From Rhizobium leguminosarum (lineage in GTDB: Bacteria > Pseudomonadota > Alphaproteobacteria > Rhizobiales > Rhizobiaceae), in assembly GCF_017876795.1 (NCBI RefSeq), contig NZ_JAGIOR010000002.1:248001-312000 (forward strand): a DNA stretch of 64,000 nt, written 5' to 3'. The position numbers and the translations under genes are program-made. Below are positions 1-64,000 of the stretch, in pieces (within the stretch, counting starts at the first letter, position 1; each line of letters begins with the position of its first letter). Below the pieces are notes generated by a model, which was given only the letters and a program-made list of their open reading frames with translations, was not told where the DNA came from and did not search any database.

Positions 1-7
1 CCAAGAC

Positions 8-517
8 ATGCACATTCGAAAGGCCGTCTCCTCCGACGCGGAGGAGCTGAGCGCTCTCCTGAACGAGATCATCCGGGCCGGCGGAACGACAGCGCTCGAG
101 ACCCCACTTTCGGCCGCCGAATTTGCGGACTGGTTCATCGATGGCGAGTTTCCGCTTGCCTGCCATGTTGCCGAGCACAAGCAGGCGCTTGTCGGCTTTC
201 AATCGCTAAGCTTATACGGCGATCCGCCGAAAGGGGTCGCCGACATCGCGACCTTTGCCCGTATGAACCCAAAGACCGCAGGCGTCGGCAGCGCGCTTTT
301 TCCCGCGACCCGGGTGGCAGCGGAAGAGTTCGGGCTTGAATTCATCAATGCGACCATCCGCGCCGACAATTTCAGCGGACTTGGCTATTACGCAAAGATG
401 GGCTTTGAGACCTATGCCAGGCTTGTGCAGGTTCCACTCCAGGATGGGACGCCTGTCGACAGGATCAAGAAACGTTTCAGCGTAGAGGCCCAGCATCGCA
501 CGACGCCGCATGCCTGA
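8..517 (+). CDS. GNAT-family N-acetyltransferase
   Basis: A 169-residue protein with the GNAT fold pattern: an N-terminal IRKAVSSDAEEL strand-helix, a central VGFQSL strand, a conserved stretch AGVGSALFPATRVAAEEFG (about residues 93-111) in the acetyl-CoA binding position, and a C-terminal NFSGLGYYAKMGF segment (about 124-136) typical of the family. The length matches single-domain GNAT enzymes of the phosphinothricin-acetyltransferase-like group. The substrate cannot be read from sequence. Only seven bases of upstream sequence are present, so the start is accepted as the first ATG without support from a ribosome-binding site. It lies just outside the mobile island and is intact. No operon partner is visible. 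Confidence 0.85.
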   Translation: MHIRKAVSSDAEELSALLNEIIRAGGTTALETPLSAAEFADWFIDGEFPLACHVAEHKQALVGFQSLSLYGDPPKGVADIATFARMNPKTAGVGSALFPATRVAAEEFGLEFINATIRADNFSGLGYYAKMGFETYARLVQVPLQDGTPVDRIKKRFSVEAQHRTTPHA

Positions 518-601
518 ATGGGTCGATGGCGCTGTGGGAAGGTGTTGACGCGCGAAGCTGGCGCGGCTCAGCATCGATGATGCCTGCTTGCAGGGCAGCT
601 G

Positions 602-609
602 GTATGTCG
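602..609. repeat. 8-bp target duplication, left side of left element
   Basis: GTATGTCG lies directly before the GTAA terminus of the left 7.66-kb element and is repeated at 8268-8275. Eight base pairs is the duplication size known for the IS66 family. Confidence 0.75.
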
Positions 610-738
610 GTAACTGGAGCAGATCTGGTGGCAGGGGGGATTGAACGAAGCCGCTTTCGCGGCATTTGGAGGATCTGATTGCATGAAGTGCTCTTGATTT
701 GAAGAAATGGGCTGTTTTGCCCAACCTTCAAACAGGAG

Positions 739-1605
739 ATGACGATGATGGAGATGAGCCCTCTACGCCGGCGGATGATCGAGGACATGACGATCCGCAA
801 CCTTTCGCCTGCGACGCAACGATCTTATTTGCATGCGGTGGCGAAGTTCTCGCGCTATTTCGGGCGATCGCCAGACCGTCTCGGACTGGAAGACGTGCGT
901 GCGTTTCAGGTGCATCTGGTGTCGTCGGGACTATCGTGGCCGGCCTTGAACCAGACAGTTTGTGCCCTCCGGTTCTTCTTTGGCGTCACGCTCGGTCATG
1001 CCGAGATACCGGAGCGCATTGCCTATGCCCGGACACCCGCCAAGCTGCCGACGATCCTAAGCGGCGACGAGATCGTGCGGTTTCTTGAAGCGGTTCCGAG
1101 CCTGAGAACCCGCACCGCACTGACGACAGCTTATGCGGCGGGGCTGCGCGCCTCGGAAGCTGTGCATCTCAAGGTCCGCGACATTGATGGCGAACGCGGC
1201 GTCATCCGCGTCGAGCATGGCAAGGGCGGAAAGGATCGCAACGTCATGCTGTCAGCGCAGTTGCTTGCGATCCTGCGGGTCTATTGGCGGCTGGCGAGAC
1301 CCGAGGTCTGGCTGTTTCCGGGTCGGGACGAGACCAAGCCCATCGACGTCCAGGTCCTGTATTCTGCCTGCCGTTCGGCGTGCACTGCTGCCGGCATCGA
1401 CAAACGGGTGACGGTGCATACGCTGCGCCACAGCTTTGCTACCCATCTTCTGGAAAGCGGAACCGACATCCGCATCATCCAGGTTCTGCTGGGCCACAAC
1501 AACCTGTCCACCACGGCGCGCTATACGAAGGTCTCCAACGCCCTGATCCGCAGCACGACCAGTCCACTCGACCGGTTAACGCTGGAGGTCGTGCCACCGA
1601 GTTGA
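739..1605 (+). CDS. IS91-associated tyrosine recombinase/integrase
   Basis: A 288-residue site-specific recombinase. The N-terminal SAM-like core-binding domain (LSPATQRSYLHAVAKFSRYF, about residues 19-38) is followed by a catalytic domain with the first Arg in YAAGLRASEAVHL, the HTLRHSFATHLL box, LLGHNNLSTTARYT with the second His, and the nucleophilic Tyr. All R-H-R-H-Y positions are present, so it should be active. An AGGAG lies a few bases before the ATG. It ends 12 bases before the IS91 transposase start, suggesting co-transcription. Integrases of this type accompany one IS91 subgroup; their role in transposition is not settled. An identical protein is encoded in the right copy. Confidence 0.88.
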   Translation: MTMMEMSPLRRRMIEDMTIRNLSPATQRSYLHAVAKFSRYFGRSPDRLGLEDVRAFQVHLVSSGLSWPALNQTVCALRFFFGVTLGHAEIPERIAYARTPAKLPTILSGDEIVRFLEAVPSLRTRTALTTAYAAGLRASEAVHLKVRDIDGERGVIRVEHGKGGKDRNVMLSAQLLAILRVYWRLARPEVWLFPGRDETKPIDVQVLYSACRSACTAAGIDKRVTVHTLRHSFATHLLESGTDIRIIQVLLGHNNLSTTARYTKVSNALIRSTTSPLDRLTLEVVPPS

Positions 1606-1617
1606 GGTTGCCTCGCC

Positions 1618-1813
1618 ATGGCGGCGGGATTTGAGGTGGCGGATATATTCCGCCGCTACGGGGGAGGATATCGTCAATCGTACGACGCTCATCTCGGGCG
1701 TGTCGAGCGCCGCGTTATGAGCGCGGTAGAGATGTGCCGGACCGCTCGGCTGGGTGGGCATGTTCATGAATGTCAGGATTGCGACGCGATCCGTATCGCC
1801 TATAATTCCTGCC
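1618..1813 (+). pseudogene. IS91-family transposase, 5' fragment
   Basis: This encodes the first 65 or so residues of an IS91 transposase (MAAGFEVADIFRRYGGGYRQ ... HVHECQDCDAIRIAYNSC), that is, the first half of its zinc-binding domain with the H-x-C-x2-C cluster. The frame then runs into the end of the RIT element at about 1808-1814 and stops shortly after. The rest of the gene resumes at 5147, starting with CRNRHCPKC, the second half of the zinc cluster. The gene is therefore broken between two metal-ligand groups. The fragment could be expressed from its own ATG but lacks the HUH catalytic domain. Confidence 0.85.
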
Positions 1814-1893
1814 TTATGGGCAGATCCAGTAATGGGGAGCTGGCGGCGACCTGACTGCTCTTTCACGCATTTCGCCGCCAGCCCGGCTCACCA

Positions 1894-2883
1894 TTACGAA
1901 GTGCTCTTTAGCAGTGCTATCAGCTTGTCGGTCGGCTGGAAGGTGCCGCGCCGCAGATGCGGTGGCACGATCTCTTCCATGGCCTCGAGCTTTTCGGTTG
2001 GATCGCCGCGTGTGTAGACCTCTGTGGTCGTCAGCGTGGCATGGCCCAGCCACAGCGATACTTTCCGGATGTCTTGCGTCGCCTGCAGGATGATCATCGC
2101 GCAGGTGTGCCTGAGCACATGAGGCGAGACGCGCTTCTTGGCGAGGCCTTGCTGCTGGCGAGCAGCAACCGCGGCGTGCTGCTTGAGCAAATAGGCGAAG
2201 CCCCATCGGCTCAAAGGTTCACCACGCGCGCTGACGAACACTTCGGGTGTCGCGACCTTTCCGCGAATGGCGAGCCAGGCGCGCAGTGCCGTGGCTGCCG
2301 GCTTCCACAGCGGCAGCGCTCGTTCCCGCCGCCCCTTGCCGACGACGCGTATGCTCATCGACGACATGTCGATATCGTCGATCTTCAGACCCGTCAGTTC
2401 GGAGACGCGCAATCCTGCACACACGGCCATATGCAGCATGGCTCGGTCGCGGATGCCGTCGCGCGTTGTCGGGTCCGGGGCGTCGAGCAGCGCTTGCAGC
2501 TCCTCGCGCAGTAGATAGGGAACGAGACGTGTGTCCGTCTTCTTGAACGGAATCGCCAGCACGCGGCGGACTTGATCGAGGGCTGCCGGTTGCCGGTATT
2601 CGAGGAAGCGGAAGAACGACTTAATAGCCGCCAAACGAACGTTTCGCGTCACGGCGGCGTTCTTGCGCTTATCCTCGAGATGCTCGAGGAAGGCGCTGAC
2701 CAAACCGGAGTCGATCTGCTCCAGCATCAGCTTGGATGGTTTACTCTTGAGCCTCGCAGCGGCGAACTCGAACAGGAGTTGGAAGCTCTGGGCATAGGAA
2801 TCGCACGTGTGTCGGCTGGCGCCCCGCTGACGGACGAGTGTTTCGCGCAGGAACGCTTCGATGAGGGGAGTGATCGGTGTCAT
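1894..2883 (-). CDS. RIT tyrosine recombinase, third gene (RitC-like)
   Basis: A 329-residue recombinase starting MTPITPLIEAFLRE. It has an N-terminal core-binding domain (about residues 8-110) and a catalytic domain with Arg in VCAGLRVSELTGL, the HVLRHTCAMIIL box, and LGHATLTTTEVYTRG holding the last His and the nucleophilic Tyr. An open frame continues further upstream, but the ATG at 2883 is preferred: it overlaps the TGA of the preceding recombinase (ATGA) and is preceded by GAGGGGAGG. It is last in the three-gene unit, so translation is probably coupled. All catalytic residues are present. The individual roles of the three RIT recombinases are not established. Confidence 0.88.
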   Translation of the reverse strand: MTPITPLIEAFLRETLVRQRGASRHTCDSYAQSFQLLFEFAAARLKSKPSKLMLEQIDSGLVSAFLEHLEDKRKNAAVTRNVRLAAIKSFFRFLEYRQPAALDQVRRVLAIPFKKTDTRLVPYLLREELQALLDAPDPTTRDGIRDRAMLHMAVCAGLRVSELTGLKIDDIDMSSMSIRVVGKGRRERALPLWKPAATALRAWLAIRGKVATPEVFVSARGEPLSRWGFAYLLKQHAAVAARQQQGLAKKRVSPHVLRHTCAMIILQATQDIRKVSLWLGHATLTTTEVYTRGDPTEKLEAMEEIVPPHLRRGTFQPTDKLIALLKSTS

Positions 2884-3785
2884 GGTAGCCTCCCCTCTGA
2901 CATGAACGCCTCTCCCGCCACGGCGATGTCGCGAACGAGGTCGGCGGTAGCCTCCAGGTACCAGTAGGTGGTGTAGATGTTGACGTGACCCATGTACGTA
3001 GCGAGCGCGACCATATGCGCACCGCATCGGTTTCGGCCCGTTGGACTGCCTTGTAGCGCCCGCACCGCGAACGTGTGCCGCAGATCATGCAGCCGAGGGC
3101 GCCGCGCCGACGTTGGCCGGATGCCAACTTTGCAGACCAGCCCGTCGAAGGTCTCTTTGACTGCGATGTAGCGCAGTGACCGGCCACGCGTGTCGGCGAA
3201 CACGGGATCATCTCCCGAGCCAGGTCCGCGGCGCTTCAGGTAGCGTTGCAAGCCCGCCGCCGCCGTATCGTGCAACGGCACGAGACGGGTCTTGCGGAAC
3301 TTGGTCTCGCGGATCAACAGGCCGTCGCTCGTTATGTCCGCGAACGTGAGCTTGAGTGCTTCGGAGATGCGCAGCCCGGTGGCCGCGAGCAGGGCGATCA
3401 AGGTCGCATACGTCAGCGAGCGCAGGCCTCCTTGAGGTCGAAGCCGGCCGGCGGCTTCGATCAGGCGACCGATCTCCGTGCCCGAGTAGATGTGCGGCGG
3501 TCGACGCCTTTTGCGGGCACCGAAGTGATTGGCCGGGGGCAACTCGTGCCGGACATCTTCGACGCGGATATGGCGTGCGAAGCGGCAGACGGCCTTCAGT
3601 CGAGCATCGCGTTGCGCAACGGACGGTCCGAGCGCGGCCCAATCGATGGCTGTTTGGGTTTGGACATACGCGTGCCCGCGCTCGACCGCGAAGGCGGCGA
3701 AGCTCTTGAGCAGGTACTCGGCATTCGACATCGCAAAGCCCGTGGCACGGCGCAGTGCGAGATAGGTCTCGATGGTGTTTAACAT
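2880..3785 (-). CDS. RIT tyrosine recombinase, second gene (RitB-like)
   Basis: A 301-residue recombinase beginning MLNTIETYLALRRATGF. The catalytic domain has the first Arg in LAATGLRISEALKL, an HDLRHTFAVRAL box and MGHVNIYTTYWYL with the terminal Tyr. The frame can be read from an upstream TTG, but the ATG at 3785 shares a base with the stop of the preceding gene (TGATG) and has GGAGG at the right spacing. It overlaps the next gene by four bases. Position 3657 differs from the right copy (17101), changing only a Thr codon's third base. Confidence 0.87.
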   Translation of the reverse strand: MLNTIETYLALRRATGFAMSNAEYLLKSFAAFAVERGHAYVQTQTAIDWAALGPSVAQRDARLKAVCRFARHIRVEDVRHELPPANHFGARKRRRPPHIYSGTEIGRLIEAAGRLRPQGGLRSLTYATLIALLAATGLRISEALKLTFADITSDGLLIRETKFRKTRLVPLHDTAAAGLQRYLKRRGPGSGDDPVFADTRGRSLRYIAVKETFDGLVCKVGIRPTSARRPRLHDLRHTFAVRALQGSPTGRNRCGAHMVALATYMGHVNIYTTYWYLEATADLVRDIAVAGEAFMSEGRLP

Positions 3786-5002
3786 CAGAGTGCCTCCGGC
3801 CAAGGCTGCGCCACCTGCTTCAGAAGAGTGACATCGGCTTTGGCGTAGTGGGCCGTCGTGTCAATGCCACGATGCCGGAGGACTAGGCCGATCTTGTCGA
3901 GCGGTACGCCATGGCGCAGCATCTCGGTCGCCGCGGTGTGCCGCAGGGCGTGCGCACCCTTGACGGGCGTCACGACGCCAGCGCGCTTCATAATGCGCCT
4001 GACCACCGAGGAGACGCCGTCGCCGTTCCGGAACGGGCGGCTGGGCGCGATCGTACTCAGGAACACGCGATCGCTTCGACAGCACGACGGTCGACATTCG
4101 AGATAGGCAGCGATCGCATCCCCGACGTCCTGGGGCAGCGGCAAGCGAACCTCATAGCGCGACTTGCCCGTGACCCGAAGCGAACCCGCCTGCCACTCGA
4201 TATCGATGAGACGGAGCTGTGCCACGTCGCCGGCCCGCAGGCCGAGGCGAGCCAACAGCAATACGATGGCGCGATCCCGCCGACACGCGCCGGCATCACC
4301 ATCGCAAGCAGCAATCAACCGGCTGACCTGTTCGCCCGAGAGATATCGCGGCATCTCGGCAAGCTGCCAATGGGCGTAGGCCGGAACGGCATTGTCGAGA
4401 TCGGCCTGGCAGTGCCCTTTAACGGCGAGGTAGCGCAAGAATGCCCGCAGGCTCGTGGTCATCTTCTCGATGGTGCCGCGCCCGCATGTGCTCGCGCGCT
4501 TCGTGAAGTAGCCGCGGATATCGGTGGGGCTCCAACGCGTCGGGTCCGTTCCAAGTGCTGCCATAATGCTGACTGCATCGCGCGCGTAGAGCCTTATGGT
4601 CGCATCGGATGCCCCACGATGCTTGCTGAGCCATGCTTTAAAGCCGAGGACCAACTGCGGTTCGGCAGGCCGTATCGCCGCGACGGCGCGCTCGCACACG
4701 CCTATTTCTTCGAGGTGCCGACGGAAGAGCCTTGCGCCGTAGATGGTGTGATGGTTGCGGCGGCCTCCCTTGGCGCGCGGACATCGGCACGTTCGTAGAT
4801 GCTGTTCGAACGCCGCCAAATCGATGTCGCTCACGCTTGCATCGCGCTCTGCCATGACATGGCTGACATGAGCTGCCGCCCGCAGATAGCGCACGGCCGT
4901 CTCGGGGCCATATATAGCGCGACGATCAGGATGAGACGCCCGTCTCACCTTGTTTGTCGCCGCGCATCTCCAACATGTTTGTCCCCGCTTGTGATCGGCC
5001 AT
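3785..5002 (-). CDS. RIT tyrosine recombinase, first gene (RitA-like)
   Basis: A 405-residue recombinase, the largest of the trio. After a basic, Cys-containing N-terminus (MADHKRGQTCWRCAATNKVRR) comes a core-binding region and a catalytic domain with LARLGLRAGDVAQL (first Arg), HALRHTAATEML (His-Arg box), and LRHRGIDTTAHYAK (His and nucleophilic Tyr). All catalytic positions are intact. It is the promoter-proximal gene of the three and its start lies about 85 bases inside the element's right inverted repeat. A cluster of Cys residues (RTCRCPRAKGG, about residues 90-100) is an uncommon addition for this family; no metal-binding claim is made from it. Confidence 0.88.
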   Translation of the reverse strand: MADHKRGQTCWRCAATNKVRRASHPDRRAIYGPETAVRYLRAAAHVSHVMAERDASVSDIDLAAFEQHLRTCRCPRAKGGRRNHHTIYGARLFRRHLEEIGVCERAVAAIRPAEPQLVLGFKAWLSKHRGASDATIRLYARDAVSIMAALGTDPTRWSPTDIRGYFTKRASTCGRGTIEKMTTSLRAFLRYLAVKGHCQADLDNAVPAYAHWQLAEMPRYLSGEQVSRLIAACDGDAGACRRDRAIVLLLARLGLRAGDVAQLRLIDIEWQAGSLRVTGKSRYEVRLPLPQDVGDAIAAYLECRPSCCRSDRVFLSTIAPSRPFRNGDGVSSVVRRIMKRAGVVTPVKGAHALRHTAATEMLRHGVPLDKIGLVLRHRGIDTTAHYAKADVTLLKQVAQPWPEAL

Positions 5003-5121
5003 CAGTGGCCGAGCAGACGGGGCAACACCGGCGGCATGTTATGAAGAGTGAGAGATCGACGATTCACAGGAAAATACTGACACCGCGGCCGCCAGCTCCC
5101 CATTACTGGATCTGCCCATAA

Positions 5122-5152
5122 GGCAGGTAATGGGAAATGCCCATTACCTGCC
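5122..5152. repeat. 13-bp-stem hairpin at one RIT end
   Basis: GGCAGGTAATGGG (5122-5134), loop AAATG, then CCCATTACCTGCC (5140-5152). It lies outside the 40-bp inverted repeat on one side only and overlaps the point where the IS91 transposase resumes. Its loop holds the ATG (5137) that opens the transposase 3' fragment. The same hairpin is at 15606-15636 in the right copy. Confidence 0.8.
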
Positions 5153-6129
5153 GCAACCGGCATTGCCCAAAGTGCCAGGGACAGGCGAGCCGTGACTGGC
5201 TTGCCGCGCGGCAGGCCGACCTTCTGCCGGTCGGCTATTTCCACGTCGTCTTCACCTTGCCGCGAGAGATCGCCGCAATCGCCTTCCAGAACAAGAATGC
5301 CGTTTACACGATCCTGTTTCGCGCCGTCGCCGAGACGCTGCGCAAGCTTGCTGCGGATCCCAGACATCTGGGTGCAGAGATCGGCTTCATCGCGGTGCTG
5401 CACTCCTGGGGACAGAACCTCCATTATCACCCGCATATCCATTGCATCGTGCCGGGCGGCGGGTTGTCGTTCGACCAGTCCCGTTGGGTTGCCTGCCGGC
5501 AAAGCTTCTTTCTGTCCGTACGGGTCCTGTCGCGTCTGTTCCGGCGGCTGTTTCTCGACGAGCTGAAGCAGGCCTACGATCTGGGCCAACTTCAATTCTT
5601 CGGCGATATCGCCGGTCTGGCCGATCCGCTCGCCTTCAATCGAACCATCAAAGCAGCGCGTCGCATCGACTGGGTCGTCTATGCCAAGCCGCCATTTGCC
5701 GGACCCGAACAGGTGCTGGCCTATCTCGGGCGCTATACCCATCGCATTGCCATCTCCAATTCCCGCCTCGTCAGCATTGATGGTGATCGCGTCACATTCC
5801 GATGGAAGGATTATCGAACGGGCGGTAGGCAAAAGGTGATGACGCTCGATGCCCACGAGTTCATCCGCCGTTTCCTGCTTCACACCGTTCCGGACGGCTT
5901 TCACCGCATTCGTCATTACGGCCTGCTTGCCAATGGCCATCGGCAACTGAAGCTGGACCTGTGCCGAAGCCTGCTCGACGTCTCGCCGCCGGAGCGGGTC
6001 GAAGAACCGGACGCAAAGCCACCACCTTTGGCGCACCGCTGCCCTTGTTGCGGCGGAGCCATGACGATCATCGGCGCGTGGACCCCGCTTCAGCCGGCCT
6101 GCCGGCCAGCATGGAACGACAGTTCATGA
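5137..6129 (+). pseudogene. IS91-family HUH transposase, 3' fragment
   Basis: This carries nearly the whole catalytic part of an IS91 transposase: zinc ligands CRNRHCPKC at the start, the HUH metal-binding motif in HYHPHIHCIVPGGGL (about residues 97-111), the catalytic Tyr region YLGRYTHRIAISNSRL (about 195-210), and a C-terminal RCPCCGG knuckle. The first 65 residues are cut off and lie at 1618-1813 beyond the RIT element. An in-frame ATG at 5137, in a hairpin loop, would allow a 330-residue protein lacking half the N-terminal zinc domain. No good ribosome-binding site precedes it. It may still be supplied in trans or be inactive; sequence alone cannot tell. Confidence 0.85.
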
Positions 6130-6446
6130 TCATATCAGGTGCGGCATCATTGCAACGATCAGCGTCGGCATGCCGAGAAGCCGCGGGGCGAGTGCTTTGG
6201 CCAATCGTGCCAGCACGATGTAATGGGCGACGTAAAGCGCAACAGCACCAAGGGTTCGGTCGATGCAAACCAGCCGACAGGGGCGTCAAAGACACCGCAA
6301 TGACCGGCAAGAATCTCCTTCCAGACCTGTCCACATGCTCCGCCAAGGCTCGACCCTGCCAAACGCCATCCACCGCTTCGGCTAAATCCCCATAGCGCCA
6401 AACAACCCGCGCCTTCGCTCAATCCGGCTTCAATGAGGTCCGATCA
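6130..6446. other. Non-coding remainder between IS91 and IS66 transposases
   Basis: About 317 bases with no supported gene. The position suggests the downstream end of the IS91 unit followed by the leader of the IS66 transposase (GAGG at 6435 ahead of the GTG at 6447). No terminal repeat of either element could be fixed here. Confidence 0.5.
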
Positions 6447-8180
6447 GTGAAGCCGCACGCTCAGCGCCCGGACCTCACAGAACCCTCCAGATTCACTTCC
6501 TTTATGACGAAGCGCCGCCTCCCCATGGCCGAGCATGCTGATACGCTGTCGCTGAAGGCGTTGCGCGAGCTCGTGACGGGTCTGGTGGAGCGGGCTGATC
6601 GGGCGGAAATCCGGATTGAGGCGCTTGAGGCTGACAACCGAAAGCTTCGAGAAGAAAACGACCTGCTCAGGGTAGAGAACACGCGGCTGAAGGTCGACAA
6701 CCAGCTTCTGCGCGATGAGATTGCGCGGCTTAAAAACCTGCCTCCACGCCCACCGTTCAGGCCATCGGGTATGGACCAGGCAACGAGCGACGACAAGGCG
6801 GTTGCCGGCAGCCGAAAGCCTGCGCGGCGTCGCGGGCCGAAGGGCGACACGGGGAGCGCCACGCGCGAAGAGGTGCTGCCTGCCAGCGTTCCACCTGGAT
6901 CGCGCTTCAGGGGCTACAAGGATTGCGTGGTCCGGGATCTGGTTGTGCGGGCCGAAGTGGTGCGCTATCGCCGCGAATGCTGGGTGACACCGGAAGGACG
7001 CACGATCATTGCGCCGCTGCCAGCAGGTACAAAGGGCGGCTACGGCGCCAGTCTGCGTCGCTTCTGCCTGATGCTTCATAGCCATGGGCAGGTCACAACG
7101 CAGCGATTGACGACCTTGCTGAACGATGTCGGTGTCGAGATTTCCAAACGCCAGGTCATCCGGTTTTTGACGCAGCGGCTGGATGGCTTTCATGCCGAGG
7201 ATGCCGCCGTGCTGCATGCGGGCCTGGTCTCGGCTCCCTTTGTCACGGTCGACGACACTGGCGCCCGTCATGCCAACCGCAATTTCCATACGACACAGAT
7301 CGGAGGCGAACACTTCACTGCCTTCCGCACGGCGCCGTCGAAGTCGCGGCTGAACTTTCTGGCCCTGCTGCGCGGCAATTATCAGGACTATGTTCTCAAC
7401 GATGCCGCCTTCACCTTTCTGGAAGACCGTCAGGTGGACCCCGCCCTTCTGGCGCGGTTGAAGACACGTCAACCGCGGCGGTTTGCCAATCAGGTTCCGT
7501 TTCTCGAGTATCTGGCCGCCAATGGTATCGACATCTTCGACAAAGAAATAATCCGCCCGTTTGCCGAGGCCGGCATCTGGGGCGCCATCCGCCATCATGG
7601 TCTGGTCGGCAATGCGGTGATTGTGTCCGACGATGCCGGACAGTTCCGCGTCGGCACCCATGCGCTGTGCTGGGTCCACGCCGAACGTTTGCTGCACAAA
7701 CTGATGCCGGCGACACCCGGCCAAGTACGGCATGTAGAAACCCTGCGGGATCTCATCTGGCGCTTTTACAAGGCCCTGAAAGCCTATCAGCGAAGACCTG
7801 ATCCCCGTGCAGCCCAAGGCATTCAGGCCCGGTTCGATCGGATTTTTTCCCTCCGCACCGGTTATGACGATCTCGACAAACTGCTGTTTCGGCTGAGCCG
7901 CCGCAAGGCGGAGCTGCTGCGGGTTCTGGAGCGGCCTGAAACCCCGCTCCATACCAATGCGTCGGAAAGAGATCTGCGCGGATTTGTCATCAAGCGAAAG
8001 ATCTCCGGCGGCACGGTCAGTCGCAACGGTCGGCAGGCGCGTGACAGCATGCTCGGCCTGATGAAGACCTGCCAAAAGCTCGGCCTGTCGTTCTGGCACT
8101 ATCTCGGCGATCGGTTGGGGATCGGTCACAAAGATCATCCTATTGAGCCGCTTGCCTCCCTGGTTGCAGCACGCTCTTGA
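6447..8180 (+). CDS. tnpC: IS66-family transposase (TnpC type)
   Basis: Up to 577 residues. It has an N-terminal leucine-zipper-like coiled coil (about residues 36-90, repeated ALEADNRKLREENDLLRVEN), a basic linker KPARRRGPKGD, and a DDE catalytic domain with Asp in VTVDDTGARHANRNF, Asp in VIVSDDAGQF, and Glu in NASERDLRGFVIKRKISGG. No IS66 tnpA or tnpB accessory gene is present, as in the IS66 subgroup that carries only the transposase, though loss through the IS91 insertion is possible. The start is uncertain: GTG at 6447 has GAGG eight bases upstream, while ATG codons at 6504 and 6525 lack one. The stop is 87 bases from the element end. Residue Arg here is Gln in the right copy (6814/13944). 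Confidence 0.88.
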   Translation: MKPHAQRPDLTEPSRFTSFMTKRRLPMAEHADTLSLKALRELVTGLVERADRAEIRIEALEADNRKLREENDLLRVENTRLKVDNQLLRDEIARLKNLPPRPPFRPSGMDQATSDDKAVAGSRKPARRRGPKGDTGSATREEVLPASVPPGSRFRGYKDCVVRDLVVRAEVVRYRRECWVTPEGRTIIAPLPAGTKGGYGASLRRFCLMLHSHGQVTTQRLTTLLNDVGVEISKRQVIRFLTQRLDGFHAEDAAVLHAGLVSAPFVTVDDTGARHANRNFHTTQIGGEHFTAFRTAPSKSRLNFLALLRGNYQDYVLNDAAFTFLEDRQVDPALLARLKTRQPRRFANQVPFLEYLAANGIDIFDKEIIRPFAEAGIWGAIRHHGLVGNAVIVSDDAGQFRVGTHALCWVHAERLLHKLMPATPGQVRHVETLRDLIWRFYKALKAYQRRPDPRAAQGIQARFDRIFSLRTGYDDLDKLLFRLSRRKAELLRVLERPETPLHTNASERDLRGFVIKRKISGGTVSRNGRQARDSMLGLMKTCQKLGLSFWHYLGDRLGIGHKDHPIEPLASLVAARS

Positions 8181-8267
8181 AGGCCACGGGTTCCTTCAGT
8201 GCCAGCACGCCAGCCGCTGTGGCACGCTGATTTTCTCAACACCGCCACCAAATGTGCCCCGCTTACC

Positions 8268-8275
8268 GTATGTCG
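8268..8275. repeat. 8-bp target duplication, right side of left element
   Basis: GTATGTCG, the partner of 602-609, directly abuts the right end of the left copy. Confidence 0.75.
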
Positions 8276-8489
8276 ACGGGTTCAATTTTGGAGTGCGGCA
8301 AATTAAGTGCATGACCTAACAACGAAGTTTTCTACAATGGAAGCAAAACAGCATTTAATTTCCGTCACGAATGCAGCCAATTTTTTGGAGTACTGCCTAC
8401 TGTCGACGGGATCAGATATCGGCCGCGACAAATCTGCAGACGCAAAGGCGTGAAAACGAACAGATCAGAGCCATGTCCGGAGATTAATC

Positions 8490-9383
8490 ATGCCCATTGC
8501 GATGTTCACGGCCGACGAACTTGCGGTGATCCGCCGCGCTTACGCTCATCAGGTGGCGGCAACCGCCGCAGCGGCGAACCCGCGGATCGAGGCCGCCTTT
8601 GCCATCGTTCCTCGCGAAAAATTCCTCGGTGCGCCGCCATGGCAGATCGCCAATCTGGGTGGCGGATATCGCCCGCTGCTCTCCTCCGATATCGTTCTTG
8701 TCTATCAGGATGTGTTGTTCGCGTTGCAGTCCGACAAGGGCGTCAACAATGGCAGCCCGTCGTTGCATGCCCGCCTTCTGACCGAACTGGACGTCCAAAT
8801 CGGCGATCGTGTCGCCCATATCGGCGCCGGCACCGGTTATTATAGCGCCATTCTTTCGGAGTTGGTGGGCGCCACCGGTCATGTCTATGCCATCGAGATG
8901 GATCCCGATCTTGCGGGCCACGCTCAAGCAGCGCTTGTCGATCGGGCCAATGTCAACGTCATTACCGCCGACGGCAATCAATGGCCGCAGCAGGAGGTTG
9001 ATGCAATCTACGTGAATTTCGCCGTCGGGCGTCCCGCGGCGCCCTGGATCGAAATGCTGCGACCCCGAGGGCGCCTGGTGTTGCCGCTGGGCGTGCCGCG
9101 CCAGGGCCGGCCAACGAATGGCGGTCGTCATGCCTCTCATGGCGCCGCGCTTCGTATTGAGCGCGGCGCGAGTGGATTTGCGGCGCGCTGGATCAGCGCA
9201 GCCTATTTTGTCTGCGCCGATGGTGGATTGGCGATCGACGAGAACGAGATCGAGGCGCTGACAGTCGCCTTCAAGCGCGGCGGTATCGAGTTCATCAAAA
9301 GCCTGCTCTGGAAGACGGACCCGCGGATAGGACGCTGTTGGTATATCGGCGACCAGTGGGCCCTCTGCTATGACGATCCTTGA
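8490..9383 (+). CDS. Protein-L-isoaspartate O-methyltransferase-like SAM methyltransferase
   Basis: A 297-residue protein with the PCMT layout: VPREKFLGAPPW near residue 44, the family-like NNGSPSLHARLLTEL stretch (about 86-100), and SAM-binding motif I as VAHIGAGTGYYSAIL (about 108-122; canonical GxGxG), followed by an acidic strand end YAIEMDPDLA. Ordinary PCMT enzymes are about 210-220 residues and repair isoaspartate in damaged proteins. The extra C-terminal 80 residues and the divergence around the substrate loop mean the substrate may differ. GGAG lies upstream of the ATG at 8490; a second in-frame ATG is at 8502. It is the only recognisable non-transposase gene in the spacer between the two inverted elements. 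Confidence 0.8.
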   Translation: MPIAMFTADELAVIRRAYAHQVAATAAAANPRIEAAFAIVPREKFLGAPPWQIANLGGGYRPLLSSDIVLVYQDVLFALQSDKGVNNGSPSLHARLLTELDVQIGDRVAHIGAGTGYYSAILSELVGATGHVYAIEMDPDLAGHAQAALVDRANVNVITADGNQWPQQEVDAIYVNFAVGRPAAPWIEMLRPRGRLVLPLGVPRQGRPTNGGRHASHGAALRIERGASGFAARWISAAYFVCADGGLAIDENEIEALTVAFKRGGIEFIKSLLWKTDPRIGRCWYIGDQWALCYDDP

Positions 9384-10000
9384 AACATCCATTCCAGAGA
9401 GCAGACAACTCCATCTCCGTTGCGAGCGAGGGCAATGCAGCCCACTACCGCGCCGAAGATCTCGATGCCCCTCGCCCCCCCCTTGGCCCGGTGCGATCAG
9501 TTGGCCGCAGTTTTGACCAGCGACGAGATGCTACATCCCAAACACCCGGCGGCGCCGGTTGGAGCGATAACAGAGGCGCCGAGCATTCGCGCCACGGCCA
9601 TGCCGGCGAAAATTTATATGAATTGCGCGTCACTGCCGACGGCACCGCGGCACCTTCGGTGCAGGTCGGCGACGCAGGCAATGAACTTTGTCGCTGGCTC
9701 CGCCGATCCTTGCACATCTCGTTTGAGGACCAGATCGACGGGAATGGAAATTGGAGGATGTTGCCCGCCCCGCGTCCCGGCGCGGGAGATGGCGCCGGGC
9801 TTCGATAGTGACCGACAGCCGGGGAGGAGGAATGCTGTCCGTCGGACCGAAGCGGCTCGGAGGGGCTAAGCGCTTCGGTCTGCCACGAGGTAGTGCCGCA
9901 GTGCGGCAAATTCAAGCTTGGCGGTTGGGTCGCGTGACGGGCGCTGGGGGAGGTCGAAATATGCGCAGCTTCTGATCATGGCTCGCGGATTCGGTGTGGC
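9384..10000. other. No recognisable gene
   Basis: Short overlapping open frames occur on both strands here, but none has family-like sequence, a good ribosome-binding site or consistent codon use. It may hold decayed gene remnants. Confidence 0.5.
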
Positions 10001-10016
10001 GTTGTCCGCGGACAAC
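10001..10016. promoter_or_regulatory. parS-like 16-bp palindrome, site 1
   Basis: GTTGTCCGCGGACAAC is a perfect palindrome that fits the published repABC partition-site consensus GTTNNCNGCNGNNAAC at every fixed position. A RepB (ParB-type) protein is encoded at 39342-40322. Function as a centromere site is inference. Confidence 0.6.
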
Positions 10017-10049
10017 TTGCGCTGCGCCGTCGATCCGGAACGGTTGCCT

Positions 10050-10065
10050 GTTGTCCGCGGACAAC
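10050..10065. promoter_or_regulatory. parS-like 16-bp palindrome, site 2
   Basis: A second identical copy of GTTGTCCGCGGACAAC, 49 bases after site 1. Closely spaced repeats of such palindromes are typical of repABC partition regions. Confidence 0.6.
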
Positions 10066-10166
10066 CCATTCGCAATTAATTGTGGATCCTCACGCCCACC
10101 CATTGCATGCCTGATCCTCGCTCGTCTTTAGCGCGGCATCCTCCAGGCGTCCTCATTCTGAGGTAC

Positions 10167-10299
10167 GCAGGCCGAAGCCTCGAAGGGTGCGCTCCAGCTT
10201 CGCTTCCTGCGTTCATTGGGTGTCGGTGTACTCGCCAGGCCGAGAGCCGGAGCCTCGAAGGACACGCTCCAGCGTTGCTCCTTGCACTCATTCGGCGTG
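10167..10299. repeat. Two copies of a ~55-bp dispersed repeat
   Basis: Copy A (10167-10222) and copy B (10234-10299) share the pattern GCCGAAGCCTCGAAGG / GCGCTCCAGC / TTGCATTCATTCGG-like blocks with small differences. A third copy is at 11555-11621, on the far side of the IS110 transposase. The sequence resembles dispersed intergenic repeats of rhizobia. No coding potential is evident. Confidence 0.6.
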
Positions 10300-10347
10300 A
10301 GTTCACCCGCCTCGTCCTTCGAACCTCTTCGGGGCGCCTCAGGATGA

Positions 10348-11553
<1,206 letters not shown>

Positions 11554-11554
11554 G

Positions 11555-11621
11555 GCGCGCAGGCCGGAGACCGGAGCCTCGAAGGGCGTGCTCTAACGCT
11601 GCTCCTTGCATTCATTCAGCG
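11555..11621. repeat. Third copy of the ~55-bp dispersed repeat
   Basis: Shares CCGGAGCCTCGAAGG and GCTGCTCCTTGCATTCATTC with the two copies upstream of the IS110 gene. It begins two bases after the transposase stop codon. Confidence 0.55.
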
Positions 11622-12483
11622 CCGGTGCATCTCCTCGTATTTCGCCACTGTCCACACCAGTTGCGGGGCGTGCTGAAGGGACTTCGCTGTCATCGTCTGA
11701 TTGCAAGTTGTCCGCGGACAACGGGCAATCAGGCAAGTGGACCTGAATTTGAGCTCAGGGGTTTGCCGCTTGACGCCAGACTTTGTCCGGGAAGAACCGA
11801 GGTCTGACCCGGTCGAGGCCCAACTGCCGCACGTTCATGACGAGGCGATCACGTGCATCGTTGTCGCATGGACCTGCATTTTGCATCGGTCGATGCCTGG
11901 AAATATCGGACCAACTGTCCCTCCGCCATTTGAAGTCGCATCCATCGTGCGATGGCTGGTCGAACTGCATGGCAGTCTCGCCGGCCTCTTATGCGGCCGA
12001 ACCGAATGATCATGAAGCAGGGGAGGGGCTATTCTTCAAGCCGCCCGGATGCGGTCCGCAGGCGAGACATTCGGGGCGCTTGTCGTGAATGCGTTGTCAG
12101 GCCGCGACCGCGATAATGAGATCTCGATCGCGGACAGACAATGCTTCGGCTTCCGCGGCGAGCAGTCCGGATGATGCCGGACGAAAGCAACTCCTTCGGC
12201 CGGTTCGGAATATTCACGGGCGATAACGAGGGCAGCTATTGCAGGTGAAAGCCACTGGCGTTATTGTTTCGTCGATCGCTGACAGGCGTCGTAGCCGCAA
12301 GATTGCCGACACTTGGCGCCGGAATTCGCTGCCTTTGAGACCGAAACGATGGTTGTCGGGCAGGCCTGTCGAAAAGATCACCCAGCCAGTAACGAAACTA
12401 AAGTTCGAATTCGCTTCCGCAATTGGAAGCGAAGATAACAATATCAACGGTTTACGATGTGGCAAGCGGTACCGTTCCTCCTG
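11622..12483. other. No recognisable gene; contains parS-like site 3 and a hairpin
   Basis: Several short open frames without family resemblance. Besides the palindrome at 11707, the only clear structure is a 9-bp stem at 12410-12433 (TTCGCTTCC, loop GCAATT, GGAAGCGAA). Confidence 0.5.
11707..11722. promoter_or_regulatory. parS-like 16-bp palindrome, site 3
   Basis: A third identical copy of GTTGTCCGCGGACAAC, separated from site 2 by the IS110 element and its flanking repeats. Removing that insert would bring the three sites close together. Confidence 0.6.
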
Positions 12484-12491
12484 CCGCTAGG
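12484..12491. repeat. 8-bp target duplication, inner side of right element
   Basis: CCGCTAGG, repeated at 20149-20156 on the other side of the right copy. It differs from the duplication around the left copy. Confidence 0.7.
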
Positions 12492-12577
12492 GTAAGCGGG
12501 GCACATTTGGTGGCGGTGTTGAGAAAATCAGCGTGCCACAGCGGCTGGCGTGCTGGCACTGAAGGAACCCGTGGCCT

Positions 12578-14311
12578 TCAAGAGCGTGCTGCAACCAGGG
12601 AGGCAAGCGGCTCAATAGGATGATCTTTGTGACCGATCCCCAACCGATCGCCGAGATAGTGCCAGAACGACAGGCCGAGCTTTTGGCAGGTCTTCATCAG
12701 GCCGAGCATGCTGTCACGCGCCTGCCGACCGTTGCGACTGACCGTGCCGCCGGAGATCTTTCGCTTGATGACAAATCCGCGCAGATCTCTTTCCGACGCA
12801 TTGGTATGGAGCGGGGTTTCAGGCCGCTCCAGAACCCGCAGCAGCTCCGCCTTGCGGCGGCTCAGCCGAAACAGCAGTTTGTCGAGATCGTCATAACCGG
12901 TGCGGAGGGAAAAAATCCGATCGAACCGGGCCTGAATGCCTTGGGCTGCACGGGGATCAGGTCTTCGCTGATAGGCTTTCAGGGCCTTGTAAAAGCGCCA
13001 GATGAGATCCCGCAGGGTTTCTACATGCCGTACTTGGCCGGGTGTCGCCGGCATCAGTTTGTGCAGCAAACGTTCGGCGTGGACCCAGCACAGCGCATGG
13101 GTGCCGACGCGGAACTGTCCGGCATCGTCGGACACAATCACCGCATTGCCGACCAGACCATGATGGCGGATGGCGCCCCAGATGCCGGCCTCGGCAAACG
13201 GGCGGATTATTTCTTTGTCGAAGATGTCGATACCATTGGCGGCCAGATACTCGAGAAACGGAACCTGATTGGCAAACCGCCGCGGTTGACGTGTCTTCAA
13301 CCGCGCCAGAAGGGCGGGGTCCACCTGACGGTCTTCCAGAAAGGTGAAGGCGGCATCGTTGAGAACATAGTCCTGATAATTGCCGCGCAGCAGGGCCAGA
13401 AAGTTCAGCCGCGACTTCGACGGCGCCGTGCGGAAGGCAGTGAAGTGTTCGCCTCCGATCTGTGTCGTATGGAAATTGCGGTTGGCATGACGGGCGCCAG
13501 TGTCGTCGACCGTGACAAAGGGAGCCGAGACCAGGCCCGCATGCAGCACGGCGGCATCCTCGGCATGAAAGCCATCCAGCCGCTGCGTCAAAAACCGGAT
13601 GACCTGGCGTTTGGAAATCTCGACACCGACATCGTTCAGCAAGGTCGTCAATCGCTGCGTTGTGACCTGCCCATGGCTATGAAGCATCAGGCAGAAGCGA
13701 CGCAGACTGGCGCCGTAGCCGCCCTTTGTACCTGCTGGCAGCGGCGCAATGATCGTGCGTCCTTCCGGTGTCACCCAGCATTCGCGGCGATAGCGCACCA
13801 CTTCGGCCCGCACAACCAGATCCCGGACCACGCAATCCTTGTAGCCCCTGAAGCGCGATCCAGGTGGAACGCTGGCAGGCAGCACCTCTTCGCGCGTGGC
13901 GCTCCCCGTGTCGCCCTTCGGCCCGCGACGCCGCGCAGGCTTTTGGCTGCCGGCAACCGCCTTGTCGTCGCTCGTTGCCTGGTCCATACCCGATGGCCTG
14001 AACGGTGGGCGTGGAGGCAGGTTTTTAAGCCGCGCAATCTCATCGCGCAGAAGCTGGTTGTCGACCTTCAGCCGCGTGTTCTCTACCCTGAGCAGGTCGT
14101 TTTCTTCTCGAAGCTTTCGGTTGTCAGCCTCAAGCGCCTCAATCCGGATTTCCGCCCGATCAGCCCGCTCCACCAGACCCGTCACGAGCTCGCGCAACGC
14201 CTTCAGCGACAGCGTATCAGCATGCTCGGCCATGGGGAGGCGGCGCTTCGTCATAAAGGAAGTGAATCTGGAGGGTTCTGTGAGGTCCGGGCGCTGAGCG
14301 TGCGGCTTCAC
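12578..14311 (-). CDS. tnpC: IS66-family transposase (right copy)
   Basis: Same 577-residue protein as the left-copy transposase apart from one residue: Gln replaces Arg in the linker AVAGSxKPARRRG (base 13944). The DDE residues and the N-terminal coiled coil are unchanged. The substitution lies outside the catalytic core in a basic stretch, so both copies may be functional. The start is ambiguous in the same way: GTG at 14311, ATG at 14254 or 14233. Confidence 0.88.
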   Translation of the reverse strand: MKPHAQRPDLTEPSRFTSFMTKRRLPMAEHADTLSLKALRELVTGLVERADRAEIRIEALEADNRKLREENDLLRVENTRLKVDNQLLRDEIARLKNLPPRPPFRPSGMDQATSDDKAVAGSQKPARRRGPKGDTGSATREEVLPASVPPGSRFRGYKDCVVRDLVVRAEVVRYRRECWVTPEGRTIIAPLPAGTKGGYGASLRRFCLMLHSHGQVTTQRLTTLLNDVGVEISKRQVIRFLTQRLDGFHAEDAAVLHAGLVSAPFVTVDDTGARHANRNFHTTQIGGEHFTAFRTAPSKSRLNFLALLRGNYQDYVLNDAAFTFLEDRQVDPALLARLKTRQPRRFANQVPFLEYLAANGIDIFDKEIIRPFAEAGIWGAIRHHGLVGNAVIVSDDAGQFRVGTHALCWVHAERLLHKLMPATPGQVRHVETLRDLIWRFYKALKAYQRRPDPRAAQGIQARFDRIFSLRTGYDDLDKLLFRLSRRKAELLRVLERPETPLHTNASERDLRGFVIKRKISGGTVSRNGRQARDSMLGLMKTCQKLGLSFWHYLGDRLGIGHKDHPIEPLASLVAARS

Positions 14312-14628
14312 TGATCGGACCTCATTGAAGCCGGATTGAGCGAAGGCGCGGGTTGTTTGGCGCTATGGGGATTTAGCCGAAGCGGTGGATGGCGTTTGGC
14401 AGGGTCGAGCCTTGGCGGAGCATGTGGACAGGTCTGGAAGGAGATTCTTGCCGGTCATTGCGGTGTCTTTGACGCCCCTGTCGGCTGGTTTGCATCGACC
14501 GAACCCTTGGTGCTGTTGCGCTTTACGTCGCCCATTACATCGTGCTGGCACGATTGGCCAAAGCACTCGCCCCGCGGCTTCTCGGCATGCCGACGCTGAT
14601 CGTTGCAATGATGCCGCACCTGATATGA
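14312..14628. other. Non-coding remainder, right copy
   Basis: Mirror of 6130-6446. No gene is supported. Confidence 0.5.
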
Positions 14629-15621
14629 TCATGAACTGTCGTTCCATGCTGGCCGGCAGGCCGGCTGAAGCGGGGTCCACGCGCCGATGATCGTCATGGC
14701 TCCGCCGCAACAAGGGCAGCGGTGCGCCAAAGGTGGTGGCTTTGCGTCCGGTTCTTCGACCCGCTCCGGCGGCGAGACGTCGAGCAGGCTTCGGCACAGG
14801 TCCAGCTTCAGTTGCCGATGGCCATTGGCAAGCAGGCCGTAATGACGAATGCGGTGAAAGCCGTCCGGAACGGTGTGAAGCAGGAAACGGCGGATGAACT
14901 CGTGGGCATCGAGCGTCATCACCTTTTGCCTACCGCCCGTTCGATAATCCTTCCATCGGAATGTGACGCGATCACCATCAATGCTGACGAGGCGGGAATT
15001 GGAGATGGCAATGCGATGGGTATAGCGCCCGAGATAGGCCAGCACCTGTTCGGGTCCGGCAAATGGCGGCTTGGCATAGACGACCCAGTCGATGCGACGC
15101 GCTGCTTTGATGGTTCGATTGAAGGCGAGCGGATCGGCCAGACCGGCGATATCGCCGAAGAATTGAAGTTGGCCCAGATCGTAGGCCTGCTTCAGCTCGT
15201 CGAGAAACAGCCGCCGGAACAGACGCGACAGGACCCGTACGGACAGAAAGAAGCTTTGCCGGCAGGCAACCCAACGGGACTGGTCGAACGACAACCCGCC
15301 GCCCGGCACGATGCAATGGATATGCGGGTGATAATGGAGGTTCTGTCCCCAGGAGTGCAGCACCGCGATGAAGCCGATCTCTGCACCCAGATGTCTGGGA
15401 TCCGCAGCAAGCTTGCGCAGCGTCTCGGCGACGGCGCGAAACAGGATCGTGTAAACGGCATTCTTGTTCTGGAAGGCGATTGCGGCGATCTCTCGCGGCA
15501 AGGTGAAGACGACGTGGAAATAGCCGACCGGCAGAAGGTCGGCCTGCCGCGCGGCAAGCCAGTCACGGCTCGCCTGTCCCTGGCACTTTGGGCAATGCCG
15601 GTTGCGGCAGGTAATGGGCAT
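14629..15621 (-). pseudogene. IS91-family HUH transposase, 3' fragment (right copy)
   Basis: Identical in translation to the left-copy fragment, with HUH motif, catalytic Tyr region and C-terminal Cys knuckle all present but the first zinc-ligand group missing. The RIT element lies directly upstream in the gene's reading direction. The shared disruption shows the RIT insertion happened before the 7.66-kb unit was copied. Confidence 0.85.
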
Positions 15622-15636
15622 TTCCCATTACCTGCC
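15606..15636. repeat. 13-bp-stem hairpin at RIT end (right copy)
   Basis: Mirror image of 5122-5152, with the same stem and loop. Confidence 0.8.
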
Positions 15637-15755
15637 TTATGGGCAGATCCAGTAATGGGGAGCTGGCGGCCGCGGTGTCAGTATTTTCCTGTGAATCGTC
15701 GATCTCTCACTCTTCATAACATGCCGCCGGTGTTGCCCCGTCTGCTCGGCCACTG

Positions 15756-16973
15756 ATGGCCGATCACAAGCGGGGACAAACATGTTGGAGATGCGCGGCG
15801 ACAAACAAGGTGAGACGGGCGTCTCATCCTGATCGTCGCGCTATATATGGCCCCGAGACGGCCGTGCGCTATCTGCGGGCGGCAGCTCATGTCAGCCATG
15901 TCATGGCAGAGCGCGATGCAAGCGTGAGCGACATCGATTTGGCGGCGTTCGAACAGCATCTACGAACGTGCCGATGTCCGCGCGCCAAGGGAGGCCGCCG
16001 CAACCATCACACCATCTACGGCGCAAGGCTCTTCCGTCGGCACCTCGAAGAAATAGGCGTGTGCGAGCGCGCCGTCGCGGCGATACGGCCTGCCGAACCG
16101 CAGTTGGTCCTCGGCTTTAAAGCATGGCTCAGCAAGCATCGTGGGGCATCCGATGCGACCATAAGGCTCTACGCGCGCGATGCAGTCAGCATTATGGCAG
16201 CACTTGGAACGGACCCGACGCGTTGGAGCCCCACCGATATCCGCGGCTACTTCACGAAGCGCGCGAGCACATGCGGGCGCGGCACCATCGAGAAGATGAC
16301 CACGAGCCTGCGGGCATTCTTGCGCTACCTCGCCGTTAAAGGGCACTGCCAGGCCGATCTCGACAATGCCGTTCCGGCCTACGCCCATTGGCAGCTTGCC
16401 GAGATGCCGCGATATCTCTCGGGCGAACAGGTCAGCCGGTTGATTGCTGCTTGCGATGGTGATGCCGGCGCGTGTCGGCGGGATCGCGCCATCGTATTGC
16501 TGTTGGCTCGCCTCGGCCTGCGGGCCGGCGACGTGGCACAGCTCCGTCTCATCGATATCGAGTGGCAGGCGGGTTCGCTTCGGGTCACGGGCAAGTCGCG
16601 CTATGAGGTTCGCTTGCCGCTGCCCCAGGACGTCGGGGATGCGATCGCTGCCTATCTCGAATGTCGACCGTCGTGCTGTCGAAGCGATCGCGTGTTCCTG
16701 AGTACGATCGCGCCCAGCCGCCCGTTCCGGAACGGCGACGGCGTCTCCTCGGTGGTCAGGCGCATTATGAAGCGCGCTGGCGTCGTGACGCCCGTCAAGG
16801 GTGCGCACGCCCTGCGGCACACCGCGGCGACCGAGATGCTGCGCCATGGCGTACCGCTCGACAAGATCGGCCTAGTCCTCCGGCATCGTGGCATTGACAC
16901 GACGGCCCACTACGCCAAAGCCGATGTCACTCTTCTGAAGCAGGTGGCGCAGCCTTGGCCGGAGGCACTCTGA
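15756..16973 (+). CDS. RIT tyrosine recombinase, first gene (right copy)
   Basis: 405 residues, translation identical to the left-copy gene at 3785-5002, with GLRAGDVAQL, HALRHTAATEML and the RGIDTTAHYAK Tyr box. The stop codon overlaps the ATG of the second recombinase (TGATG). Confidence 0.88.
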   Translation: MADHKRGQTCWRCAATNKVRRASHPDRRAIYGPETAVRYLRAAAHVSHVMAERDASVSDIDLAAFEQHLRTCRCPRAKGGRRNHHTIYGARLFRRHLEEIGVCERAVAAIRPAEPQLVLGFKAWLSKHRGASDATIRLYARDAVSIMAALGTDPTRWSPTDIRGYFTKRASTCGRGTIEKMTTSLRAFLRYLAVKGHCQADLDNAVPAYAHWQLAEMPRYLSGEQVSRLIAACDGDAGACRRDRAIVLLLARLGLRAGDVAQLRLIDIEWQAGSLRVTGKSRYEVRLPLPQDVGDAIAAYLECRPSCCRSDRVFLSTIAPSRPFRNGDGVSSVVRRIMKRAGVVTPVKGAHALRHTAATEMLRHGVPLDKIGLVLRHRGIDTTAHYAKADVTLLKQVAQPWPEAL

Positions 16974-17878
16974 TGTTAAACACCATCGAGACCTATCTCG
17001 CACTGCGCCGTGCCACGGGCTTTGCGATGTCGAATGCCGAGTACCTGCTCAAGAGCTTCGCCGCCTTCGCGGTCGAGCGCGGGCACGCGTATGTCCAAAC
17101 GCAAACAGCCATCGATTGGGCCGCGCTCGGACCGTCCGTTGCGCAACGCGATGCTCGACTGAAGGCCGTCTGCCGCTTCGCACGCCATATCCGCGTCGAA
17201 GATGTCCGGCACGAGTTGCCCCCGGCCAATCACTTCGGTGCCCGCAAAAGGCGTCGACCGCCGCACATCTACTCGGGCACGGAGATCGGTCGCCTGATCG
17301 AAGCCGCCGGCCGGCTTCGACCTCAAGGAGGCCTGCGCTCGCTGACGTATGCGACCTTGATCGCCCTGCTCGCGGCCACCGGGCTGCGCATCTCCGAAGC
17401 ACTCAAGCTCACGTTCGCGGACATAACGAGCGACGGCCTGTTGATCCGCGAGACCAAGTTCCGCAAGACCCGTCTCGTGCCGTTGCACGATACGGCGGCG
17501 GCGGGCTTGCAACGCTACCTGAAGCGCCGCGGACCTGGCTCGGGAGATGATCCCGTGTTCGCCGACACGCGTGGCCGGTCACTGCGCTACATCGCAGTCA
17601 AAGAGACCTTCGACGGGCTGGTCTGCAAAGTTGGCATCCGGCCAACGTCGGCGCGGCGCCCTCGGCTGCATGATCTGCGGCACACGTTCGCGGTGCGGGC
17701 GCTACAAGGCAGTCCAACGGGCCGAAACCGATGCGGTGCGCATATGGTCGCGCTCGCTACGTACATGGGTCACGTCAACATCTACACCACCTACTGGTAC
17801 CTGGAGGCTACCGCCGACCTCGTTCGCGACATCGCCGTGGCGGGAGAGGCGTTCATGTCAGAGGGGAGGCTACCATGA
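16973..17878 (+). CDS. RIT tyrosine recombinase, second gene (right copy)
   Basis: 301 residues, the same protein as the left copy; base 17101 differs silently. The ATG at 16973 follows GGAGG and is preferred over an in-frame TTG at 16955. It overlaps the third gene by ATGA. Confidence 0.87.
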   Translation: MLNTIETYLALRRATGFAMSNAEYLLKSFAAFAVERGHAYVQTQTAIDWAALGPSVAQRDARLKAVCRFARHIRVEDVRHELPPANHFGARKRRRPPHIYSGTEIGRLIEAAGRLRPQGGLRSLTYATLIALLAATGLRISEALKLTFADITSDGLLIRETKFRKTRLVPLHDTAAAGLQRYLKRRGPGSGDDPVFADTRGRSLRYIAVKETFDGLVCKVGIRPTSARRPRLHDLRHTFAVRALQGSPTGRNRCGAHMVALATYMGHVNIYTTYWYLEATADLVRDIAVAGEAFMSEGRLP

Positions 17879-18864
17879 CACCGATCACTCCCCTCATCGA
17901 AGCGTTCCTGCGCGAAACACTCGTCCGTCAGCGGGGCGCCAGCCGACACACGTGCGATTCCTATGCCCAGAGCTTCCAACTCCTGTTCGAGTTCGCCGCT
18001 GCGAGGCTCAAGAGTAAACCATCCAAGCTGATGCTGGAGCAGATCGACTCCGGTTTGGTCAGCGCCTTCCTCGAGCATCTCGAGGATAAGCGCAAGAACG
18101 CCGCCGTGACGCGAAACGTTCGTTTGGCGGCTATTAAGTCGTTCTTCCGCTTCCTCGAATACCGGCAACCGGCAGCCCTCGATCAAGTCCGCCGCGTGCT
18201 GGCGATTCCGTTCAAGAAGACGGACACACGTCTCGTTCCCTATCTACTGCGCGAGGAGCTGCAAGCGCTGCTCGACGCCCCGGACCCGACAACGCGCGAC
18301 GGCATCCGCGACCGAGCCATGCTGCATATGGCCGTGTGTGCAGGATTGCGCGTCTCCGAACTGACGGGTCTGAAGATCGACGATATCGACATGTCGTCGA
18401 TGAGCATACGCGTCGTCGGCAAGGGGCGGCGGGAACGAGCGCTGCCGCTGTGGAAGCCGGCAGCCACGGCACTGCGCGCCTGGCTCGCCATTCGCGGAAA
18501 GGTCGCGACACCCGAAGTGTTCGTCAGCGCGCGTGGTGAACCTTTGAGCCGATGGGGCTTCGCCTATTTGCTCAAGCAGCACGCCGCGGTTGCTGCTCGC
18601 CAGCAGCAAGGCCTCGCCAAGAAGCGCGTCTCGCCTCATGTGCTCAGGCACACCTGCGCGATGATCATCCTGCAGGCGACGCAAGACATCCGGAAAGTAT
18701 CGCTGTGGCTGGGCCATGCCACGCTGACGACCACAGAGGTCTACACACGCGGCGATCCAACCGAAAAGCTCGAGGCCATGGAAGAGATCGTGCCACCGCA
18801 TCTGCGGCGCGGCACCTTCCAGCCGACCGACAAGCTGATAGCACTGCTAAAGAGCACTTCGTAA
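17875..18864 (+). CDS. RIT tyrosine recombinase, third gene (right copy)
   Basis: 329 residues, identical to the left-copy gene at 1894-2883. The start at 17875 is supported by GAGGGGAGG and by overlap with the upstream stop. Catalytic residues are intact. Confidence 0.88.
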   Translation: MTPITPLIEAFLRETLVRQRGASRHTCDSYAQSFQLLFEFAAARLKSKPSKLMLEQIDSGLVSAFLEHLEDKRKNAAVTRNVRLAAIKSFFRFLEYRQPAALDQVRRVLAIPFKKTDTRLVPYLLREELQALLDAPDPTTRDGIRDRAMLHMAVCAGLRVSELTGLKIDDIDMSSMSIRVVGKGRRERALPLWKPAATALRAWLAIRGKVATPEVFVSARGEPLSRWGFAYLLKQHAAVAARQQQGLAKKRVSPHVLRHTCAMIILQATQDIRKVSLWLGHATLTTTEVYTRGDPTEKLEAMEEIVPPHLRRGTFQPTDKLIALLKSTS

Positions 18865-18944
18865 TGGTGAGCCGGGCTGGCGGCGAAATGCGTGAAAGAG
18901 CAGTCAGGTCGCCGCCAGCTCCCCATTACTGGATCTGCCCATAA

Positions 18945-19140
18945 GGCAGGAATTATAGGCGATACGGATCGCGTCGCAATCCTGACATTCATGAACATGC
19001 CCACCCAGCCGAGCGGTCCGGCACATCTCTACCGCGCTCATAACGCGGCGCTCGACACGCCCGAGATGAGCGTCGTACGATTGACGATATCCTCCCCCGT
19101 AGCGGCGGAATATATCCGCCACCTCAAATCCCGCCGCCAT
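18945..19140 (-). pseudogene. IS91-family transposase, 5' fragment (right copy)
   Basis: Encodes the first 65 residues of the IS91 transposase, identical to 1618-1813, ending at the RIT junction. It lies just downstream of the IS91 integrase. Confidence 0.83.
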
Positions 19141-19152
19141 GGCGAGGCAACC

Positions 19153-20019
19153 TCAACTCGGTGGCACGACCTCCAGCGTTAACCGGTCGAGTGGACTGGT
19201 CGTGCTGCGGATCAGGGCGTTGGAGACCTTCGTATAGCGCGCCGTGGTGGACAGGTTGTTGTGGCCCAGCAGAACCTGGATGATGCGGATGTCGGTTCCG
19301 CTTTCCAGAAGATGGGTAGCAAAGCTGTGGCGCAGCGTATGCACCGTCACCCGTTTGTCGATGCCGGCAGCAGTGCACGCCGAACGGCAGGCAGAATACA
19401 GGACCTGGACGTCGATGGGCTTGGTCTCGTCCCGACCCGGAAACAGCCAGACCTCGGGTCTCGCCAGCCGCCAATAGACCCGCAGGATCGCAAGCAACTG
19501 CGCTGACAGCATGACGTTGCGATCCTTTCCGCCCTTGCCATGCTCGACGCGGATGACGCCGCGTTCGCCATCAATGTCGCGGACCTTGAGATGCACAGCT
19601 TCCGAGGCGCGCAGCCCCGCCGCATAAGCTGTCGTCAGTGCGGTGCGGGTTCTCAGGCTCGGAACCGCTTCAAGAAACCGCACGATCTCGTCGCCGCTTA
19701 GGATCGTCGGCAGCTTGGCGGGTGTCCGGGCATAGGCAATGCGCTCCGGTATCTCGGCATGACCGAGCGTGACGCCAAAGAAGAACCGGAGGGCACAAAC
19801 TGTCTGGTTCAAGGCCGGCCACGATAGTCCCGACGACACCAGATGCACCTGAAACGCACGCACGTCTTCCAGTCCGAGACGGTCTGGCGATCGCCCGAAA
19901 TAGCGCGAGAACTTCGCCACCGCATGCAAATAAGATCGTTGCGTCGCAGGCGAAAGGTTGCGGATCGTCATGTCCTCGATCATCCGCCGGCGTAGAGGGC
20001 TCATCTCCATCATCGTCAT
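19153..20019 (-). CDS. IS91-associated tyrosine recombinase (right copy)
   Basis: 288 residues, identical in translation to 739-1605, with the complete R-H-R-H-Y set. AGGAG lies upstream of the ATG. With this copy, the window holds eight intact tyrosine recombinase genes in two sets of four. Confidence 0.88.
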   Translation of the reverse strand: MTMMEMSPLRRRMIEDMTIRNLSPATQRSYLHAVAKFSRYFGRSPDRLGLEDVRAFQVHLVSSGLSWPALNQTVCALRFFFGVTLGHAEIPERIAYARTPAKLPTILSGDEIVRFLEAVPSLRTRTALTTAYAAGLRASEAVHLKVRDIDGERGVIRVEHGKGGKDRNVMLSAQLLAILRVYWRLARPEVWLFPGRDETKPIDVQVLYSACRSACTAAGIDKRVTVHTLRHSFATHLLESGTDIRIIQVLLGHNNLSTTARYTKVSNALIRSTTSPLDRLTLEVVPPS

Positions 20020-20148
20020 CTCCTGTTTGAAGGTTGGGCAAAACAGCCCATTTCTTCAAATCAAGAGCACTTCATGCAATCAGATCCTCCAAATGCCGCG
20101 AAAGCGGCTTCGTTCAATCCCCCCTGCCACCAGATCTGCTCCAGTTAC

Positions 20149-20156
20149 CCGCTAGG
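20149..20156. repeat. 8-bp target duplication, outer side of right element
   Basis: CCGCTAGG, the partner of 12484-12491. Confidence 0.7.
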
Positions 20157-20333
20157 TGATAGATTCCCCCGCAGCGACCGGTTTGACAAGCCCCAATCCG
20201 TCAAAATCTCCGCTACTCGATCGGCTCGGGGAACGGAATGATCTTGCCCCGCTCGAATAGTCGCGGGGGGCAGCGGCTTGCATCCTTTAGCGGCACTCTG
20301 CGTTATCCCCGCACCAGATCGGAGAGCACCCTC

Positions 20334-21413
20334 ATGCCAGATGTGTTTCACCTCAAGAAGATGTCGATCGCAGCGGCGATGGTGGCTGCGGCGATCGGTG
20401 CGTTTGCGTTGATGCAGGCAACGGAGCGCAGTTCGGTCGCCTCAACTGCGGAACCCCGCCGCGCTGGTGACGATCATGGCCGCAGCGCGGCGACGCCCGA
20501 GGCTATTCCGCTCAGCGGACTTCGCGATGTGTTCTGGCGGGTTTATCATGAAGTCCTCAACGACCGGGTCACGCTCATCGCCGCGGGTGTGACCTTTTAT
20601 CTGCTGCTGGCGCTGTTTCCCGCCATGGCGGCTCTGGTGGCGCTCTACGGGCTGGTTGCCGATCCGATCACTATATCCGAACATCTTCGCGAATTGGCCG
20701 GCCTGATGCCGCCGGGAGCCTTCGACCTACTTGCCGATCAGATCAAGGAACTCGTCAACAAGCGCGACAGTGCGCTTGGCATCACCTTCTTCGTCGGTCT
20801 CGGCATAGCGCTATGGAGCACGCATAGCGGCACGCTGGCGATCTTCGATGCGATGAACGTCGCCTACGAGGAGAACGAAAAGCGCGGTCTTATCAGGTTG
20901 AACCTCATAGGCCTCTGCTTCACCTTGAGCGCGATGCTTCTGATGGTGGTGATGGTGGTGCTTGTCGGGGTCATGCCTGTCGTGCTCTCCTATCTCTGGC
21001 TCGATCAGTTCAAGGAGCACATGGCCCTTCTCCTGCGGTGGCCGCTGCTGCTGCTGATCGTCGCGGTGGCGGTCACATCGGTCTACCGCTTCGGCCCCAG
21101 CCGGGAGCCTGCCAAACTCCGGTGGATGACGTGGGGCGCGGGCCTGACGACGGTCACCTGGGCCGCCATGTCGCTTGTCTTCTCTTTTTACCTCGATCAT
21201 TTCGCCAATTATAACGCGACATACGGCGCGCTCGGTGCGCTGATCGGCTTCCTTATCTGGATCTGGCTGTCCGTCGTCATTCTCATCATCGGCGCAGAGC
21301 TTAACGCCGAGCTGGAACATCAGACCGCGCGGGACACGACGACGGGCACGCCGCTGCCGATGGGCGCGCGCGGCGCCTATGTTGCGGACACTTTGGGAGA
21401 GACCGTGAGTTGA
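20334..21413 (+). CDS. YihY/BrkB-family inner membrane protein
   Basis: 359 residues. After one N-terminal hydrophobic segment (MSIAAAMVAAAIGAFALMQA, about residues 11-30) and a polar linker comes the YihY core with about six membrane spans: VTLIAAGVTFYLLLALFPAM, ALGITFFVGLGIALWST, LIGLCFTLSAMLLMVVMVVLVGV, LLLRWPLLLLIVAVAVTSVYRF, and a terminal ALGALIGFLIWIWLSVVILIIGAELNAELE, the family signature. The function of this family is not established despite old RNase BN labels. The ATG at 20334 follows GGAGAG; an upstream open frame is less likely. The extra N-terminal hydrophobic segment before the core is a variation seen in some rhizobial members. It is the first intact gene beyond the island. 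Confidence 0.87.
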   Translation: MPDVFHLKKMSIAAAMVAAAIGAFALMQATERSSVASTAEPRRAGDDHGRSAATPEAIPLSGLRDVFWRVYHEVLNDRVTLIAAGVTFYLLLALFPAMAALVALYGLVADPITISEHLRELAGLMPPGAFDLLADQIKELVNKRDSALGITFFVGLGIALWSTHSGTLAIFDAMNVAYEENEKRGLIRLNLIGLCFTLSAMLLMVVMVVLVGVMPVVLSYLWLDQFKEHMALLLRWPLLLLIVAVAVTSVYRFGPSREPAKLRWMTWGAGLTTVTWAAMSLVFSFYLDHFANYNATYGALGALIGFLIWIWLSVVILIIGAELNAELEHQTARDTTTGTPLPMGARGAYVADTLGETVS

Positions 21414-21499
21414 CTGTTAACGAGCGGCATTGATCATTGCTCCTCGAATGCAGTTTTGATGTATTTTATGCTTCGCCAGTCCCGACAGAGGAGACGATC

Positions 21500-22783
21500 A
21501 TGACGGCCCCGCATCCTTCCAAAACCCATATCGGCAATCATGCACTGCATCCCGAAACGCAGATGCTGAATTACGGCTACGATCCCGAACTCTCGGAAGG
21601 GGCGGTCAAGCCGCCGGTGTTCCTCACCTCTACTTTCGTCTTCAACTCCGCCGAGGATGGCCGCGACTTCTTCGATTACGTCTCAGGCCGCCGCGAGCCG
21701 CCGGCGGGGAAAGGAGCGGGTCTCGTCTATTCGCGCTTCAACCATCCCAATAGCGAGATCGTCGAGGACAGGCTCGCCGTCTATGAGCGGACGGAAAGCG
21801 GCGCGTTGTTTTCCTCCGGCATGTCGGCGATCGCCACCACCCTGCTTGCCTTCGTCCGGCCGGGCGATGCGGTCCTGCATTCGCAGCCGCTTTACGGGGG
21901 AACGGAAACATTGCTGGCCAAGACCTTCCTGAACCTCGGTGTCGCCGCCATCGGCTTTGCCGACGGGGTCAGCGAAGGATCGGTGCAGAAGGCGGCTGAG
22001 GAGGCGATGGCCAAGGGTCGGGTTTCCGTCATCCTGATCGAAACACCAGCCAATCCGACCAACAGCCTGGTGGATGTCGCGATGATCCGGCGCATCGCCG
22101 ACGCCATCGGCGCAAAACAGGGGCACACGCCGATCGTCGTCTGCGACAACACGCTGCTCGGGCCGGTTTTCCAGCGGCCGATCGAGCACGGCGCCGATAT
22201 CTCGCTTTATTCGCTGACCAAATATGTCGGCGGCCATTCCGATCTGATCGCCGGCGCCGTTCTCGGGCGCAAGGGGATCGTCAAGCAGGTCAAGGCGCTG
22301 CGCGGCGCGATCGGCACCCAGCTCGATCCGCATTCCTGCTGGATGCTCGGCCGCTCGCTGGAAACGCTGCAGCTGCGCATGGAGCGGGCAAACAGCAATG
22401 CGCGGGCGGTTGCCGATTTCCTGCGCGATCACCCGAAGGTCGAAAAGGTTCACTACCTGCCCTATCACGATGCGGACTCGCCGCTGGGGCGCACCTTCGC
22501 CGCACAATGCACCGGTGCCGGCTCAACCTTCTCCTTCGATATCCGCGGCGGCCAGCCGGCCTCCTTCAAGTTCCTGAACGCGTTGCAGGTGTTCAAGCTG
22601 GCGGTCAGCCTCGGCGGCACCGAATCGCTGGCGAGCCACCCGGCCACCATGACCCATTCCGGCGTGCCCGCCGATGTCCGTCAGCGTATCGGCGTACTGG
22701 AATCGACGATCCGGCTGTCGATCGGCATCGAGCATCCGGACGATTTGATCGCCGACCTGGAGATGGCGCTACAGGCGGCCTGA
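21500..22783 (+). CDS. Trans-sulfuration-type PLP enzyme (cystathionine gamma-synthase / methionine gamma-lyase family)
   Basis: 427 residues of the Cys/Met-metabolism PLP family. The PLP lysine lies in [18 protein letters not shown] (about residues 234-251), preceded by the [11 protein letters not shown] aspartate strand; [23 protein letters not shown] and [14 protein letters not shown] are family blocks. It acts in the cytosol on sulfur amino acids; which of gamma-synthase, gamma-lyase or O-acetylhomoserine sulfhydrylase activity applies cannot be decided. The insertion around [19 protein letters not shown] resembles a subgroup often labelled cystathionine gamma-synthase family in alphaproteobacteria. 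The ATG at 21500 follows AGAGGAG and begins MTAPHPSK; a longer open frame from 21437 lacks a site. It stands alone, convergent with the next gene. Confidence 0.88.
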
Positions 22784-22798
22784 TACGACGGGGGAATC

Positions 22799-22821
22799 GA
22801 TGCCCGGCGGCGCCGGGCATC
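22799..22821. terminator. Hairpin between convergent genes
   Basis: GATGCCCGGC (22799-22808), loop GGC, GCCGGGCATC (22812-22821), a 10-bp perfect stem in the 48-base gap between two converging genes. There is no T-run, so it would be an atypical bidirectional terminator. Confidence 0.5.
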
Positions 22822-22831
22822 GTGGGTGACG

Positions 22832-23245
22832 TCACTTGTCGTCGGTCGTCAGTTCCTTCTCGTCGGTATTCAGCACGAAGACCGCAAGCAGCCGCGCCGA
22901 CTTTGTCTTGCTGGCATTCCTGCTGACGGCGTGATGATCGCCCGGAAATTCGGAAAAGCTTTCGCCGGCCTTATAGACCTTCTCCGGCCCGTCATTCACC
23001 TTGCTGGTGATCGCCCCTTCGAGAACGGTGGCATAGATGAAGGTCGAGGCCGGGTGCGTATGGCCGGGCGACGAGCCGCCCGGCGCATATTCGACGAGCA
23101 CCGCCCGCATGCTCTTGCCGGGAACATTGGGAAGCTTCTGGTCGTAAACGACGCGGACCTTAGCGTCGCCGCCTGCGGCGTAAGCCTGCGTGCCGGCGGC
23201 AAGGACAATGGCGAGCGCCGCTGCCGAGATCGTTTTTCTGAGCAT
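22832..23245 (-). CDS. Secreted cupin-domain protein
   Basis: 137 residues with a clear signal peptide (MLRKTISAAALAIVLAAGTQAYA, cleavage after about residue 23). The rest is one small cupin domain: motif 1 as PGHTHPASTFIYATVLEGA (His-x-His ... Glu) and motif 2 as FPGDHHAVSRNAS with the metal-ligand His. It should be exported and bind a metal. The substrate is unknown. It lies 44 bases downstream of the frameshifted NAD(P)-binding gene on the same strand, so the two may have formed an operon. Confidence 0.82.
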   Translation of the reverse strand: MLRKTISAAALAIVLAAGTQAYAAGGDAKVRVVYDQKLPNVPGKSMRAVLVEYAPGGSSPGHTHPASTFIYATVLEGAITSKVNDGPEKVYKAGESFSEFPGDHHAVSRNASKTKSARLLAVFVLNTDEKELTTDDK

Positions 23246-23289
23246 GTCTATCTCCTCAGTTGATGGGAATGGGTCGTGCGCGCCTGCTA

Positions 23290-24053
23290 TCAGGCGCTCT
23301 TTTTCTGCGGCGGCTGCCGGCCCAGCCAGTCTTCGAAGCGGATCCGGCCGAGCCGGGCATTGGCTCCGGTCACCAGCGAATCGTCCTCGAGTTCGACGCC
23401 GAAATAGCGGGCGTGCGGATCGGCCATCACCTGGCGCGGATCGTCTGTCGCCTTGAAGAGGCGCGTGACGATTTCGGTGAGGCGGATTTTCTCCGGTCCA
23501 CCGATCTCGATCGTACCGTTTGCTGGCGTGGCTAGCGCCACCTCGGCCATGACATCGGCGACATCGTCCGAAGCGATCGGCTGCACATAGGCCGGCGACA
23601 GATGCACCATCTGGCCGACCGTGCCCGACTGGGCGATGCCCGCCATGAATTCATGAAACTGCGTCGAATGGACGATGGTGTAGGGTATGCCGGAACTTTT
23701 GATCAGCTGTTCCTGTGCCATCTTGGCGCGCATGTAGCCGCTGCCCTGAAGGCGCTCCATGCCGACGATCGACAGCGCGATGTGATGCTTCACGCCGGCG
23801 GCGGCCCCTGCCTTGAGCAGGTTGCGGCCCGAGGTCTGGAAGAATTCGAGAACCGCCTTGTCCTCGAAGGAGGGGGAGTTGGCGAGGTCGAGACCACCTG
23901 CGCGCCTGCGAGCGCTTCGGCGAGCCCCTTGCCGGTGATCGTGTCGACGCCCGAATTCGGCGAGGCCGGCAGAACGTCGTGCCCCTTGCTGCGCAGTCTT
24001 TCCACGGTCTTCGAGCCAATGAGGCCGGTGCCGCCGATAATGACGATCTTCAT
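23290..24053 (-). pseudogene. NAD(P)-binding NmrA/SDR-type protein, frameshifted
   Basis: The gene starts MKIVIIGGTGLIGSKTVERL, a Rossmann GxxGxxG motif, at 24053. After GKGLAEALAGAQVV the correct frame is lost: the next expected residues DLANSPSFEDKAVLEFF appear in another frame. The break lies at about 23884-23895, where two extra bases (or one missing) sit in GTGGTCTCGACCTC read on the minus strand. The downstream frame then continues to a normal C-terminus (FEDWLGRQPPQKKSA). Both halves are otherwise well conserved, so the event is recent or a sequencing error. The family includes atypical SDR/NAD(H)-binding proteins of unknown substrate. Confidence 0.8.
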
Positions 24054-24141
24054 GGGTAGTCTCCTTGTCCTTGCGAGGGTTTCCTCTGTTGACCTGAGGC
24101 GGCTGCCGAAATCGCCGCCTCGGCGAGGCAAGCGACTTCAT

Positions 24142-24888
24142 CGGTATGGAACTGTCACTTGGGTACGGGCGGCCGAAACCGATGGGTAGGAGAATGCGCC
24201 GGATCGCGGCACCGAACCATTCTCCTCCAGTCGTTGTCGCCCTATGCGAAGGCAGTAGGGCGGCTCGCCGAAATGGCGGAATTTAACGTCATTCGGCATG
24301 GCCGAAGTACCGCGGGTGCGGATGAGCGGGGCCGAGGGCTTGGGGCTCTGCTGATTGAGACACGAGCAAGAGTTCAATATTACGCGACATTCTGGCCTAG
24401 GAGCCCCGCTGGGGCAGCCCATCCATCCGACCCTTCGGGCCACACCCACTGGGGAAAAGGAAGTGCCCTACCGCCTCACGCAGCGGCCTCAGGCCGTTGC
24501 CGATGCGGCTGGATAGGTTCAGCGGAGTTTGGCGAGAAACCAACCCGACTCTCCGTCGTCCTCGGCCTTGAGCCGAGGACCCATGCCACGGCTGCCGGTG
24601 GACGCGGTGTGGATGCTCGGCTCAAGGCCGAGCATGACGGAGGGTGGGGCTAAAGTCGCCGGAGATAGCTCACCCTGAGCGCGAACGAAGAGCAATGGTG
24701 GTGTGCCATGCGCGCCCCTTGCATTCCGCCACCTTCTCCCCGCTCGCGGGGCGAAGGGAACAAGCTGTGCCCTCTCCGTCCCATCAACTCTCACAGGGCA
24801 CGTCCCCTCTCCCCGTTTTTTACGGCGAGAGGGTGAGGGGCAACTTTTACGCGAACTTGACAGGCGGTAGCAGCTGGAACGGTCCTTC
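24142..24888. other. Intergenic region with inverted dispersed repeats
   Basis: No gene is supported. A long inverted pair CTCGGCCTTGAGCCGAG (24559-24575) and CTCGGCTCAAGGCCGAG (24617-24633) brackets a GC-rich loop, and CTCTCCCCG/GCGAGAGGG motifs follow at 24810-24840. These look like rhizobial intergenic mosaic repeats. Confidence 0.55.
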
Positions 24889-26082
24889 TCAGGCTAGCCT
24901 GACAGCCTCGAACAGCGCCGTCAGTCCGATGCCGCCGCCGATGCCAATCATGGCGAGGCCGGTTGCGCCGGGAACTCCGCCGCGGACCAGCTGGCTGTGC
25001 AGCCTTGTGACGAGGATCGCGCCTGATGCGCCGAAGGGATGACCCAAGGCAATGGCCCCGCCGTTGCTGTTGACCGTGTCGGCAGGGATATCGAGCTGAT
25101 CCAGCGATGCCAGAACCTGAGCGGCAAAAGCCTCGTTGAATTCGATCGCATCGACAGTGGCGAGCGAGAGCCCGGGCTGACGCTGTAAGAGCTTCCTGGT
25201 CGAGGCAACCGGACCGATGCCGAGCAGGTTGGGGTCGACACCGGCAGCAGCGCTGTCGATGAAGGCGAGGCCCTTGTCGATGCCGAGGCTTTTCGCCATT
25301 CCCCGGCTCATGACAAGCACGAGGCAGGCGCCGTCATTCAGAGGGCAGGCATTGCCGGCTGTAACCGAACCGTCGGAGAGAAAGACCGGCCGCAGGTTTG
25401 CGAGCGCCTCCAGCGATGTGGATGGGCGTGGGCATTCGTCGCGTTCGACCAATCCGTGGCCGGTGGAGATGTCGACGATCTCGGGTCGAAAAATGCCGGC
25501 TTCGGCCGCTGCGACGGCGAGCCGGTGGCTGCGGAGCGCGAGTTCATCCTGCCTCTGGCGCGTGATAGCGAATTGACGGGCGACGTTTTCGGCGGCAATG
25601 CCCATCTCGGGATCGCCGACCGCTTCAGGGGAAAATCGGGCGCGGCCGTAAAAGCGCGGCAGCGCCCCATTGGCTTTTGGTCGTTCGACGCGCCATGGCG
25701 CGGTACTGACGCTCTCGACGCCGCCGGCAAGGAAGCATGAACCTGCTTTCGCCTGGATCAGGCGGGCGGCCGTGATGATCGCTTCCAGGCCCGAACCGCA
25801 TTGCCGGTCGATCGTCACACCCGGAACCGCCATGGGCAGGCCGGCGGTGAGCGCTGCCAGCCGCGCGATGTTCCCGCCACCGCCGGCGGCGTTGCCGACC
25901 AGCACGTCGTCAATGGCTTCGGGCGCTATCGCCGTTTCAGACAGGATCCGGCGGATGATCGGCGCGAGCAGGTCTTCCGCCGCGACAGTCGAAAGCGATC
26001 CGAAAGCCCGGCCGATCGGCGTGCGGTAAGCGGCCACCACGACCGGCTGCCAATCCTCGTCAGGCTGATAGGCGTAGGACAA
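24889..26082 (-). CDS. Thiolase-family protein (acetyl-CoA acetyltransferase-like), altered active site
   Basis: 397 residues with the thiolase fold: the nucleophilic Cys in TIDRQCGSGLEAI (about residue 94), the VDAIEFNEAFAAQ block, and the catalytic His in NGGAIALGHPFGASGA (about residue 348). The second catalytic Cys, normally in CxGGGxG near the C-terminus, is Gly here (GLAMIGIGGGIGLT). Standard thiolases use this Cys as the acid/base, so condensation or cleavage may be impaired or altered. The gene overlaps the acyl-CoA ligase upstream by 23 bases, and a thioesterase lies before that, so all three act together on acyl-CoA. The substrate is not predictable. Confidence 0.86.
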   Translation of the reverse strand: MSYAYQPDEDWQPVVVAAYRTPIGRAFGSLSTVAAEDLLAPIIRRILSETAIAPEAIDDVLVGNAAGGGGNIARLAALTAGLPMAVPGVTIDRQCGSGLEAIITAARLIQAKAGSCFLAGGVESVSTAPWRVERPKANGALPRFYGRARFSPEAVGDPEMGIAAENVARQFAITRQRQDELALRSHRLAVAAAEAGIFRPEIVDISTGHGLVERDECPRPSTSLEALANLRPVFLSDGSVTAGNACPLNDGACLVLVMSRGMAKSLGIDKGLAFIDSAAAGVDPNLLGIGPVASTRKLLQRQPGLSLATVDAIEFNEAFAAQVLASLDQLDIPADTVNSNGGAIALGHPFGASGAILVTRLHSQLVRGGVPGATGLAMIGIGGGIGLTALFEAVRLA

Positions 26083-27583
26083 GATCGTCTCCCGAGATTA
26101 CAGCCGTTTCCACCTGCCCCCTGGCGATCTTGCCGCTGCTCGTCATCGGCCAGGATTTGATATGATAGAATTGCCTGGGGATCTTGTATCTGACGAGCCT
26201 ATCCGCGCAATGATCGGCCAGGATTTTTGCGTCGATCGCCTCTCCCGACACGACCGCGACGATCCGCTGGCCGTAATAGGCATCCGACAGGCCGAAGACG
26301 ACGGCATCCTCGACGCCCGGGCAGGCTTTCAGGGCGCTTTCGACTTCGGCGGGATAGACGTTGTTGCCGCCTGATATCATCATGCCGCCCGCCCGGCCGA
26401 TCACCCGCAGCATGCCGTTTTCATCGAGCTCGCCGAGATCTCCCACCGTCGCTCCCGCCTCGGTGACCCGGAATGCCTGACCGTCGTCGCCCCAGAGATA
26501 GCCGTCGGCGATCAGGTCGCTCCTGACGAATATGGTTCCCGGCACATCGGTCCCGACTTTGTTTTCATCAGGGTCGCGAATGGAAATTTCCACACCGGGA
26601 TAGGCTTGCCCCACCCGATCGACCGGAAAATCAACCGCGCCGCCGACGAGGGTCGAGACCGTCATGAAGCCGATTTCGGATGCGCCGTAATATTCCCTGA
26701 TGCGCGCCTTCGGAAAAAGACGGCGCATCGATTCGACCCCATTCACGTCAAGCTTGGCACCGGCGGTCAGGACATCGCGCAGGGATGTCAGAGCCGGTTT
26801 GGTGGCCCAGGCCTTGGCAATGCCCGCTATATGGGTCGGCACGGCGACCAGCCGTTCTATCTCTTCAGAGGAGAGAATGCGCGCGACGGCGGCGGGATCC
26901 CATTTCCTGACCGAATGGAAAGTGCCGCCGGCATCCAAGGCTTCGACCAAGGCGTAAAGCGCCAGCCCATGCGCCAAGGCTCCGGGGCATAGGGTGGACG
27001 GCGCGTCTTCGAGCTCGAAAACGGTGCGTCCGCGATCGAGGCTGCGGCGCCACTGCTCGCGCGAGCGATAATAGGCTTTCGGCTCGGCGGTGGTGCCCGA
27101 GGTAAAGCCGATCAGGGAGATGCCCTCGGCATCATCAGGCAGATCATCTTCCGTCTCGGCAAGATCGAAGGGCTCCGCTCCAGCGACGACGACAGGAATT
27201 CCGAATCTCCGGCCGATCTCGGCGCTCGGCCCGGCATCGTCGTCGACAACAAGCACGTCCGGCGCCAGCCGCTCGATGATGCCCTCGATCCTTTTCGCCG
27301 GCATCATCGGGTCGATCACCGCGCAGGCATTCGGCAAGGCGGTGGCGGCGATAAAATACTCGGCGAAGCCGATATGATTGCCGAGGCTAAGCGCGGCAAG
27401 CTTCTCCACACCGGGCAGCTCGAACGTGCGGCGGTTCGAGCGCGGCAGACCCTGGAGAAAGCCATAGATTGCCTTGGCACGGGAATAGAGTTCGCCATAG
27501 TTCAAGACGCGGTCGTCGATCACCAGCGCCGGCTTGTCCGGCCTTTCCGTTGCATGTCGAGAAAGCTGCGCATGGATTGGCAT
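26060..27583 (-). CDS. AMP-dependent acyl-CoA synthetase/ligase
   Basis: 507 residues of the ANL superfamily. Motif A3 is ISLIGFTSGTTAEPKAYYRSREQ (about residues 158-180), the A5 region is YYGASEIGF, and the hinge and C-terminal lysine block are GRAGGMMISGGNNVYPAEVE and TSSGKIARGQ with the catalytic Lys. It activates a carboxylic acid to acyl-AMP and then acyl-CoA. The ATG at 27583 (MPIHAQLSRH) gives a normal N-terminus; the longer open frame is not needed. It is the middle gene of thioesterase-ligase-thiolase. At 507 residues it is slightly short, like medium-chain or aryl-CoA ligases. Confidence 0.87.
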   Translation of the reverse strand: MPIHAQLSRHATERPDKPALVIDDRVLNYGELYSRAKAIYGFLQGLPRSNRRTFELPGVEKLAALSLGNHIGFAEYFIAATALPNACAVIDPMMPAKRIEGIIERLAPDVLVVDDDAGPSAEIGRRFGIPVVVAGAEPFDLAETEDDLPDDAEGISLIGFTSGTTAEPKAYYRSREQWRRSLDRGRTVFELEDAPSTLCPGALAHGLALYALVEALDAGGTFHSVRKWDPAAVARILSSEEIERLVAVPTHIAGIAKAWATKPALTSLRDVLTAGAKLDVNGVESMRRLFPKARIREYYGASEIGFMTVSTLVGGAVDFPVDRVGQAYPGVEISIRDPDENKVGTDVPGTIFVRSDLIADGYLWGDDGQAFRVTEAGATVGDLGELDENGMLRVIGRAGGMMISGGNNVYPAEVESALKACPGVEDAVVFGLSDAYYGQRIVAVVSGEAIDAKILADHCADRLVRYKIPRQFYHIKSWPMTSSGKIARGQVETAVISGDDLVLRLSA

Positions 27584-27611
27584 GGACACCCGCTGGTTTG
27601 AAGATCTGCCG

Positions 27612-28022
27612 TTAGCCCAAAGCGGCTCTGGTCGCGTCCGGAATCGGCGTCGGGCGGCTGTCGGACAGGCCGACGCAGACCCAGACGAGCCCGGCCGATG
27701 CGCAATGGGCGCCGTCACGCCGGCGAAAGAGCTCGATCGCAAAGGAGAGGCTCGTGCGCCCGATTTTCTCGACGGTCACCTTCGCTTCGACGACATCGTC
27801 GACGTCGATGGGGCTGTGAAAGGTGATCTCCGCCTTCTTCACGTGATAGGCAACGCCCGAGGAGGTATGGCGGAAGTGGCTGAGAATTTGGCGGTGCCGC
27901 AGGAACTCGACGACGGCATCCTCGCAATAATCGAGGTACACCGAATTATGGACATGACCATAGATGTCGATGTCTCGCATCGAGACCCGGAACGATGCTA
28001 AAGGCCTGTCGTCAACACTCAT
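27612..28022 (-). CDS. Acyl-CoA thioesterase, 4HBT family
   Basis: 136 residues with a hot-dog fold pattern: FRVSMRDIDIYGHVHNSVYLDYCEDA (about residues 9-34) carries the D-x-G-H-V-N-N-like active region of the 4-hydroxybenzoyl-CoA thioesterase/YbgC group, and VKKAEITFHSPIDVDDVVEAKVTVEKIGRTSLSF follows. The start at 28022 (MSVDDRPLAS) fits the family; an upstream frame reaches 28082. It is transcribed divergently from the MDR oxidoreductase, with 54 bases between starts. It is 28 bases from the ligase gene. Confidence 0.85.
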   Translation of the reverse strand: MSVDDRPLASFRVSMRDIDIYGHVHNSVYLDYCEDAVVEFLRHRQILSHFRHTSSGVAYHVKKAEITFHSPIDVDDVVEAKVTVEKIGRTSLSFAIELFRRRDGAHCASAGLVWVCVGLSDSRPTPIPDATRAALG

Positions 28023-28076
28023 TCGATCACCGAAACTTCGAAGGCGTGTTCTAACCGCTGTTGTCTGGGGGATGCA

Positions 28077-29045
28077 ATGCAATATCAGGCGGTCGTGCGA
28101 AAATTCGGGCCGGCCGAGGAGGTCGTTGAGATCGAGCGGGCCGCATTGCCGGCGCTGCGGCGCGACCAGGTGCGCGTGCGGCTGCTTGCGCGATCGATCA
28201 ATCCGTCCGATATCATCACCATTTCAGGCGCCTATGCCGGGCGCACGACCTTGCCCTTCATTCCCGGGTTCGAAGCCTTCGGCGTGGTCGAAGCCTGCGG
28301 TGAAGACGTTTACGGGCTTGCGCCGGGTACCCGCGTGCTGCCGGTGCGGAGCGCCGGCGGATGGCAGGAATTCAAGGACACCGATCCCAGCTGGTGTCTT
28401 CATGTTCCGGACACACTCTCCGATTTCGAGGCGGCGACGAGCTATGTCAACCCGATGACGGCCTGGCTGATGCTGCACAAGAAGATCGGGCTGAGGCCCG
28501 GCATGCGCATCGCCATCAATGCCGCCGCCTCGTCGATCGGATCGATTCTGATCGGTCTGGCCAATGCCGTCGGCGTCGAGCCGGTCGCGATCGTCCGCAG
28601 CGAAGAATCCCGCCAGCGCCTGCGCGGCCGGCTCGAGGCCGTCATCGTCGACAAGGAGGATCGCGATCTCACGGCGGGGCTTGCCGGCCGGCATGGGCTG
28701 GACGCGGTGCTCGACTGCGTCGGCGGCGCGCACGCCGGCCTCCTCGCCGATGCGCTCAAACCCGGCGGCCATTTCGTGCATTACGGCCTGCTCTCGGGCC
28801 AAAGCATCCCGCCGTCTTTCTGGTTGTCGCATCCAGAGGTCGCTTTTTCCTTCTTCCATCTTCGCGAATGGGTTCATTCCGAGGCCATGGGCGACGTCCA
28901 GCGCGCCTATGCCGAGGTGGCGGCGCAGATCGCCTCGAAGGTCATTGCGACCGAGGTGCGGGAGGTCTTTCCTCTGGAAAAGATCCGCCTGGCGCTGCAA
29001 TCCGCCCTCCCCTTCCGAACGGGGGGCAAGGTGCTTCTGGCGTGA
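28077..29045 (+). CDS. MDR-family oxidoreductase (quinone / enoyl reductase-like)
   Basis: 322 residues of the medium-chain dehydrogenase/reductase superfamily: a GroES-like N-terminal domain (INPSDIITISGAYAGRTTLPFIPGFEAFGVV) and a Rossmann domain with AINAAASSIGSILIGLANAVG and LDAVLDCVGG. The zinc-binding GHE and Cys-cluster signatures are absent, so it is probably zinc-independent, like quinone oxidoreductases and 2-enoyl thioester reductases. Divergent placement next to an acyl-CoA operon makes an enoyl-reductase role plausible, but that is inference. Confidence 0.83.
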   Translation: MQYQAVVRKFGPAEEVVEIERAALPALRRDQVRVRLLARSINPSDIITISGAYAGRTTLPFIPGFEAFGVVEACGEDVYGLAPGTRVLPVRSAGGWQEFKDTDPSWCLHVPDTLSDFEAATSYVNPMTAWLMLHKKIGLRPGMRIAINAAASSIGSILIGLANAVGVEPVAIVRSEESRQRLRGRLEAVIVDKEDRDLTAGLAGRHGLDAVLDCVGGAHAGLLADALKPGGHFVHYGLLSGQSIPPSFWLSHPEVAFSFFHLREWVHSEAMGDVQRAYAEVAAQIASKVIATEVREVFPLEKIRLALQSALPFRTGGKVLLA

Positions 29046-29053
29046 GGTAAATG

Positions 29054-29079
29054 CTGGACGCGGCCGAAACCGCGTCCAG
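29054..29079. terminator. Hairpin between convergent genes
   Basis: CTGGACGCGG (29054-29063) pairs with CCGCGTCCAG (29070-29079), a perfect 10-bp stem with a 6-base loop, in the 48-base gap between converging genes. There is no T-run on either strand. Confidence 0.5.
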
Positions 29080-29093
29080 GTAGGTGCGATCAA

Positions 29094-31420
<2,327 letters not shown>

Positions 31421-32335
31421 ATGAAGAACCTGACCCTGAAACAGCTGCGTTATTTTGAAGCCCTGGCGAGGGATGGCCGCTTCCGGCGCGCTGCCGACGC
31501 CTGCGCCATCTCCCAGCCGGCACTCTCAATGCAGATCAAAGAACTTGAGCAGGAGTTGGGCAGCGAGCTTTTCGAGCGCAGCGCGCGTGAAGTAAAGCTG
31601 ACGGCCTTCGGCCAGACCTTCGCTCTCAAGGTCCGCGAGATCCTGCGCGGCGTGGACGAGTTGGGGGAGCTGGCGCGCGCCGCGCGCCACTCCTTCCTGA
31701 CGCGGCTGCGCATCGGCATCATACCAACGATCGCGCCTTATCTGCTGCCGGTTATCATAAACGATCTGAACAAAACTTTCGCCGGAATTCAGATCGAGGT
31801 GCGCGAGACGCAGACGGCAAAGCTTGTTCAGGAGCTTACCCAAGGCCAGCTGGACACGGCAATCGTTGCCTTGCCCGTCTCGGAACCGTCGCCGACCGAA
31901 CTCGAGCTCTTCAAGGAAGAATTCGTGCTGGTGCGGCGGCCCGAAGACGAGGGCAAGCCGGTGCCCGAACGCGAGGCGCTGCGCGAAATGCGGTTGCTGC
32001 TGCTGGAAGAAGGCCATTGCTTCCGCGATCAGGCCTTGTCGTTCTGCAAGATCTGGTCGGCCCGCCCCCGGGAAGTCATGGAAGGCAGCTCTCTTTCCAC
32101 CCTGGTCCAGATGGTCAGCGCCGGCATCGGCATCACTTTGATCCCGGAGATGGCGGTTCCTGTGGAAACGCGCTCGGCGCAAGTTTCGATCTCCCGCTTC
32201 CAGTCCCCACAGCCGTCGCGAACGATCGGCATGGTCTGGCGCAATTCGACCCCGATGGCCAAACAGCTGCTGCAGGTTTCCGAGGCGGTTCGCCGCTCGG
32301 CCGACACTATGCGCGAACGACAGGTCGCACGGTGA
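31421..32335 (+). CDS. oxyR: Hydrogen peroxide-sensing LysR regulator OxyR
   Basis: 304 residues. The N-terminal winged HTH (TLKQLRYFEALARDGRFRRAADACAISQPALSMQIKELEQELGSELFER) is followed by a LysR substrate domain. The redox pair is present in EEGHCFRDQALSFC, matching Cys199 and Cys208 of E. coli OxyR (about residues 200 and 209 here). Oxidation is expected to form a disulfide and activate katG. It ends 18 bases before the convergent panB stop. Confidence 0.95.
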   Translation: MKNLTLKQLRYFEALARDGRFRRAADACAISQPALSMQIKELEQELGSELFERSAREVKLTAFGQTFALKVREILRGVDELGELARAARHSFLTRLRIGIIPTIAPYLLPVIINDLNKTFAGIQIEVRETQTAKLVQELTQGQLDTAIVALPVSEPSPTELELFKEEFVLVRRPEDEGKPVPEREALREMRLLLLEEGHCFRDQALSFCKIWSARPREVMEGSSLSTLVQMVSAGIGITLIPEMAVPVETRSAQVSISRFQSPQPSRTIGMVWRNSTPMAKQLLQVSEAVRRSADTMRERQVAR

Positions 32336-32353
32336 TGGCCGGATGTCCTGGCC

Positions 32354-33175
32354 TTAAGGTCGCCGCTTGAACGTGTGCTCTGCTGCCGGAAACTTTCGCG
32401 ATCGCACCTCCGCGGCATAGGCGGCGGCAGCCTCGGTGACCCGCTTGCCGAGTTCGTCGTAGCGTTTGACGAAACGCGGCGTGAAATCGTTGAACAGCCC
32501 GAGAATGTCGTCGGAGACCAGAACCTGGCCGTCGCAGGCTGAGGAGGCGCCGATACCAATGCTCGGGATGTGCATGGCCGCCGTCACCTCTCGGGCGAGC
32601 GGTTCCACCGTGCCCTCGATGACGACGGCAAAGGCGCCCGAGCCGCCGATGGCGTGCGCGTCACGCCGGATCTTCGACGTCTCGTGTTCGGAATGGCCGA
32701 CGGAACGATAGCCGCCTGCGGTATGAACCTGCTGCGGCATCAGGCCGATATGCCCCATCACCGGCACCCCTCGCTTCGTCAGAAAGGCGATGGTCTCGGC
32801 CATCTCCTCGCCCCCCTCCAGTTTGACGGCATCGCAGCCGGTTTCCTGCAAGATGCGGACGGCATTGCGGAAGGCGACCTCTTTCGACTCCTGATAACTG
32901 CCGAACGGCATGTCGACGACGACGCAGGCCTTGCCGACGCCGCGCATCACCGCCTTGCCGTGGGCGATCATCATGTCGAGCGTGACGCCGATCGTGCTCT
33001 CCATGCCGTAGAGCACCATGCCGAGCGAATCCCCGACCAGCAGAAGATCGCAATGCTCATCGAGCAGCCGCGCCATCGGCGTCGTATAGGCGGTCAGGCA
33101 GACGATCGGCTTGCCGCTCTTCATGGCTGAGATGCGCGCTGGCGTAAGGCGCTTTTGAATTCCGGCCGCGCTCAT
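32354..33175 (-). CDS. panB: 3-methyl-2-oxobutanoate hydroxymethyltransferase
   Basis: 273 residues, normal for PanB, which transfers a hydroxymethyl group from methylene-tetrahydrofolate to ketoisovalerate in pantothenate synthesis. Family blocks are [34 protein letters not shown] (metal-binding Asp), GGEEMAETI, and [12 protein letters not shown]. The ATG overlaps the panC stop by four bases, giving a translationally coupled panC-panB pair. Plasmid location of panCB is documented for R. etli p42f. Confidence 0.96.
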
Positions 33176-34065
33176 CTGGTCACTCCCTTTCCCGGCAAGC
33201 CCCGCCCGCCGCTCACTCTGTTACCCCCGACGACCCTGTTGTCGAGAAGCCGTGTCGAGCCGAGCCGCACGAAGAGCGCCACGACGACGGGTTCTTTGAT
33301 CGACGCGACCGGCTGCAGCGTCGAAGCATCCCTGACGGCAACGACCTCGGGCTTTGCCAGAGGCTCGCGACTGAGAAACGCCGTCAGCTTTGCCTCGAGT
33401 TCAGCTGGATCCGTCAGACCGCCGGCAACGAGACGCTCCGCTTCGTCGAGGGTCTGAGGCACGATCACCGCGGCGCGGCGCTCCGCCTCGCTGAGATAGA
33501 CGTTGCGCGACGACAATGCGAGGCCGTCGGCGTCCCTGACCGTCGGCACCGATATCACCCGCACCGGCACGGCCAGATCATCCACCATGCGCTTGATGAT
33601 GACGACCTGCTGATAGTCCTTCTCGCCGAAATAGGCGGTCTGCGGCTGTACGATGTTGAAGAGCTTGTTGACGACGGTGGCGACACCGGCAAAGTGCCCA
33701 GGCCGGACCGCTCCTTCGAGCTCGTGTCCGAGATCGGGAACGTCAACGACGGTCAGCATCGGCTGGGGATACATGTCCTCGACGCCGGGCGAAAAAAGGA
33801 AATTGACCCCGGCTTGCTTCAGCATGGCTGCGTCGCGTTCCAGATCGCGCGGATATCTGCTCAGGTCTTCGGCGGGGCCGAACTGCAGCGGATTGACGAA
33901 AATCGACACGACGACGATGTCGTTCTCGGCGCGCGCGCGCGCGCCGAGTTCCATATGACCGGCGTGAAGATAGCCCATCGTCGGAACGAGGCCGACGGTC
34001 CGCCCTTGCCGCTTCAGCGCATCGAGCGTGTGGCGCAGCTCGTCAATGCTCGAGAAAACCCGCAT
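33172..34065 (-). CDS. panC: Pantothenate synthetase
   Basis: 297 residues. It joins pantoate and beta-alanine through a pantoyl-adenylate. The nucleotidyl-transferase HxGH motif is in [14 protein letters not shown] (about residues 30-43) and the KMSKS-like motif appears as [22 protein letters not shown] is the conserved PanC loop. The ATG at 34065 begins [11 protein letters not shown] and has GAGG upstream; the open frame extends further but lacks family resemblance. It is the first gene of the panC-panB unit. Confidence 0.96.
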
Positions 34066-34339
34066 GTATCCTCCCCGCGGCCGCTCACTCCATCTTGGGC
34101 GCGGATAAGAAGTGTAATCGATACTGGAGGTCAATGCATATTCCGCGATAAAAACGATTATATGGACGACATGCTGAACACCGAGCGACATCAGCCCTGA
34201 AAACGGCATTTCGCCACAGGGCTGCGGCGCAGCTTCCGAGCGGCTTGCGGCGGGACCGACGATGTGCGACGTCCGTTACTCGCCCTTTTCGTCAAGATAC
34301 CATCATAGTCGGTCGCTATGGACGTTACATGGAGGACGC
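34066..34339. promoter_or_regulatory. Divergent region between panC and proQ-like gene
   Basis: 274 bases separating two divergent genes. It is AT-rich around 34105-34165, the likely promoter zone. No specific operator was recognised. Confidence 0.4.
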
Positions 34340-34822
34340 ATGGACAAGCCCTGGAAGATCAGCCGCGGACCGATTGCGGCAACCGAACTCGACGTTGAGA
34401 AGGCAACTGCGATCAACACGCTGTTGACCCGGCCGGTCGGCGTGCTTCCGGCCAAGCCTGGGGATCCGATCCTTCCCTTTGCCGTCGGCCTCTTCAACGA
34501 GCTGCGCCCGCTCCTGAAGCCCGAAGCCGGCGTGACGACGTTGAGGCGGGCGACCGCTGCCTATGTCCACTGCCGGCGCTATTATTTCGCCAGCGCCCAG
34601 CCCGATTCCATGCGCCACGGCCTTGACGGCGAACCCGTCGAACCAATGTCGCCCGAAGACCGGCTGGTCGCGCAAAATCGCTTCCTCAGTCTCAAGCAGA
34701 GCGCCGGCAAAGCCGAAGCGCCCGAGCCGCCAGCACCGGTTCCTGCTCCCCTCCTGAGCAAGAGCGAACAGATCCGCGCAGCTCTTCTCGGCAAGAAGGG
34801 CGCGTCAGCCAGCGCAGAATGA
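34340..34822 (+). CDS. ProQ/FinO-family RNA chaperone
   Basis: 160 residues. The middle (about 20-112) fits the ProQ/FINO domain: LPFAVGLFNELRPLLKPEAGVTTLRRATAAYVHCRRYYFASAQPDSMRHGLDGEPVEPMSPEDRLVAQNRF, including the basic helix-turn region and the Y/F-rich strand that contact RNA. The C-terminus is a Pro/Ala-rich linker ending in LSKSEQIRAALLGKKG, like the flexible tails of the family. Known members bind structured or antisense RNA (for example FinP on F plasmids). GGAGG lies upstream of the ATG at 34340. Its nearness to a repABC operon with an antisense RNA is notable. The family call is by pattern only. Confidence 0.72.
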   Translation: MDKPWKISRGPIAATELDVEKATAINTLLTRPVGVLPAKPGDPILPFAVGLFNELRPLLKPEAGVTTLRRATAAYVHCRRYYFASAQPDSMRHGLDGEPVEPMSPEDRLVAQNRFLSLKQSAGKAEAPEPPAPVPAPLLSKSEQIRAALLGKKGASASAE

Positions 34823-35043
34823 CATTAGGTTCGCCCATATCCGGCTTCCTTCAAGTCGTTCGTGCATCCGTAAAATCGATATAAGTAGAACCTGGTATTG
34901 TATTTCGCCGGGGATAATATCCGTATTGCAATGCTGACTGGCAAAACCTTCACGTCGGCCTCAAATATATTTTGCTTTACATACCATTAATGCAATTGCG
35001 CTAATTTTAGCATCAGCCAGAAACTTCCTCCGGACCTGCTAGA

Positions 35044-36033
35044 ATGACGCGTCTCCTGATTGCAGCTTCCCTATTCGCATTGGCCGTAGTCCAGCCTGGC
35101 GCGGCCGCCGATCTTTCCGCCTATAAACGGCCGCTGACGGTCCCTTTCGAGGGGGTGACGGCCTATTCCCCGCAATTGGCGACGCTTGGCAAGATGCTGT
35201 TCTTCGACCCCAGGCTTTCCGGCAACAAGAACATGACTTGCGCCAGCTGTCATAATCCTTCCTTCGGCTTCGAGACGCCGGTGAAGACCCCGATCGGCGC
35301 GGCCAATACCGCGCTGGCACGCCAGGCGCCGACGGTTCTGAACGTTGCCTGGGTGTCGCCCTTCTTCTGGGACGGCCGCGCGCCGAACCTGGAGCAGCAG
35401 GCGGCAGGCCCGATCACCGCTGCAGCCGAAATGAACGGCAAGCTCGACGACGCCGTGGCCGAAATGCAGGACATACCCGATTACAAGAACTGGTTCGGCG
35501 AGGTGTTTCCCGACAAGGGCATCAGCAAAGAGACCCTGCTGACGGCGATCGCCACCTATGAGCGGACGGTGGTTTCCAACTGGTCGCCCTTCGATCGCTG
35601 GGTGGATGGCGACGAGAAGGCGGTCTCCGACAGCGCCAAGCGGGGCTTCGAGTTGTTCACCGGCACCGCGGGCTGTTCCTCCTGCCACACGGGCTGGAAT
35701 TTCACCGACAACAAATTCCATGACATCGGCCTGCCAGGCGACGATATCGGCCGCTACAAGATCGATGCGAGCAGCCCTGACAATAAATATGCCTTCAAGA
35801 CACCCGGCCTGCGCAACACGCTCTACCGTGGCCCCTATATGCATGACGGAAGCCTGAAGAGCATGGACGAGGTGATCGCCCATTATGAAAGCGGCGGCGT
35901 CAGCCGTCCGTCACTCGATCGGGCGATGTCGCCTTTCCTGCTGACGGAAGATGAGAGCAAGGATCTGATCGCCTTTCTGGGAACTTTGACCGCGGAAAAG
36001 CAAGACATCCCCTTGCCGACGCTGCCGAACTGA
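35044..36033 (+). CDS. Di-haem cytochrome-c peroxidase (CcpA/MauG family)
   Basis: 329 residues. A signal peptide ([22 protein letters not shown]) directs it to the periplasm. Two haem c sites are seen: CASCH (about residues 63-67) and CSSCH (about 212-216). Family blocks include [29 protein letters not shown] and [14 protein letters not shown] [27 protein letters not shown]. It should reduce hydrogen peroxide using cytochrome electrons, or act as a MauG-like oxidant. The chemoreceptor gene starts 10 bases after its stop, implying co-transcription. Confidence 0.92.
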
Positions 36034-36043
36034 GGTGCAGGCA

Positions 36044-37849
36044 ATGAAACTCTCCATACGCATGCAGATTCTCGTGCCGATGGTGGCCACGATCGTCGTC
36101 GGCTTCGGCAGCGCATTCCTGATCGGCTACCAGGCGGTCACCGGCCAGACCCGGGTCGCCGCGGTGGTGCAGGAGGCGGTGAACGCCAAGCTGGCCTCCG
36201 CTCATATCGAACAGCAGTTCAGACAGGCCACGTCAGTTGTCGACCGGGTGCTGTCGATGACGAACTTCGTGCCGGCGACCGAGGTCAAAGCCGAGTTTGA
36301 CGCGACCGACGGCGCGCTCTCGCAATCGCTCGACGAGCTTGGCCGCATCGATCTCGCAGCTTCGCTGACCGACGGCGTGCGATCGCTCGGCCAGGCGCAT
36401 GAGGTCTGGGAAAAGGATGTCAGGATCAGTCTTGGCCTGCAGCCGGCGGACGAAGTCCCGACGGCCGAAAAGCTGGCGCGTTCGCAGCAGGCGATCCTGA
36501 GCGGGATTACCGCCGTCAACGCCATCGTCGATAAGATCGCGACCGAGAGTGTGGCCGACGCCGGCAGCGCGCTGGAGACGAAGATCGAAATCGAATTGGC
36601 CCTGGCGGGCCTTGCCGCGGTCGTAGGCTTGGGCATTCTGATCGCCATCGCCCGGCACGTGTCGCGCCCGATCCAGCGCATCACGCGCTCCATGCAGGAA
36701 CTGGCGAGCGGCGAGACGGATAAGGCGATCCCCTATGCGGGGCGCCGCGACGAGATCGGCCTGATGGCGGGCTCGGTGGAAGTCTTCCGCCAGAACGCCA
36801 TCGCGCGGACCCGTCTCGAAGGCGAAGCCGCGGAGAACCGGCGGCTGGCGGAAGCAAACCGGCTTGCCGACCAGGAGCAGGCGGAGGCGAGCGCGGCCGA
36901 GCGGTTGACGGTTGCCACGTCGGGGCTCGCGGCCGGGCTGAAGCGGATGGCGGAGGGCGATCTCGCCTTCAAGCTCTCGGACCGGTTCGCGCCGGAATTC
37001 GAACCCCTCCGAAATGATTTCAACGCCTCCGTCGAGCAGCTCGGCGGCACGCTCCTTTCCGTTTCCGAAAGCGTATCGATCATCAATTCCGGCACTCGTG
37101 AGATCAGCAACGGCTCCAACGAACTCTCCGGCCGCACCGAGCGGCAGGCGGCGACGCTCGAACAGACCGCCGCGGCGCTCAGCGCCGTGACTGCCAAGGT
37201 CAACGAAGCCTCCAAGATCGCCGACGAGGCCCGCGGTGTCGCCGACAGCGCCAATCGCAGCGCCGTAGCTTCAGGCAAGGTGGTGGCCCAGACGGTCGAT
37301 GCCATGGGGCAGATCGAGGAATCGTCCAAGCAGATCAACAATATCATTAGCGTTATCGACCAGATTGCCTTCCAGACCAACCTCTTGGCGCTCAATGCCG
37401 GTGTCGAGGCTGCCCGGGCCGGTGAGGCCGGCAAAGGTTTCGCCGTCGTCGCCCAGGAGGTGCGCGAACTCGCACAGCGCTCGGCCCAGGCCGCCAAGGA
37501 GATCAAGGATCTAATCGGGCGGTCGTCCGCCAAGGTCAGCACCGGCGTCGAACTGGTCAGCCAGACCGGCGCAGCACTTGGCGACATCGGCCGCTTCATC
37601 GTCGATATCAACCGGTTCATGGAAGCACTGGCAGGCGCGGCGCGCGAACAGTCTACCAACCTGTCGGAAGTCAATGCGGCCATGCACCAGCTCGATCAGG
37701 TGACCCAGCAAAACGCCGCGATGGTGGAGGAAACCACCGCCGCCAGCGTCACGCTTGCCGGCGAGGCCGAGCGCCTGCGCGAACTGGTCACCCAGTTCGA
37801 ACTGGGCAGGGCGGAGCCCGGCGCACGGAGCTATCGCGACGCTGCCTGA
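36044..37849 (+). CDS. Methyl-accepting chemotaxis protein
   Basis: 601 residues. TM1 is about residues 8-28 ([21 protein letters not shown]), a sensor helical domain of about 155 residues follows, then TM2 ([20 protein letters not shown], about 187-207), a HAMP domain beginning [17 protein letters not shown], a second HAMP-like segment near [14 protein letters not shown], and the signalling hairpin with [47 protein letters not shown]. Methylation-type helices flank the tip. It ends ARSYRDAA with no CheR-binding pentapeptide. The close link to a periplasmic peroxidase suggests the sensed signal may relate to redox, but that is speculation. The ATG at 36044 follows GAGGTG. Confidence 0.95.
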
Positions 37850-37937
37850 GCGGGGTGCGAGGCAGATGAGCCCTTCGCCCGCAAGAGCGCCATCAGCATC
37901 GGACCGAGCGCGAATTCGCCGCGTTCGGCGCGTCGCG

Positions 37938-39128
37938 TCAGGTCCTGAGATAACCGCCGGCGGAGTTGATGCTCTCTCCCCGCTGCAGAATGCAGGCCAT
38001 GACGGCGGCGGTGTTTTCCGGCCCCATCACCTTCGCCGCTTCCTCATAGGCCGACGGGCCGACACCCAGCATCGAGCGCACGACAACCGCCGCCATCATC
38101 AGGTCCCGCCAACTGGCGATGGCGGCGCCTGGCCCATAGTCGACAATATCAGGGCAGGCCTGCAGAACCATGCCGAGCGGGAAAGATTTCAATCCCGCAG
38201 CATTCTTCCGGGCAATGGCCGGCGATCCCTCCCCGTCCTTCCCCGCCATTCCGGGTTGGCGCCTTTCCAGCGCTGCTCTCGGCTGGTAATCTCGGTTCGC
38301 CTTCTGCCCCGTTTCCAAGCTCGGTTCAGATTCAGATGTGGATTCAGGGTTCGAATTCTGTATGTGGCGCTCAATCTGGGATTCATTGGTGCTCGCTGTC
38401 TGAACTTTATCCTGCGATTCCAATGTGTTGATAATGTTGCGGCGCGCCGTCTCGAGTTCTTCGAGGATCGGCGAGAGGTTTTCGGGCGTTGCTGCCCTCG
38501 GAATGCGCTGCAGGAGCGCCTGGAACATCGAAGAGGTGCGCTCCCAGTCACCGGGAACCGCTTCCGCGACGGCTGCGGAAACGAGCTTGGCGATATCGCG
38601 ACGGCAGATCGTCAGCCGCTCCTTCATTGCGCGCAGCATCTGCCGGCCGGCAGCAATGCGGGCGGCGATCGTTTCGATCTCGGTGGCGCGGGCAAGAAGC
38701 GGCGCCAGGCTGAAGCCGTAGGCCTCGTCGACCCCGCCTTCCCTGTTGCGTCGGATATAGCGCTTGCCGTTCGGACTGTCCTTGCGAGAGATAAGGCCGG
38801 CCTCGACGAGACCGGCGAGATGCCGACGCAATGTCGCGGCCGCCATGCCGCGTGCCCTGAGGCAAAGTTGTGCGTTCGAGGGAAAGACGACCAGTCTTTT
38901 TTCGCCGGACAGTTCGTCGTCAGGAAAAAATGTCAGCAGCGCATCGAGCACCGTCAGCGCACGATCGCTCACGCCAAGACCCGCGCGGGCCTCGCAGACC
39001 AATCTGAACAGCTTCCACTTGTTGCGCCTCGTCCCGGCCTCGATCGTTTCGCCTCGCCGCTGTTTCAGCAGCATGGCAAGCGACATCGGCCGCCGCCCGA
39101 AGGGCGTCGTTACACATTCACTCTCCAT
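37938..39128 (-). CDS. repC: Plasmid replication initiator RepC
   Basis: 396 residues, matching RepC of repABC plasmids. The N-terminal winged-helix DNA-binding region is LTVLDALLTFFPDDELSGEKRLVVFPSNAQLCLRARGMAAATLRRHLAGLVEAGLISRKDSPNGKRYIRR (about residues 55-125). A variable hydrophilic linker follows, then the C-terminal domain FPLGMVLQACPDIVDYGP. The ATG at 39128 is preferred over a GTG nine bases upstream because GAGGTG precedes it. In this family the origin lies inside repC; an AT-rich stretch at about 38325-38440 is the best candidate. Expression should be limited by the antisense RNA in the leader. Confidence 0.95.
   Translation of the reverse strand: MESECVTTPFGRRPMSLAMLLKQRRGETIEAGTRRNKWKLFRLVCEARAGLGVSDRALTVLDALLTFFPDDELSGEKRLVVFPSNAQLCLRARGMAAATLRRHLAGLVEAGLISRKDSPNGKRYIRRNREGGVDEAYGFSLAPLLARATEIETIAARIAAGRQMLRAMKERLTICRRDIAKLVSAAVAEAVPGDWERTSSMFQALLQRIPRAATPENLSPILEELETARRNIINTLESQDKVQTASTNESQIERHIQNSNPESTSESEPSLETGQKANRDYQPRAALERRQPGMAGKDGEGSPAIARKNAAGLKSFPLGMVLQACPDIVDYGPGAAIASWRDLMMAAVVVRSMLGVGPSAYEEAAKVMGPENTAAVMACILQRGESINSAGGYLRT
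38325..38440. other. Candidate oriV (AT-rich segment within repC)
   Basis: This is the most AT-rich part of repC, encoding the poorly conserved linker (TNESQIERHIQNSNPES). repABC origins are known to lie within repC in such a segment. Assignment is by position only. Confidence 0.4.
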
Positions 39129-39242
39129 TTCCTTCACCTCTCGTCAGGCAAAAGAAATCCGCTCACCAAACGGTGCGTAGTTTCAAAGCGCTACAGCGTT
39201 CCTTGCGTGTCTCAAAAAGACACGGGCGGCGCTGCAGGACTC

Positions 39243-39335
39243 TTGACTGGGATTCGTGAAAATGCGATTCTCTGTCTTGCTTAAGGATAGGAGAAGGGCT
39301 TCCACGACCTGGTCGTTTGGGGGCCTTTTTCTTTT
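39243..39335 (+). ncRNA. Antisense ctRNA of the repABC operon, with promoter
   Basis: In the repB-repC gap, on the strand opposite the operon, are TTGACT (39243-39248), a 17-base spacer and GATTCT (39266-39271), predicting transcription from about 39278. The transcript would end in an intrinsic terminator: GGCTTCC (39297-39303) pairs with GGGGGCC (39319-39325) around an ACGACC/GGTCGT inner stem, followed by TTTTTCTTTT. The length of about 58 nt matches ctRNAs known from repABC plasmids, which repress repC expression and set copy number. Confidence 0.75.
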
Positions 39336-39341
39336 GCGGTT

Positions 39342-40322
39342 TCAGTCTCCTTGATTGCTCTCCTCGGCGAGAAATTGCTCATAGAGCGCATCCAGCCTGC
39401 TGGAGAGAAATTCCCCGAAGCGGCCGGCATTCCTGGCTTTCATGGAAAGCGAAAATGCCTTGCCGTCATTCTTCATTTCCGCCTGAACTGCGTTGTCCCG
39501 TGGTTGCCATTTGACCTTGCCTGCCGCGGCTTGGGTTTTCTTCACCGGCCGGGCGCTTTTGTTCAGCGCCGCATAGAGCGCTTCGAACCGTCTGTCGGAG
39601 GGCAATCCAAGAAAGTCGTCGTCTTCCAGGATCTTGGCGATATCTGCCGCATTGGCCGACTTGCCGGCCAGCAGCGAAAGCTCCACCCAGCGTTCGCGGC
39701 CGATGCCGGGTGCAGGGCCGATCGCCTGGACGACGGCCGGCGAGATACGATCCATGACCGAAATCATCTTCGAGATCGACGCCGCATTGGCGGCCAGCGC
39801 TGTTGAAATAACCTCCCTGTCATAACCGAGCTCCTCCAGCCGGCTGGCGAAGAGCGCGCGCTCGATGAAGGTAAGATCGGCCCGGGCCGAATTCTCCTGC
39901 CCCTGGGCGATGACATGGGTCCGGTCATCGATCGCCTTGACGACGGCCCTGACATTGCGGCCGAGTTCGCGGGCCGCGCGCAGGCGCCGATGGCCGAAGA
40001 CGACCTGATAGCGTCCGTCGATCTTGCCATGGGGACGCACCAGGATCGGCGTATCCTGCCCGCGGGCGCGGATCGCTTCGACCAGCGCGCGGAATTCCTC
40101 GTCGTCCTCGGACAGGCGGTCCTTGACGAAGGAGACCTCGACGACATCCGGATCGAGATCGACGACCGCCTCGCCCTCCAGGAACTTCTCCGCCTGTTTG
40201 GCCAGTTCATCCAACGAGCGGACAAGCGATCGGCCGGCCCCGCGCATCGGATAGTTTGGCGCGCCAGCGCTCTCGTCAGGCATGTCGGCCAGCCCTTCCA
40301 GAAGATTCTTTCGTGCCATCAT
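39342..40322 (-). CDS. repB: Plasmid partition protein RepB (ParB type)
   Basis: 326 residues. The ParB N-terminal domain is seen as DEEFRALVEAIRARGQDTPILVRPHGKIDGRYQVVFGHRRLRAARELG, with the CTP/arginine patch GHRRLRAA (about residues 112-119). A helix-turn-helix region follows in LTFIERALFASRLEELGYDREVISTALAANAASISKMISVMDRI. The C-terminal MKARNAGRFGEFLSSRLDALYEQF is a dimerisation helix. It binds parS sites and works with RepA. Two ATGs are adjacent (40322 and 40319), with GGAGG upstream. Confidence 0.95.
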   Translation of the reverse strand: MMARKNLLEGLADMPDESAGAPNYPMRGAGRSLVRSLDELAKQAEKFLEGEAVVDLDPDVVEVSFVKDRLSEDDEEFRALVEAIRARGQDTPILVRPHGKIDGRYQVVFGHRRLRAARELGRNVRAVVKAIDDRTHVIAQGQENSARADLTFIERALFASRLEELGYDREVISTALAANAASISKMISVMDRISPAVVQAIGPAPGIGRERWVELSLLAGKSANAADIAKILEDDDFLGLPSDRRFEALYAALNKSARPVKKTQAAAGKVKWQPRDNAVQAEMKNDGKAFSLSMKARNAGRFGEFLSSRLDALYEQFLAEESNQGD

Positions 40323-40371
40323 GTCCTCCGATTGCGGTCAATCAATTGATTCGGTTCAAGGAAATGGCGAA

Positions 40372-40387
40372 TTTGTCAGCCGACAAG
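40372..40387. promoter_or_regulatory. parS-like site between repA and repB (degenerate)
   Basis: TTTGTCAGCCGACAAG lies right after the repA stop. It matches GTTNNCNGCNGNNAAC except at the first and last base, and shares TTGTCnGCnGACAA with the perfect palindromes at 10001, 10050 and 11707. In some repABC plasmids parS lies between repA and repB. Confidence 0.55.
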
Positions 40388-40388
40388 T

Positions 40389-41597
40389 TCATCGCCCCCA
40401 TGCCTGGTGAATGAGATCGGCAATCTCTGCGTTGACCGAGCCCATCGCCTCCAGCGCCCGATCATAGGTTCCCCGGTTCATCGACGAACGCTCCACCTCG
40501 TAGAGCGTCTGCTTGGTGATCCCGGCATCCGAGATCGCCGTCGACTTGACCATCTGGTTCCGGAGCATGAACTCGTGGAACATCGTCGACATGAAGCCGA
40601 CCATTTGCGCCTGCGGCACGTCGGTCGGTTCGTAGCGGGTGATCAGATAGCGGTACCAGGAGAGATTCACTTCGGCGCCGGCGGCGCGGATCGGCTTCAG
40701 GATGCCGCCGAGCATCAGCAGGAATTGGCCCATCGACATGACGTCGAGCATCTGCGGATGGATGGTGATCAGCACGCTTGTTGCCGCCGTCAGCGCCGTC
40801 AAGGTGAGGTAACCGAGCTGTGGTGGGCAATCGATGACGACGACATCGTAGCGATCGTCGACTTCGGCAAGGGCGCGCGAAATGCGGGTGAAAAACGTCT
40901 TGCCCTCATTGGTCGATTTGTCGGCCATGGCGAGCGGCGTGTCGTATTCGTATTCCTGCAGATCGAGATTGGCCGGCACGATATCGAGGCCGGGAAAATT
41001 CGTCCTGTGGATGATGTCTGCAAGCGGCTTCTTTTCGCCGTCGTAGCGGATCGCTTCGTAAATGGACGAGGCCTGGTCGAACTCCGGTTGAAAACCGTGC
41101 AGGGAGGAGAGCGATGCCTGCGGATCGAGATCGACGGCAAGCACGCGGTGGCCGGTCAGCGCAAGATGCTGGGCAAGATGGGCGGCCGTCGTCGTCTTGC
41201 CGGAGCCACCCTTGAAATTGACGACGGCCAACACCTGCAGCTTCTCTTTACCGCGGCGATGGGGAACATACATCCGGCTTTCGGAGCGGCCATGGACATC
41301 GAGATATCGCCTCAGTTCCAGCATCTGCTCGGCTGTGTAAGAACGGCGCCCGGAAGGCGACGTCTGCGGGCAGGGGCCTTTGCCTTCGAGATGCAGTTTC
41401 TTCAGCGTGCTTTGCGAGGCGCCGACATAATTCGCCACCTCCGCCAGGGAGAAGCTGCGCAGCGTCTTCTGCGCATTAGGCGGAAAGCGCTGCACGCTGA
41501 GCAGATGCAGCTTCTTTGAAATCACGTCGCCCTGTTCGAGAATCTGATCCTCGAAATGCAACGGCGCCTTGTTCAAGGCGGTCAAATTAGCGTTCAT
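40389..41597 (-). CDS. repA: Plasmid partition ATPase RepA (ParA type)
   Basis: 402 residues from the ATG at 41597; a TTG nine bases upstream is less likely. The N-terminal HTH (FSLAEVANYVGASQSTLKKLHLEG) autoregulates the operon. The ATPase has a deviant Walker A in VVNFKGGSGKTTTAAHLAQ (about residues 124-142), Walker A' in VLAVDLDPQASLSS, and Walker B in VVVIDCPPQLG. It forms filaments or gradients on the nucleoid to separate plasmid copies via RepB-parS. It is the first gene of the repA-repB-repC operon. Confidence 0.96.
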   Translation of the reverse strand: MNANLTALNKAPLHFEDQILEQGDVISKKLHLLSVQRFPPNAQKTLRSFSLAEVANYVGASQSTLKKLHLEGKGPCPQTSPSGRRSYTAEQMLELRRYLDVHGRSESRMYVPHRRGKEKLQVLAVVNFKGGSGKTTTAAHLAQHLALTGHRVLAVDLDPQASLSSLHGFQPEFDQASSIYEAIRYDGEKKPLADIIHRTNFPGLDIVPANLDLQEYEYDTPLAMADKSTNEGKTFFTRISRALAEVDDRYDVVVIDCPPQLGYLTLTALTAATSVLITIHPQMLDVMSMGQFLLMLGGILKPIRAAGAEVNLSWYRYLITRYEPTDVPQAQMVGFMSTMFHEFMLRNQMVKSTAISDAGITKQTLYEVERSSMNRGTYDRALEAMGSVNAEIADLIHQAWGR

Positions 41598-41651
41598 CGG
41601 CAGCAATCTTTCGGATAACGATTTTCGGGATCAAAAGCCCTTCTAACCGTT

Positions 41652-41680
41652 ATTATCCGCGATTCTCCGATGCCGGCCAA
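41652..41680 (-). promoter_or_regulatory. Predicted repA promoter
   Basis: Read on the minus strand: TTGGCC (-35, 41675-41680), a 17-base spacer, GATAAT (-10, 41652-41657). It lies 55-83 bases ahead of the repA ATG. CGTTATTATCC overlapping the -10 and GGATAACG at about 41613-41620 form an inverted pair, a likely RepA operator. Confidence 0.5.
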
Positions 41681-41687
41681 GAATTTT

Positions 41688-41709
41688 AAGGTTAACGCAT
41701 ATTAACCTT
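41688..41709. promoter_or_regulatory. Perfect dyad upstream of repA
   Basis: AAGGTTAA, six bases, TTAACCTT. It lies just upstream of the predicted repA promoter and may be an operator. No family of binding protein can be named from it. Confidence 0.45.
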
Positions 41710-41773
41710 TTCGGTGCTCGTCCAGGTACTTGGCCGATGCAGCAAGAATGTCGGGAGGGACTGAAAGCTTCGG

Positions 41774-41804
41774 GGCCGGGGGCGCGGAAAACGCACCCCC
41801 GGCC
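41774..41804. terminator. GC-rich hairpin after the sugar-transport operon
   Basis: GGCCGGGGGCG (41774-41784) and CGCACCCCCGGCC (41792-41804) form a nearly perfect stem between the ABC ATPase stop (41840) and the repA leader. There is no U-run. Confidence 0.4.
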
Positions 41805-41839
41805 GCCACCCGGCCGAAGGGGAGGGGCAATCGGCCGGC

Positions 41840-42901
41840 TTAATTCAGCGGGGTTTCGCCTGATGTGATCCGCTGCTCATCGGCGGCAAAGAGGTGAACG
41901 GCATCATGGATCGGAGCAATCCTCAGCACCTCGCCGGGGGCCGCCCTGATCCGCTCCCGGAACACGCAGGTGAGTGTCTGCGTTCCCAACCGGACGATCA
42001 CCAGCGTTTCCGAACCCGTAGGCTCGACGACGACGGTCGTCACTTCGATGCCATTGGGATCCAGCAGAATATGCTCGGGACGGATGCCATAGGTCACGGC
42101 ATCACTCGGACAGCGCTCGCTCGGCAGCAGCAGACCGTCGGCGGTTCGGAACCCGGCTTCGGTCATGTTGCCGCTGGTGAAATTCATCGCGGGCGAGCCG
42201 ATAAAGCCGGCAACGAAAAGGTTGTTCGGGCGGTCGTACAATTCCAGCGGCGAGCCCGACTGTTCGATCACCCCGTCCTTCATCACCACGATCTTGTCGG
42301 CCATGGTCATGGCTTCGATCTGGTCGTGGGTGACGTAGATGGTGGTCGTCTGCAGCCGTTGATGCAGTTCCTTGATCTCGGAGCGCATCTGCACCCTGAG
42401 CTTGGCGTCGAGGTTCGACAACGGCTCGTCGAAGAGGAAGACGGCCGGGTCGCGCACGATCGCCCGGCCCATGGCGACGCGCTGCCTCTGGCCGCCCGAC
42501 AGCTGTTTCGGATATCTCTCCAGCAGACTTTCCAGGCCGAGGATCTTGGCGGCATTGCCGACCCGCTGATCGATCTCCGTCTTCGGCATTCGTTTCAGCC
42601 GCAGCGAAAAACCCATATTCTTGGCAACGGTCATGTGCGGGTAGAGCGCGTAATTCTGGAACACCATGGCGATGTCCCGATCCTTCGGCGCAAGCTCGTT
42701 GACAATATGCCTGCCTATCTGGATCTGCCCTGAGGTGATGCCCTCCAGGCCGGCGATCATCCTGAGCAACGTGGATTTCCCGCAGCCCGAGGGGCCGACC
42801 AGAACGACGAACTCGCCGTCGCCGATGTCGACCGATACGCCCTTGATGGCTTTGAAAGCGCCGTAATCCTTGCGCGCATTGTTGACCGAAACATGGGCCA
42901 T
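41840..42901 (-). CDS. Carbohydrate ABC transporter ATPase (MsmK/UgpC type)
   Basis: 353 residues. Walker A GPSGCGKST (about 37-45), signature LSGGQRQRVAMGRA, Walker B VFLFDEPLSNLDAK and the H-loop VTHDQIEAMT are all intact. The C-terminal 110 residues form the OB-like regulatory domain typical of MalK/UgpC ATPases. It energises import through the permeases at 45107-46875. It is last in the operon, downstream of the isomerase gene. Confidence 0.94.
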   Translation of the reverse strand: MAHVSVNNARKDYGAFKAIKGVSVDIGDGEFVVLVGPSGCGKSTLLRMIAGLEGITSGQIQIGRHIVNELAPKDRDIAMVFQNYALYPHMTVAKNMGFSLRLKRMPKTEIDQRVGNAAKILGLESLLERYPKQLSGGQRQRVAMGRAIVRDPAVFLFDEPLSNLDAKLRVQMRSEIKELHQRLQTTTIYVTHDQIEAMTMADKIVVMKDGVIEQSGSPLELYDRPNNLFVAGFIGSPAMNFTSGNMTEAGFRTADGLLLPSERCPSDAVTYGIRPEHILLDPNGIEVTTVVVEPTGSETLVIVRLGTQTLTCVFRERIRAAPGEVLRIAPIHDAVHLFAADEQRITSGETPLN

Positions 42902-42923
42902 TGCAGTCCTCCTGAAATCGCTA

Positions 42924-43781
42924 TCAAAGCCTGCTCAAGACATTTTTGAGATAATCGAGGCCGAGACGTTCGCCCTCCTTACGCGCCGACAAATCCTTGC
43001 CAGGCCAGCCATAGGCGGCGTCCTCGTGCTCGATCGACAGCGTGCCGTCGAAGCCGGCCCCACGCGCCTGGCGCAGCAACCGCGGCCAGTCGATGAGGCC
43101 TTGCCCCGGCAGCTTGTATTGCCACCAGCCCTTGCCGTGATAGCCGACGGCCTGCAGGACCTCTGTATCGACTGCCGTGTCCTTGGCGTGCAGGATGGCG
43201 ATGCGATCCTTCACCGCTTCCATCGCCTGATAGGGATCGACGCCGATGCGGATGAGATGCGAGGGGTCGAATTCCAAGCCGAAACGAGGATCCCTGATCC
43301 GCCGAAAAAGCTCCTGCCATCCTTTCGGCGTCGTACCGATGAAATTGTCCTTCGGACCCGGCCAGTTCTCGATTGCGAAGGTGAGGCCGCGGGATTGCGT
43401 CTCTGCGATCAGCCGGTTTGCGAATTCGGCGAAGTCGTCATAATTGAGGTCTTCGCTGGCGCTGTCGTCGCGGCAGGGAAAAATCACGAAGATCGGGACG
43501 CCGGCTTCACCGATTGCCTTGGCAAAATCGGCGGTTTTCGCCCGAAGCTCCCGGCGCTTGTCGCGGTCGGCGTCGAGCTGATTGCCGAAATAGGTTATCG
43601 AAGAGACGAAGAGACCGCGGCTGCGGGCGAGGGCGACGGCGTTCGCCACCTGATCTGGCGTTTTGATATGGCCGCCGACATCGATTTCGATGGCATCGAA
43701 CCCCGCCGATGCGGCGAAATCCACCACTTCCTCCAGTGGGCGATCATTGAATGTCGAGGTGTAAAAGCCGATCTTCACCAA
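42924..43781 (-). CDS. Sugar phosphate isomerase/epimerase (xylose isomerase-like TIM barrel)
   Basis: 285 residues of the AP endonuclease 2 / xylose-isomerase-like TIM barrel family: VKIGFYTSTFND at the N-terminus, DAIEIDVGGH, LTFAIENWPG with metal-ligand Glu, FGLEFDPSHLIRIGVDP (Asp and His ligands), and GTLSIEHEDAAYG. It probably isomerises or dehydrates the imported sugar or its oxidised form. It sits between a ROK regulator and the ABC ATPase on the same strand. Confidence 0.85.
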   Translation of the reverse strand: MVKIGFYTSTFNDRPLEEVVDFAASAGFDAIEIDVGGHIKTPDQVANAVALARSRGLFVSSITYFGNQLDADRDKRRELRAKTADFAKAIGEAGVPIFVIFPCRDDSASEDLNYDDFAEFANRLIAETQSRGLTFAIENWPGPKDNFIGTTPKGWQELFRRIRDPRFGLEFDPSHLIRIGVDPYQAMEAVKDRIAILHAKDTAVDTEVLQAVGYHGKGWWQYKLPGQGLIDWPRLLRQARGAGFDGTLSIEHEDAAYGWPGKDLSARKEGERLGLDYLKNVLSRL

Positions 43782-43825
43782 ATCCTCCCATCTTTACCAA
43801 ATCCCTGGGGCCGCGCCGGCCGTTT

Positions 43826-45088
43826 TCAGCTGTTCAGGCGATCCATATTTTTGAGCGGCGACCGGGTGCGTTGAGCCGCGTCAGCCGATGCGAGCATCAG
43901 CGCTGCCGCCATCGGCATGGCCGCCGCCCCCATCGCCGAAGCGTCCTCGCCGAGCGATGCGCGATGAAGCGAGGGCAGGTTCATGTCCTCGGGGTCGAGA
44001 TGCTCGTGCACATAACGCAGCAACTCGTCGACGATGCGGATCGGCAGCCTGCCGCCGACGAGGACGGCGTCGGGATCGACGATCATGCCGATATGCTTGA
44101 CGGCGACGGCCAGATGCGCGCCCATTTCCTTCAGCCACTGCGAAACCAGGCGCTTGCCATGCGCATCCAGCGTCAGGAGGTCGTGCGGAACGCTTACCTC
44201 GACGTCGTGCCGCGCAAGAAAATCATAGAGGGAAAACAGCGAGAATATCTCGCCGAGAAGCTGGACCTTATGGCTCTTCTCGTCCCTGCCGTCGGCAATT
44301 GGAAGCCAGCCAATCTCGCCGCTGAGGCCCATAGCGCCGCGATGACCGTTGCCGTCAAGCACGAGACCTCCGCCGGGGCAGGCATTGATGGCGATGTAGA
44401 AGAAACTGCTGCTTTCGGCACCCAGTCCATAATCGAGCTCGGCAAGCGCGGCGGCATTGGCTTCATTCTCGATGAAGACAGGATGCTGTGTCAGGTTTTC
44501 CAGCGCCGCGCGCACATCGAATGCCGTCCATTCCTGATAGGTCTTGGGTTTGCCGAGGAGCGAAATCTCCCCAAGCCAATCCGGCATCGCGAGCCCGATG
44601 CCGGCCAGGCGCGCGTCGTCGATCAGCCGGCTGCGCTGGAAATGCGAAATCGCATCTGATGTCAGCTGCAGGAATTCCGCCGGCAGGATGAAGCGCTTTT
44701 CATGATGCACGCGGGCACGGACATTGCCGACGGCATCGACGGCCAGGACGGTCAGATGATCGCGATCGATATTGATGCCGATCGCAAAACAAGCGTCCGG
44801 ATTGATCTCGAGTTCGATCGCCGGCTGTCCTCTCAGCCCATGCCGCCGGCGGGCTTCCATGATCAGGCCCTCATCCAGCAGGCGATCGACGATGCGAGCG
44901 ATTGCCGGTTTGGTAAAACCCGTCTGGCGAGCGATTTCGGCTCGTGAAATCGGTGCCTGGCGATGGATGCAGCGCAGCACGACGGCCCTGTTGTGCTCGC
45001 CTGCATCTTCGACATTGGCGCCGGTCAGATCCGGGGAAAGCCTGGCGCCGAGCGTCTGGTTCATGGGGTCGTATCCTTCCTCACTCAT
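43826..45088 (-). CDS. ROK-family transcriptional regulator
   Basis: 420 residues. The N-terminal winged HTH (NRAVVLRCIHRQAPISRAEIARQTGFTKPAIARIVDRLLDEGLIMEARR, about residues 32-80) is followed by a ROK sugar-kinase-like domain (ACFAIGINIDRDHLTVLAVDAVG; INACPGGGLVLDGNGHRGAMGLSGEIGW). The usual ROK zinc Cys cluster is absent, as in many repressor members. It likely senses the sugar transported by the cluster it sits in and controls the upstream promoter. An alternative start is at 45064. Confidence 0.88.
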   Translation of the reverse strand: MSEEGYDPMNQTLGARLSPDLTGANVEDAGEHNRAVVLRCIHRQAPISRAEIARQTGFTKPAIARIVDRLLDEGLIMEARRRHGLRGQPAIELEINPDACFAIGINIDRDHLTVLAVDAVGNVRARVHHEKRFILPAEFLQLTSDAISHFQRSRLIDDARLAGIGLAMPDWLGEISLLGKPKTYQEWTAFDVRAALENLTQHPVFIENEANAAALAELDYGLGAESSSFFYIAINACPGGGLVLDGNGHRGAMGLSGEIGWLPIADGRDEKSHKVQLLGEIFSLFSLYDFLARHDVEVSVPHDLLTLDAHGKRLVSQWLKEMGAHLAVAVKHIGMIVDPDAVLVGGRLPIRIVDELLRYVHEHLDPEDMNLPSLHRASLGEDASAMGAAAMPMAAALMLASADAAQRTRSPLKNMDRLNS

Positions 45089-45106
45089 GGAGATTAAAAC
45101 CGACCC

Positions 45107-45949
45107 TCATCCCTTCACCGCGCCGCTGGTCATCGCGCCGAGGATCAGCCTCTGGAGCGATAGGAAGGCCACGATTGCCGGAACGACCGAGATCAGGCAG
45201 GCGGCGGCGAGAAGCTGGATGGACGAGTCGGTCTGCATGCCACGGAAGTTAAAGATTCCGACGCCGATCGGCATCAGGTCATTTTTGGTGAGCAGCAGGA
45301 AAGGCACCAAAAATTGCGACCAGCCGGCAATCACCGTGATGATGAAGACCGAGGCGATGCCCGGCGCCGACAAGGGCAGAACAATACGCCAGAACACCGA
45401 AAACCTGTTGCAGCCGTCGATCATGGCGGCTTCGTCGAGGCTGCGCGGAATGCCGTCGACCGTGCTCTTCAAAAGCCAGGTCGCCAGCGGAACACCGAGG
45501 GCGATATAGACCATGACGACGGCAAAATGGGTGTCCAGCATTCCGAGGCGGTTCATGTAGCGGTAGAGCGGCACCATGATGACAAGCGGCGAAATCATCT
45601 GGAAAAGCAGCAGACCCATCATCGACAGGCCCTTGCCGCGGAATTGAAAGCGGGAAAAGGCGTAAGCCGCGGGCAGTGCTACGATCAGCACGCCGAAGCC
45701 GCTCAAGGCCGCAAGCTTGAGACCGTTCCAGAGATAGACCGGAAAATAGCTGTTGTTCAAAACGGTGATGAAATTGTCGATGGTTGGGTTCTGAGGAATA
45801 TAGCGCGCCGCGCCGCGATAGATTTCGCGCTTGTCACGCATCGCCATCGACAGGAGATAGGTGAGGGGGCCAGCGAAGAAGATGAACATCACCAGCATGA
45901 AGAGATAGCTGAAGGCATCGCCGAGCCGCGTTCCGGTCCGTCCGCTCAT
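45107..45949 (-). CDS. Carbohydrate ABC transporter permease (MalG type)
   Basis: 280 residues with six membrane segments, including LFMLVMFIFFAGPLTYLLSMA and FIITVIAGWSQFLVPFLLL. The EAA loop that contacts the ATPase is LDEAAMIDGCNRFSVFWRIVLPLSAPG. Its start overlaps the stop of the MalF-type gene (ATGA). It ends 18 bases before the ROK regulator. Confidence 0.92.
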   Translation of the reverse strand: MSGRTGTRLGDAFSYLFMLVMFIFFAGPLTYLLSMAMRDKREIYRGAARYIPQNPTIDNFITVLNNSYFPVYLWNGLKLAALSGFGVLIVALPAAYAFSRFQFRGKGLSMMGLLLFQMISPLVIMVPLYRYMNRLGMLDTHFAVVMVYIALGVPLATWLLKSTVDGIPRSLDEAAMIDGCNRFSVFWRIVLPLSAPGIASVFIITVIAGWSQFLVPFLLLTKNDLMPIGVGIFNFRGMQTDSSIQLLAAACLISVVPAIVAFLSLQRLILGAMTSGAVKG

Positions 45950-46875
45950 TGCTCTTCCTCCTTCGGCAGGAATGACGCATAGACGAAGGCAAGCCCGAGG
46001 CTGATGATCAGCATGAGCACGGAGAGCACGCTGCCGCCTGATAGATCGTAGTTTCTAAAGACGATATTGAAAACGTAGAGCGAGATGACCTCGGTCGCGC
46101 GCCCCGGACCACCGCCGGTCAGCGTGATGATCGCATCGAAAGTATTCACCGTCTGGATCGTGATGAGGATCATGTTGACGAGGATCGCCGCGCGCAGCTG
46201 CGGAAGGGTGACGAAGAAGAACTGTTGCGATGCGGTTGCGCCATCGACCTCGGCGGCTTCGTAGAGCGAGGGATCGATCGCCTTTAGCGCCGCATACATG
46301 ACGACCATCGAAAAGGCCGTGCCGCGCCATATGTTGGAGATCAGCGTCGACCATGGGGCGATTGCGGGATCGGAAAGCCAGGCGACGGTGGGCATGTGCA
46401 TCAGCCGCAAAATGCTGTTCAACGCGCCGTAAGGCGCTTCGGAAAACAGCATCTGCCAGATGATGCCGCCGGCAATGCCGGGGACGACCCAGGCGATCAG
46501 CGCCGTCGTTCTCAGGATCGTGGTGCCGAACAGGCCGCGTTTTTCGCCGCGGATAACCACGACGGCAACGGCAATGCCCAGAATTTGCTGGCCGATGACG
46601 CTGCCGCCGACGAAAATCAGCGTCGCCCATAAAATGTCGGGCAGCTGCGGTGAGCTCAAGGCATTGACGATCGAGCCCAGCGTATAGTCCTGATTGTCGC
46701 CGATCAGCGTCGCATTGGTAAATGACAGCCTGAAAACGTCGATGACCGGATAAAGATAGAAAATGCCGATGACGATGATCACGGGCATGATCCAGGGCAG
46801 GGGCGCACCGGCGAAACGGCGCATGAACGATCTGCTTTGAGGCGGGCTGTCAACCTCGATGGCAATAGGGCTCAT
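45946..46875 (-). CDS. Carbohydrate ABC transporter permease (MalF type)
   Basis: 309 residues with about six membrane spans (for example IMPVIIVIGIFYLYPVIDVFRLSF and SVLSVLMLIISLGLAFVYASF). The EAA motif is LYEAAEVDGATASQQFFFVTLPQLRAAI. It partners with the MalG-type permease and lies about 100 bases after the binding-protein gene. Confidence 0.92.
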   Translation of the reverse strand: MSPIAIEVDSPPQSRSFMRRFAGAPLPWIMPVIIVIGIFYLYPVIDVFRLSFTNATLIGDNQDYTLGSIVNALSSPQLPDILWATLIFVGGSVIGQQILGIAVAVVVIRGEKRGLFGTTILRTTALIAWVVPGIAGGIIWQMLFSEAPYGALNSILRLMHMPTVAWLSDPAIAPWSTLISNIWRGTAFSMVVMYAALKAIDPSLYEAAEVDGATASQQFFFVTLPQLRAAILVNMILITIQTVNTFDAIITLTGGGPGRATEVISLYVFNIVFRNYDLSGGSVLSVLMLIISLGLAFVYASFLPKEEEQ

Positions 46876-46978
46876 TGGCTTCTCTGTCCGGATTTGGCAC
46901 TGTCGGCGGCGCCTGTGAGGCCAGGCGCCGCCGCTGTCTCAAGCATCACTGACGCTTGGGCGTCAGTCACACCCGCGG

Positions 46979-48277
46979 TCATAGACGTTTGTAAGCTTCC
47001 ATTGCCGCGTTGAAGGCGGCATTCAAAGCGTCCTCCGGCTTTTTGGTGCCGGAGAGAACGTCGCCCATCATGATCTGGATCTGGTTGGAGATCTCGGGAT
47101 AGATCGGCACACCGGGGCGTGCCTGTCCGTCGACCAGAGCCGCGGCGAAGGTCTTGTTGGCTTCGGTGGAGAACACCTCATATTTGTCGAAGAGCGATTT
47201 GCGGGTCGGCAACTGCTGCTGCAGCGCGTTTGCCGGCCCCATATAGACCTCGCGTGCGAGGTTGGCGCACATCTCGACCTTGTCCTTGTCCTTGCTGAAG
47301 GAGGCGATCGTCCAGCCGCCGGTGCCGGTCGAGCGCTGATCGGCACTGGGACCGGGGATTGGCGAGAAGGTCCAGTTCTTGAACTCGTCCTCGTCGAGCG
47401 TGGTCTTCAACTGCGCATATTGCCAGTTGCCGCCGATGAAGAGCGCCGTCGTCGCCGCTGCGGCCGCAGCATTCATGTCGTCGTAATTGGCGATCGTGCT
47501 GACGCGCTTGGGCGCTGCGCCGGAATCGACGAGATCCTTGAAGTAATTCAGCGCTTTGAGGAATTTCTCCTTGTTCTCGCCCTCGCCGAATACCGGCTTG
47601 CCGGAGTCGTCGACGAGCTTGCCGCCGAGCGCCCAATAATTTGCGAGCCAGTCGAACGTCGTCCCTTCCCAGCGCCCGCCGTTGAAGAGCACGCCTTCCA
47701 TGCCTTCCTTGGTGGAGGCGAGCGCGGCCTTTTTCAGGTCGTCCCAGGTCTGCGGCGCATCCGCGACGATCGACTTGTTGCGGTAGAGCACCCGAAGGTC
47801 GGTGTCCCACCACCATGCCCGGACCGTCTGGTCTTTGTCGGTGATGCCGCTGCGGATGAAGGGGAAGAGGTCAGCCACTTCTTCCTTCGAGAAGTAAGGC
47901 GTGAAGTCCGCAAGGACGTGATTGACCATGAACTGCGAAAGCACGAAGGAATCGACGGCGGCGCAATCGGGCGCATTGCCGGCCTTGGCCTGCTCCAGCA
48001 TCTTGGCCTGTTCGGTGCCGATGTCCGACGACATGAACTGCATCTGCAGTTTCCAGTCGGGATGCTTCTTGATGAAATCGACGAAGAGCTTCTGATAGCC
48101 CTCGGCGATCGCCGGATCCGCATTGTTCGGACTGTCGTTCGTCAGACGGACGACGAGGGATTTCGGGGCATCGGTAAGGCCGATCCTGTCCTTGGTAGCA
48201 AGTTCCTGGGCAAATGAAACTGATGCTGAAAATAACATTGTGCTCAGCGCTAATGCACTGACGGTGGCGCTCTTCAT
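46979..48277 (-). CDS. Periplasmic sugar-binding protein of the ABC transporter
   Basis: 432 residues. The signal peptide is MKSATVSALALSTMLFSASVSFA, followed by a family 1 extracellular solute-binding domain (VDSFVLSQFMVNHVLADFTPYF; GVLFNGGRWEGTTFDWLANYWALGG; GTGGWTIASFSK). It binds the substrate and delivers it to the permeases. The ATG at 48277 has GGAG upstream and gives a clean signal peptide; a longer open frame begins at 48337. It is the first gene of the transport operon; the promoter should lie in the AT-rich region 48278-48425. Confidence 0.92.
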   Translation of the reverse strand: MKSATVSALALSTMLFSASVSFAQELATKDRIGLTDAPKSLVVRLTNDSPNNADPAIAEGYQKLFVDFIKKHPDWKLQMQFMSSDIGTEQAKMLEQAKAGNAPDCAAVDSFVLSQFMVNHVLADFTPYFSKEEVADLFPFIRSGITDKDQTVRAWWWDTDLRVLYRNKSIVADAPQTWDDLKKAALASTKEGMEGVLFNGGRWEGTTFDWLANYWALGGKLVDDSGKPVFGEGENKEKFLKALNYFKDLVDSGAAPKRVSTIANYDDMNAAAAAATTALFIGGNWQYAQLKTTLDEDEFKNWTFSPIPGPSADQRSTGTGGWTIASFSKDKDKVEMCANLAREVYMGPANALQQQLPTRKSLFDKYEVFSTEANKTFAAALVDGQARPGVPIYPEISNQIQIMMGDVLSGTKKPEDALNAAFNAAMEAYKRL

Positions 48278-48430
48278 GATGGGTCTCCTCCCCATTTGGA
48301 ACGAATACAGCCTGGCGGTCGGTTGACCTCTCCTCATTTCCGTGCTGCATTAATTAGATTAAGTTACTTTGATTTGATGTCAAGCCAGAGCTTTGGGAGG
48401 ATCGAAATGCTGGCGACATTCAACAGCAGC
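48278..48430 (-). promoter_or_regulatory. Leader of the sugar-transport operon
   Basis: AT-rich around 48350-48385 with TTAATTAGATTAAGTTAC, a partial dyad suited to a ROK-type operator. Upstream it is cut off by the IS630 element at 48431. Confidence 0.4.
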
Positions 48431-49527
48431 TAGTCACCTGAATCTGAAGTTCGGTTCATTGTCTTTTGGCAGAATCGCTTGACGGATGCGAGGATCTGGT
48501 CGGCGGATTTGACCCACTTGTATGGGGTTGGGTTTTCGTTGTGACTTTCGATGAAGGCGTCGATGTCGGCTTCCAACTCTGCGGTGGATCGGTGTACGCC
48601 GCGCTGCAACTGTTTTCGCGTCAACTCTGCGAACCAGCGCTCGACCTGATTGATCCAGGATGCCGACGTTGGCGTGAAGTGAACATGCCAGTGCGGGCGG
48701 CGCGCGAGCCAGGCCTTGATCCTTGGCGTCTTGTGGGTCGCATAGTTGTCCATCACCAGATGCACGTCTGGTCCATTGGGCATTTCGGCATCAATCCGCT
48801 TCAGGAAGTCGAGGAACTCAGTGGCCCGGTGACGCTTGTAGCAATGGCCGATCACTGCCCCAGTGGCAATGTCGAGCGCGGCGAACAGCGATGTCGTGCC
48901 GTTGCGGACATAGGTATGGGTCCGTCGTTCGGCGACACCCGGCGCCATGGGCAGCACAGGCTGCTCGCGATCCAGTGCCTGGATTTGCGATTTCTCATCC
49001 ACGCAGAGCACGATCGCCCGGTCCGGGGGCGACATATAGAGGCCGACGATGTCCTGCACCTTGTCGACGAAGAGCGGATCAGAGGAAAGCTTGAATGTCT
49101 CGGCACGGTGCGGCTGCAGGCCGAATGCGGTCCAAATCCGACGAATGGTGGTATGCGACAGTCCGCTATCGGCTGCCATCGAACGGATGGACCAGTGCGT
49201 GGCATCCTTGGGGGTGGTGTTCAAGGTACGTTCGACGACCTGGGCAACCTGCGCGTCGGAGACAGTTCGCGGTCGGCCGGCACGATATTCATCCGTCAAC
49301 CCTTCCATACCATCCTGTACGAACCGGCGGCGCCATTTGCCAACCGTGTGCTCATGAACGCCCAGGCGTTCGGCAACGTCCTTGCTTTGCAGACCCTGCG
49401 CGCACAGCAAGACCATCCGGCAGCGATCCGATAAGGAGCGTGGCGCTTTAAGCCGGCGAACCTGAGATTCGAGAAAACTTCTATCCGCGTCGCTCAGAAC
49501 GACGAGGTCCGCCCGCCTGCCAACCAT
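48430..49527 (-). CDS. IS630-family transposase
   Basis: 365 residues. N-terminal HTH domains ([42 protein letters not shown]) precede a DDE domain: Asp in [15 protein letters not shown], Asp in [18 protein letters not shown], Glu in [19 protein letters not shown]. All three acidic residues are present. Its stop TAG is completed by the TA target duplication and the next flanking base. One uninterrupted gene, without the frameshift seen in some IS630 members. Confidence 0.93.
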
Positions 49528-49591
49528 CGATCAACTCCTGCTCTCGTGACAGAAGCCAAACAAAATGACGCTTACTTTGGTTCCAGGTGAC
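48433..49591 (-). mobile_element. IS630-family insertion sequence, 1.16 kb
   Basis: The ends begin GTCACCTG on both sides inside TA dinucleotides (48431-48432 and 49592-49593), the TA duplication known for IS630. The terminal repeats diverge after about ten bases. It lies between the sugar-transport operon and the divergent Gfo/Idh/MocA gene. Confidence 0.85.
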
Positions 49592-49779
49592 TAGCGCGCA
49601 CGCTGGTTTTCGGAAGGGATATGCGCCAATTAAAGTGACGGAGCGTGCCTTCGGACACGCGGCGCATCCATCCGCAATTTTCCTGAAGAAGAGCACGAGG
49701 CGATCGCGGATGGCCGCGATGGCAGGCGCAGTTTTTGTCCGGCTGCGCGGTAGCCGGAAGCGAACTCATGGAGGATCAG

Positions 49780-50826
49780 ATGCGCTTACTCATTCTCGGC
49801 ACCGGCGGCATGGCCAACCAGCACGCCGCGAGATTCAAGGCGATCGAAGGCATCAGCGTCGTGGGAGGCGTCGATGTCGTTGCGGAAAGGCTTACTGCCT
49901 TTTGCACCGAACATGGCATCGCCAATCAATTCGCTTCCCTCGAAGAGGCTCTCGCCTGGGGCGAGTTCGACGCGGTTGCGAACGTCACGCCTGATAACAT
50001 CCACCACCCGACGACGCTTCAGGCGATCGCCGCCGGCAAACACGTCTTCTGCGAAAAGCCGCTTGCCACGGATGCGGTCAAGGCGATGGAGATGACCGAG
50101 GCGATCGAGCGATCGGGCAAGGTGGGCATGGTCAATTTCACCTATCGCAACTCGCCAGCGCTGCAGAAAGGCCGGCAGATGGTGCTCGCCGGCGAAATCG
50201 GCGCGGTGCGCCACGTCGAGGCCTCCCACCTTCAAAGCTGGCTGGTCGGTCGACACTGGGGCGACTGGAAGAGCGAAAGCAAATGGCTGTGGCGGCTGAG
50301 CAAGAAGCATGGATCGAACGGCGCACTCGGCGATATCGGCATCCACATCGTCGATTTCGCCTCATACGGTTCTGGACTCGACGTCGCCCATGTCTTCGCG
50401 CGACTGAAAACCTTCGACAAGGCGCCAGGCCACAAGATCGGCGAATATGATCTCGATGCGAACGACAGCTTCACGATGAATGTCGATTTCACCAATGGCG
50501 CGATCGGCACGATCCAGGCGACACGCACGGCCGCCGGGCAGATGGATCAGCTGCGCCTCAGGGTCTATGGCGAAACCGGCTCGATCGAGATGATCTACGA
50601 TACCGGACAATCGACGCTGCGCGCCTGTCTCGGCGAAGACGTGCACACCGCGACCTGGCGCGACGTGCCGTTCGATCCTGTCGAGACCAACTACCAGCGG
50701 TTCGTCCAGGCCGTGCGGGCCGGCAGGACGCAGGAACCGTCGTTCCGCCGCGCCGCCAATATCCAGAAGGTCCTCGACAAGGCGCTGGCCTCCGATCTCA
50801 GCCACGTCGACGAAGCGCTCGCGTGA
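49780..50826 (+). CDS. Gfo/Idh/MocA-family oxidoreductase
   Basis: 348 residues. The N-terminal Rossmann fold has LLILGTGGMANQHAARF (GxGxxG-like) and the catalytic-region motif HVFCEKPLATDAVKA with the conserved EKP (about residues 92-98). The C-terminal domain includes SKKHGSNGALGDIGIHIVDF (GxxxDxxxH) and the beta-sheet part ANDSFTMNVDFTNGAIGTIQATR. It oxidises or reduces a sugar or inositol-like compound with NAD(P). The ATG at 49780 follows GGAGG. Between a sugar importer and a second ROK regulator, it probably works on the imported sugar. Confidence 0.88.
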   Translation: MRLLILGTGGMANQHAARFKAIEGISVVGGVDVVAERLTAFCTEHGIANQFASLEEALAWGEFDAVANVTPDNIHHPTTLQAIAAGKHVFCEKPLATDAVKAMEMTEAIERSGKVGMVNFTYRNSPALQKGRQMVLAGEIGAVRHVEASHLQSWLVGRHWGDWKSESKWLWRLSKKHGSNGALGDIGIHIVDFASYGSGLDVAHVFARLKTFDKAPGHKIGEYDLDANDSFTMNVDFTNGAIGTIQATRTAAGQMDQLRLRVYGETGSIEMIYDTGQSTLRACLGEDVHTATWRDVPFDPVETNYQRFVQAVRAGRTQEPSFRRAANIQKVLDKALASDLSHVDEALA

Positions 50827-50845
50827 TGCATGATACGTAGTGGCG

Positions 50846-51985
50846 TCAGGCGGAAGCCGGTGGTAGCAGCAATGTGTTGAGGAAGGGCAGGAGGGCGGCA
50901 CCGAGTGCCACGCCGCCGCCGCTGAAGCTCGCCGGCTTCATCGGCGAAATCCATGGTGTCAGCAACGGTCTCGTGGAAGTGTCGCGCCGCTCGATCGAAA
51001 GTTGATGGATCAGGGCTTCGATCACGCCTTGTGGCAGATCGCTGCCGATCATGACGACACTCGGCGCAAGAAAGCCGGCCATGGCGATGATCGGGTCGAG
51101 CAGATGGCCAGCTGCCTCGCGTATCCACTGCGACAATGACGGCGAGGAGAATTCCTCCCCGTCCAGCAAGCGCGTGAATTCCTGGTCGCCGATCCTCGAC
51201 CGCAGGGACTCGAAACCGACGACGGTGTTCAGCCGGACATTGTCGGGGCCGGTCAGCATTTCGCCGATGCTGCCCGCCCTGCCATGTACGCCGGAATAGG
51301 GAATGCCACGAATGAGAAAACCGGCCTGAACGTCGTCATCGATGATGATCATCGCCAGCCCACCGTCCCGCGTAGAGCTGCCGATCGTGCGCTCGGCGAG
51401 AAGGCTCGCCGTGCACTCGTTCTCGACATAGGGACGGGCGACCGTCGACAGTGCGGCGATCTGATCGCTTTGCTCATCCGTCCAGTCGTTGGCGGCGATG
51501 CCGAGGCCGAGGATCGGCAAGGCGGCGTGGCGATCGGCGATATCCTTGACGGCAGTATGCACCGCGCCGACCCTGTCTGCGGGGTCCAGGCTGAAATAGA
51601 CCCGATCATGAACCTGGCCGCTGAGATCGATCAGCACGATCTCGCCGCGCCGCTGGCGGAGTTTTACGCCGATCGAGAAGGCGCCTTCCGGACGCAAGGC
51701 GAACTCGGTGGCAGTCGCCCCGCCACCGAGGCCGTTGCGGCGATGGGAGGTGACCAGCTTCTGGTCGGCCAATCGGCGAAGAATATTGGTAATTCCGGGG
51801 CCTGACAGGCCGCAATGCCGGCCAAGCTCCATCCGCGTCAACGGACCATGGCGGCGGATGGCTTCCAGGATGACGCGAATATTTCGATCGGCGATTTCAC
51901 CGGACCTGAGACCAATTGTTTTGGCGCGCGGGGCGCCCATGTCCTGGGTTTGAAGCCGACGCGGCCCTGATCGAAGATACCGCAT
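50846..51985 (-). CDS. ROK-family transcriptional regulator (second)
   Basis: 379 residues: an HTH at about residues 35-85 (NIRVILEAIRRHGPLTRMELGRHCGLSGPGITNILRRLADQKLV) and a ROK domain with GAFSIGVKLRQRRGEIVLIDLSG and an IIIDDDVQAGFLIRGIPYSGVHGRAGSIGEM segment. It is distinct from the ROK protein at 43826. It is convergent with the dehydrogenase gene, 19 bases apart. Start at 51985 or the in-frame ATG at 51940. Confidence 0.86.
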   Translation of the reverse strand: MRYLRSGPRRLQTQDMGAPRAKTIGLRSGEIADRNIRVILEAIRRHGPLTRMELGRHCGLSGPGITNILRRLADQKLVTSHRRNGLGGGATATEFALRPEGAFSIGVKLRQRRGEIVLIDLSGQVHDRVYFSLDPADRVGAVHTAVKDIADRHAALPILGLGIAANDWTDEQSDQIAALSTVARPYVENECTASLLAERTIGSSTRDGGLAMIIIDDDVQAGFLIRGIPYSGVHGRAGSIGEMLTGPDNVRLNTVVGFESLRSRIGDQEFTRLLDGEEFSSPSLSQWIREAAGHLLDPIIAMAGFLAPSVVMIGSDLPQGVIEALIHQLSIERRDTSTRPLLTPWISPMKPASFSGGGVALGAALLPFLNTLLLPPASA

Positions 51986-51997
51986 GATCGTCTTCCC

Positions 51998-52049
51998 TAG
52001 AGCATGATGCCGAAAAGTGTGAGCGGTTTTCTTGTGACATCATGCTCTA
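51998..52049. repeat. Rhizobial intergenic hairpin A
   Basis: TAGAGCATGATG (51998-52009) pairs with CATCATGCTCTA (52038-52049). AGAGCATGATG-type repeats are widespread in Rhizobium intergenic regions. Confidence 0.7.
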
Positions 52050-52059
52050 CTATTTAATG

Positions 52060-52111
52060 TAGAACAGGATTCAGATTTTAGGCCGACCGGGCCTAAAATC
52101 ATCCTGTTCTA
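52060..52111. repeat. Rhizobial intergenic hairpin B
   Basis: TAGAACAGGAT with GATTTTAGGCC forms the 5' arm and GGCCTAAAATC with ATCCTGTTCTA the 3' arm, two stacked stems totalling about 22 bp. It lies 10 bases after hairpin A. Confidence 0.7.
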
Positions 52112-52568
52112 GAGCACCATTTCGATTGTGTACCACGCTTGCGGTCGATGCTCGTAACAATTTTTCCCATGGATGCGCGTAACCAACTGATTCTATTGCA
52201 TGAGAAACCACCCTGTCGCAAAGCGCATCCCGGCAGAGTCGGGGCTCGTTAGGCAAACCGGCTCGAGCAGCGGTTCGCATGCGGGTGCGGCCGCGCCTGC
52301 CATCTTTACCGCAGTGATTGTCGTCCGATAGCGCAGCCGAAGGTAGTCTCGCGGAGCCATCCGACGTGGATTATCTATTTAATAGGGCGACAAGCGATAT
52401 CGGCATTTCGACCGCGAAAAAATCCATTGCCGCACCGATAATCACCGCCCACACGACTATCAGGAAAATGAGCGCTACAATCCTGATTTCTACTGGTTGC
52501 ATTATTTGCACCATCCCAGCATATGCGTCCCCCCGAGACAAAAGCTTATTGTCCCTCGCGCAAATTCG
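52112..52568. other. Intergenic, no gene supported
   Basis: Short open frames here lack family resemblance. A 10-bp hairpin (CCCTCGCGCA at 52553-52562, TGCGCGAGGG at 52572-52581) overlaps the fcl stop and may terminate that operon. Confidence 0.5.
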
Positions 52569-53639
52569 CTATGCGCGAGGGATGATGTGCGACGAAGAGA
52601 GCGTGGACGCATGCAGCGCCGAAGGCTTGGCTCTCTCAAAACTGATGTCGCTTTGACCGATCAAGTCGCCGGACACCACCCTGTTGCTGCGTTCGAGATA
52701 ATGACCATCAAGGAAGGAGCGGTAGGCCTCTGCGATGCCCTCCTTCAGACCGATCTTGGGAGACCAGCCGAGAGTGCGAAGCTTGTCGATGCTCAAGAGT
52801 TTGCGTGGCGTGCCATCTGGCTTGGTGAGGTCGCGCTTGATCTTGCCTTCGAAGCCAACGACCTTGGAGACGAGTTGTCCCAATTCGAGGATGGAAATGT
52901 CTTTGCCAGAACCGACGTTCACATGACTTTCGGCGGAATAGGTCTTCATGAGATGGAGGCAGGCGTCGGCACAATCGTCAACATGCAGGAATTCGCGACG
53001 CGGCGTGCCAGTACCCCAGATGCATATCTCTTGCTGCTGGTTGATCTTAGCCTCATGCGCCTTGCGAATGAGCGCCGGCATGACATGGCCCGACCCGAGG
53101 TCAAAATTGTCGCCGGGACCATAAAGATTGGTCGGCATGGCCGAGATAAAATCGCGACCGTGCTGTTTGCGATAGGCATGGCAGAGCTTTAATCCGGCAA
53201 TTTTGGCGATCGCATACCATTCATTCGTGGGCTCAAGCGATCCGGTCAGAAGCGAGTCCTCAATGATCGGCTGGTCGGCGAATTTCGGATAGATGCAGGA
53301 CGAGCCCAAAAACATCAGTTTTTCGACGTGAGCTGTATGGGCTGCGTGGATGACGTTCGCTTCGAGAATCAAGTTGTCGTAAAGGAAGTCGGCCGGATAG
53401 GTAGCGTTCGCGAGAATGCCGCCGACCCTTGCAGCAGCCAGGAAGACAGCGTCGGGACGGTTCTTACTCATCCAGGCCTCCACCTGCTCCTGCCGTCTTA
53501 GGTCGACCTCGGCGCGGGTGGCCGTCAAAACCTCGCAGCCCTCGGAAGCGAGACGCCGCACGATCGCAGAGCCCACCATGCCGCGGTGGCCTGCGACATA
53601 GACCCTTTTTCCGGCAAGGCTGTAGATCACCTCAGGCAT
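52569..53639 (-). CDS. fcl: GDP-L-fucose synthase
   Basis: 356 residues, an SDR-type epimerase/reductase that turns GDP-4-keto-6-deoxymannose into GDP-L-fucose. NADP site [21 protein letters not shown], catalytic Ser-Tyr-Lys in [10 protein letters not shown] and WYAIAKIAG (YxxxK), and [28 protein letters not shown]. The usual length is about 315-325, so the last 35 residues ([20 protein letters not shown]...) are an extension without clear homology. The ATG at 53639 overlaps the gmd stop by eight bases, so translation is coupled. Confidence 0.95.
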
Positions 53640-54735
53640 GAGCAAAACCTTTTGTTGCGCCTACCGACGGAACATTGCGTGCCATGACTTTCAGATCCTC
53701 GCGAACCATCTCCGCCACTAGCTGATCAAGACTGCTCTCATGTTTCCAACCAAGCTTCGTGTGCGCCTTCGTCGGATCGCCAATCAAAAGATCAACTTCA
53801 GTCGGACGGAAGTAAGCGGGATCGATCTCCACCACACACTGACCGGATGTCTTATCGTATCCCTTTTCCTCAACCCCTTTCCCACGCCACTCAATTGGCA
53901 TGCCCACCTTGGCAAAGGCCTTGTCGACAAAGGAACGAACCGAGTGCGTTTCGCCGGTCGCAAGGACATAGTCCTCCGGTTCGTCCTGTTGCAGCATCAG
54001 CCACATGCCGCGGACATATTCTCGTGCATGTCCCCAGTCGCGCTTGGCATCCAGATTACCGAGATAGAGCCTTTCCTGCAGGCCAAGATGGATCGCAGCC
54101 GCCGCCCGGGTGATCTTGCGGGTCACGAATGTTTCGCCGCGGATCGGGCTTTCATGATTGAATAAAATGCCGTTCGAGGCGTGCATGCCGTATGCCTCGC
54201 GATAATTGACCACAATCCAATAGGCGTAGAGCTTGGCCGCCGCGTAGGGTGAGCGAGGGTAGAAAGGCGTCGTTTCGCTCTGCGGGACTTCCTGGACTTT
54301 GCCATAGAGCTCTGAGGTGGAGGCTTGATAGAAGCGGGTCTTCTTGGTCAGCCCCAGGAGGCGAATTGCTTCAAGTAGCCGAAGAGTACCGGTTCCATCC
54401 GCGTTCGCTGTGTATTCCGGCGTCTCGAAAGAGACTTGAACGTGGCTCTGTGCGGCGAGATTATAGATCTCGTCCGGCTGCGTTTCCTGAACGACACGGA
54501 TGAGATTCGTTGAATCGGTCATATCCCCGAAATGCAGGATAAAGCGAGGGTTCTCGATGTGGGGATCCTCGTAGAGATGCTCGATGCGACTGGTATTGAA
54601 GGACGATGAGCGTCGCTTGAGGCCGTGAACGATATAGCCTTTCTCCAACAGCATTTCGGCCAGATACGCGCCGTCCTGACCTGTTATGCCCGTCACCAGC
54701 GCAACTTTTCGGTTCTCTCTCATTCCCGTATCCAT
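53632..54735 (-). CDS. gmd: GDP-mannose 4,6-dehydratase
   Basis: 367 residues. Rossmann motif [24 protein letters not shown], catalytic Thr/Ser-Glu in [15 protein letters not shown] and Tyr-Lys in [15 protein letters not shown], and the [19 protein letters not shown] signature. It makes GDP-4-keto-6-deoxy-D-mannose, the substrate of fcl. The start at 54735 ([10 protein letters not shown]) follows GGAGG. An A/T-rich gap of 97 bases separates it from the Wzc-type gene upstream; it could have its own promoter or belong to the same operon. Confidence 0.96.
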
Positions 54736-54832
54736 GGTTCCTCCAACTCGAATACCAATGCAGAAGCAAATTACGCTGTGTAGTTCATGCGATTTCAAAA
54801 AATATGAGCGTTTAACCCTTGTATGTGAGTAT

Positions 54833-57037
54833 TCACACTTTGAATTTGTAGTATTTCATCAGAGATTTCGAAAACAACTCCGAGTCGCTGAAATTATACA
54901 ATGCATGCTTTTCGGGGTTTACGTTGTTGATCGCGACAACGATTTCCGAATTTCGCGAGCTTTTCATTTGCTGCAGGCTGAACTCGACGGCGCGGCGGCT
55001 CGTCTTTCCCCATCTAACGATTGCCAGTGTTCTTTCCGCCAAAGCAGTCAAATGGACAGTATCTGTCGAGGCGAGCACAGGCGCGCTGTCGAAGATGACA
55101 ATCTGGCCGGCTGCGACCGCCATCTCGATGATTTCTGCCAGGCCGTTCGGACGGACGCGCCGCTGGAGACTGAATTTTCCAGATGGAATGAAATCGATGC
55201 CGCTCGGATGGTGGTAGATGATGTCGCGGAAATCGGCCTGGCCATTCAGGAATTCGTTCAGTCCGTACATTACCCCCGACCTGAAAAACGTATCGAGTTT
55301 TCCCCGCCGAAGGTCGCCATCGACCAGCAGCACCGGAATCGCGGCGGCGGCAAGTTCCATAGCCAGCGATCGCGCGACAAGCGACTTACCGTCTCCGCTG
55401 TGAGCTGAGGTAACGACGATGCTGTTCGGCAACTTGCCGCCATTGGACTGCTTGAGTGAAAGCACCACGGTACGGATTGCTTCGTCAAACATCGGTACCG
55501 GCATATGTGCGAACATCGTCTTCGAATTTTCCCTCCGCGCCAGACGCGGGATAAGTCCAGCCGGTATCGTGCGCGCCATTCCAGATATTTGGTCGAAACT
55601 CCGGACCGTCCGGTCCCACATTTCGATCACGAAAGCCGCCGTTACGGCGGCCGAGATCGCAGCCAGGAGGGCGCCTACCAGATAGGAAAGCCGTCCACGT
55701 CCCTGTGACACGAGCGGCACTGAAGCCGGTGAGAAAACCTCCAGTTCCGCGCCCGGCAGCATGGCCTTGGCGGCAAGGTCGCGGCGCTGGTCCTCGAGCT
55801 TGTCGAGTGACGCTTGCTCCTTTTCCGCAATACGCTGCAGTCGCGTCAATTCCGTCTGCGCCAGGGCATCGCGTGTGCGTTTTTCCTGAGCGACGGCCAG
55901 GATGGATTGCACTGCGTTGGCTTCATGATCAAGTGCGGCGAGCTTGGCGCGCATTGCCTGGAGATACTGCTTGGTCGCAAGGTCGAGATCGATACGGGAT
56001 TGTTCGATCTTCCTACGCAAATCCACCACGGCCTCGGCATTGCCGTCATATGTCTCAAGAAGACGGGCGAGATCTTGCTCTTGTGCGTGAAGATCGCGCT
56101 GCTTTGCGGTGATGCTATCAGGGACAATGATGTTCTGCACTGCAACCGAGGCGTTATCCGTTGCCTCAAGCGCTGAAATCGTCGCCTTTACCTCGACCCG
56201 GCTTTCCTCGATTTTCCCTTCGCGGCCGGTGAGTTCCAGGAGCGTCTTGATCCGTTCGTCCTGAGCGTCCTCTTTCGAGACGATATCCATCGATTCCTGG
56301 TAGTTGCGGGCAGCGTCGCGGGCGATATCCGCGCGAACCTGCTGTCCGGTGATGCGTTGCCGGATCCATTCTTCCGCGAAATCCAGGCGGCCACTGACAC
56401 TGCCCTTCCGCTCGTCGAGGTAAATGCCGACGAGCCGGTTGGGAACCGCGGCCGCGAGTTCAGCATCACTCGCAGTGAAGCTGATCTGGATAACTTCACT
56501 CTTGTCTTCGTGCCATACACCGAGCGCCTGATAATATTCCGGGATGGTGGCTTCGATGCCGTCTCCCGCCGGCAATGCGGGTTTTTTCGTGTCGAACAGG
56601 CCGCGCAGCTTTGCCCGGATCTTCTCAAGGAAAGATGTCTTCCGCAGCGCCGGATTGAACTCCGGCTGCATGTTAAGCTGCATTTCGCGGACCACCCGCT
56701 CTGAGATGCTTCTGGATAAAAGCCGCTCAGTCTCCGATTTCACGTCAAGTGCATCACCGCGGCTGGTGTCGTCCCCACCAAGTGATGTCGCGAGAGGCTG
56801 GTGGACAATCAATCGGGCCGAGGCCTGATAGATCGGCTTCAACCCGGAGATCATGTTTGCCGCAGGCACCATCAGCAGCACGGTTATGGTGATGATCACG
56901 ATCATTCTTCGCCTGATGAGACCGAAGGCGGATCCCAGATCGAAATTGTCCGCCTTGGTCTCAACCTGAAAGCGAGGATCATAGCGCATCGGCGAGATCG
57001 GAAGGTTGCGGTCCGGCGGAACAGTGGAAATCGTCAT
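54833..57037 (-). CDS. Polysaccharide co-polymerase / tyrosine autokinase (Wzc/ExoP type)
   Basis: 734 residues. A Wzz domain starts near [22 protein letters not shown] (TM1, about residues 43-64). A long periplasmic coiled-coil region follows (about 200-430). TM2 is [23 protein letters not shown]. The cytosolic BY-kinase has Walker A in [19 protein letters not shown], Walker A' in [11 protein letters not shown], and Walker B in [10 protein letters not shown]. The C-terminal tail ([23 protein letters not shown]) holds few tyrosines compared with the Tyr cluster of classical Wzc. It controls chain length and export of the polysaccharide. It overlaps the GT4 gene upstream by ATGA. Confidence 0.93.
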
Positions 57038-58176
57038 CGTGCGCCAACCGCTGCTTGAGGTTTCGCGGAAACGGTTTCGTAAAGTTTCTCGAGCGACCGC
57101 ATATAGGCTCTCATGCTGAAATGGTTGAGGTAATGCGTGCGCCCCTGGACCGAGAGGCGGATGCAGGTTTCCGGATCGGTCACCAGTTTCGCCAGGGCTG
57201 CAGCCAGGGCATTCGGATCTCCGACGGGGACCAAGATCCCGGTTTCACCGTCGGTAATGACTTCGTCATGCGCCCCGACACGCGTGGTGACGACGGCGAG
57301 CCCGTGGGACAGCCCTTCGAGCACGGACATTGCCAGACCTTCGGCGTGCGAGGGCAGGACCAGGATATCTGCACGCGCACACAGGGCTCGCGCCTCACGG
57401 GCGTCGAGCCAACCGGGCATCTCTACCAAATCGGAAAGCGCCATGGCGTCAGCCTGACGGCGATAATCCTCGACAGGTCCGTCGCCGGCTAGCACAGCCC
57501 GCCACTGGAGTTCTTTCATGTCCGGGTGGCTCAGGGCCAACAGAAGCTCCGTGACACCCTTGCGTTCGCTCAACCGGCCAAGGAATATGATCAACGGTGT
57601 CTGACCGCCGCGAATATCGTGCGCCCCGGGATCGGGGACGCAATTATGGGCAATAACCGTGCGGCGCTCGTCGACGCCCAGAAGTGTCGTCAGCGTCATG
57701 CGATCGCGCCGGCCCAGTGCCACAACGCAATCGGCATTCTGAAACATCCGACGTATGAGCCGTTGTTGGCGCGGCGAGCGTTGCGCAAAGTCGCCGGCAT
57801 AGTCGTAGTCGTGCAGGTGCAACATGTGGCAGCACCCGAATAATCGGGCAGCCTCCGTCAGGATCAGTTTTCGGGAGGTGCTGCCGCGGCCGGCGATATG
57901 GATATGGTGAATGCGGTCGGGTGCAACGATCCGGTCCTTTGCCATCGTCAGGATGGCGCCGAACAGGCGCGCCGGCGACATCAATTTGGACCATCGTGCC
58001 CCTCTCGTATCGGTGACGAAATGTTTCGTGCCGGTCTCTTTCGCCGTCTCTGTTATATAGCCGACCAGCCTGCCGATGCCGCCGCCGTTCTCGTCGCCGC
58101 CTGGAACATAGTGGCGGACGCTAGCCGCGCCCCGTGCCGCCAGCCGACCTCTGTCCGTGAGGGCCTCCATCAGCAT
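57034..58176 (-). CDS. Glycosyltransferase family 4
   Basis: 380 residues with a GT-B layout: GGGIGRLVGYI near the N-terminus, a C-terminal GT4 domain with IIFLGRLSERKGVTELLLAL (about residues 195-214), and the EX7E-type region DILVLPSHAEGLAMSVLEGLSHGLAVVTTRVGAHDEVI. It adds a sugar from an activated donor, possibly GDP-fucose or GDP-mannose given the neighbours. The start is ATG at 58176, or 58170. It is coupled to both neighbouring genes by short overlaps. Confidence 0.9.
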   Translation of the reverse strand: MLMEALTDRGRLAARGAASVRHYVPGGDENGGGIGRLVGYITETAKETGTKHFVTDTRGARWSKLMSPARLFGAILTMAKDRIVAPDRIHHIHIAGRGSTSRKLILTEAARLFGCCHMLHLHDYDYAGDFAQRSPRQQRLIRRMFQNADCVVALGRRDRMTLTTLLGVDERRTVIAHNCVPDPGAHDIRGGQTPLIIFLGRLSERKGVTELLLALSHPDMKELQWRAVLAGDGPVEDYRRQADAMALSDLVEMPGWLDAREARALCARADILVLPSHAEGLAMSVLEGLSHGLAVVTTRVGAHDEVITDGETGILVPVGDPNALAAALAKLVTDPETCIRLSVQGRTHYLNHFSMRAYMRSLEKLYETVSAKPQAAVGAR

Positions 58177-59270
58177 GACCCGACCACCTCTCGATAAACG
58201 GCTGCGGCCCGGGCGCCGACCCGTTCAGGCGAATTCGGTCCTTTGGCCCATTCCAGCGCATTGGCACCGTAATTGTTTCTAAGCTCGCCTTTGTCTGCCA
58301 ATGTTTTGATCGCTGCCGCGAGCTCTTTGGCGTCTCCGGGAGGGACCACCATTCCCAACCCGTTGGGCTGAACGGTACCCCGCAACTCGCCGACATCCGT
58401 AACGATGACCGGTTTGCCAAATGCGGCGGCAAGGTTGAGCACACCGCTTTGGGATGCTTCCGTATAGGGAAGCACGACGATGTCGGTGTCCAGGAAAAGC
58501 TGGGCGACCTCTGAATCCTCGATAAAACGATTGCGAATGTCGTAGCGGCCGGCATCCCCCATAAGCGGCTGGAATATCCGGGGGTCGTCGCCGCGGCCTG
58601 CGACCGTGATGCGCAGGTTGGGAAGCACGTCCTTGAGCATCGCTTCGGCCCGGACCAGATGTTCCAGGCCCTTGTAGGCAAAAATCCGTCCGAACAGCAG
58701 GACGCGTATAGTTCCATCGGCTTCGCGCGGCGTCATCTTCTGTCGCCCGGCGAGTTCCGCATAGCGAAGGATGGAGGGATGCGACAGGACATGGACGTGA
58801 TCGGCGGATTTCGCGTATCGATCGAGAACCAGCTGCTTCAGTACCTCGCCGTGGACCACAAGATGTCCGGATTGTCTCATCATCAATTCGGGAGCCCAGC
58901 CGGGCAGCGTACGCGTCTCCAAATCGCCGGGATGGATTTCCACGTCATGGATGGTCGTCACAAGCGGGATCGGGCGCCAGAACGGCACGGCGAGGTTCAG
59001 CCAAAGCGTAGAATTGCTAAGGAGATGAATAAGGTTCGGCTGTTCCCGCCGGATCAGGCGTGTAAGCTGGTACAGAAACCAGGGATTGGAGAGAGAACGG
59101 TGTCTCGGCCAGTCCAGAAGGTGCAGATCAACAGCCGAATCGAAGGAAGAGGCGAGATGTGCATAGCGTCGACGCGGCACGGCAAGCACAACGTCCAGGT
59201 GTTGGGCAACGCCGCTGGCGAAGGAGATGGTATAATCTTCCAGTTCGGAAACCAATAGCAGTGCCTTCAT
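58170..59270 (-). CDS. Glycosyltransferase family 4 (second)
   Basis: 366 residues, GT-B fold: N-terminal MKALLLVSELEDYTISFASGVAQ, linker, then VLLFGRIFAYKGLEHLVRAEAML and VVLPYTEASQSGVLNLAAAFGKPVIVTDVGELRG, the donor-binding EX7E-type region. It differs enough from the other GT4 to use a different acceptor. Overlaps both neighbours, so it belongs to one translation-coupled operon GT2-GT4-GT4-wzc. Confidence 0.9.
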   Translation of the reverse strand: MKALLLVSELEDYTISFASGVAQHLDVVLAVPRRRYAHLASSFDSAVDLHLLDWPRHRSLSNPWFLYQLTRLIRREQPNLIHLLSNSTLWLNLAVPFWRPIPLVTTIHDVEIHPGDLETRTLPGWAPELMMRQSGHLVVHGEVLKQLVLDRYAKSADHVHVLSHPSILRYAELAGRQKMTPREADGTIRVLLFGRIFAYKGLEHLVRAEAMLKDVLPNLRITVAGRGDDPRIFQPLMGDAGRYDIRNRFIEDSEVAQLFLDTDIVVLPYTEASQSGVLNLAAAFGKPVIVTDVGELRGTVQPNGLGMVVPPGDAKELAAAIKTLADKGELRNNYGANALEWAKGPNSPERVGARAAAVYREVVGSC

Positions 59271-60217
59271 TTCGCTGCCTCCGATAAGCCGACGTCCAGA
59301 CCGAGCCGTGACAGGCCGCGCGCCGAGCGCAAACTATCGCGCGTCCGCCTGAACAGGTTCGGTTCGCCGGCAAAGAAGAGGCCTTCGACGGCAAGCTTGA
59401 ACCGGCTGACAGCATCGGCTCCCTGCAGCTTCGCCGACGCAACGCGATAGGGATAGTGATCCGCCAGATGTAGTCTTGCCGGCAGTTCATGGGCTGAGAG
59501 AAACAGGTTCGTTGCTTCAACGGTATGCCGCCAGTGCGTCATCCGACTCCTTAGCGTGGTGGCATCCTCGGTCGAGCGATACCAGTTGTTATTGTGGATG
59601 CGGTAGAATCCAAGCGGATCCGGCATGGCAATCACGTCCCCCAGAAACGGATAGATGCCCACGAGCCAGGCGTCGGCTGATATGCGGAACTGTTCTGGAA
59701 TGTTTCCCGCAGCATCCCATGCGCTTCGACGTACCGCGACGGCCGACGTCATCGGAAAAGGCCACCAACCAGCAGATCGTGTGAGTAGTGGCGGCAACGC
59801 GCCGGAACATAGGGTTCGAGGGATCGGCTTGGAAGTCGGCGTGCCATCGACAAGCGTCGGCTGCAGTCGATGATAGACGAGCGATGCTTGAGGGTTGGCA
59901 CGGAACGCTGCGGCCGTTGCCGACAGCTTGCTCGGCGCCCACCAGTCGTCGGCATCCAGAAAACAGAGGATCTCGCCCATGCTTGATCTCACAGCGGTAT
60001 TGATCGCAGCCGCCTGTCCTGCGTTCTCCTGAAAGATCACCTCTACTCGGCTGTCATACGCTTCCAGAACAGACCGCGACTGATCGGTCGAGCCGTCATC
60101 GACGACGATGATCTCGACGTTGGGTGCGGCTTGGCTCAACACGCTGTCTATCGCCCGCCCGACGAAGCGAGCGTAGTTGTAATTGTTGATGAGGACGCTG
60201 AGGGCCGGCCGCTCCAT
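59267..60217 (-). CDS. Glycosyltransferase family 2
   Basis: 316 residues of GT-A type. LSVLINNYNYARFVGRAIDSVLSQ at the start, the nucleotide-binding VEIIVVDDGSTDQS, and a DxD-type motif in ILCFLDADDWWAPSKL (about residues 90-105). It is the first gene of the leftward operon. Its start is 622 bases from the divergent polymerase gene. Confidence 0.92.
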   Translation of the reverse strand: MERPALSVLINNYNYARFVGRAIDSVLSQAAPNVEIIVVDDGSTDQSRSVLEAYDSRVEVIFQENAGQAAAINTAVRSSMGEILCFLDADDWWAPSKLSATAAAFRANPQASLVYHRLQPTLVDGTPTSKPIPRTLCSGALPPLLTRSAGWWPFPMTSAVAVRRSAWDAAGNIPEQFRISADAWLVGIYPFLGDVIAMPDPLGFYRIHNNNWYRSTEDATTLRSRMTHWRHTVEATNLFLSAHELPARLHLADHYPYRVASAKLQGADAVSRFKLAVEGLFFAGEPNLFRRTRDSLRSARGLSRLGLDVGLSEAAK

Positions 60218-60839
60218 GACGCGCTCTCAGGCGGGTTGCCGCGATGCACCGCTGTGCGGCGCAAAGTTGCTTAAGAGGTCGACCTTTACGCAGCCATCGC
60301 GGTGTGGAGCGTCGGTGATAGCGATATCCAAAATAGCTTGTCGGCCGAACAGCATCTCGCGCAGAGCCGATGAGATTGCCGCTGACAATGCCGCGACGAG
60401 TAGAGCGCCCGTCGTGTTGCATAGAGAACTAGGATCATGACGCAGAAACATAGCAATCCTAAACCTTCCAGGCTTCGACTGCAGAGATAAACTCTGTCAG
60501 AATTGTTGCCTCATTGCAGTGGAACCGCGGCTTACCCACCACGCTTCACAAGAGATTCATCGCCACGGTACCGGTGAACGGACAAGCGCAACATCTGCTC
60601 TTAAGGGCAATTCGCGGACATGAAGACCCGCCTTTTGGGTAAATGCCGGCTGAAAGCTTAGGCGCAACATCGTCTTTGGGTGGAGCGAAGGTGCATTAGG
60701 CGTAGCCCGCCCTTCACTAGGACAGGTTGACCGCGGATGTGGCTGAATGATTGGTTGAGAGCAGCGAAGGCCGACACCTGCTTTTTTGATCTGCCGCGAT
60801 CAACAGCCGCTTGTCTGTTCAAGTCAGTCGGGACGGATA
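60218..60839. promoter_or_regulatory. Divergent control region of the polysaccharide locus
   Basis: No gene is supported in these 620 bases. It must hold the promoters for the leftward operon and the rightward polymerase gene. Its size leaves room for regulator sites; none was recognised. Confidence 0.5.
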
Positions 60840-62159
60840 ATGAGAGTAGATAGCCTCAGAACTGCCAGCGGACCAACCATCAGTTGGCGGGTCATAGAAT
60901 GCTGGGGCGCCGGCATATCCATTTTTATTCAGGCAGGCGCCTTTCTGCCTCTTATCCTCGCAGATGCGGACGGAGCGCTCAGCGAATCTGCCAGATCTAT
61001 ACTGCGTCTTCCTTGCTTTCCTGTATATGCATTTACAATCGTAATCCTGATACGCAATTTTCCGCAGTTTCTAACGGCGCTCAGGCGAAATCTGATTGTT
61101 CCCCTGATGCTTGCCTTGCCGTTTTTATCTACCCTGTGGTCAATATCACCTCCAACGACCTTGAGGCGCGCAATCGGCCTCTTGTTTTGCGTGCTTCTTT
61201 CCTATGTCCTGGCGATACGTTTCACGCCAAGGCAGCTGCTGTTCCTGCTATTTGTAACCCTGGGAGCCTGTATCGGCCTGAGTGTGGTTATCTCCGTGGT
61301 GTCGCCAAACCTCGCCAATATGCCGGATGGTGCTATGCGGGGCGTCTTCATTCACAAGAACGTGCTGGGCTGGTACGCGGCTCTGATGATCTTGGTGGCG
61401 ACGGCCGTGCTGATCGACGGGACGCTCGGCCTGCGGCGAACCGCGTTCATCTTGTTGGCGGCGGGTGTGATCTGCCTTGCAAGCTCCGGATCGATGACCG
61501 CGATCATTGCAACGTCAGTGGCGTATTGCCTGATCGGCTTTTATTCCCTGCTGCAAAGAAGCAGCAGCATTGGCCGCGTCGTCATTGTCCTGTTATTCGT
61601 TCAGCTGTCTCTCGGCATTCTGATTTCGCTTCACGAATTTCTGGTTCCTGCCCTTGAAGCGCTCGGCAAGGATGCGACTTTGACGGGTCGGGTGCCATTG
61701 TGGGAGCTGGTTGATCGCGAAATATCCGACCGTTGGATGCTTGGTTATGGTTACCAGGCGTTCTGGACAGTTGCGAACCCGGAAGCGACGCACATGTGGT
61801 TCAAGCTCGGATGGGCGGCGCCCCACGCGCATAACGGATACCGCGATATCTTGTTGAGCTTTGGAATCATGGGAATGATTCCGTTTGTTCTGATGCTTCC
61901 CTATGCAATCCGCCAGGGCGCGTTCCTTCAATGTCATGATCCGCAGTACGGGTGGCTCTGGCTCAATGTCCTTACGATCATGATTCTGGTGATGAATCTG
62001 ACCGAGAGTATTTTTTTCGTTCAGAATGACGCCATCTTCATCCTGTTTACCACAGCCATCATCATGTTTTCGCTGTACGCGCCCGTCGTTTCGATCAGCC
62101 ATTCGCCACCTTGGCAGGCGCCTACGCGTGCCCTTACGAGCGGGTTGCAGACATCATGA
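60840..62159 (+). CDS. O-antigen ligase/polymerase-like membrane protein (Wzy/WaaL family)
   Basis: 439 residues with about ten hydrophobic spans (for example GISIFIQAGAFLPLILADADG, LMLALPFLSTLWSISPPTTLRR, TGRVPLWELV loop, and a C-terminal span LNVLTIMILVMNLTESIFF). The Wzy_C-type motif VFIHKNVLGWYAALMILVA and the periplasmic loop WFKLGWAAPHAHNGYRDILLSFG with a conserved His-Asn are typical of this family. It would polymerise the repeat unit, or ligate it. The start at 60840 (MRVDSLRTASG) has a weak GGACGG upstream. It overlaps the next gene by ATGA. Confidence 0.88.
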   Translation: MRVDSLRTASGPTISWRVIECWGAGISIFIQAGAFLPLILADADGALSESARSILRLPCFPVYAFTIVILIRNFPQFLTALRRNLIVPLMLALPFLSTLWSISPPTTLRRAIGLLFCVLLSYVLAIRFTPRQLLFLLFVTLGACIGLSVVISVVSPNLANMPDGAMRGVFIHKNVLGWYAALMILVATAVLIDGTLGLRRTAFILLAAGVICLASSGSMTAIIATSVAYCLIGFYSLLQRSSSIGRVVIVLLFVQLSLGILISLHEFLVPALEALGKDATLTGRVPLWELVDREISDRWMLGYGYQAFWTVANPEATHMWFKLGWAAPHAHNGYRDILLSFGIMGMIPFVLMLPYAIRQGAFLQCHDPQYGWLWLNVLTIMILVMNLTESIFFVQNDAIFILFTTAIIMFSLYAPVVSISHSPPWQAPTRALTSGLQTS

Positions 62160-64000
62160 GGCGGCGTTTTGGACTGATCCTGAGCATTTTGCCTGTCATG
62201 CTCTTCCCGCAGTCCAGCAATCCGGCTCCGGTCGGGACTGAGATAGATGCGCCGGAACGCCTTCAGGCGCTTGTCAGGGAGGCGACTTGCGCGGAAGCAT
62301 CCGCGACTTTGTCAACCAAGCTGGATGGGACCTCCTTAAGCGGCGCCTTGAGCGGCAGCGCCGGGCCGCGGACGGTATTTTACGTTTCTCCCGATGGCAA
62401 AGACACCTGGAGCGGCCTCCTTCCGACCGCAAATCAGCAGGGAGGCGACGGCCCCTTCGCCAGTATCGAAAGAGCTCGCGATGCTGCCCGCGAGAAGGGC
62501 GGCAGCAACACGATCGCGCTGGGTAAAGGCGATTACTACCTCACTCAGCCGATCGTCTTCGACGCCCGCGATGCAGGCTTGATCCTCACGGCAAGATGCA
62601 GTGAAGCCCCGACTCTGCATGGGGGGGTACGCGTGCGCAACTTTGCACAGCAGGCGGATGGCCGCTGGACGGCGCCGCTGATATTGCCACCGGGGGGTGA
62701 CGGGGTGGGCGACCTCTTCGTCGATGGGAGACGCCAAACCAGGGCTCGATTTCCTAACGCCCCCGCTGATGGCGATCCACGCAAGGGGTGGTTGTTTGCC
62801 TCCAAGTGCGAGCCTGCCATCGACGCGCGGGAAGCGAACACGCGCTTTTGTTTCCATGCCGGCGACCTTCCGGCAATGGATGATACAAGTGGCCTGGTCG
62901 TTAACATCGTTGGAGGGTTTCAGCCTGGAAGCCAGTGGGGCAATGATACGCTTCCAGTCGTATCCATCGATAACGCAGGCCGGACGGTCCACACGAAAGG
63001 CACAGATTATTTCTTTACCGCAGAAGGCAGCCGCTATTTCTTGACCGGGGGCAAAGCCTTGCTCGATGCTCCCGGAGAGTGGTGGTACGACCCCGCCCCA
63101 GGTCAGCTTTATTATATCCCTGTCGATCAGGCCTTATCCGATTCCGTCGTTGTTGCTGGCGTTCTGCCGACATTCTTCAAGTTGGACGGCGCAAATGGGA
63201 TGGTTATTTCAGGGCTCGAGTTGAGAGATGGAGCCCCTGAAGGCAGCGGCAAGTTCTACACGGAGACCAGAGGATTTGGCGCCATACGGATCGAGCACGC
63301 TGATGGCGTCAAGATCCTCGGCAACATTATCGAAAATGTCGGCGTCGGGATCCATGTGACGGAAAGCAACGATGCGTTGATTGCCGGCAATGTGATTGCT
63401 GATGTGGCTGGCAACGGGATTTACGTCGGGACAAATTATGGCACGTTCGGCAAGTCGAACGGTGCCAGAATCCTTTCAAACCATATCCATGACGTCGGAA
63501 AGATTTACATTGAAACCGCCGGAATATGGTTCCAGGCGGCTGACAATGTCAGGATCGCCGACAATTTGATCGAAAACACCGCGCAGTTCGGGATCGCCGG
63601 CGGTTCGCTGTGGGGCTCTAATGACGCCGTTTACAACGCTGTCATCGAGCACAACGTGATCCATAACGCCAATCAGCAGACGGCCGATGGCGGCGCCATC
63701 AAGATGATGGGCGAGCAGGGCGACCCTCTGAACAGCATTATCCGCTCCAATCTCGTGACCGGGACCGGTCATCTCATGAACAGGGCCGATGGGACGTTCT
63801 GGCCTCCCGGATATGAGAATACCAACGAATGGCCGTCTCCTATCAGTTGGGCGATCTATACGGATGGGAAGGCGAGCGGGCTGCGTATCGAGGGAAATAC
63901 GCTCTCGGGCAACGTCACGGCGATTGGCATCAACGGCGGTTGGAGCAATCTGGTAGTGGGAAACCTCATCACTGACGGATCGGGCGCGGCTTTTCGCGTT
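62156..64000 (+). CDS. Secreted right-handed parallel beta-helix protein (runs off the window)
   Basis: An open frame of 615 codons to the last base, starting in the ATGA overlap with the polymerase stop. The N-terminus MRRRFGLILSILPVMLFPQS is a probable signal peptide. From about residue 320 the sequence shows beta-helix rungs: MVISGLELRDG, VKILGNIIENVGVGIHVTESNDALIAGNVIADVAGNGIYVG, VRIADNLIENTAQFGIAGG, IEHNVIHNANQQTADGGAIKM. An earlier domain (YVSPDGKDTWSG ... GPFASIERARDAAR) is typical of polysaccharide-active or tailspike-like beta-helix proteins. A lyase, hydrolase or epimerase acting on the locus product is plausible; no catalytic residues are claimed. The C-terminus is missing. Confidence 0.85.
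   Translation, partial: MRRRFGLILSILPVMLFPQSSNPAPVGTEIDAPERLQALVREATCAEASATLSTKLDGTSLSGALSGSAGPRTVFYVSPDGKDTWSGLLPTANQQGGDGPFASIERARDAAREKGGSNTIALGKGDYYLTQPIVFDARDAGLILTARCSEAPTLHGGVRVRNFAQQADGRWTAPLILPPGGDGVGDLFVDGRRQTRARFPNAPADGDPRKGWLFASKCEPAIDAREANTRFCFHAGDLPAMDDTSGLVVNIVGGFQPGSQWGNDTLPVVSIDNAGRTVHTKGTDYFFTAEGSRYFLTGGKALLDAPGEWWYDPAPGQLYYIPVDQALSDSVVVAGVLPTFFKLDGANGMVISGLELRDGAPEGSGKFYTETRGFGAIRIEHADGVKILGNIIENVGVGIHVTESNDALIAGNVIADVAGNGIYVGTNYGTFGKSNGARILSNHIHDVGKIYIETAGIWFQAADNVRIADNLIENTAQFGIAGGSLWGSNDAVYNAVIEHNVIHNANQQTADGGAIKMMGEQGDPLNSIIRSNLVTGTGHLMNRADGTFWPPGYENTNEWPSPISWAIYTDGKASGLRIEGNTLSGNVTAIGINGGWSNLVVGNLITDGSGAAFRV

Follow-up and report, generated by a model that had tools for sequence, protein, structure and literature searches.

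The window, which is the whole 64,000-nucleotide stretch of Rhizobium leguminosarum DNA analysed here, contains an IS66-type element that holds an IS91-family element, which in turn holds a RIT element. This nest is present at two places in one replicon, each with a separate insertion scar. Self-comparison of the window gave copy A (610-8267, + strand) and copy B (12491-20148, - strand) as its sole inverted pair of 200 bp or more, with mismatches at 2 of 7,658 positions (3657 and 6814 in copy A numbering). The 8-bp target duplications differ between the copies: GTATGTCG flanks copy A (602-609 and 8268-8275) and CCGCTAGG flanks copy B (12484-12491 and 20149-20156). The preliminary description of two inverted, nearly identical copies with their own duplications therefore holds, as do its limits at 610 and 20148, but copy B starts at 12492 rather than 12491 and position 8267 is one extra C outside copy A. 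The element is 7,657 bp long in both copies (610-8266 on the + strand; 12492-20148 on the - strand). The extra C matches the base that follows the end of the copy B element, and since most of the IS66 copies compared have a C there, it proves little. The two exact repeats, one of them offset by one base, are not expected by chance (an estimated 4^-8 or so each). Homology between the copies extends no more than four bases from the IS66 termini, and both insertions are bounded by IS66-type ends.

The IS66 carrier has its left end at 610-642 (+) in copy A, reading GTAACTGGAGCAGATCTGGTGGCA...GGATT, where a plain IS66 of the same genome continues with ...GGATTCCGATTTTTTGT. The remainder lies at 6494-8266 (+), with the right end ...CGCTTAC, and at 12492-14264 (-) in copy B. 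The transposase TnpC (577 aa) is encoded at 6447-8180 (+), and the first ATG of its homologues aligns at 6507; the copy B frame is 12578-14311, with the homologues' start at 14251. In a profile search TnpC matched DDE_Tnp_IS66 (PF03050, E=1.8e-16) with 60.8 bits against a cut-off of 23.1, while the match to NF033517 (E=4e-36, 124.9 bits) is below the curated cut-off of 180. The protein keeps the DDT and ER residues common to distant IS66 transposases. The terminal inverted repeats of the nest (GTAACTGGAGCAGATCTGGTGGC and GTAAGCGGGGCACATTTGGTGGC) start with GTAA, and other IS66 copies define the ends as GTAA...TTAC with an 8-bp repeat. With the element end taken as TTAC, an exact 8-bp repeat adjoins 6 of 13 IS66 end pairs, copy B included; the other seven comprise one 9-bp repeat, one 7-bp repeat, copy A at one base out and four pairs with none. 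This IS66 is without tnpA and tnpB, as seven of eight plain end pairs span 1.82-1.83 kb, which is room for tnpC only; the exception, L047, pairs at 2.2 kb. The IS66 family includes a single-gene subgroup, ISBst12. Compared with the IS66 part of the nest, plain copies elsewhere in the genome show 99.3-99.9% identity; four genus rows in reverse orientation (L035, L039, L045 and L048) were left out of this comparison.

The IS91-family element (GAAC...CCAGATT) occupies 643-6493 (+) in copy A, where it interrupts IS66 at GGATT^C; its counterpart in copy B, with the same content, lies at 14265-20115 (-). It encodes a tyrosine integrase of 288 aa at 739-1605 (+; PF00589, E=2.8e-41; 19153-20019, -, in copy B). 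The 5' fragment of its transposase gene (1618-1812, +) is cut after codon 65 (...IAYNSC|). The 3' part (5137-6129, +; 14629-15621, -, in copy B) encodes 330 aa with a Y2_Tnp domain (PF04986, E=3.3e-66), scores 385.5 bits against NF033538 (cut-off 125), and has its ATG within the RIT palindrome. The match to the zinc-binding domain PF14319 (E=1.2e-15) starts only at profile position 51 because the RIT cuts off the front of the transposase. Profile matches and alignments thus agree with the content and order first described, which were IS91 integrase, RIT, IS91 transposase and IS66 transposase. The element resembles the IS91 family in its Zn_Tnp_IS91 and Y2_Tnp domains and its fixed target motif, but differs in the target itself, GGATT^C, and in the splitting of its transposase gene by the RIT. 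Other IS91 targets are of the GTTC/CTTG type, and IS91 members with an integrase exist.

All 16 distinct left contexts of this IS91 end in GATT (15 of them in GGATT) and all 15 distinct right contexts start with ATTC. Since GATT flanks both sides, insertion may involve a short duplication or a crossover overlap. IS91 also sits at GGATT^C of the IS66 left end in four other Rhizobium records, and its entry there took place at least two independent times. Between the R. indicum and pRL7 nests, identity is 82% for IS91 and 96.6% for the IS66 parts, for which reason a single ancient IS66::IS91 nest common to all species was rejected; the window, R. beringeri and pRL7 fit either way. A scan of genome contigs for the IS66-IS91 junction matched pRL7 and one R. 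leguminosarum contig. A 23-bp loss beside the IS91 right end is common to copies A and B and occurs in none of four other nests. Two further copies of IS91::RIT (L003 and L004) stand outside the nest, at C1:4696706 and C5:40075, and IS91::RIT is a mobile unit in its own right.

The RIT element spans 1808-5152 in copy A. Its perfect 40-bp inverted repeats lie at 1808-1847 and 5088-5127, and its core sites are c1 (1808-1813), c2 (5122-5127) and c3 (5147-5152), with a 19-bp palindrome at one end between c2 and c3 (5128-5146). It has three adjacent, overlapping tyrosine recombinase genes, all matching PF00589: ritA (3785-5002, 405 aa), ritB (2880-3803, 307 aa) and ritC (1894-3027, 377 aa), on the - strand in copy A. 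The copy B genes are on the + strand at 15756-16973, 16955-17878 and 17731-18864, respectively. An in-frame miniature repeat is found in ritA at 4913-4966. It interrupts the IS91 transposase gene after codon 65 and before codon 66 (SC|RNRHCPKC), and related RITs elsewhere adjoin DNA coding for the CRNRHCPKC motif in 13 of 14 cases and a look-alike in one. The RIT body is seen in both orientations, and the palindrome faces the IS91 3' side in all 16 readable places. A separate clade is made up of more distant RITs, whose location is IS66 tnpA/tnpB. The RIT end pattern matched 2 of 398 phylum genomes, the genome studied among them. The left-junction pattern of RIT in IS91 matched 2 of 394 family genomes, again including this one; the three sites of the other genome (L099-L101) were picked by IS91 letters and left out of the evidence. 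The nest is stereotyped: IS91 reuses GGATT^C in IS66 and the RIT reuses the CRNRHCPKC-coding DNA in IS91, and relatives suggest that each inner element favours particular insertion sites within its carrier.

Relatives were compared at both insertion sites, where a search for empty sites had been suggested. Of 147 other Rhizobium genomes, 19 align across site A with no interruption and 5 do so across site B; each of these five also spans site A. A base-level check of five relatives gave, at site B, gapless alignments for G517 and G045 and small gaps for G087. At site A the junction surroundings are 68-76% identical with small gaps, so the target is not cleanly readable there, and six further genomes have 0.8-1.6 kb of other DNA. 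Three of the six carry inserts with IS66-like ends, which marks site A as a probable IS66 hot spot, and an earlier IS66 insertion may therefore have preceded the nest at this site. The insert in G102 (about 0.85 kb) has such ends and a perfect 8-bp repeat, TGCGGCGA, and gave no IS66 transposase match; therefore, IS66-type ends move other cargo in Rhizobium. Among the six genomes tnpC was matched only as a fragment in G005, and no full plain IS66 was found at site A or B in the relatives examined. The complete unit is at two places in its own genome among the matches listed (71 matches, with 40 of 175 candidate stretches scored). The suggested search for further contexts gave no third one: in none of 145 matching plasmid records does a single place contain 80% of the unit, and no other context is among the matches listed for 119 other genus genomes (two stretches scored in each).

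Very probably, an IS66 with IS91 in its left end and a RIT in that IS91 was moved as a whole by IS66-type transposition. This mode of movement, presumed from the start, is the best reading because other IS66 copies define the same ends and 8-bp repeat. IS91 would have entered IS66 at GGATT^C close to its left end, and the RIT would have entered the DNA coding for CRNRHCPKC in the IS91 transposase; IS91::RIT would additionally have moved as a separate unit. The IS66 transposase, which has an open frame, would then have recognised the outer ends and carried the 7.66-kb nest as cargo at least one time. The differing duplications, the IS66-type ends and the relatives without the insert uphold two separate insertions. 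They do not require the two or more moves as a unit that had been claimed; a single move of the whole nest is enough, since IS91::RIT could have entered after IS66 already occupied one site. The initial description also lacked the separate mobility of IS91::RIT, the recurrent sites of both nesting steps and the other IS66-ended inserts at site A of relatives. The 2 of 7,658 mismatches, the two duplications, the crossing alignments, the plain IS66 identity, the 8-bp repeats elsewhere, the G102 insert, the standalone IS91::RIT and the TnpC residues count for whole-nest transposition. The base between the end of copy A and its duplication, the mismatch alleles found in other copies, the identity level and other DNA at site A, and the lack of a third context count against it.

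Two plain IS66 elements could also have inserted separately, with one gaining IS91::RIT and gene conversion copying this cargo to the other. Closely matching plain IS66 copies in the genome and the attraction of IS66-type inserts to site A in relatives would fit this. Both alleles of each A/B mismatch occur in other copies in the genome, as expected of recombining copies, a sign of some exchange among them. However, 5.85 kb of heterology would have had to be converted with flanking homology of 33 bp at one end and 1.77 kb at the other, and neither site has a full plain IS66 in the relatives examined, tnpC being present only as the G005 fragment. This makes gene conversion unlikely. An attempt to read the direction of copying from the two mismatches was dropped, as both alleles occur elsewhere.

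A scenario in which IS91::RIT entered each of two IS66 copies independently, using one preferred site both times, is consistent with the reuse of the IS66 motif by IS91 and with the divergence between the R. indicum and pRL7 nests. It is very improbable given the shared 23-bp loss, which is strong evidence against it, and the identical position and orientation of the RIT in both copies. Segmental duplication or inversion by recombination is scarcely credible, even though the copies are inverted and near each other. Homology past the element ends was looked for and not seen, and the flanks are unswapped, because the two flanks of each copy bear the same 8 bp.

Elements of the tIS66 type, which are IS66 with passenger genes, are described, such as ISPa75 with fosZ (PMC12888890). 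The nest is similar in its GTAA ends, DDE transposase, target duplications and internal cargo. A cargo-bearing IS66 is therefore less unusual than had been thought, but the passenger in that account is one ordinary gene in an element with all three tnp genes, whereas the nest has tnpC alone and two mobile elements as cargo. The RIT shares three overlapping tyrosine recombinase genes, terminal inverted repeats and an overlapping palindrome with known RITs, and single cases in transposase genes were reported, in a Tn6049-like transposon and in IS66 tnpA of C. metallidurans (PMC3414803, PMC2864759, PMC8138268). The difference here is that one clade recurs at a single position in IS91 transposase genes, across alpha- and beta-proteobacteria, its body facing either way and its palindrome fixed. 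RIT target specificity is entered as "not formally tested" in a 2023 table (PMC10214605). A literature search for RIT with IS91 had the word IS911 as its sole match, and RIT target specificity may be published elsewhere. Tn5053-type enzymes differ from RIT enzymes. The res-site hunters of the Tn5053 type are likewise specialised on sites within other mobile elements, but their target is a resolution site and not a transposase codon motif (PMC7765201).

RIT lineages appear to parasitise other transposons in a site-specific manner. The chances are about even that the present clade is, jointly, a dedicated parasite of IS91 that inverts its body and has a sister clade on IS66. Its recombinases would recognise the DNA coding for the conserved zinc-binding motif CRNRHCPKC and integrate at a CCTGC core. 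The body would invert between inverted cores while the palindrome stays fixed, possibly toggling the host IS91 transposase between silent and readable states. The sister clade would behave equivalently at the IS66 tnpA-tnpB boundary. If this is true, RIT families have specialised on particular host transposons, and nesting of the kind seen in copies A and B is the predictable outcome.

The pair of nests preserves a natural trace of one transposon transporting two further mobile elements to a new location. Where RITs integrate and how they move become testable, given a defined target of some 25 bp, three core sites and a body available in either orientation. Should RIT lineages be bound to particular transposon families, RITs would be natural brakes on those transposons, or passengers of them.

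The window has two inverted copies of one nested unit, at 610-8267 and 12491-20148, which differ at 2 of 7,658 positions; they are its only inverted repeats 200 bp or longer. The outermost layer is an IS66-family element, whose left end (610-642 in copy A) is separated from the remainder with its open transposase gene (6494-8266) by an IS91-family element (643-6493) encoding a tyrosine integrase and a Y2 transposase. The IS91 transposase gene is itself interrupted by a RIT element (recombinase in trio; ritA, ritB, ritC) at 1808-5152. The same genome has plain 1.83-kb copies of the nest's IS66 that carry tnpC, the transposase gene, only and are 99.3-99.9% identical in the right part, as well as IS91 carrying RIT without IS66 at C1:4696706-4702564 and C5:40075-45989. 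The RIT is present in all five listed copies of the close IS91 that have a full-length left part (copies A and B, L003, L004 and L102). An IS110-family transposase gene (10387-11553) lies between the two nests.

Copy A is flanked on both sides by GTATGTCG and copy B by CCGCTAGG. With the IS66 bounds taken as GTAA...TTAC, an exact 8-bp repeat adjoins 6 of the 13 IS66 end pairs compared, copy B among them; one further pair has a 9-bp repeat, L009 has a 7-bp repeat, and in copy A the 8-bp repeat is displaced one base from the element end. No flanking repeat was found at four of the 13 (L007, L033, L034 and the R. beringeri nest in L060). The element is therefore 7,657 bp long, exact in copy B (12492-20148, minus strand) and followed in copy A (610-8266, plus strand) by one extra C at 8267. 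At unit position 3048, the G of copy A also occurs in L004 and the C of copy B in L003 and others; at 6205, the G of copy A occurs in L007 and other species and the A of copy B in L009 and L015. Since both alleles occur in further copies, the copies may exchange sequence.

The joined flanks were searched in 148 genomes of the genus, including this one, with at most two candidate stretches scored per genome. On that basis, a single alignment spans the insertion point of copy A (site A) in 19 of the 147 other genomes and that of copy B (site B) in five (G517, G045, G087, G063 and G026), all of which span site A too. In base-level alignments of the flanks from five relatives, site B is gap-free in G517, which reads TGCCGCCGGGTGATAG versus TGCCGCTAGGTGATAG, and in G045; it is read across with small gaps in G087, and the alignments of G007 and G040 stop short of it. 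Site A is contiguous with small gaps in all five, at an identity of only 68-76%. The separate duplications and the relatives reading across both sites, which the preliminary description had proposed to look for, support two separate IS66 insertions well. Its claim that the whole nest moved at least twice holds for the IS66 insertions and goes too far for the nest: since one of the two sites may have held an IS66 before IS91 with its RIT inserted into it, with the nest then moving once, a single move suffices. The proposed search for the unit in further contexts with other duplications gave no such case: none of 145 matching plasmid records has at least 80% of the unit in one place, and the exact unit is not among the matches listed for 119 other genomes of the genus.

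Site A appears to be a hot spot for IS66. The flank pieces lie 0.9-1.7 kb apart in six further genomes (G056, G089, G017, G102, G023 and G005). The ~0.85 kb insert of G102 (L187) matches a reference IS66 end at 22/24 bases on the right (best of 200 shuffles, 17) and 16/24 on the left, with a perfect 8-bp repeat, TGCGGCGA, one base off the copy A target. The ~0.93 kb insert of G056 (L184) has ends scoring 20/24 and 16/24 and a near repeat (TCAGGCGAC / TCAGTCGAC). Since left-end scores of 16/24 reach only the 95% mark of the shuffles, these left ends rest mainly on position and repeats. The two inserts have a different open frame each and lie no more than two bases from where copy A inserted; if the ends are real, they could be transposase-free cargo cassettes between IS66 ends. 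In G005 the right end is IS66-like (19/24) and is accompanied by a tnpC fragment, the only tnpC match in the inserts of the six genomes. G089, G017 and G023 have a common, different insert of ~1.6 kb, neither end of which scores above shuffles; it contains (L185, L186, L188) a 486-residue open frame that is RtcB-like by eye. Beside site A, window 8-517 encodes a GNAT acetyltransferase weakly similar to arsinothricin N-acetyltransferases (42.1 bits against a cut-off of 170), and the GNAT and methyltransferase neighbours are seen again in relatives. In R. beringeri pRlX4 (L060:3001-9158) an IS66::IS91 nest is followed after 8 bp by a plain IS66 copy, and tight tandem IS66 arrangements also occur at C3 and C4 of the present genome.

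The IS91 step seems to use a preferred site. IS66 with IS91 at the same point and without RIT is found on plasmids of R. johnstonii 3841 (pRL7), R. beringeri, R. indicum and R. rosettiformans; among the three of these nests with paired ends, only that of pRL7 (L031) has an exact 8-bp duplication, CGAATTTG. The R. indicum and pRL7 nests are 96.6% identical in IS66 but 82% in IS91, so more than one IS91 entry into that IS66 site took place. IS66 and IS91 have diverged to a similar extent (92-95%) among the window, R. beringeri and pRL7, and IS66::IS91 may have a common origin in these three. Once two unrelated hits, one in L033 and one in L083, are set aside, the distinct left contexts of IS91 among the loci compared end in GATT in 16/16 and GGATT in 15/16, and the right contexts start with ATTC in 15/15. 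These contexts point to GGATT^C as the IS91 target, a motif present at the left end of plain IS66 copies. Copies A and B both lack 23 bp between two GATTC motifs next to the IS91 right end.

A preferred site is also indicated for the RIT step. All ten RIT places listed in the present genome are inside an IS91 element; the junction was read at nine, several of them one-sided owing to truncation of the copy. Outside this genome, 14 places from the same clade were compared, 13 hand-chosen from the upper part of the plasmid lists (near-duplicates H87, H91 and H94 omitted) and G699 from a RitA search; partial RIT L113, ending at a contig edge, is outside this count. The hand-chosen 13 are from R. 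leguminosarum Vaf10, Novosphingobium PP1Y, Bradyrhizobium barranii, B. diazoefficiens pNK6c, Mesorhizobium AR07, Rhizobium T136, Rhizobium T1473, M. amorphae, Microvirga ossetica, Paraburkholderia hospita, Paraburkholderia PGU19, Caballeronia SBC2 and P. phytofirmans OLGA172. In 13 of the 14, one or both RIT ends adjoin the IS91 motif at the boundary of codons 65 and 66 (SC|RNRHCPKC in the pRL7 protein), an assignment that in M. ossetica is based on ~20 bases next to a palindrome at one RIT end. The pNK6c RIT is outside IS91, with the look-alike TGCCGGAACCAGCGCTG adjoining one side. The IS91 fragments at these places are 52-80% identical to the pRL7 protein, which rules out a single recent insertion passed on by descent.

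In the reading direction of IS91, the RIT junction on the left is CCTGC|CTTATGG and that on the right ...CCATAAGGCAGG-palindrome-CCTGC|CGCAACC, both with variants. The palindrome is towards the IS91 3' side in all 16 places where it and the IS91 side are readable, several of which are related copies and thus fewer than 16 independent events. The rit genes are opposite to IS91 in eight (L001, L002, L003, L004, L125, L130, L148, L131) and in the same direction in eight (L102, L103, L105, L106, L127, L132, L136, L149). A simple reading is that the RIT integrates at a directional CCTGC core and that its body then flips between cores in inverted orientation; ordinary homologous recombination between the 40-bp repeats could turn the body round with an identical outcome. 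At window 5137-5152 the palindrome provides an ATG in frame with the remaining IS91 transposase gene. This ATG is found in the present genome and B. barranii; some relatives (e.g. L127, L130) lack it, so it does not serve as a general device.

A ~50-bp hairpin repeat (TATAGCGCGACGATC...GTCGCCGCGCA) lies in frame within ritA at window 4913-4966 and 15792-15845, a position at which RitA relatives lack it. It has 28 listed matches in the present genome and, accompanied by 6-7 bp direct repeats, also occurs within two IS91 copies. Two loci of 1.5 and 2.6 kb share its ends and 6-bp repeats; since one of them (L182) codes for an IstB_IS21 protein (PF01695, 2.9e-61), the repeat resembles a miniature element of the IS21 type.

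Six more distant RITs were picked from a plasmid match list. IS66 tnpA and tnpB stand on either side of the RIT in Paracoccus AK26, Microvirga VF16 and B. barranii 323S2, and also in S. meliloti 1021, where an extra tnpA fragment intervenes; the R. binae RIT adjoins tnpB, and that of Beijerinckiaceae RH AL1 (L152) has no IS91 or IS66 match. In a RitB tree of 28 rows, leaving out L112 (144 aa, too short), L064, L104-L106, L113, L120 and L131, the IS91-site RITs including pNK6c group together (15 rows, support 100/100), and the five IS66-site RITs make up a separate clade (99/96). Eight RITs (L114-L121), from a search matching 11 of 397 genomes of the order, have no IS91 or IS66 in the stretch compared, mainly one side, which counts against a general rule of host-transposon specialisation.

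Behind the ends, duplications, uninterrupted sites, recurrent junctions and both RIT orientations observed here, IS66 TnpC would move the whole nest and the RIT recombinases would integrate at the IS91 motif. In the present genome IS91::RIT may be moved by a shortened IS91 transposase (330 aa, with its start codon in the palindrome) or by a transposase in trans. IS66 elements with passengers have already been described (PMC12888890), two IS66 elements are entered with a value of 8 in a table on Paracoccus (PMC3281130), and RITs within transposase genes have been reported as single cases (PMC3414803, PMC2864759). Neither a fixed IS91 target nor an invertible body is mentioned in the parts of the RIT literature covered, which do not include the main 2013 RIT paper. 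The RIT target rule is the more interesting part of these results than the nest itself.
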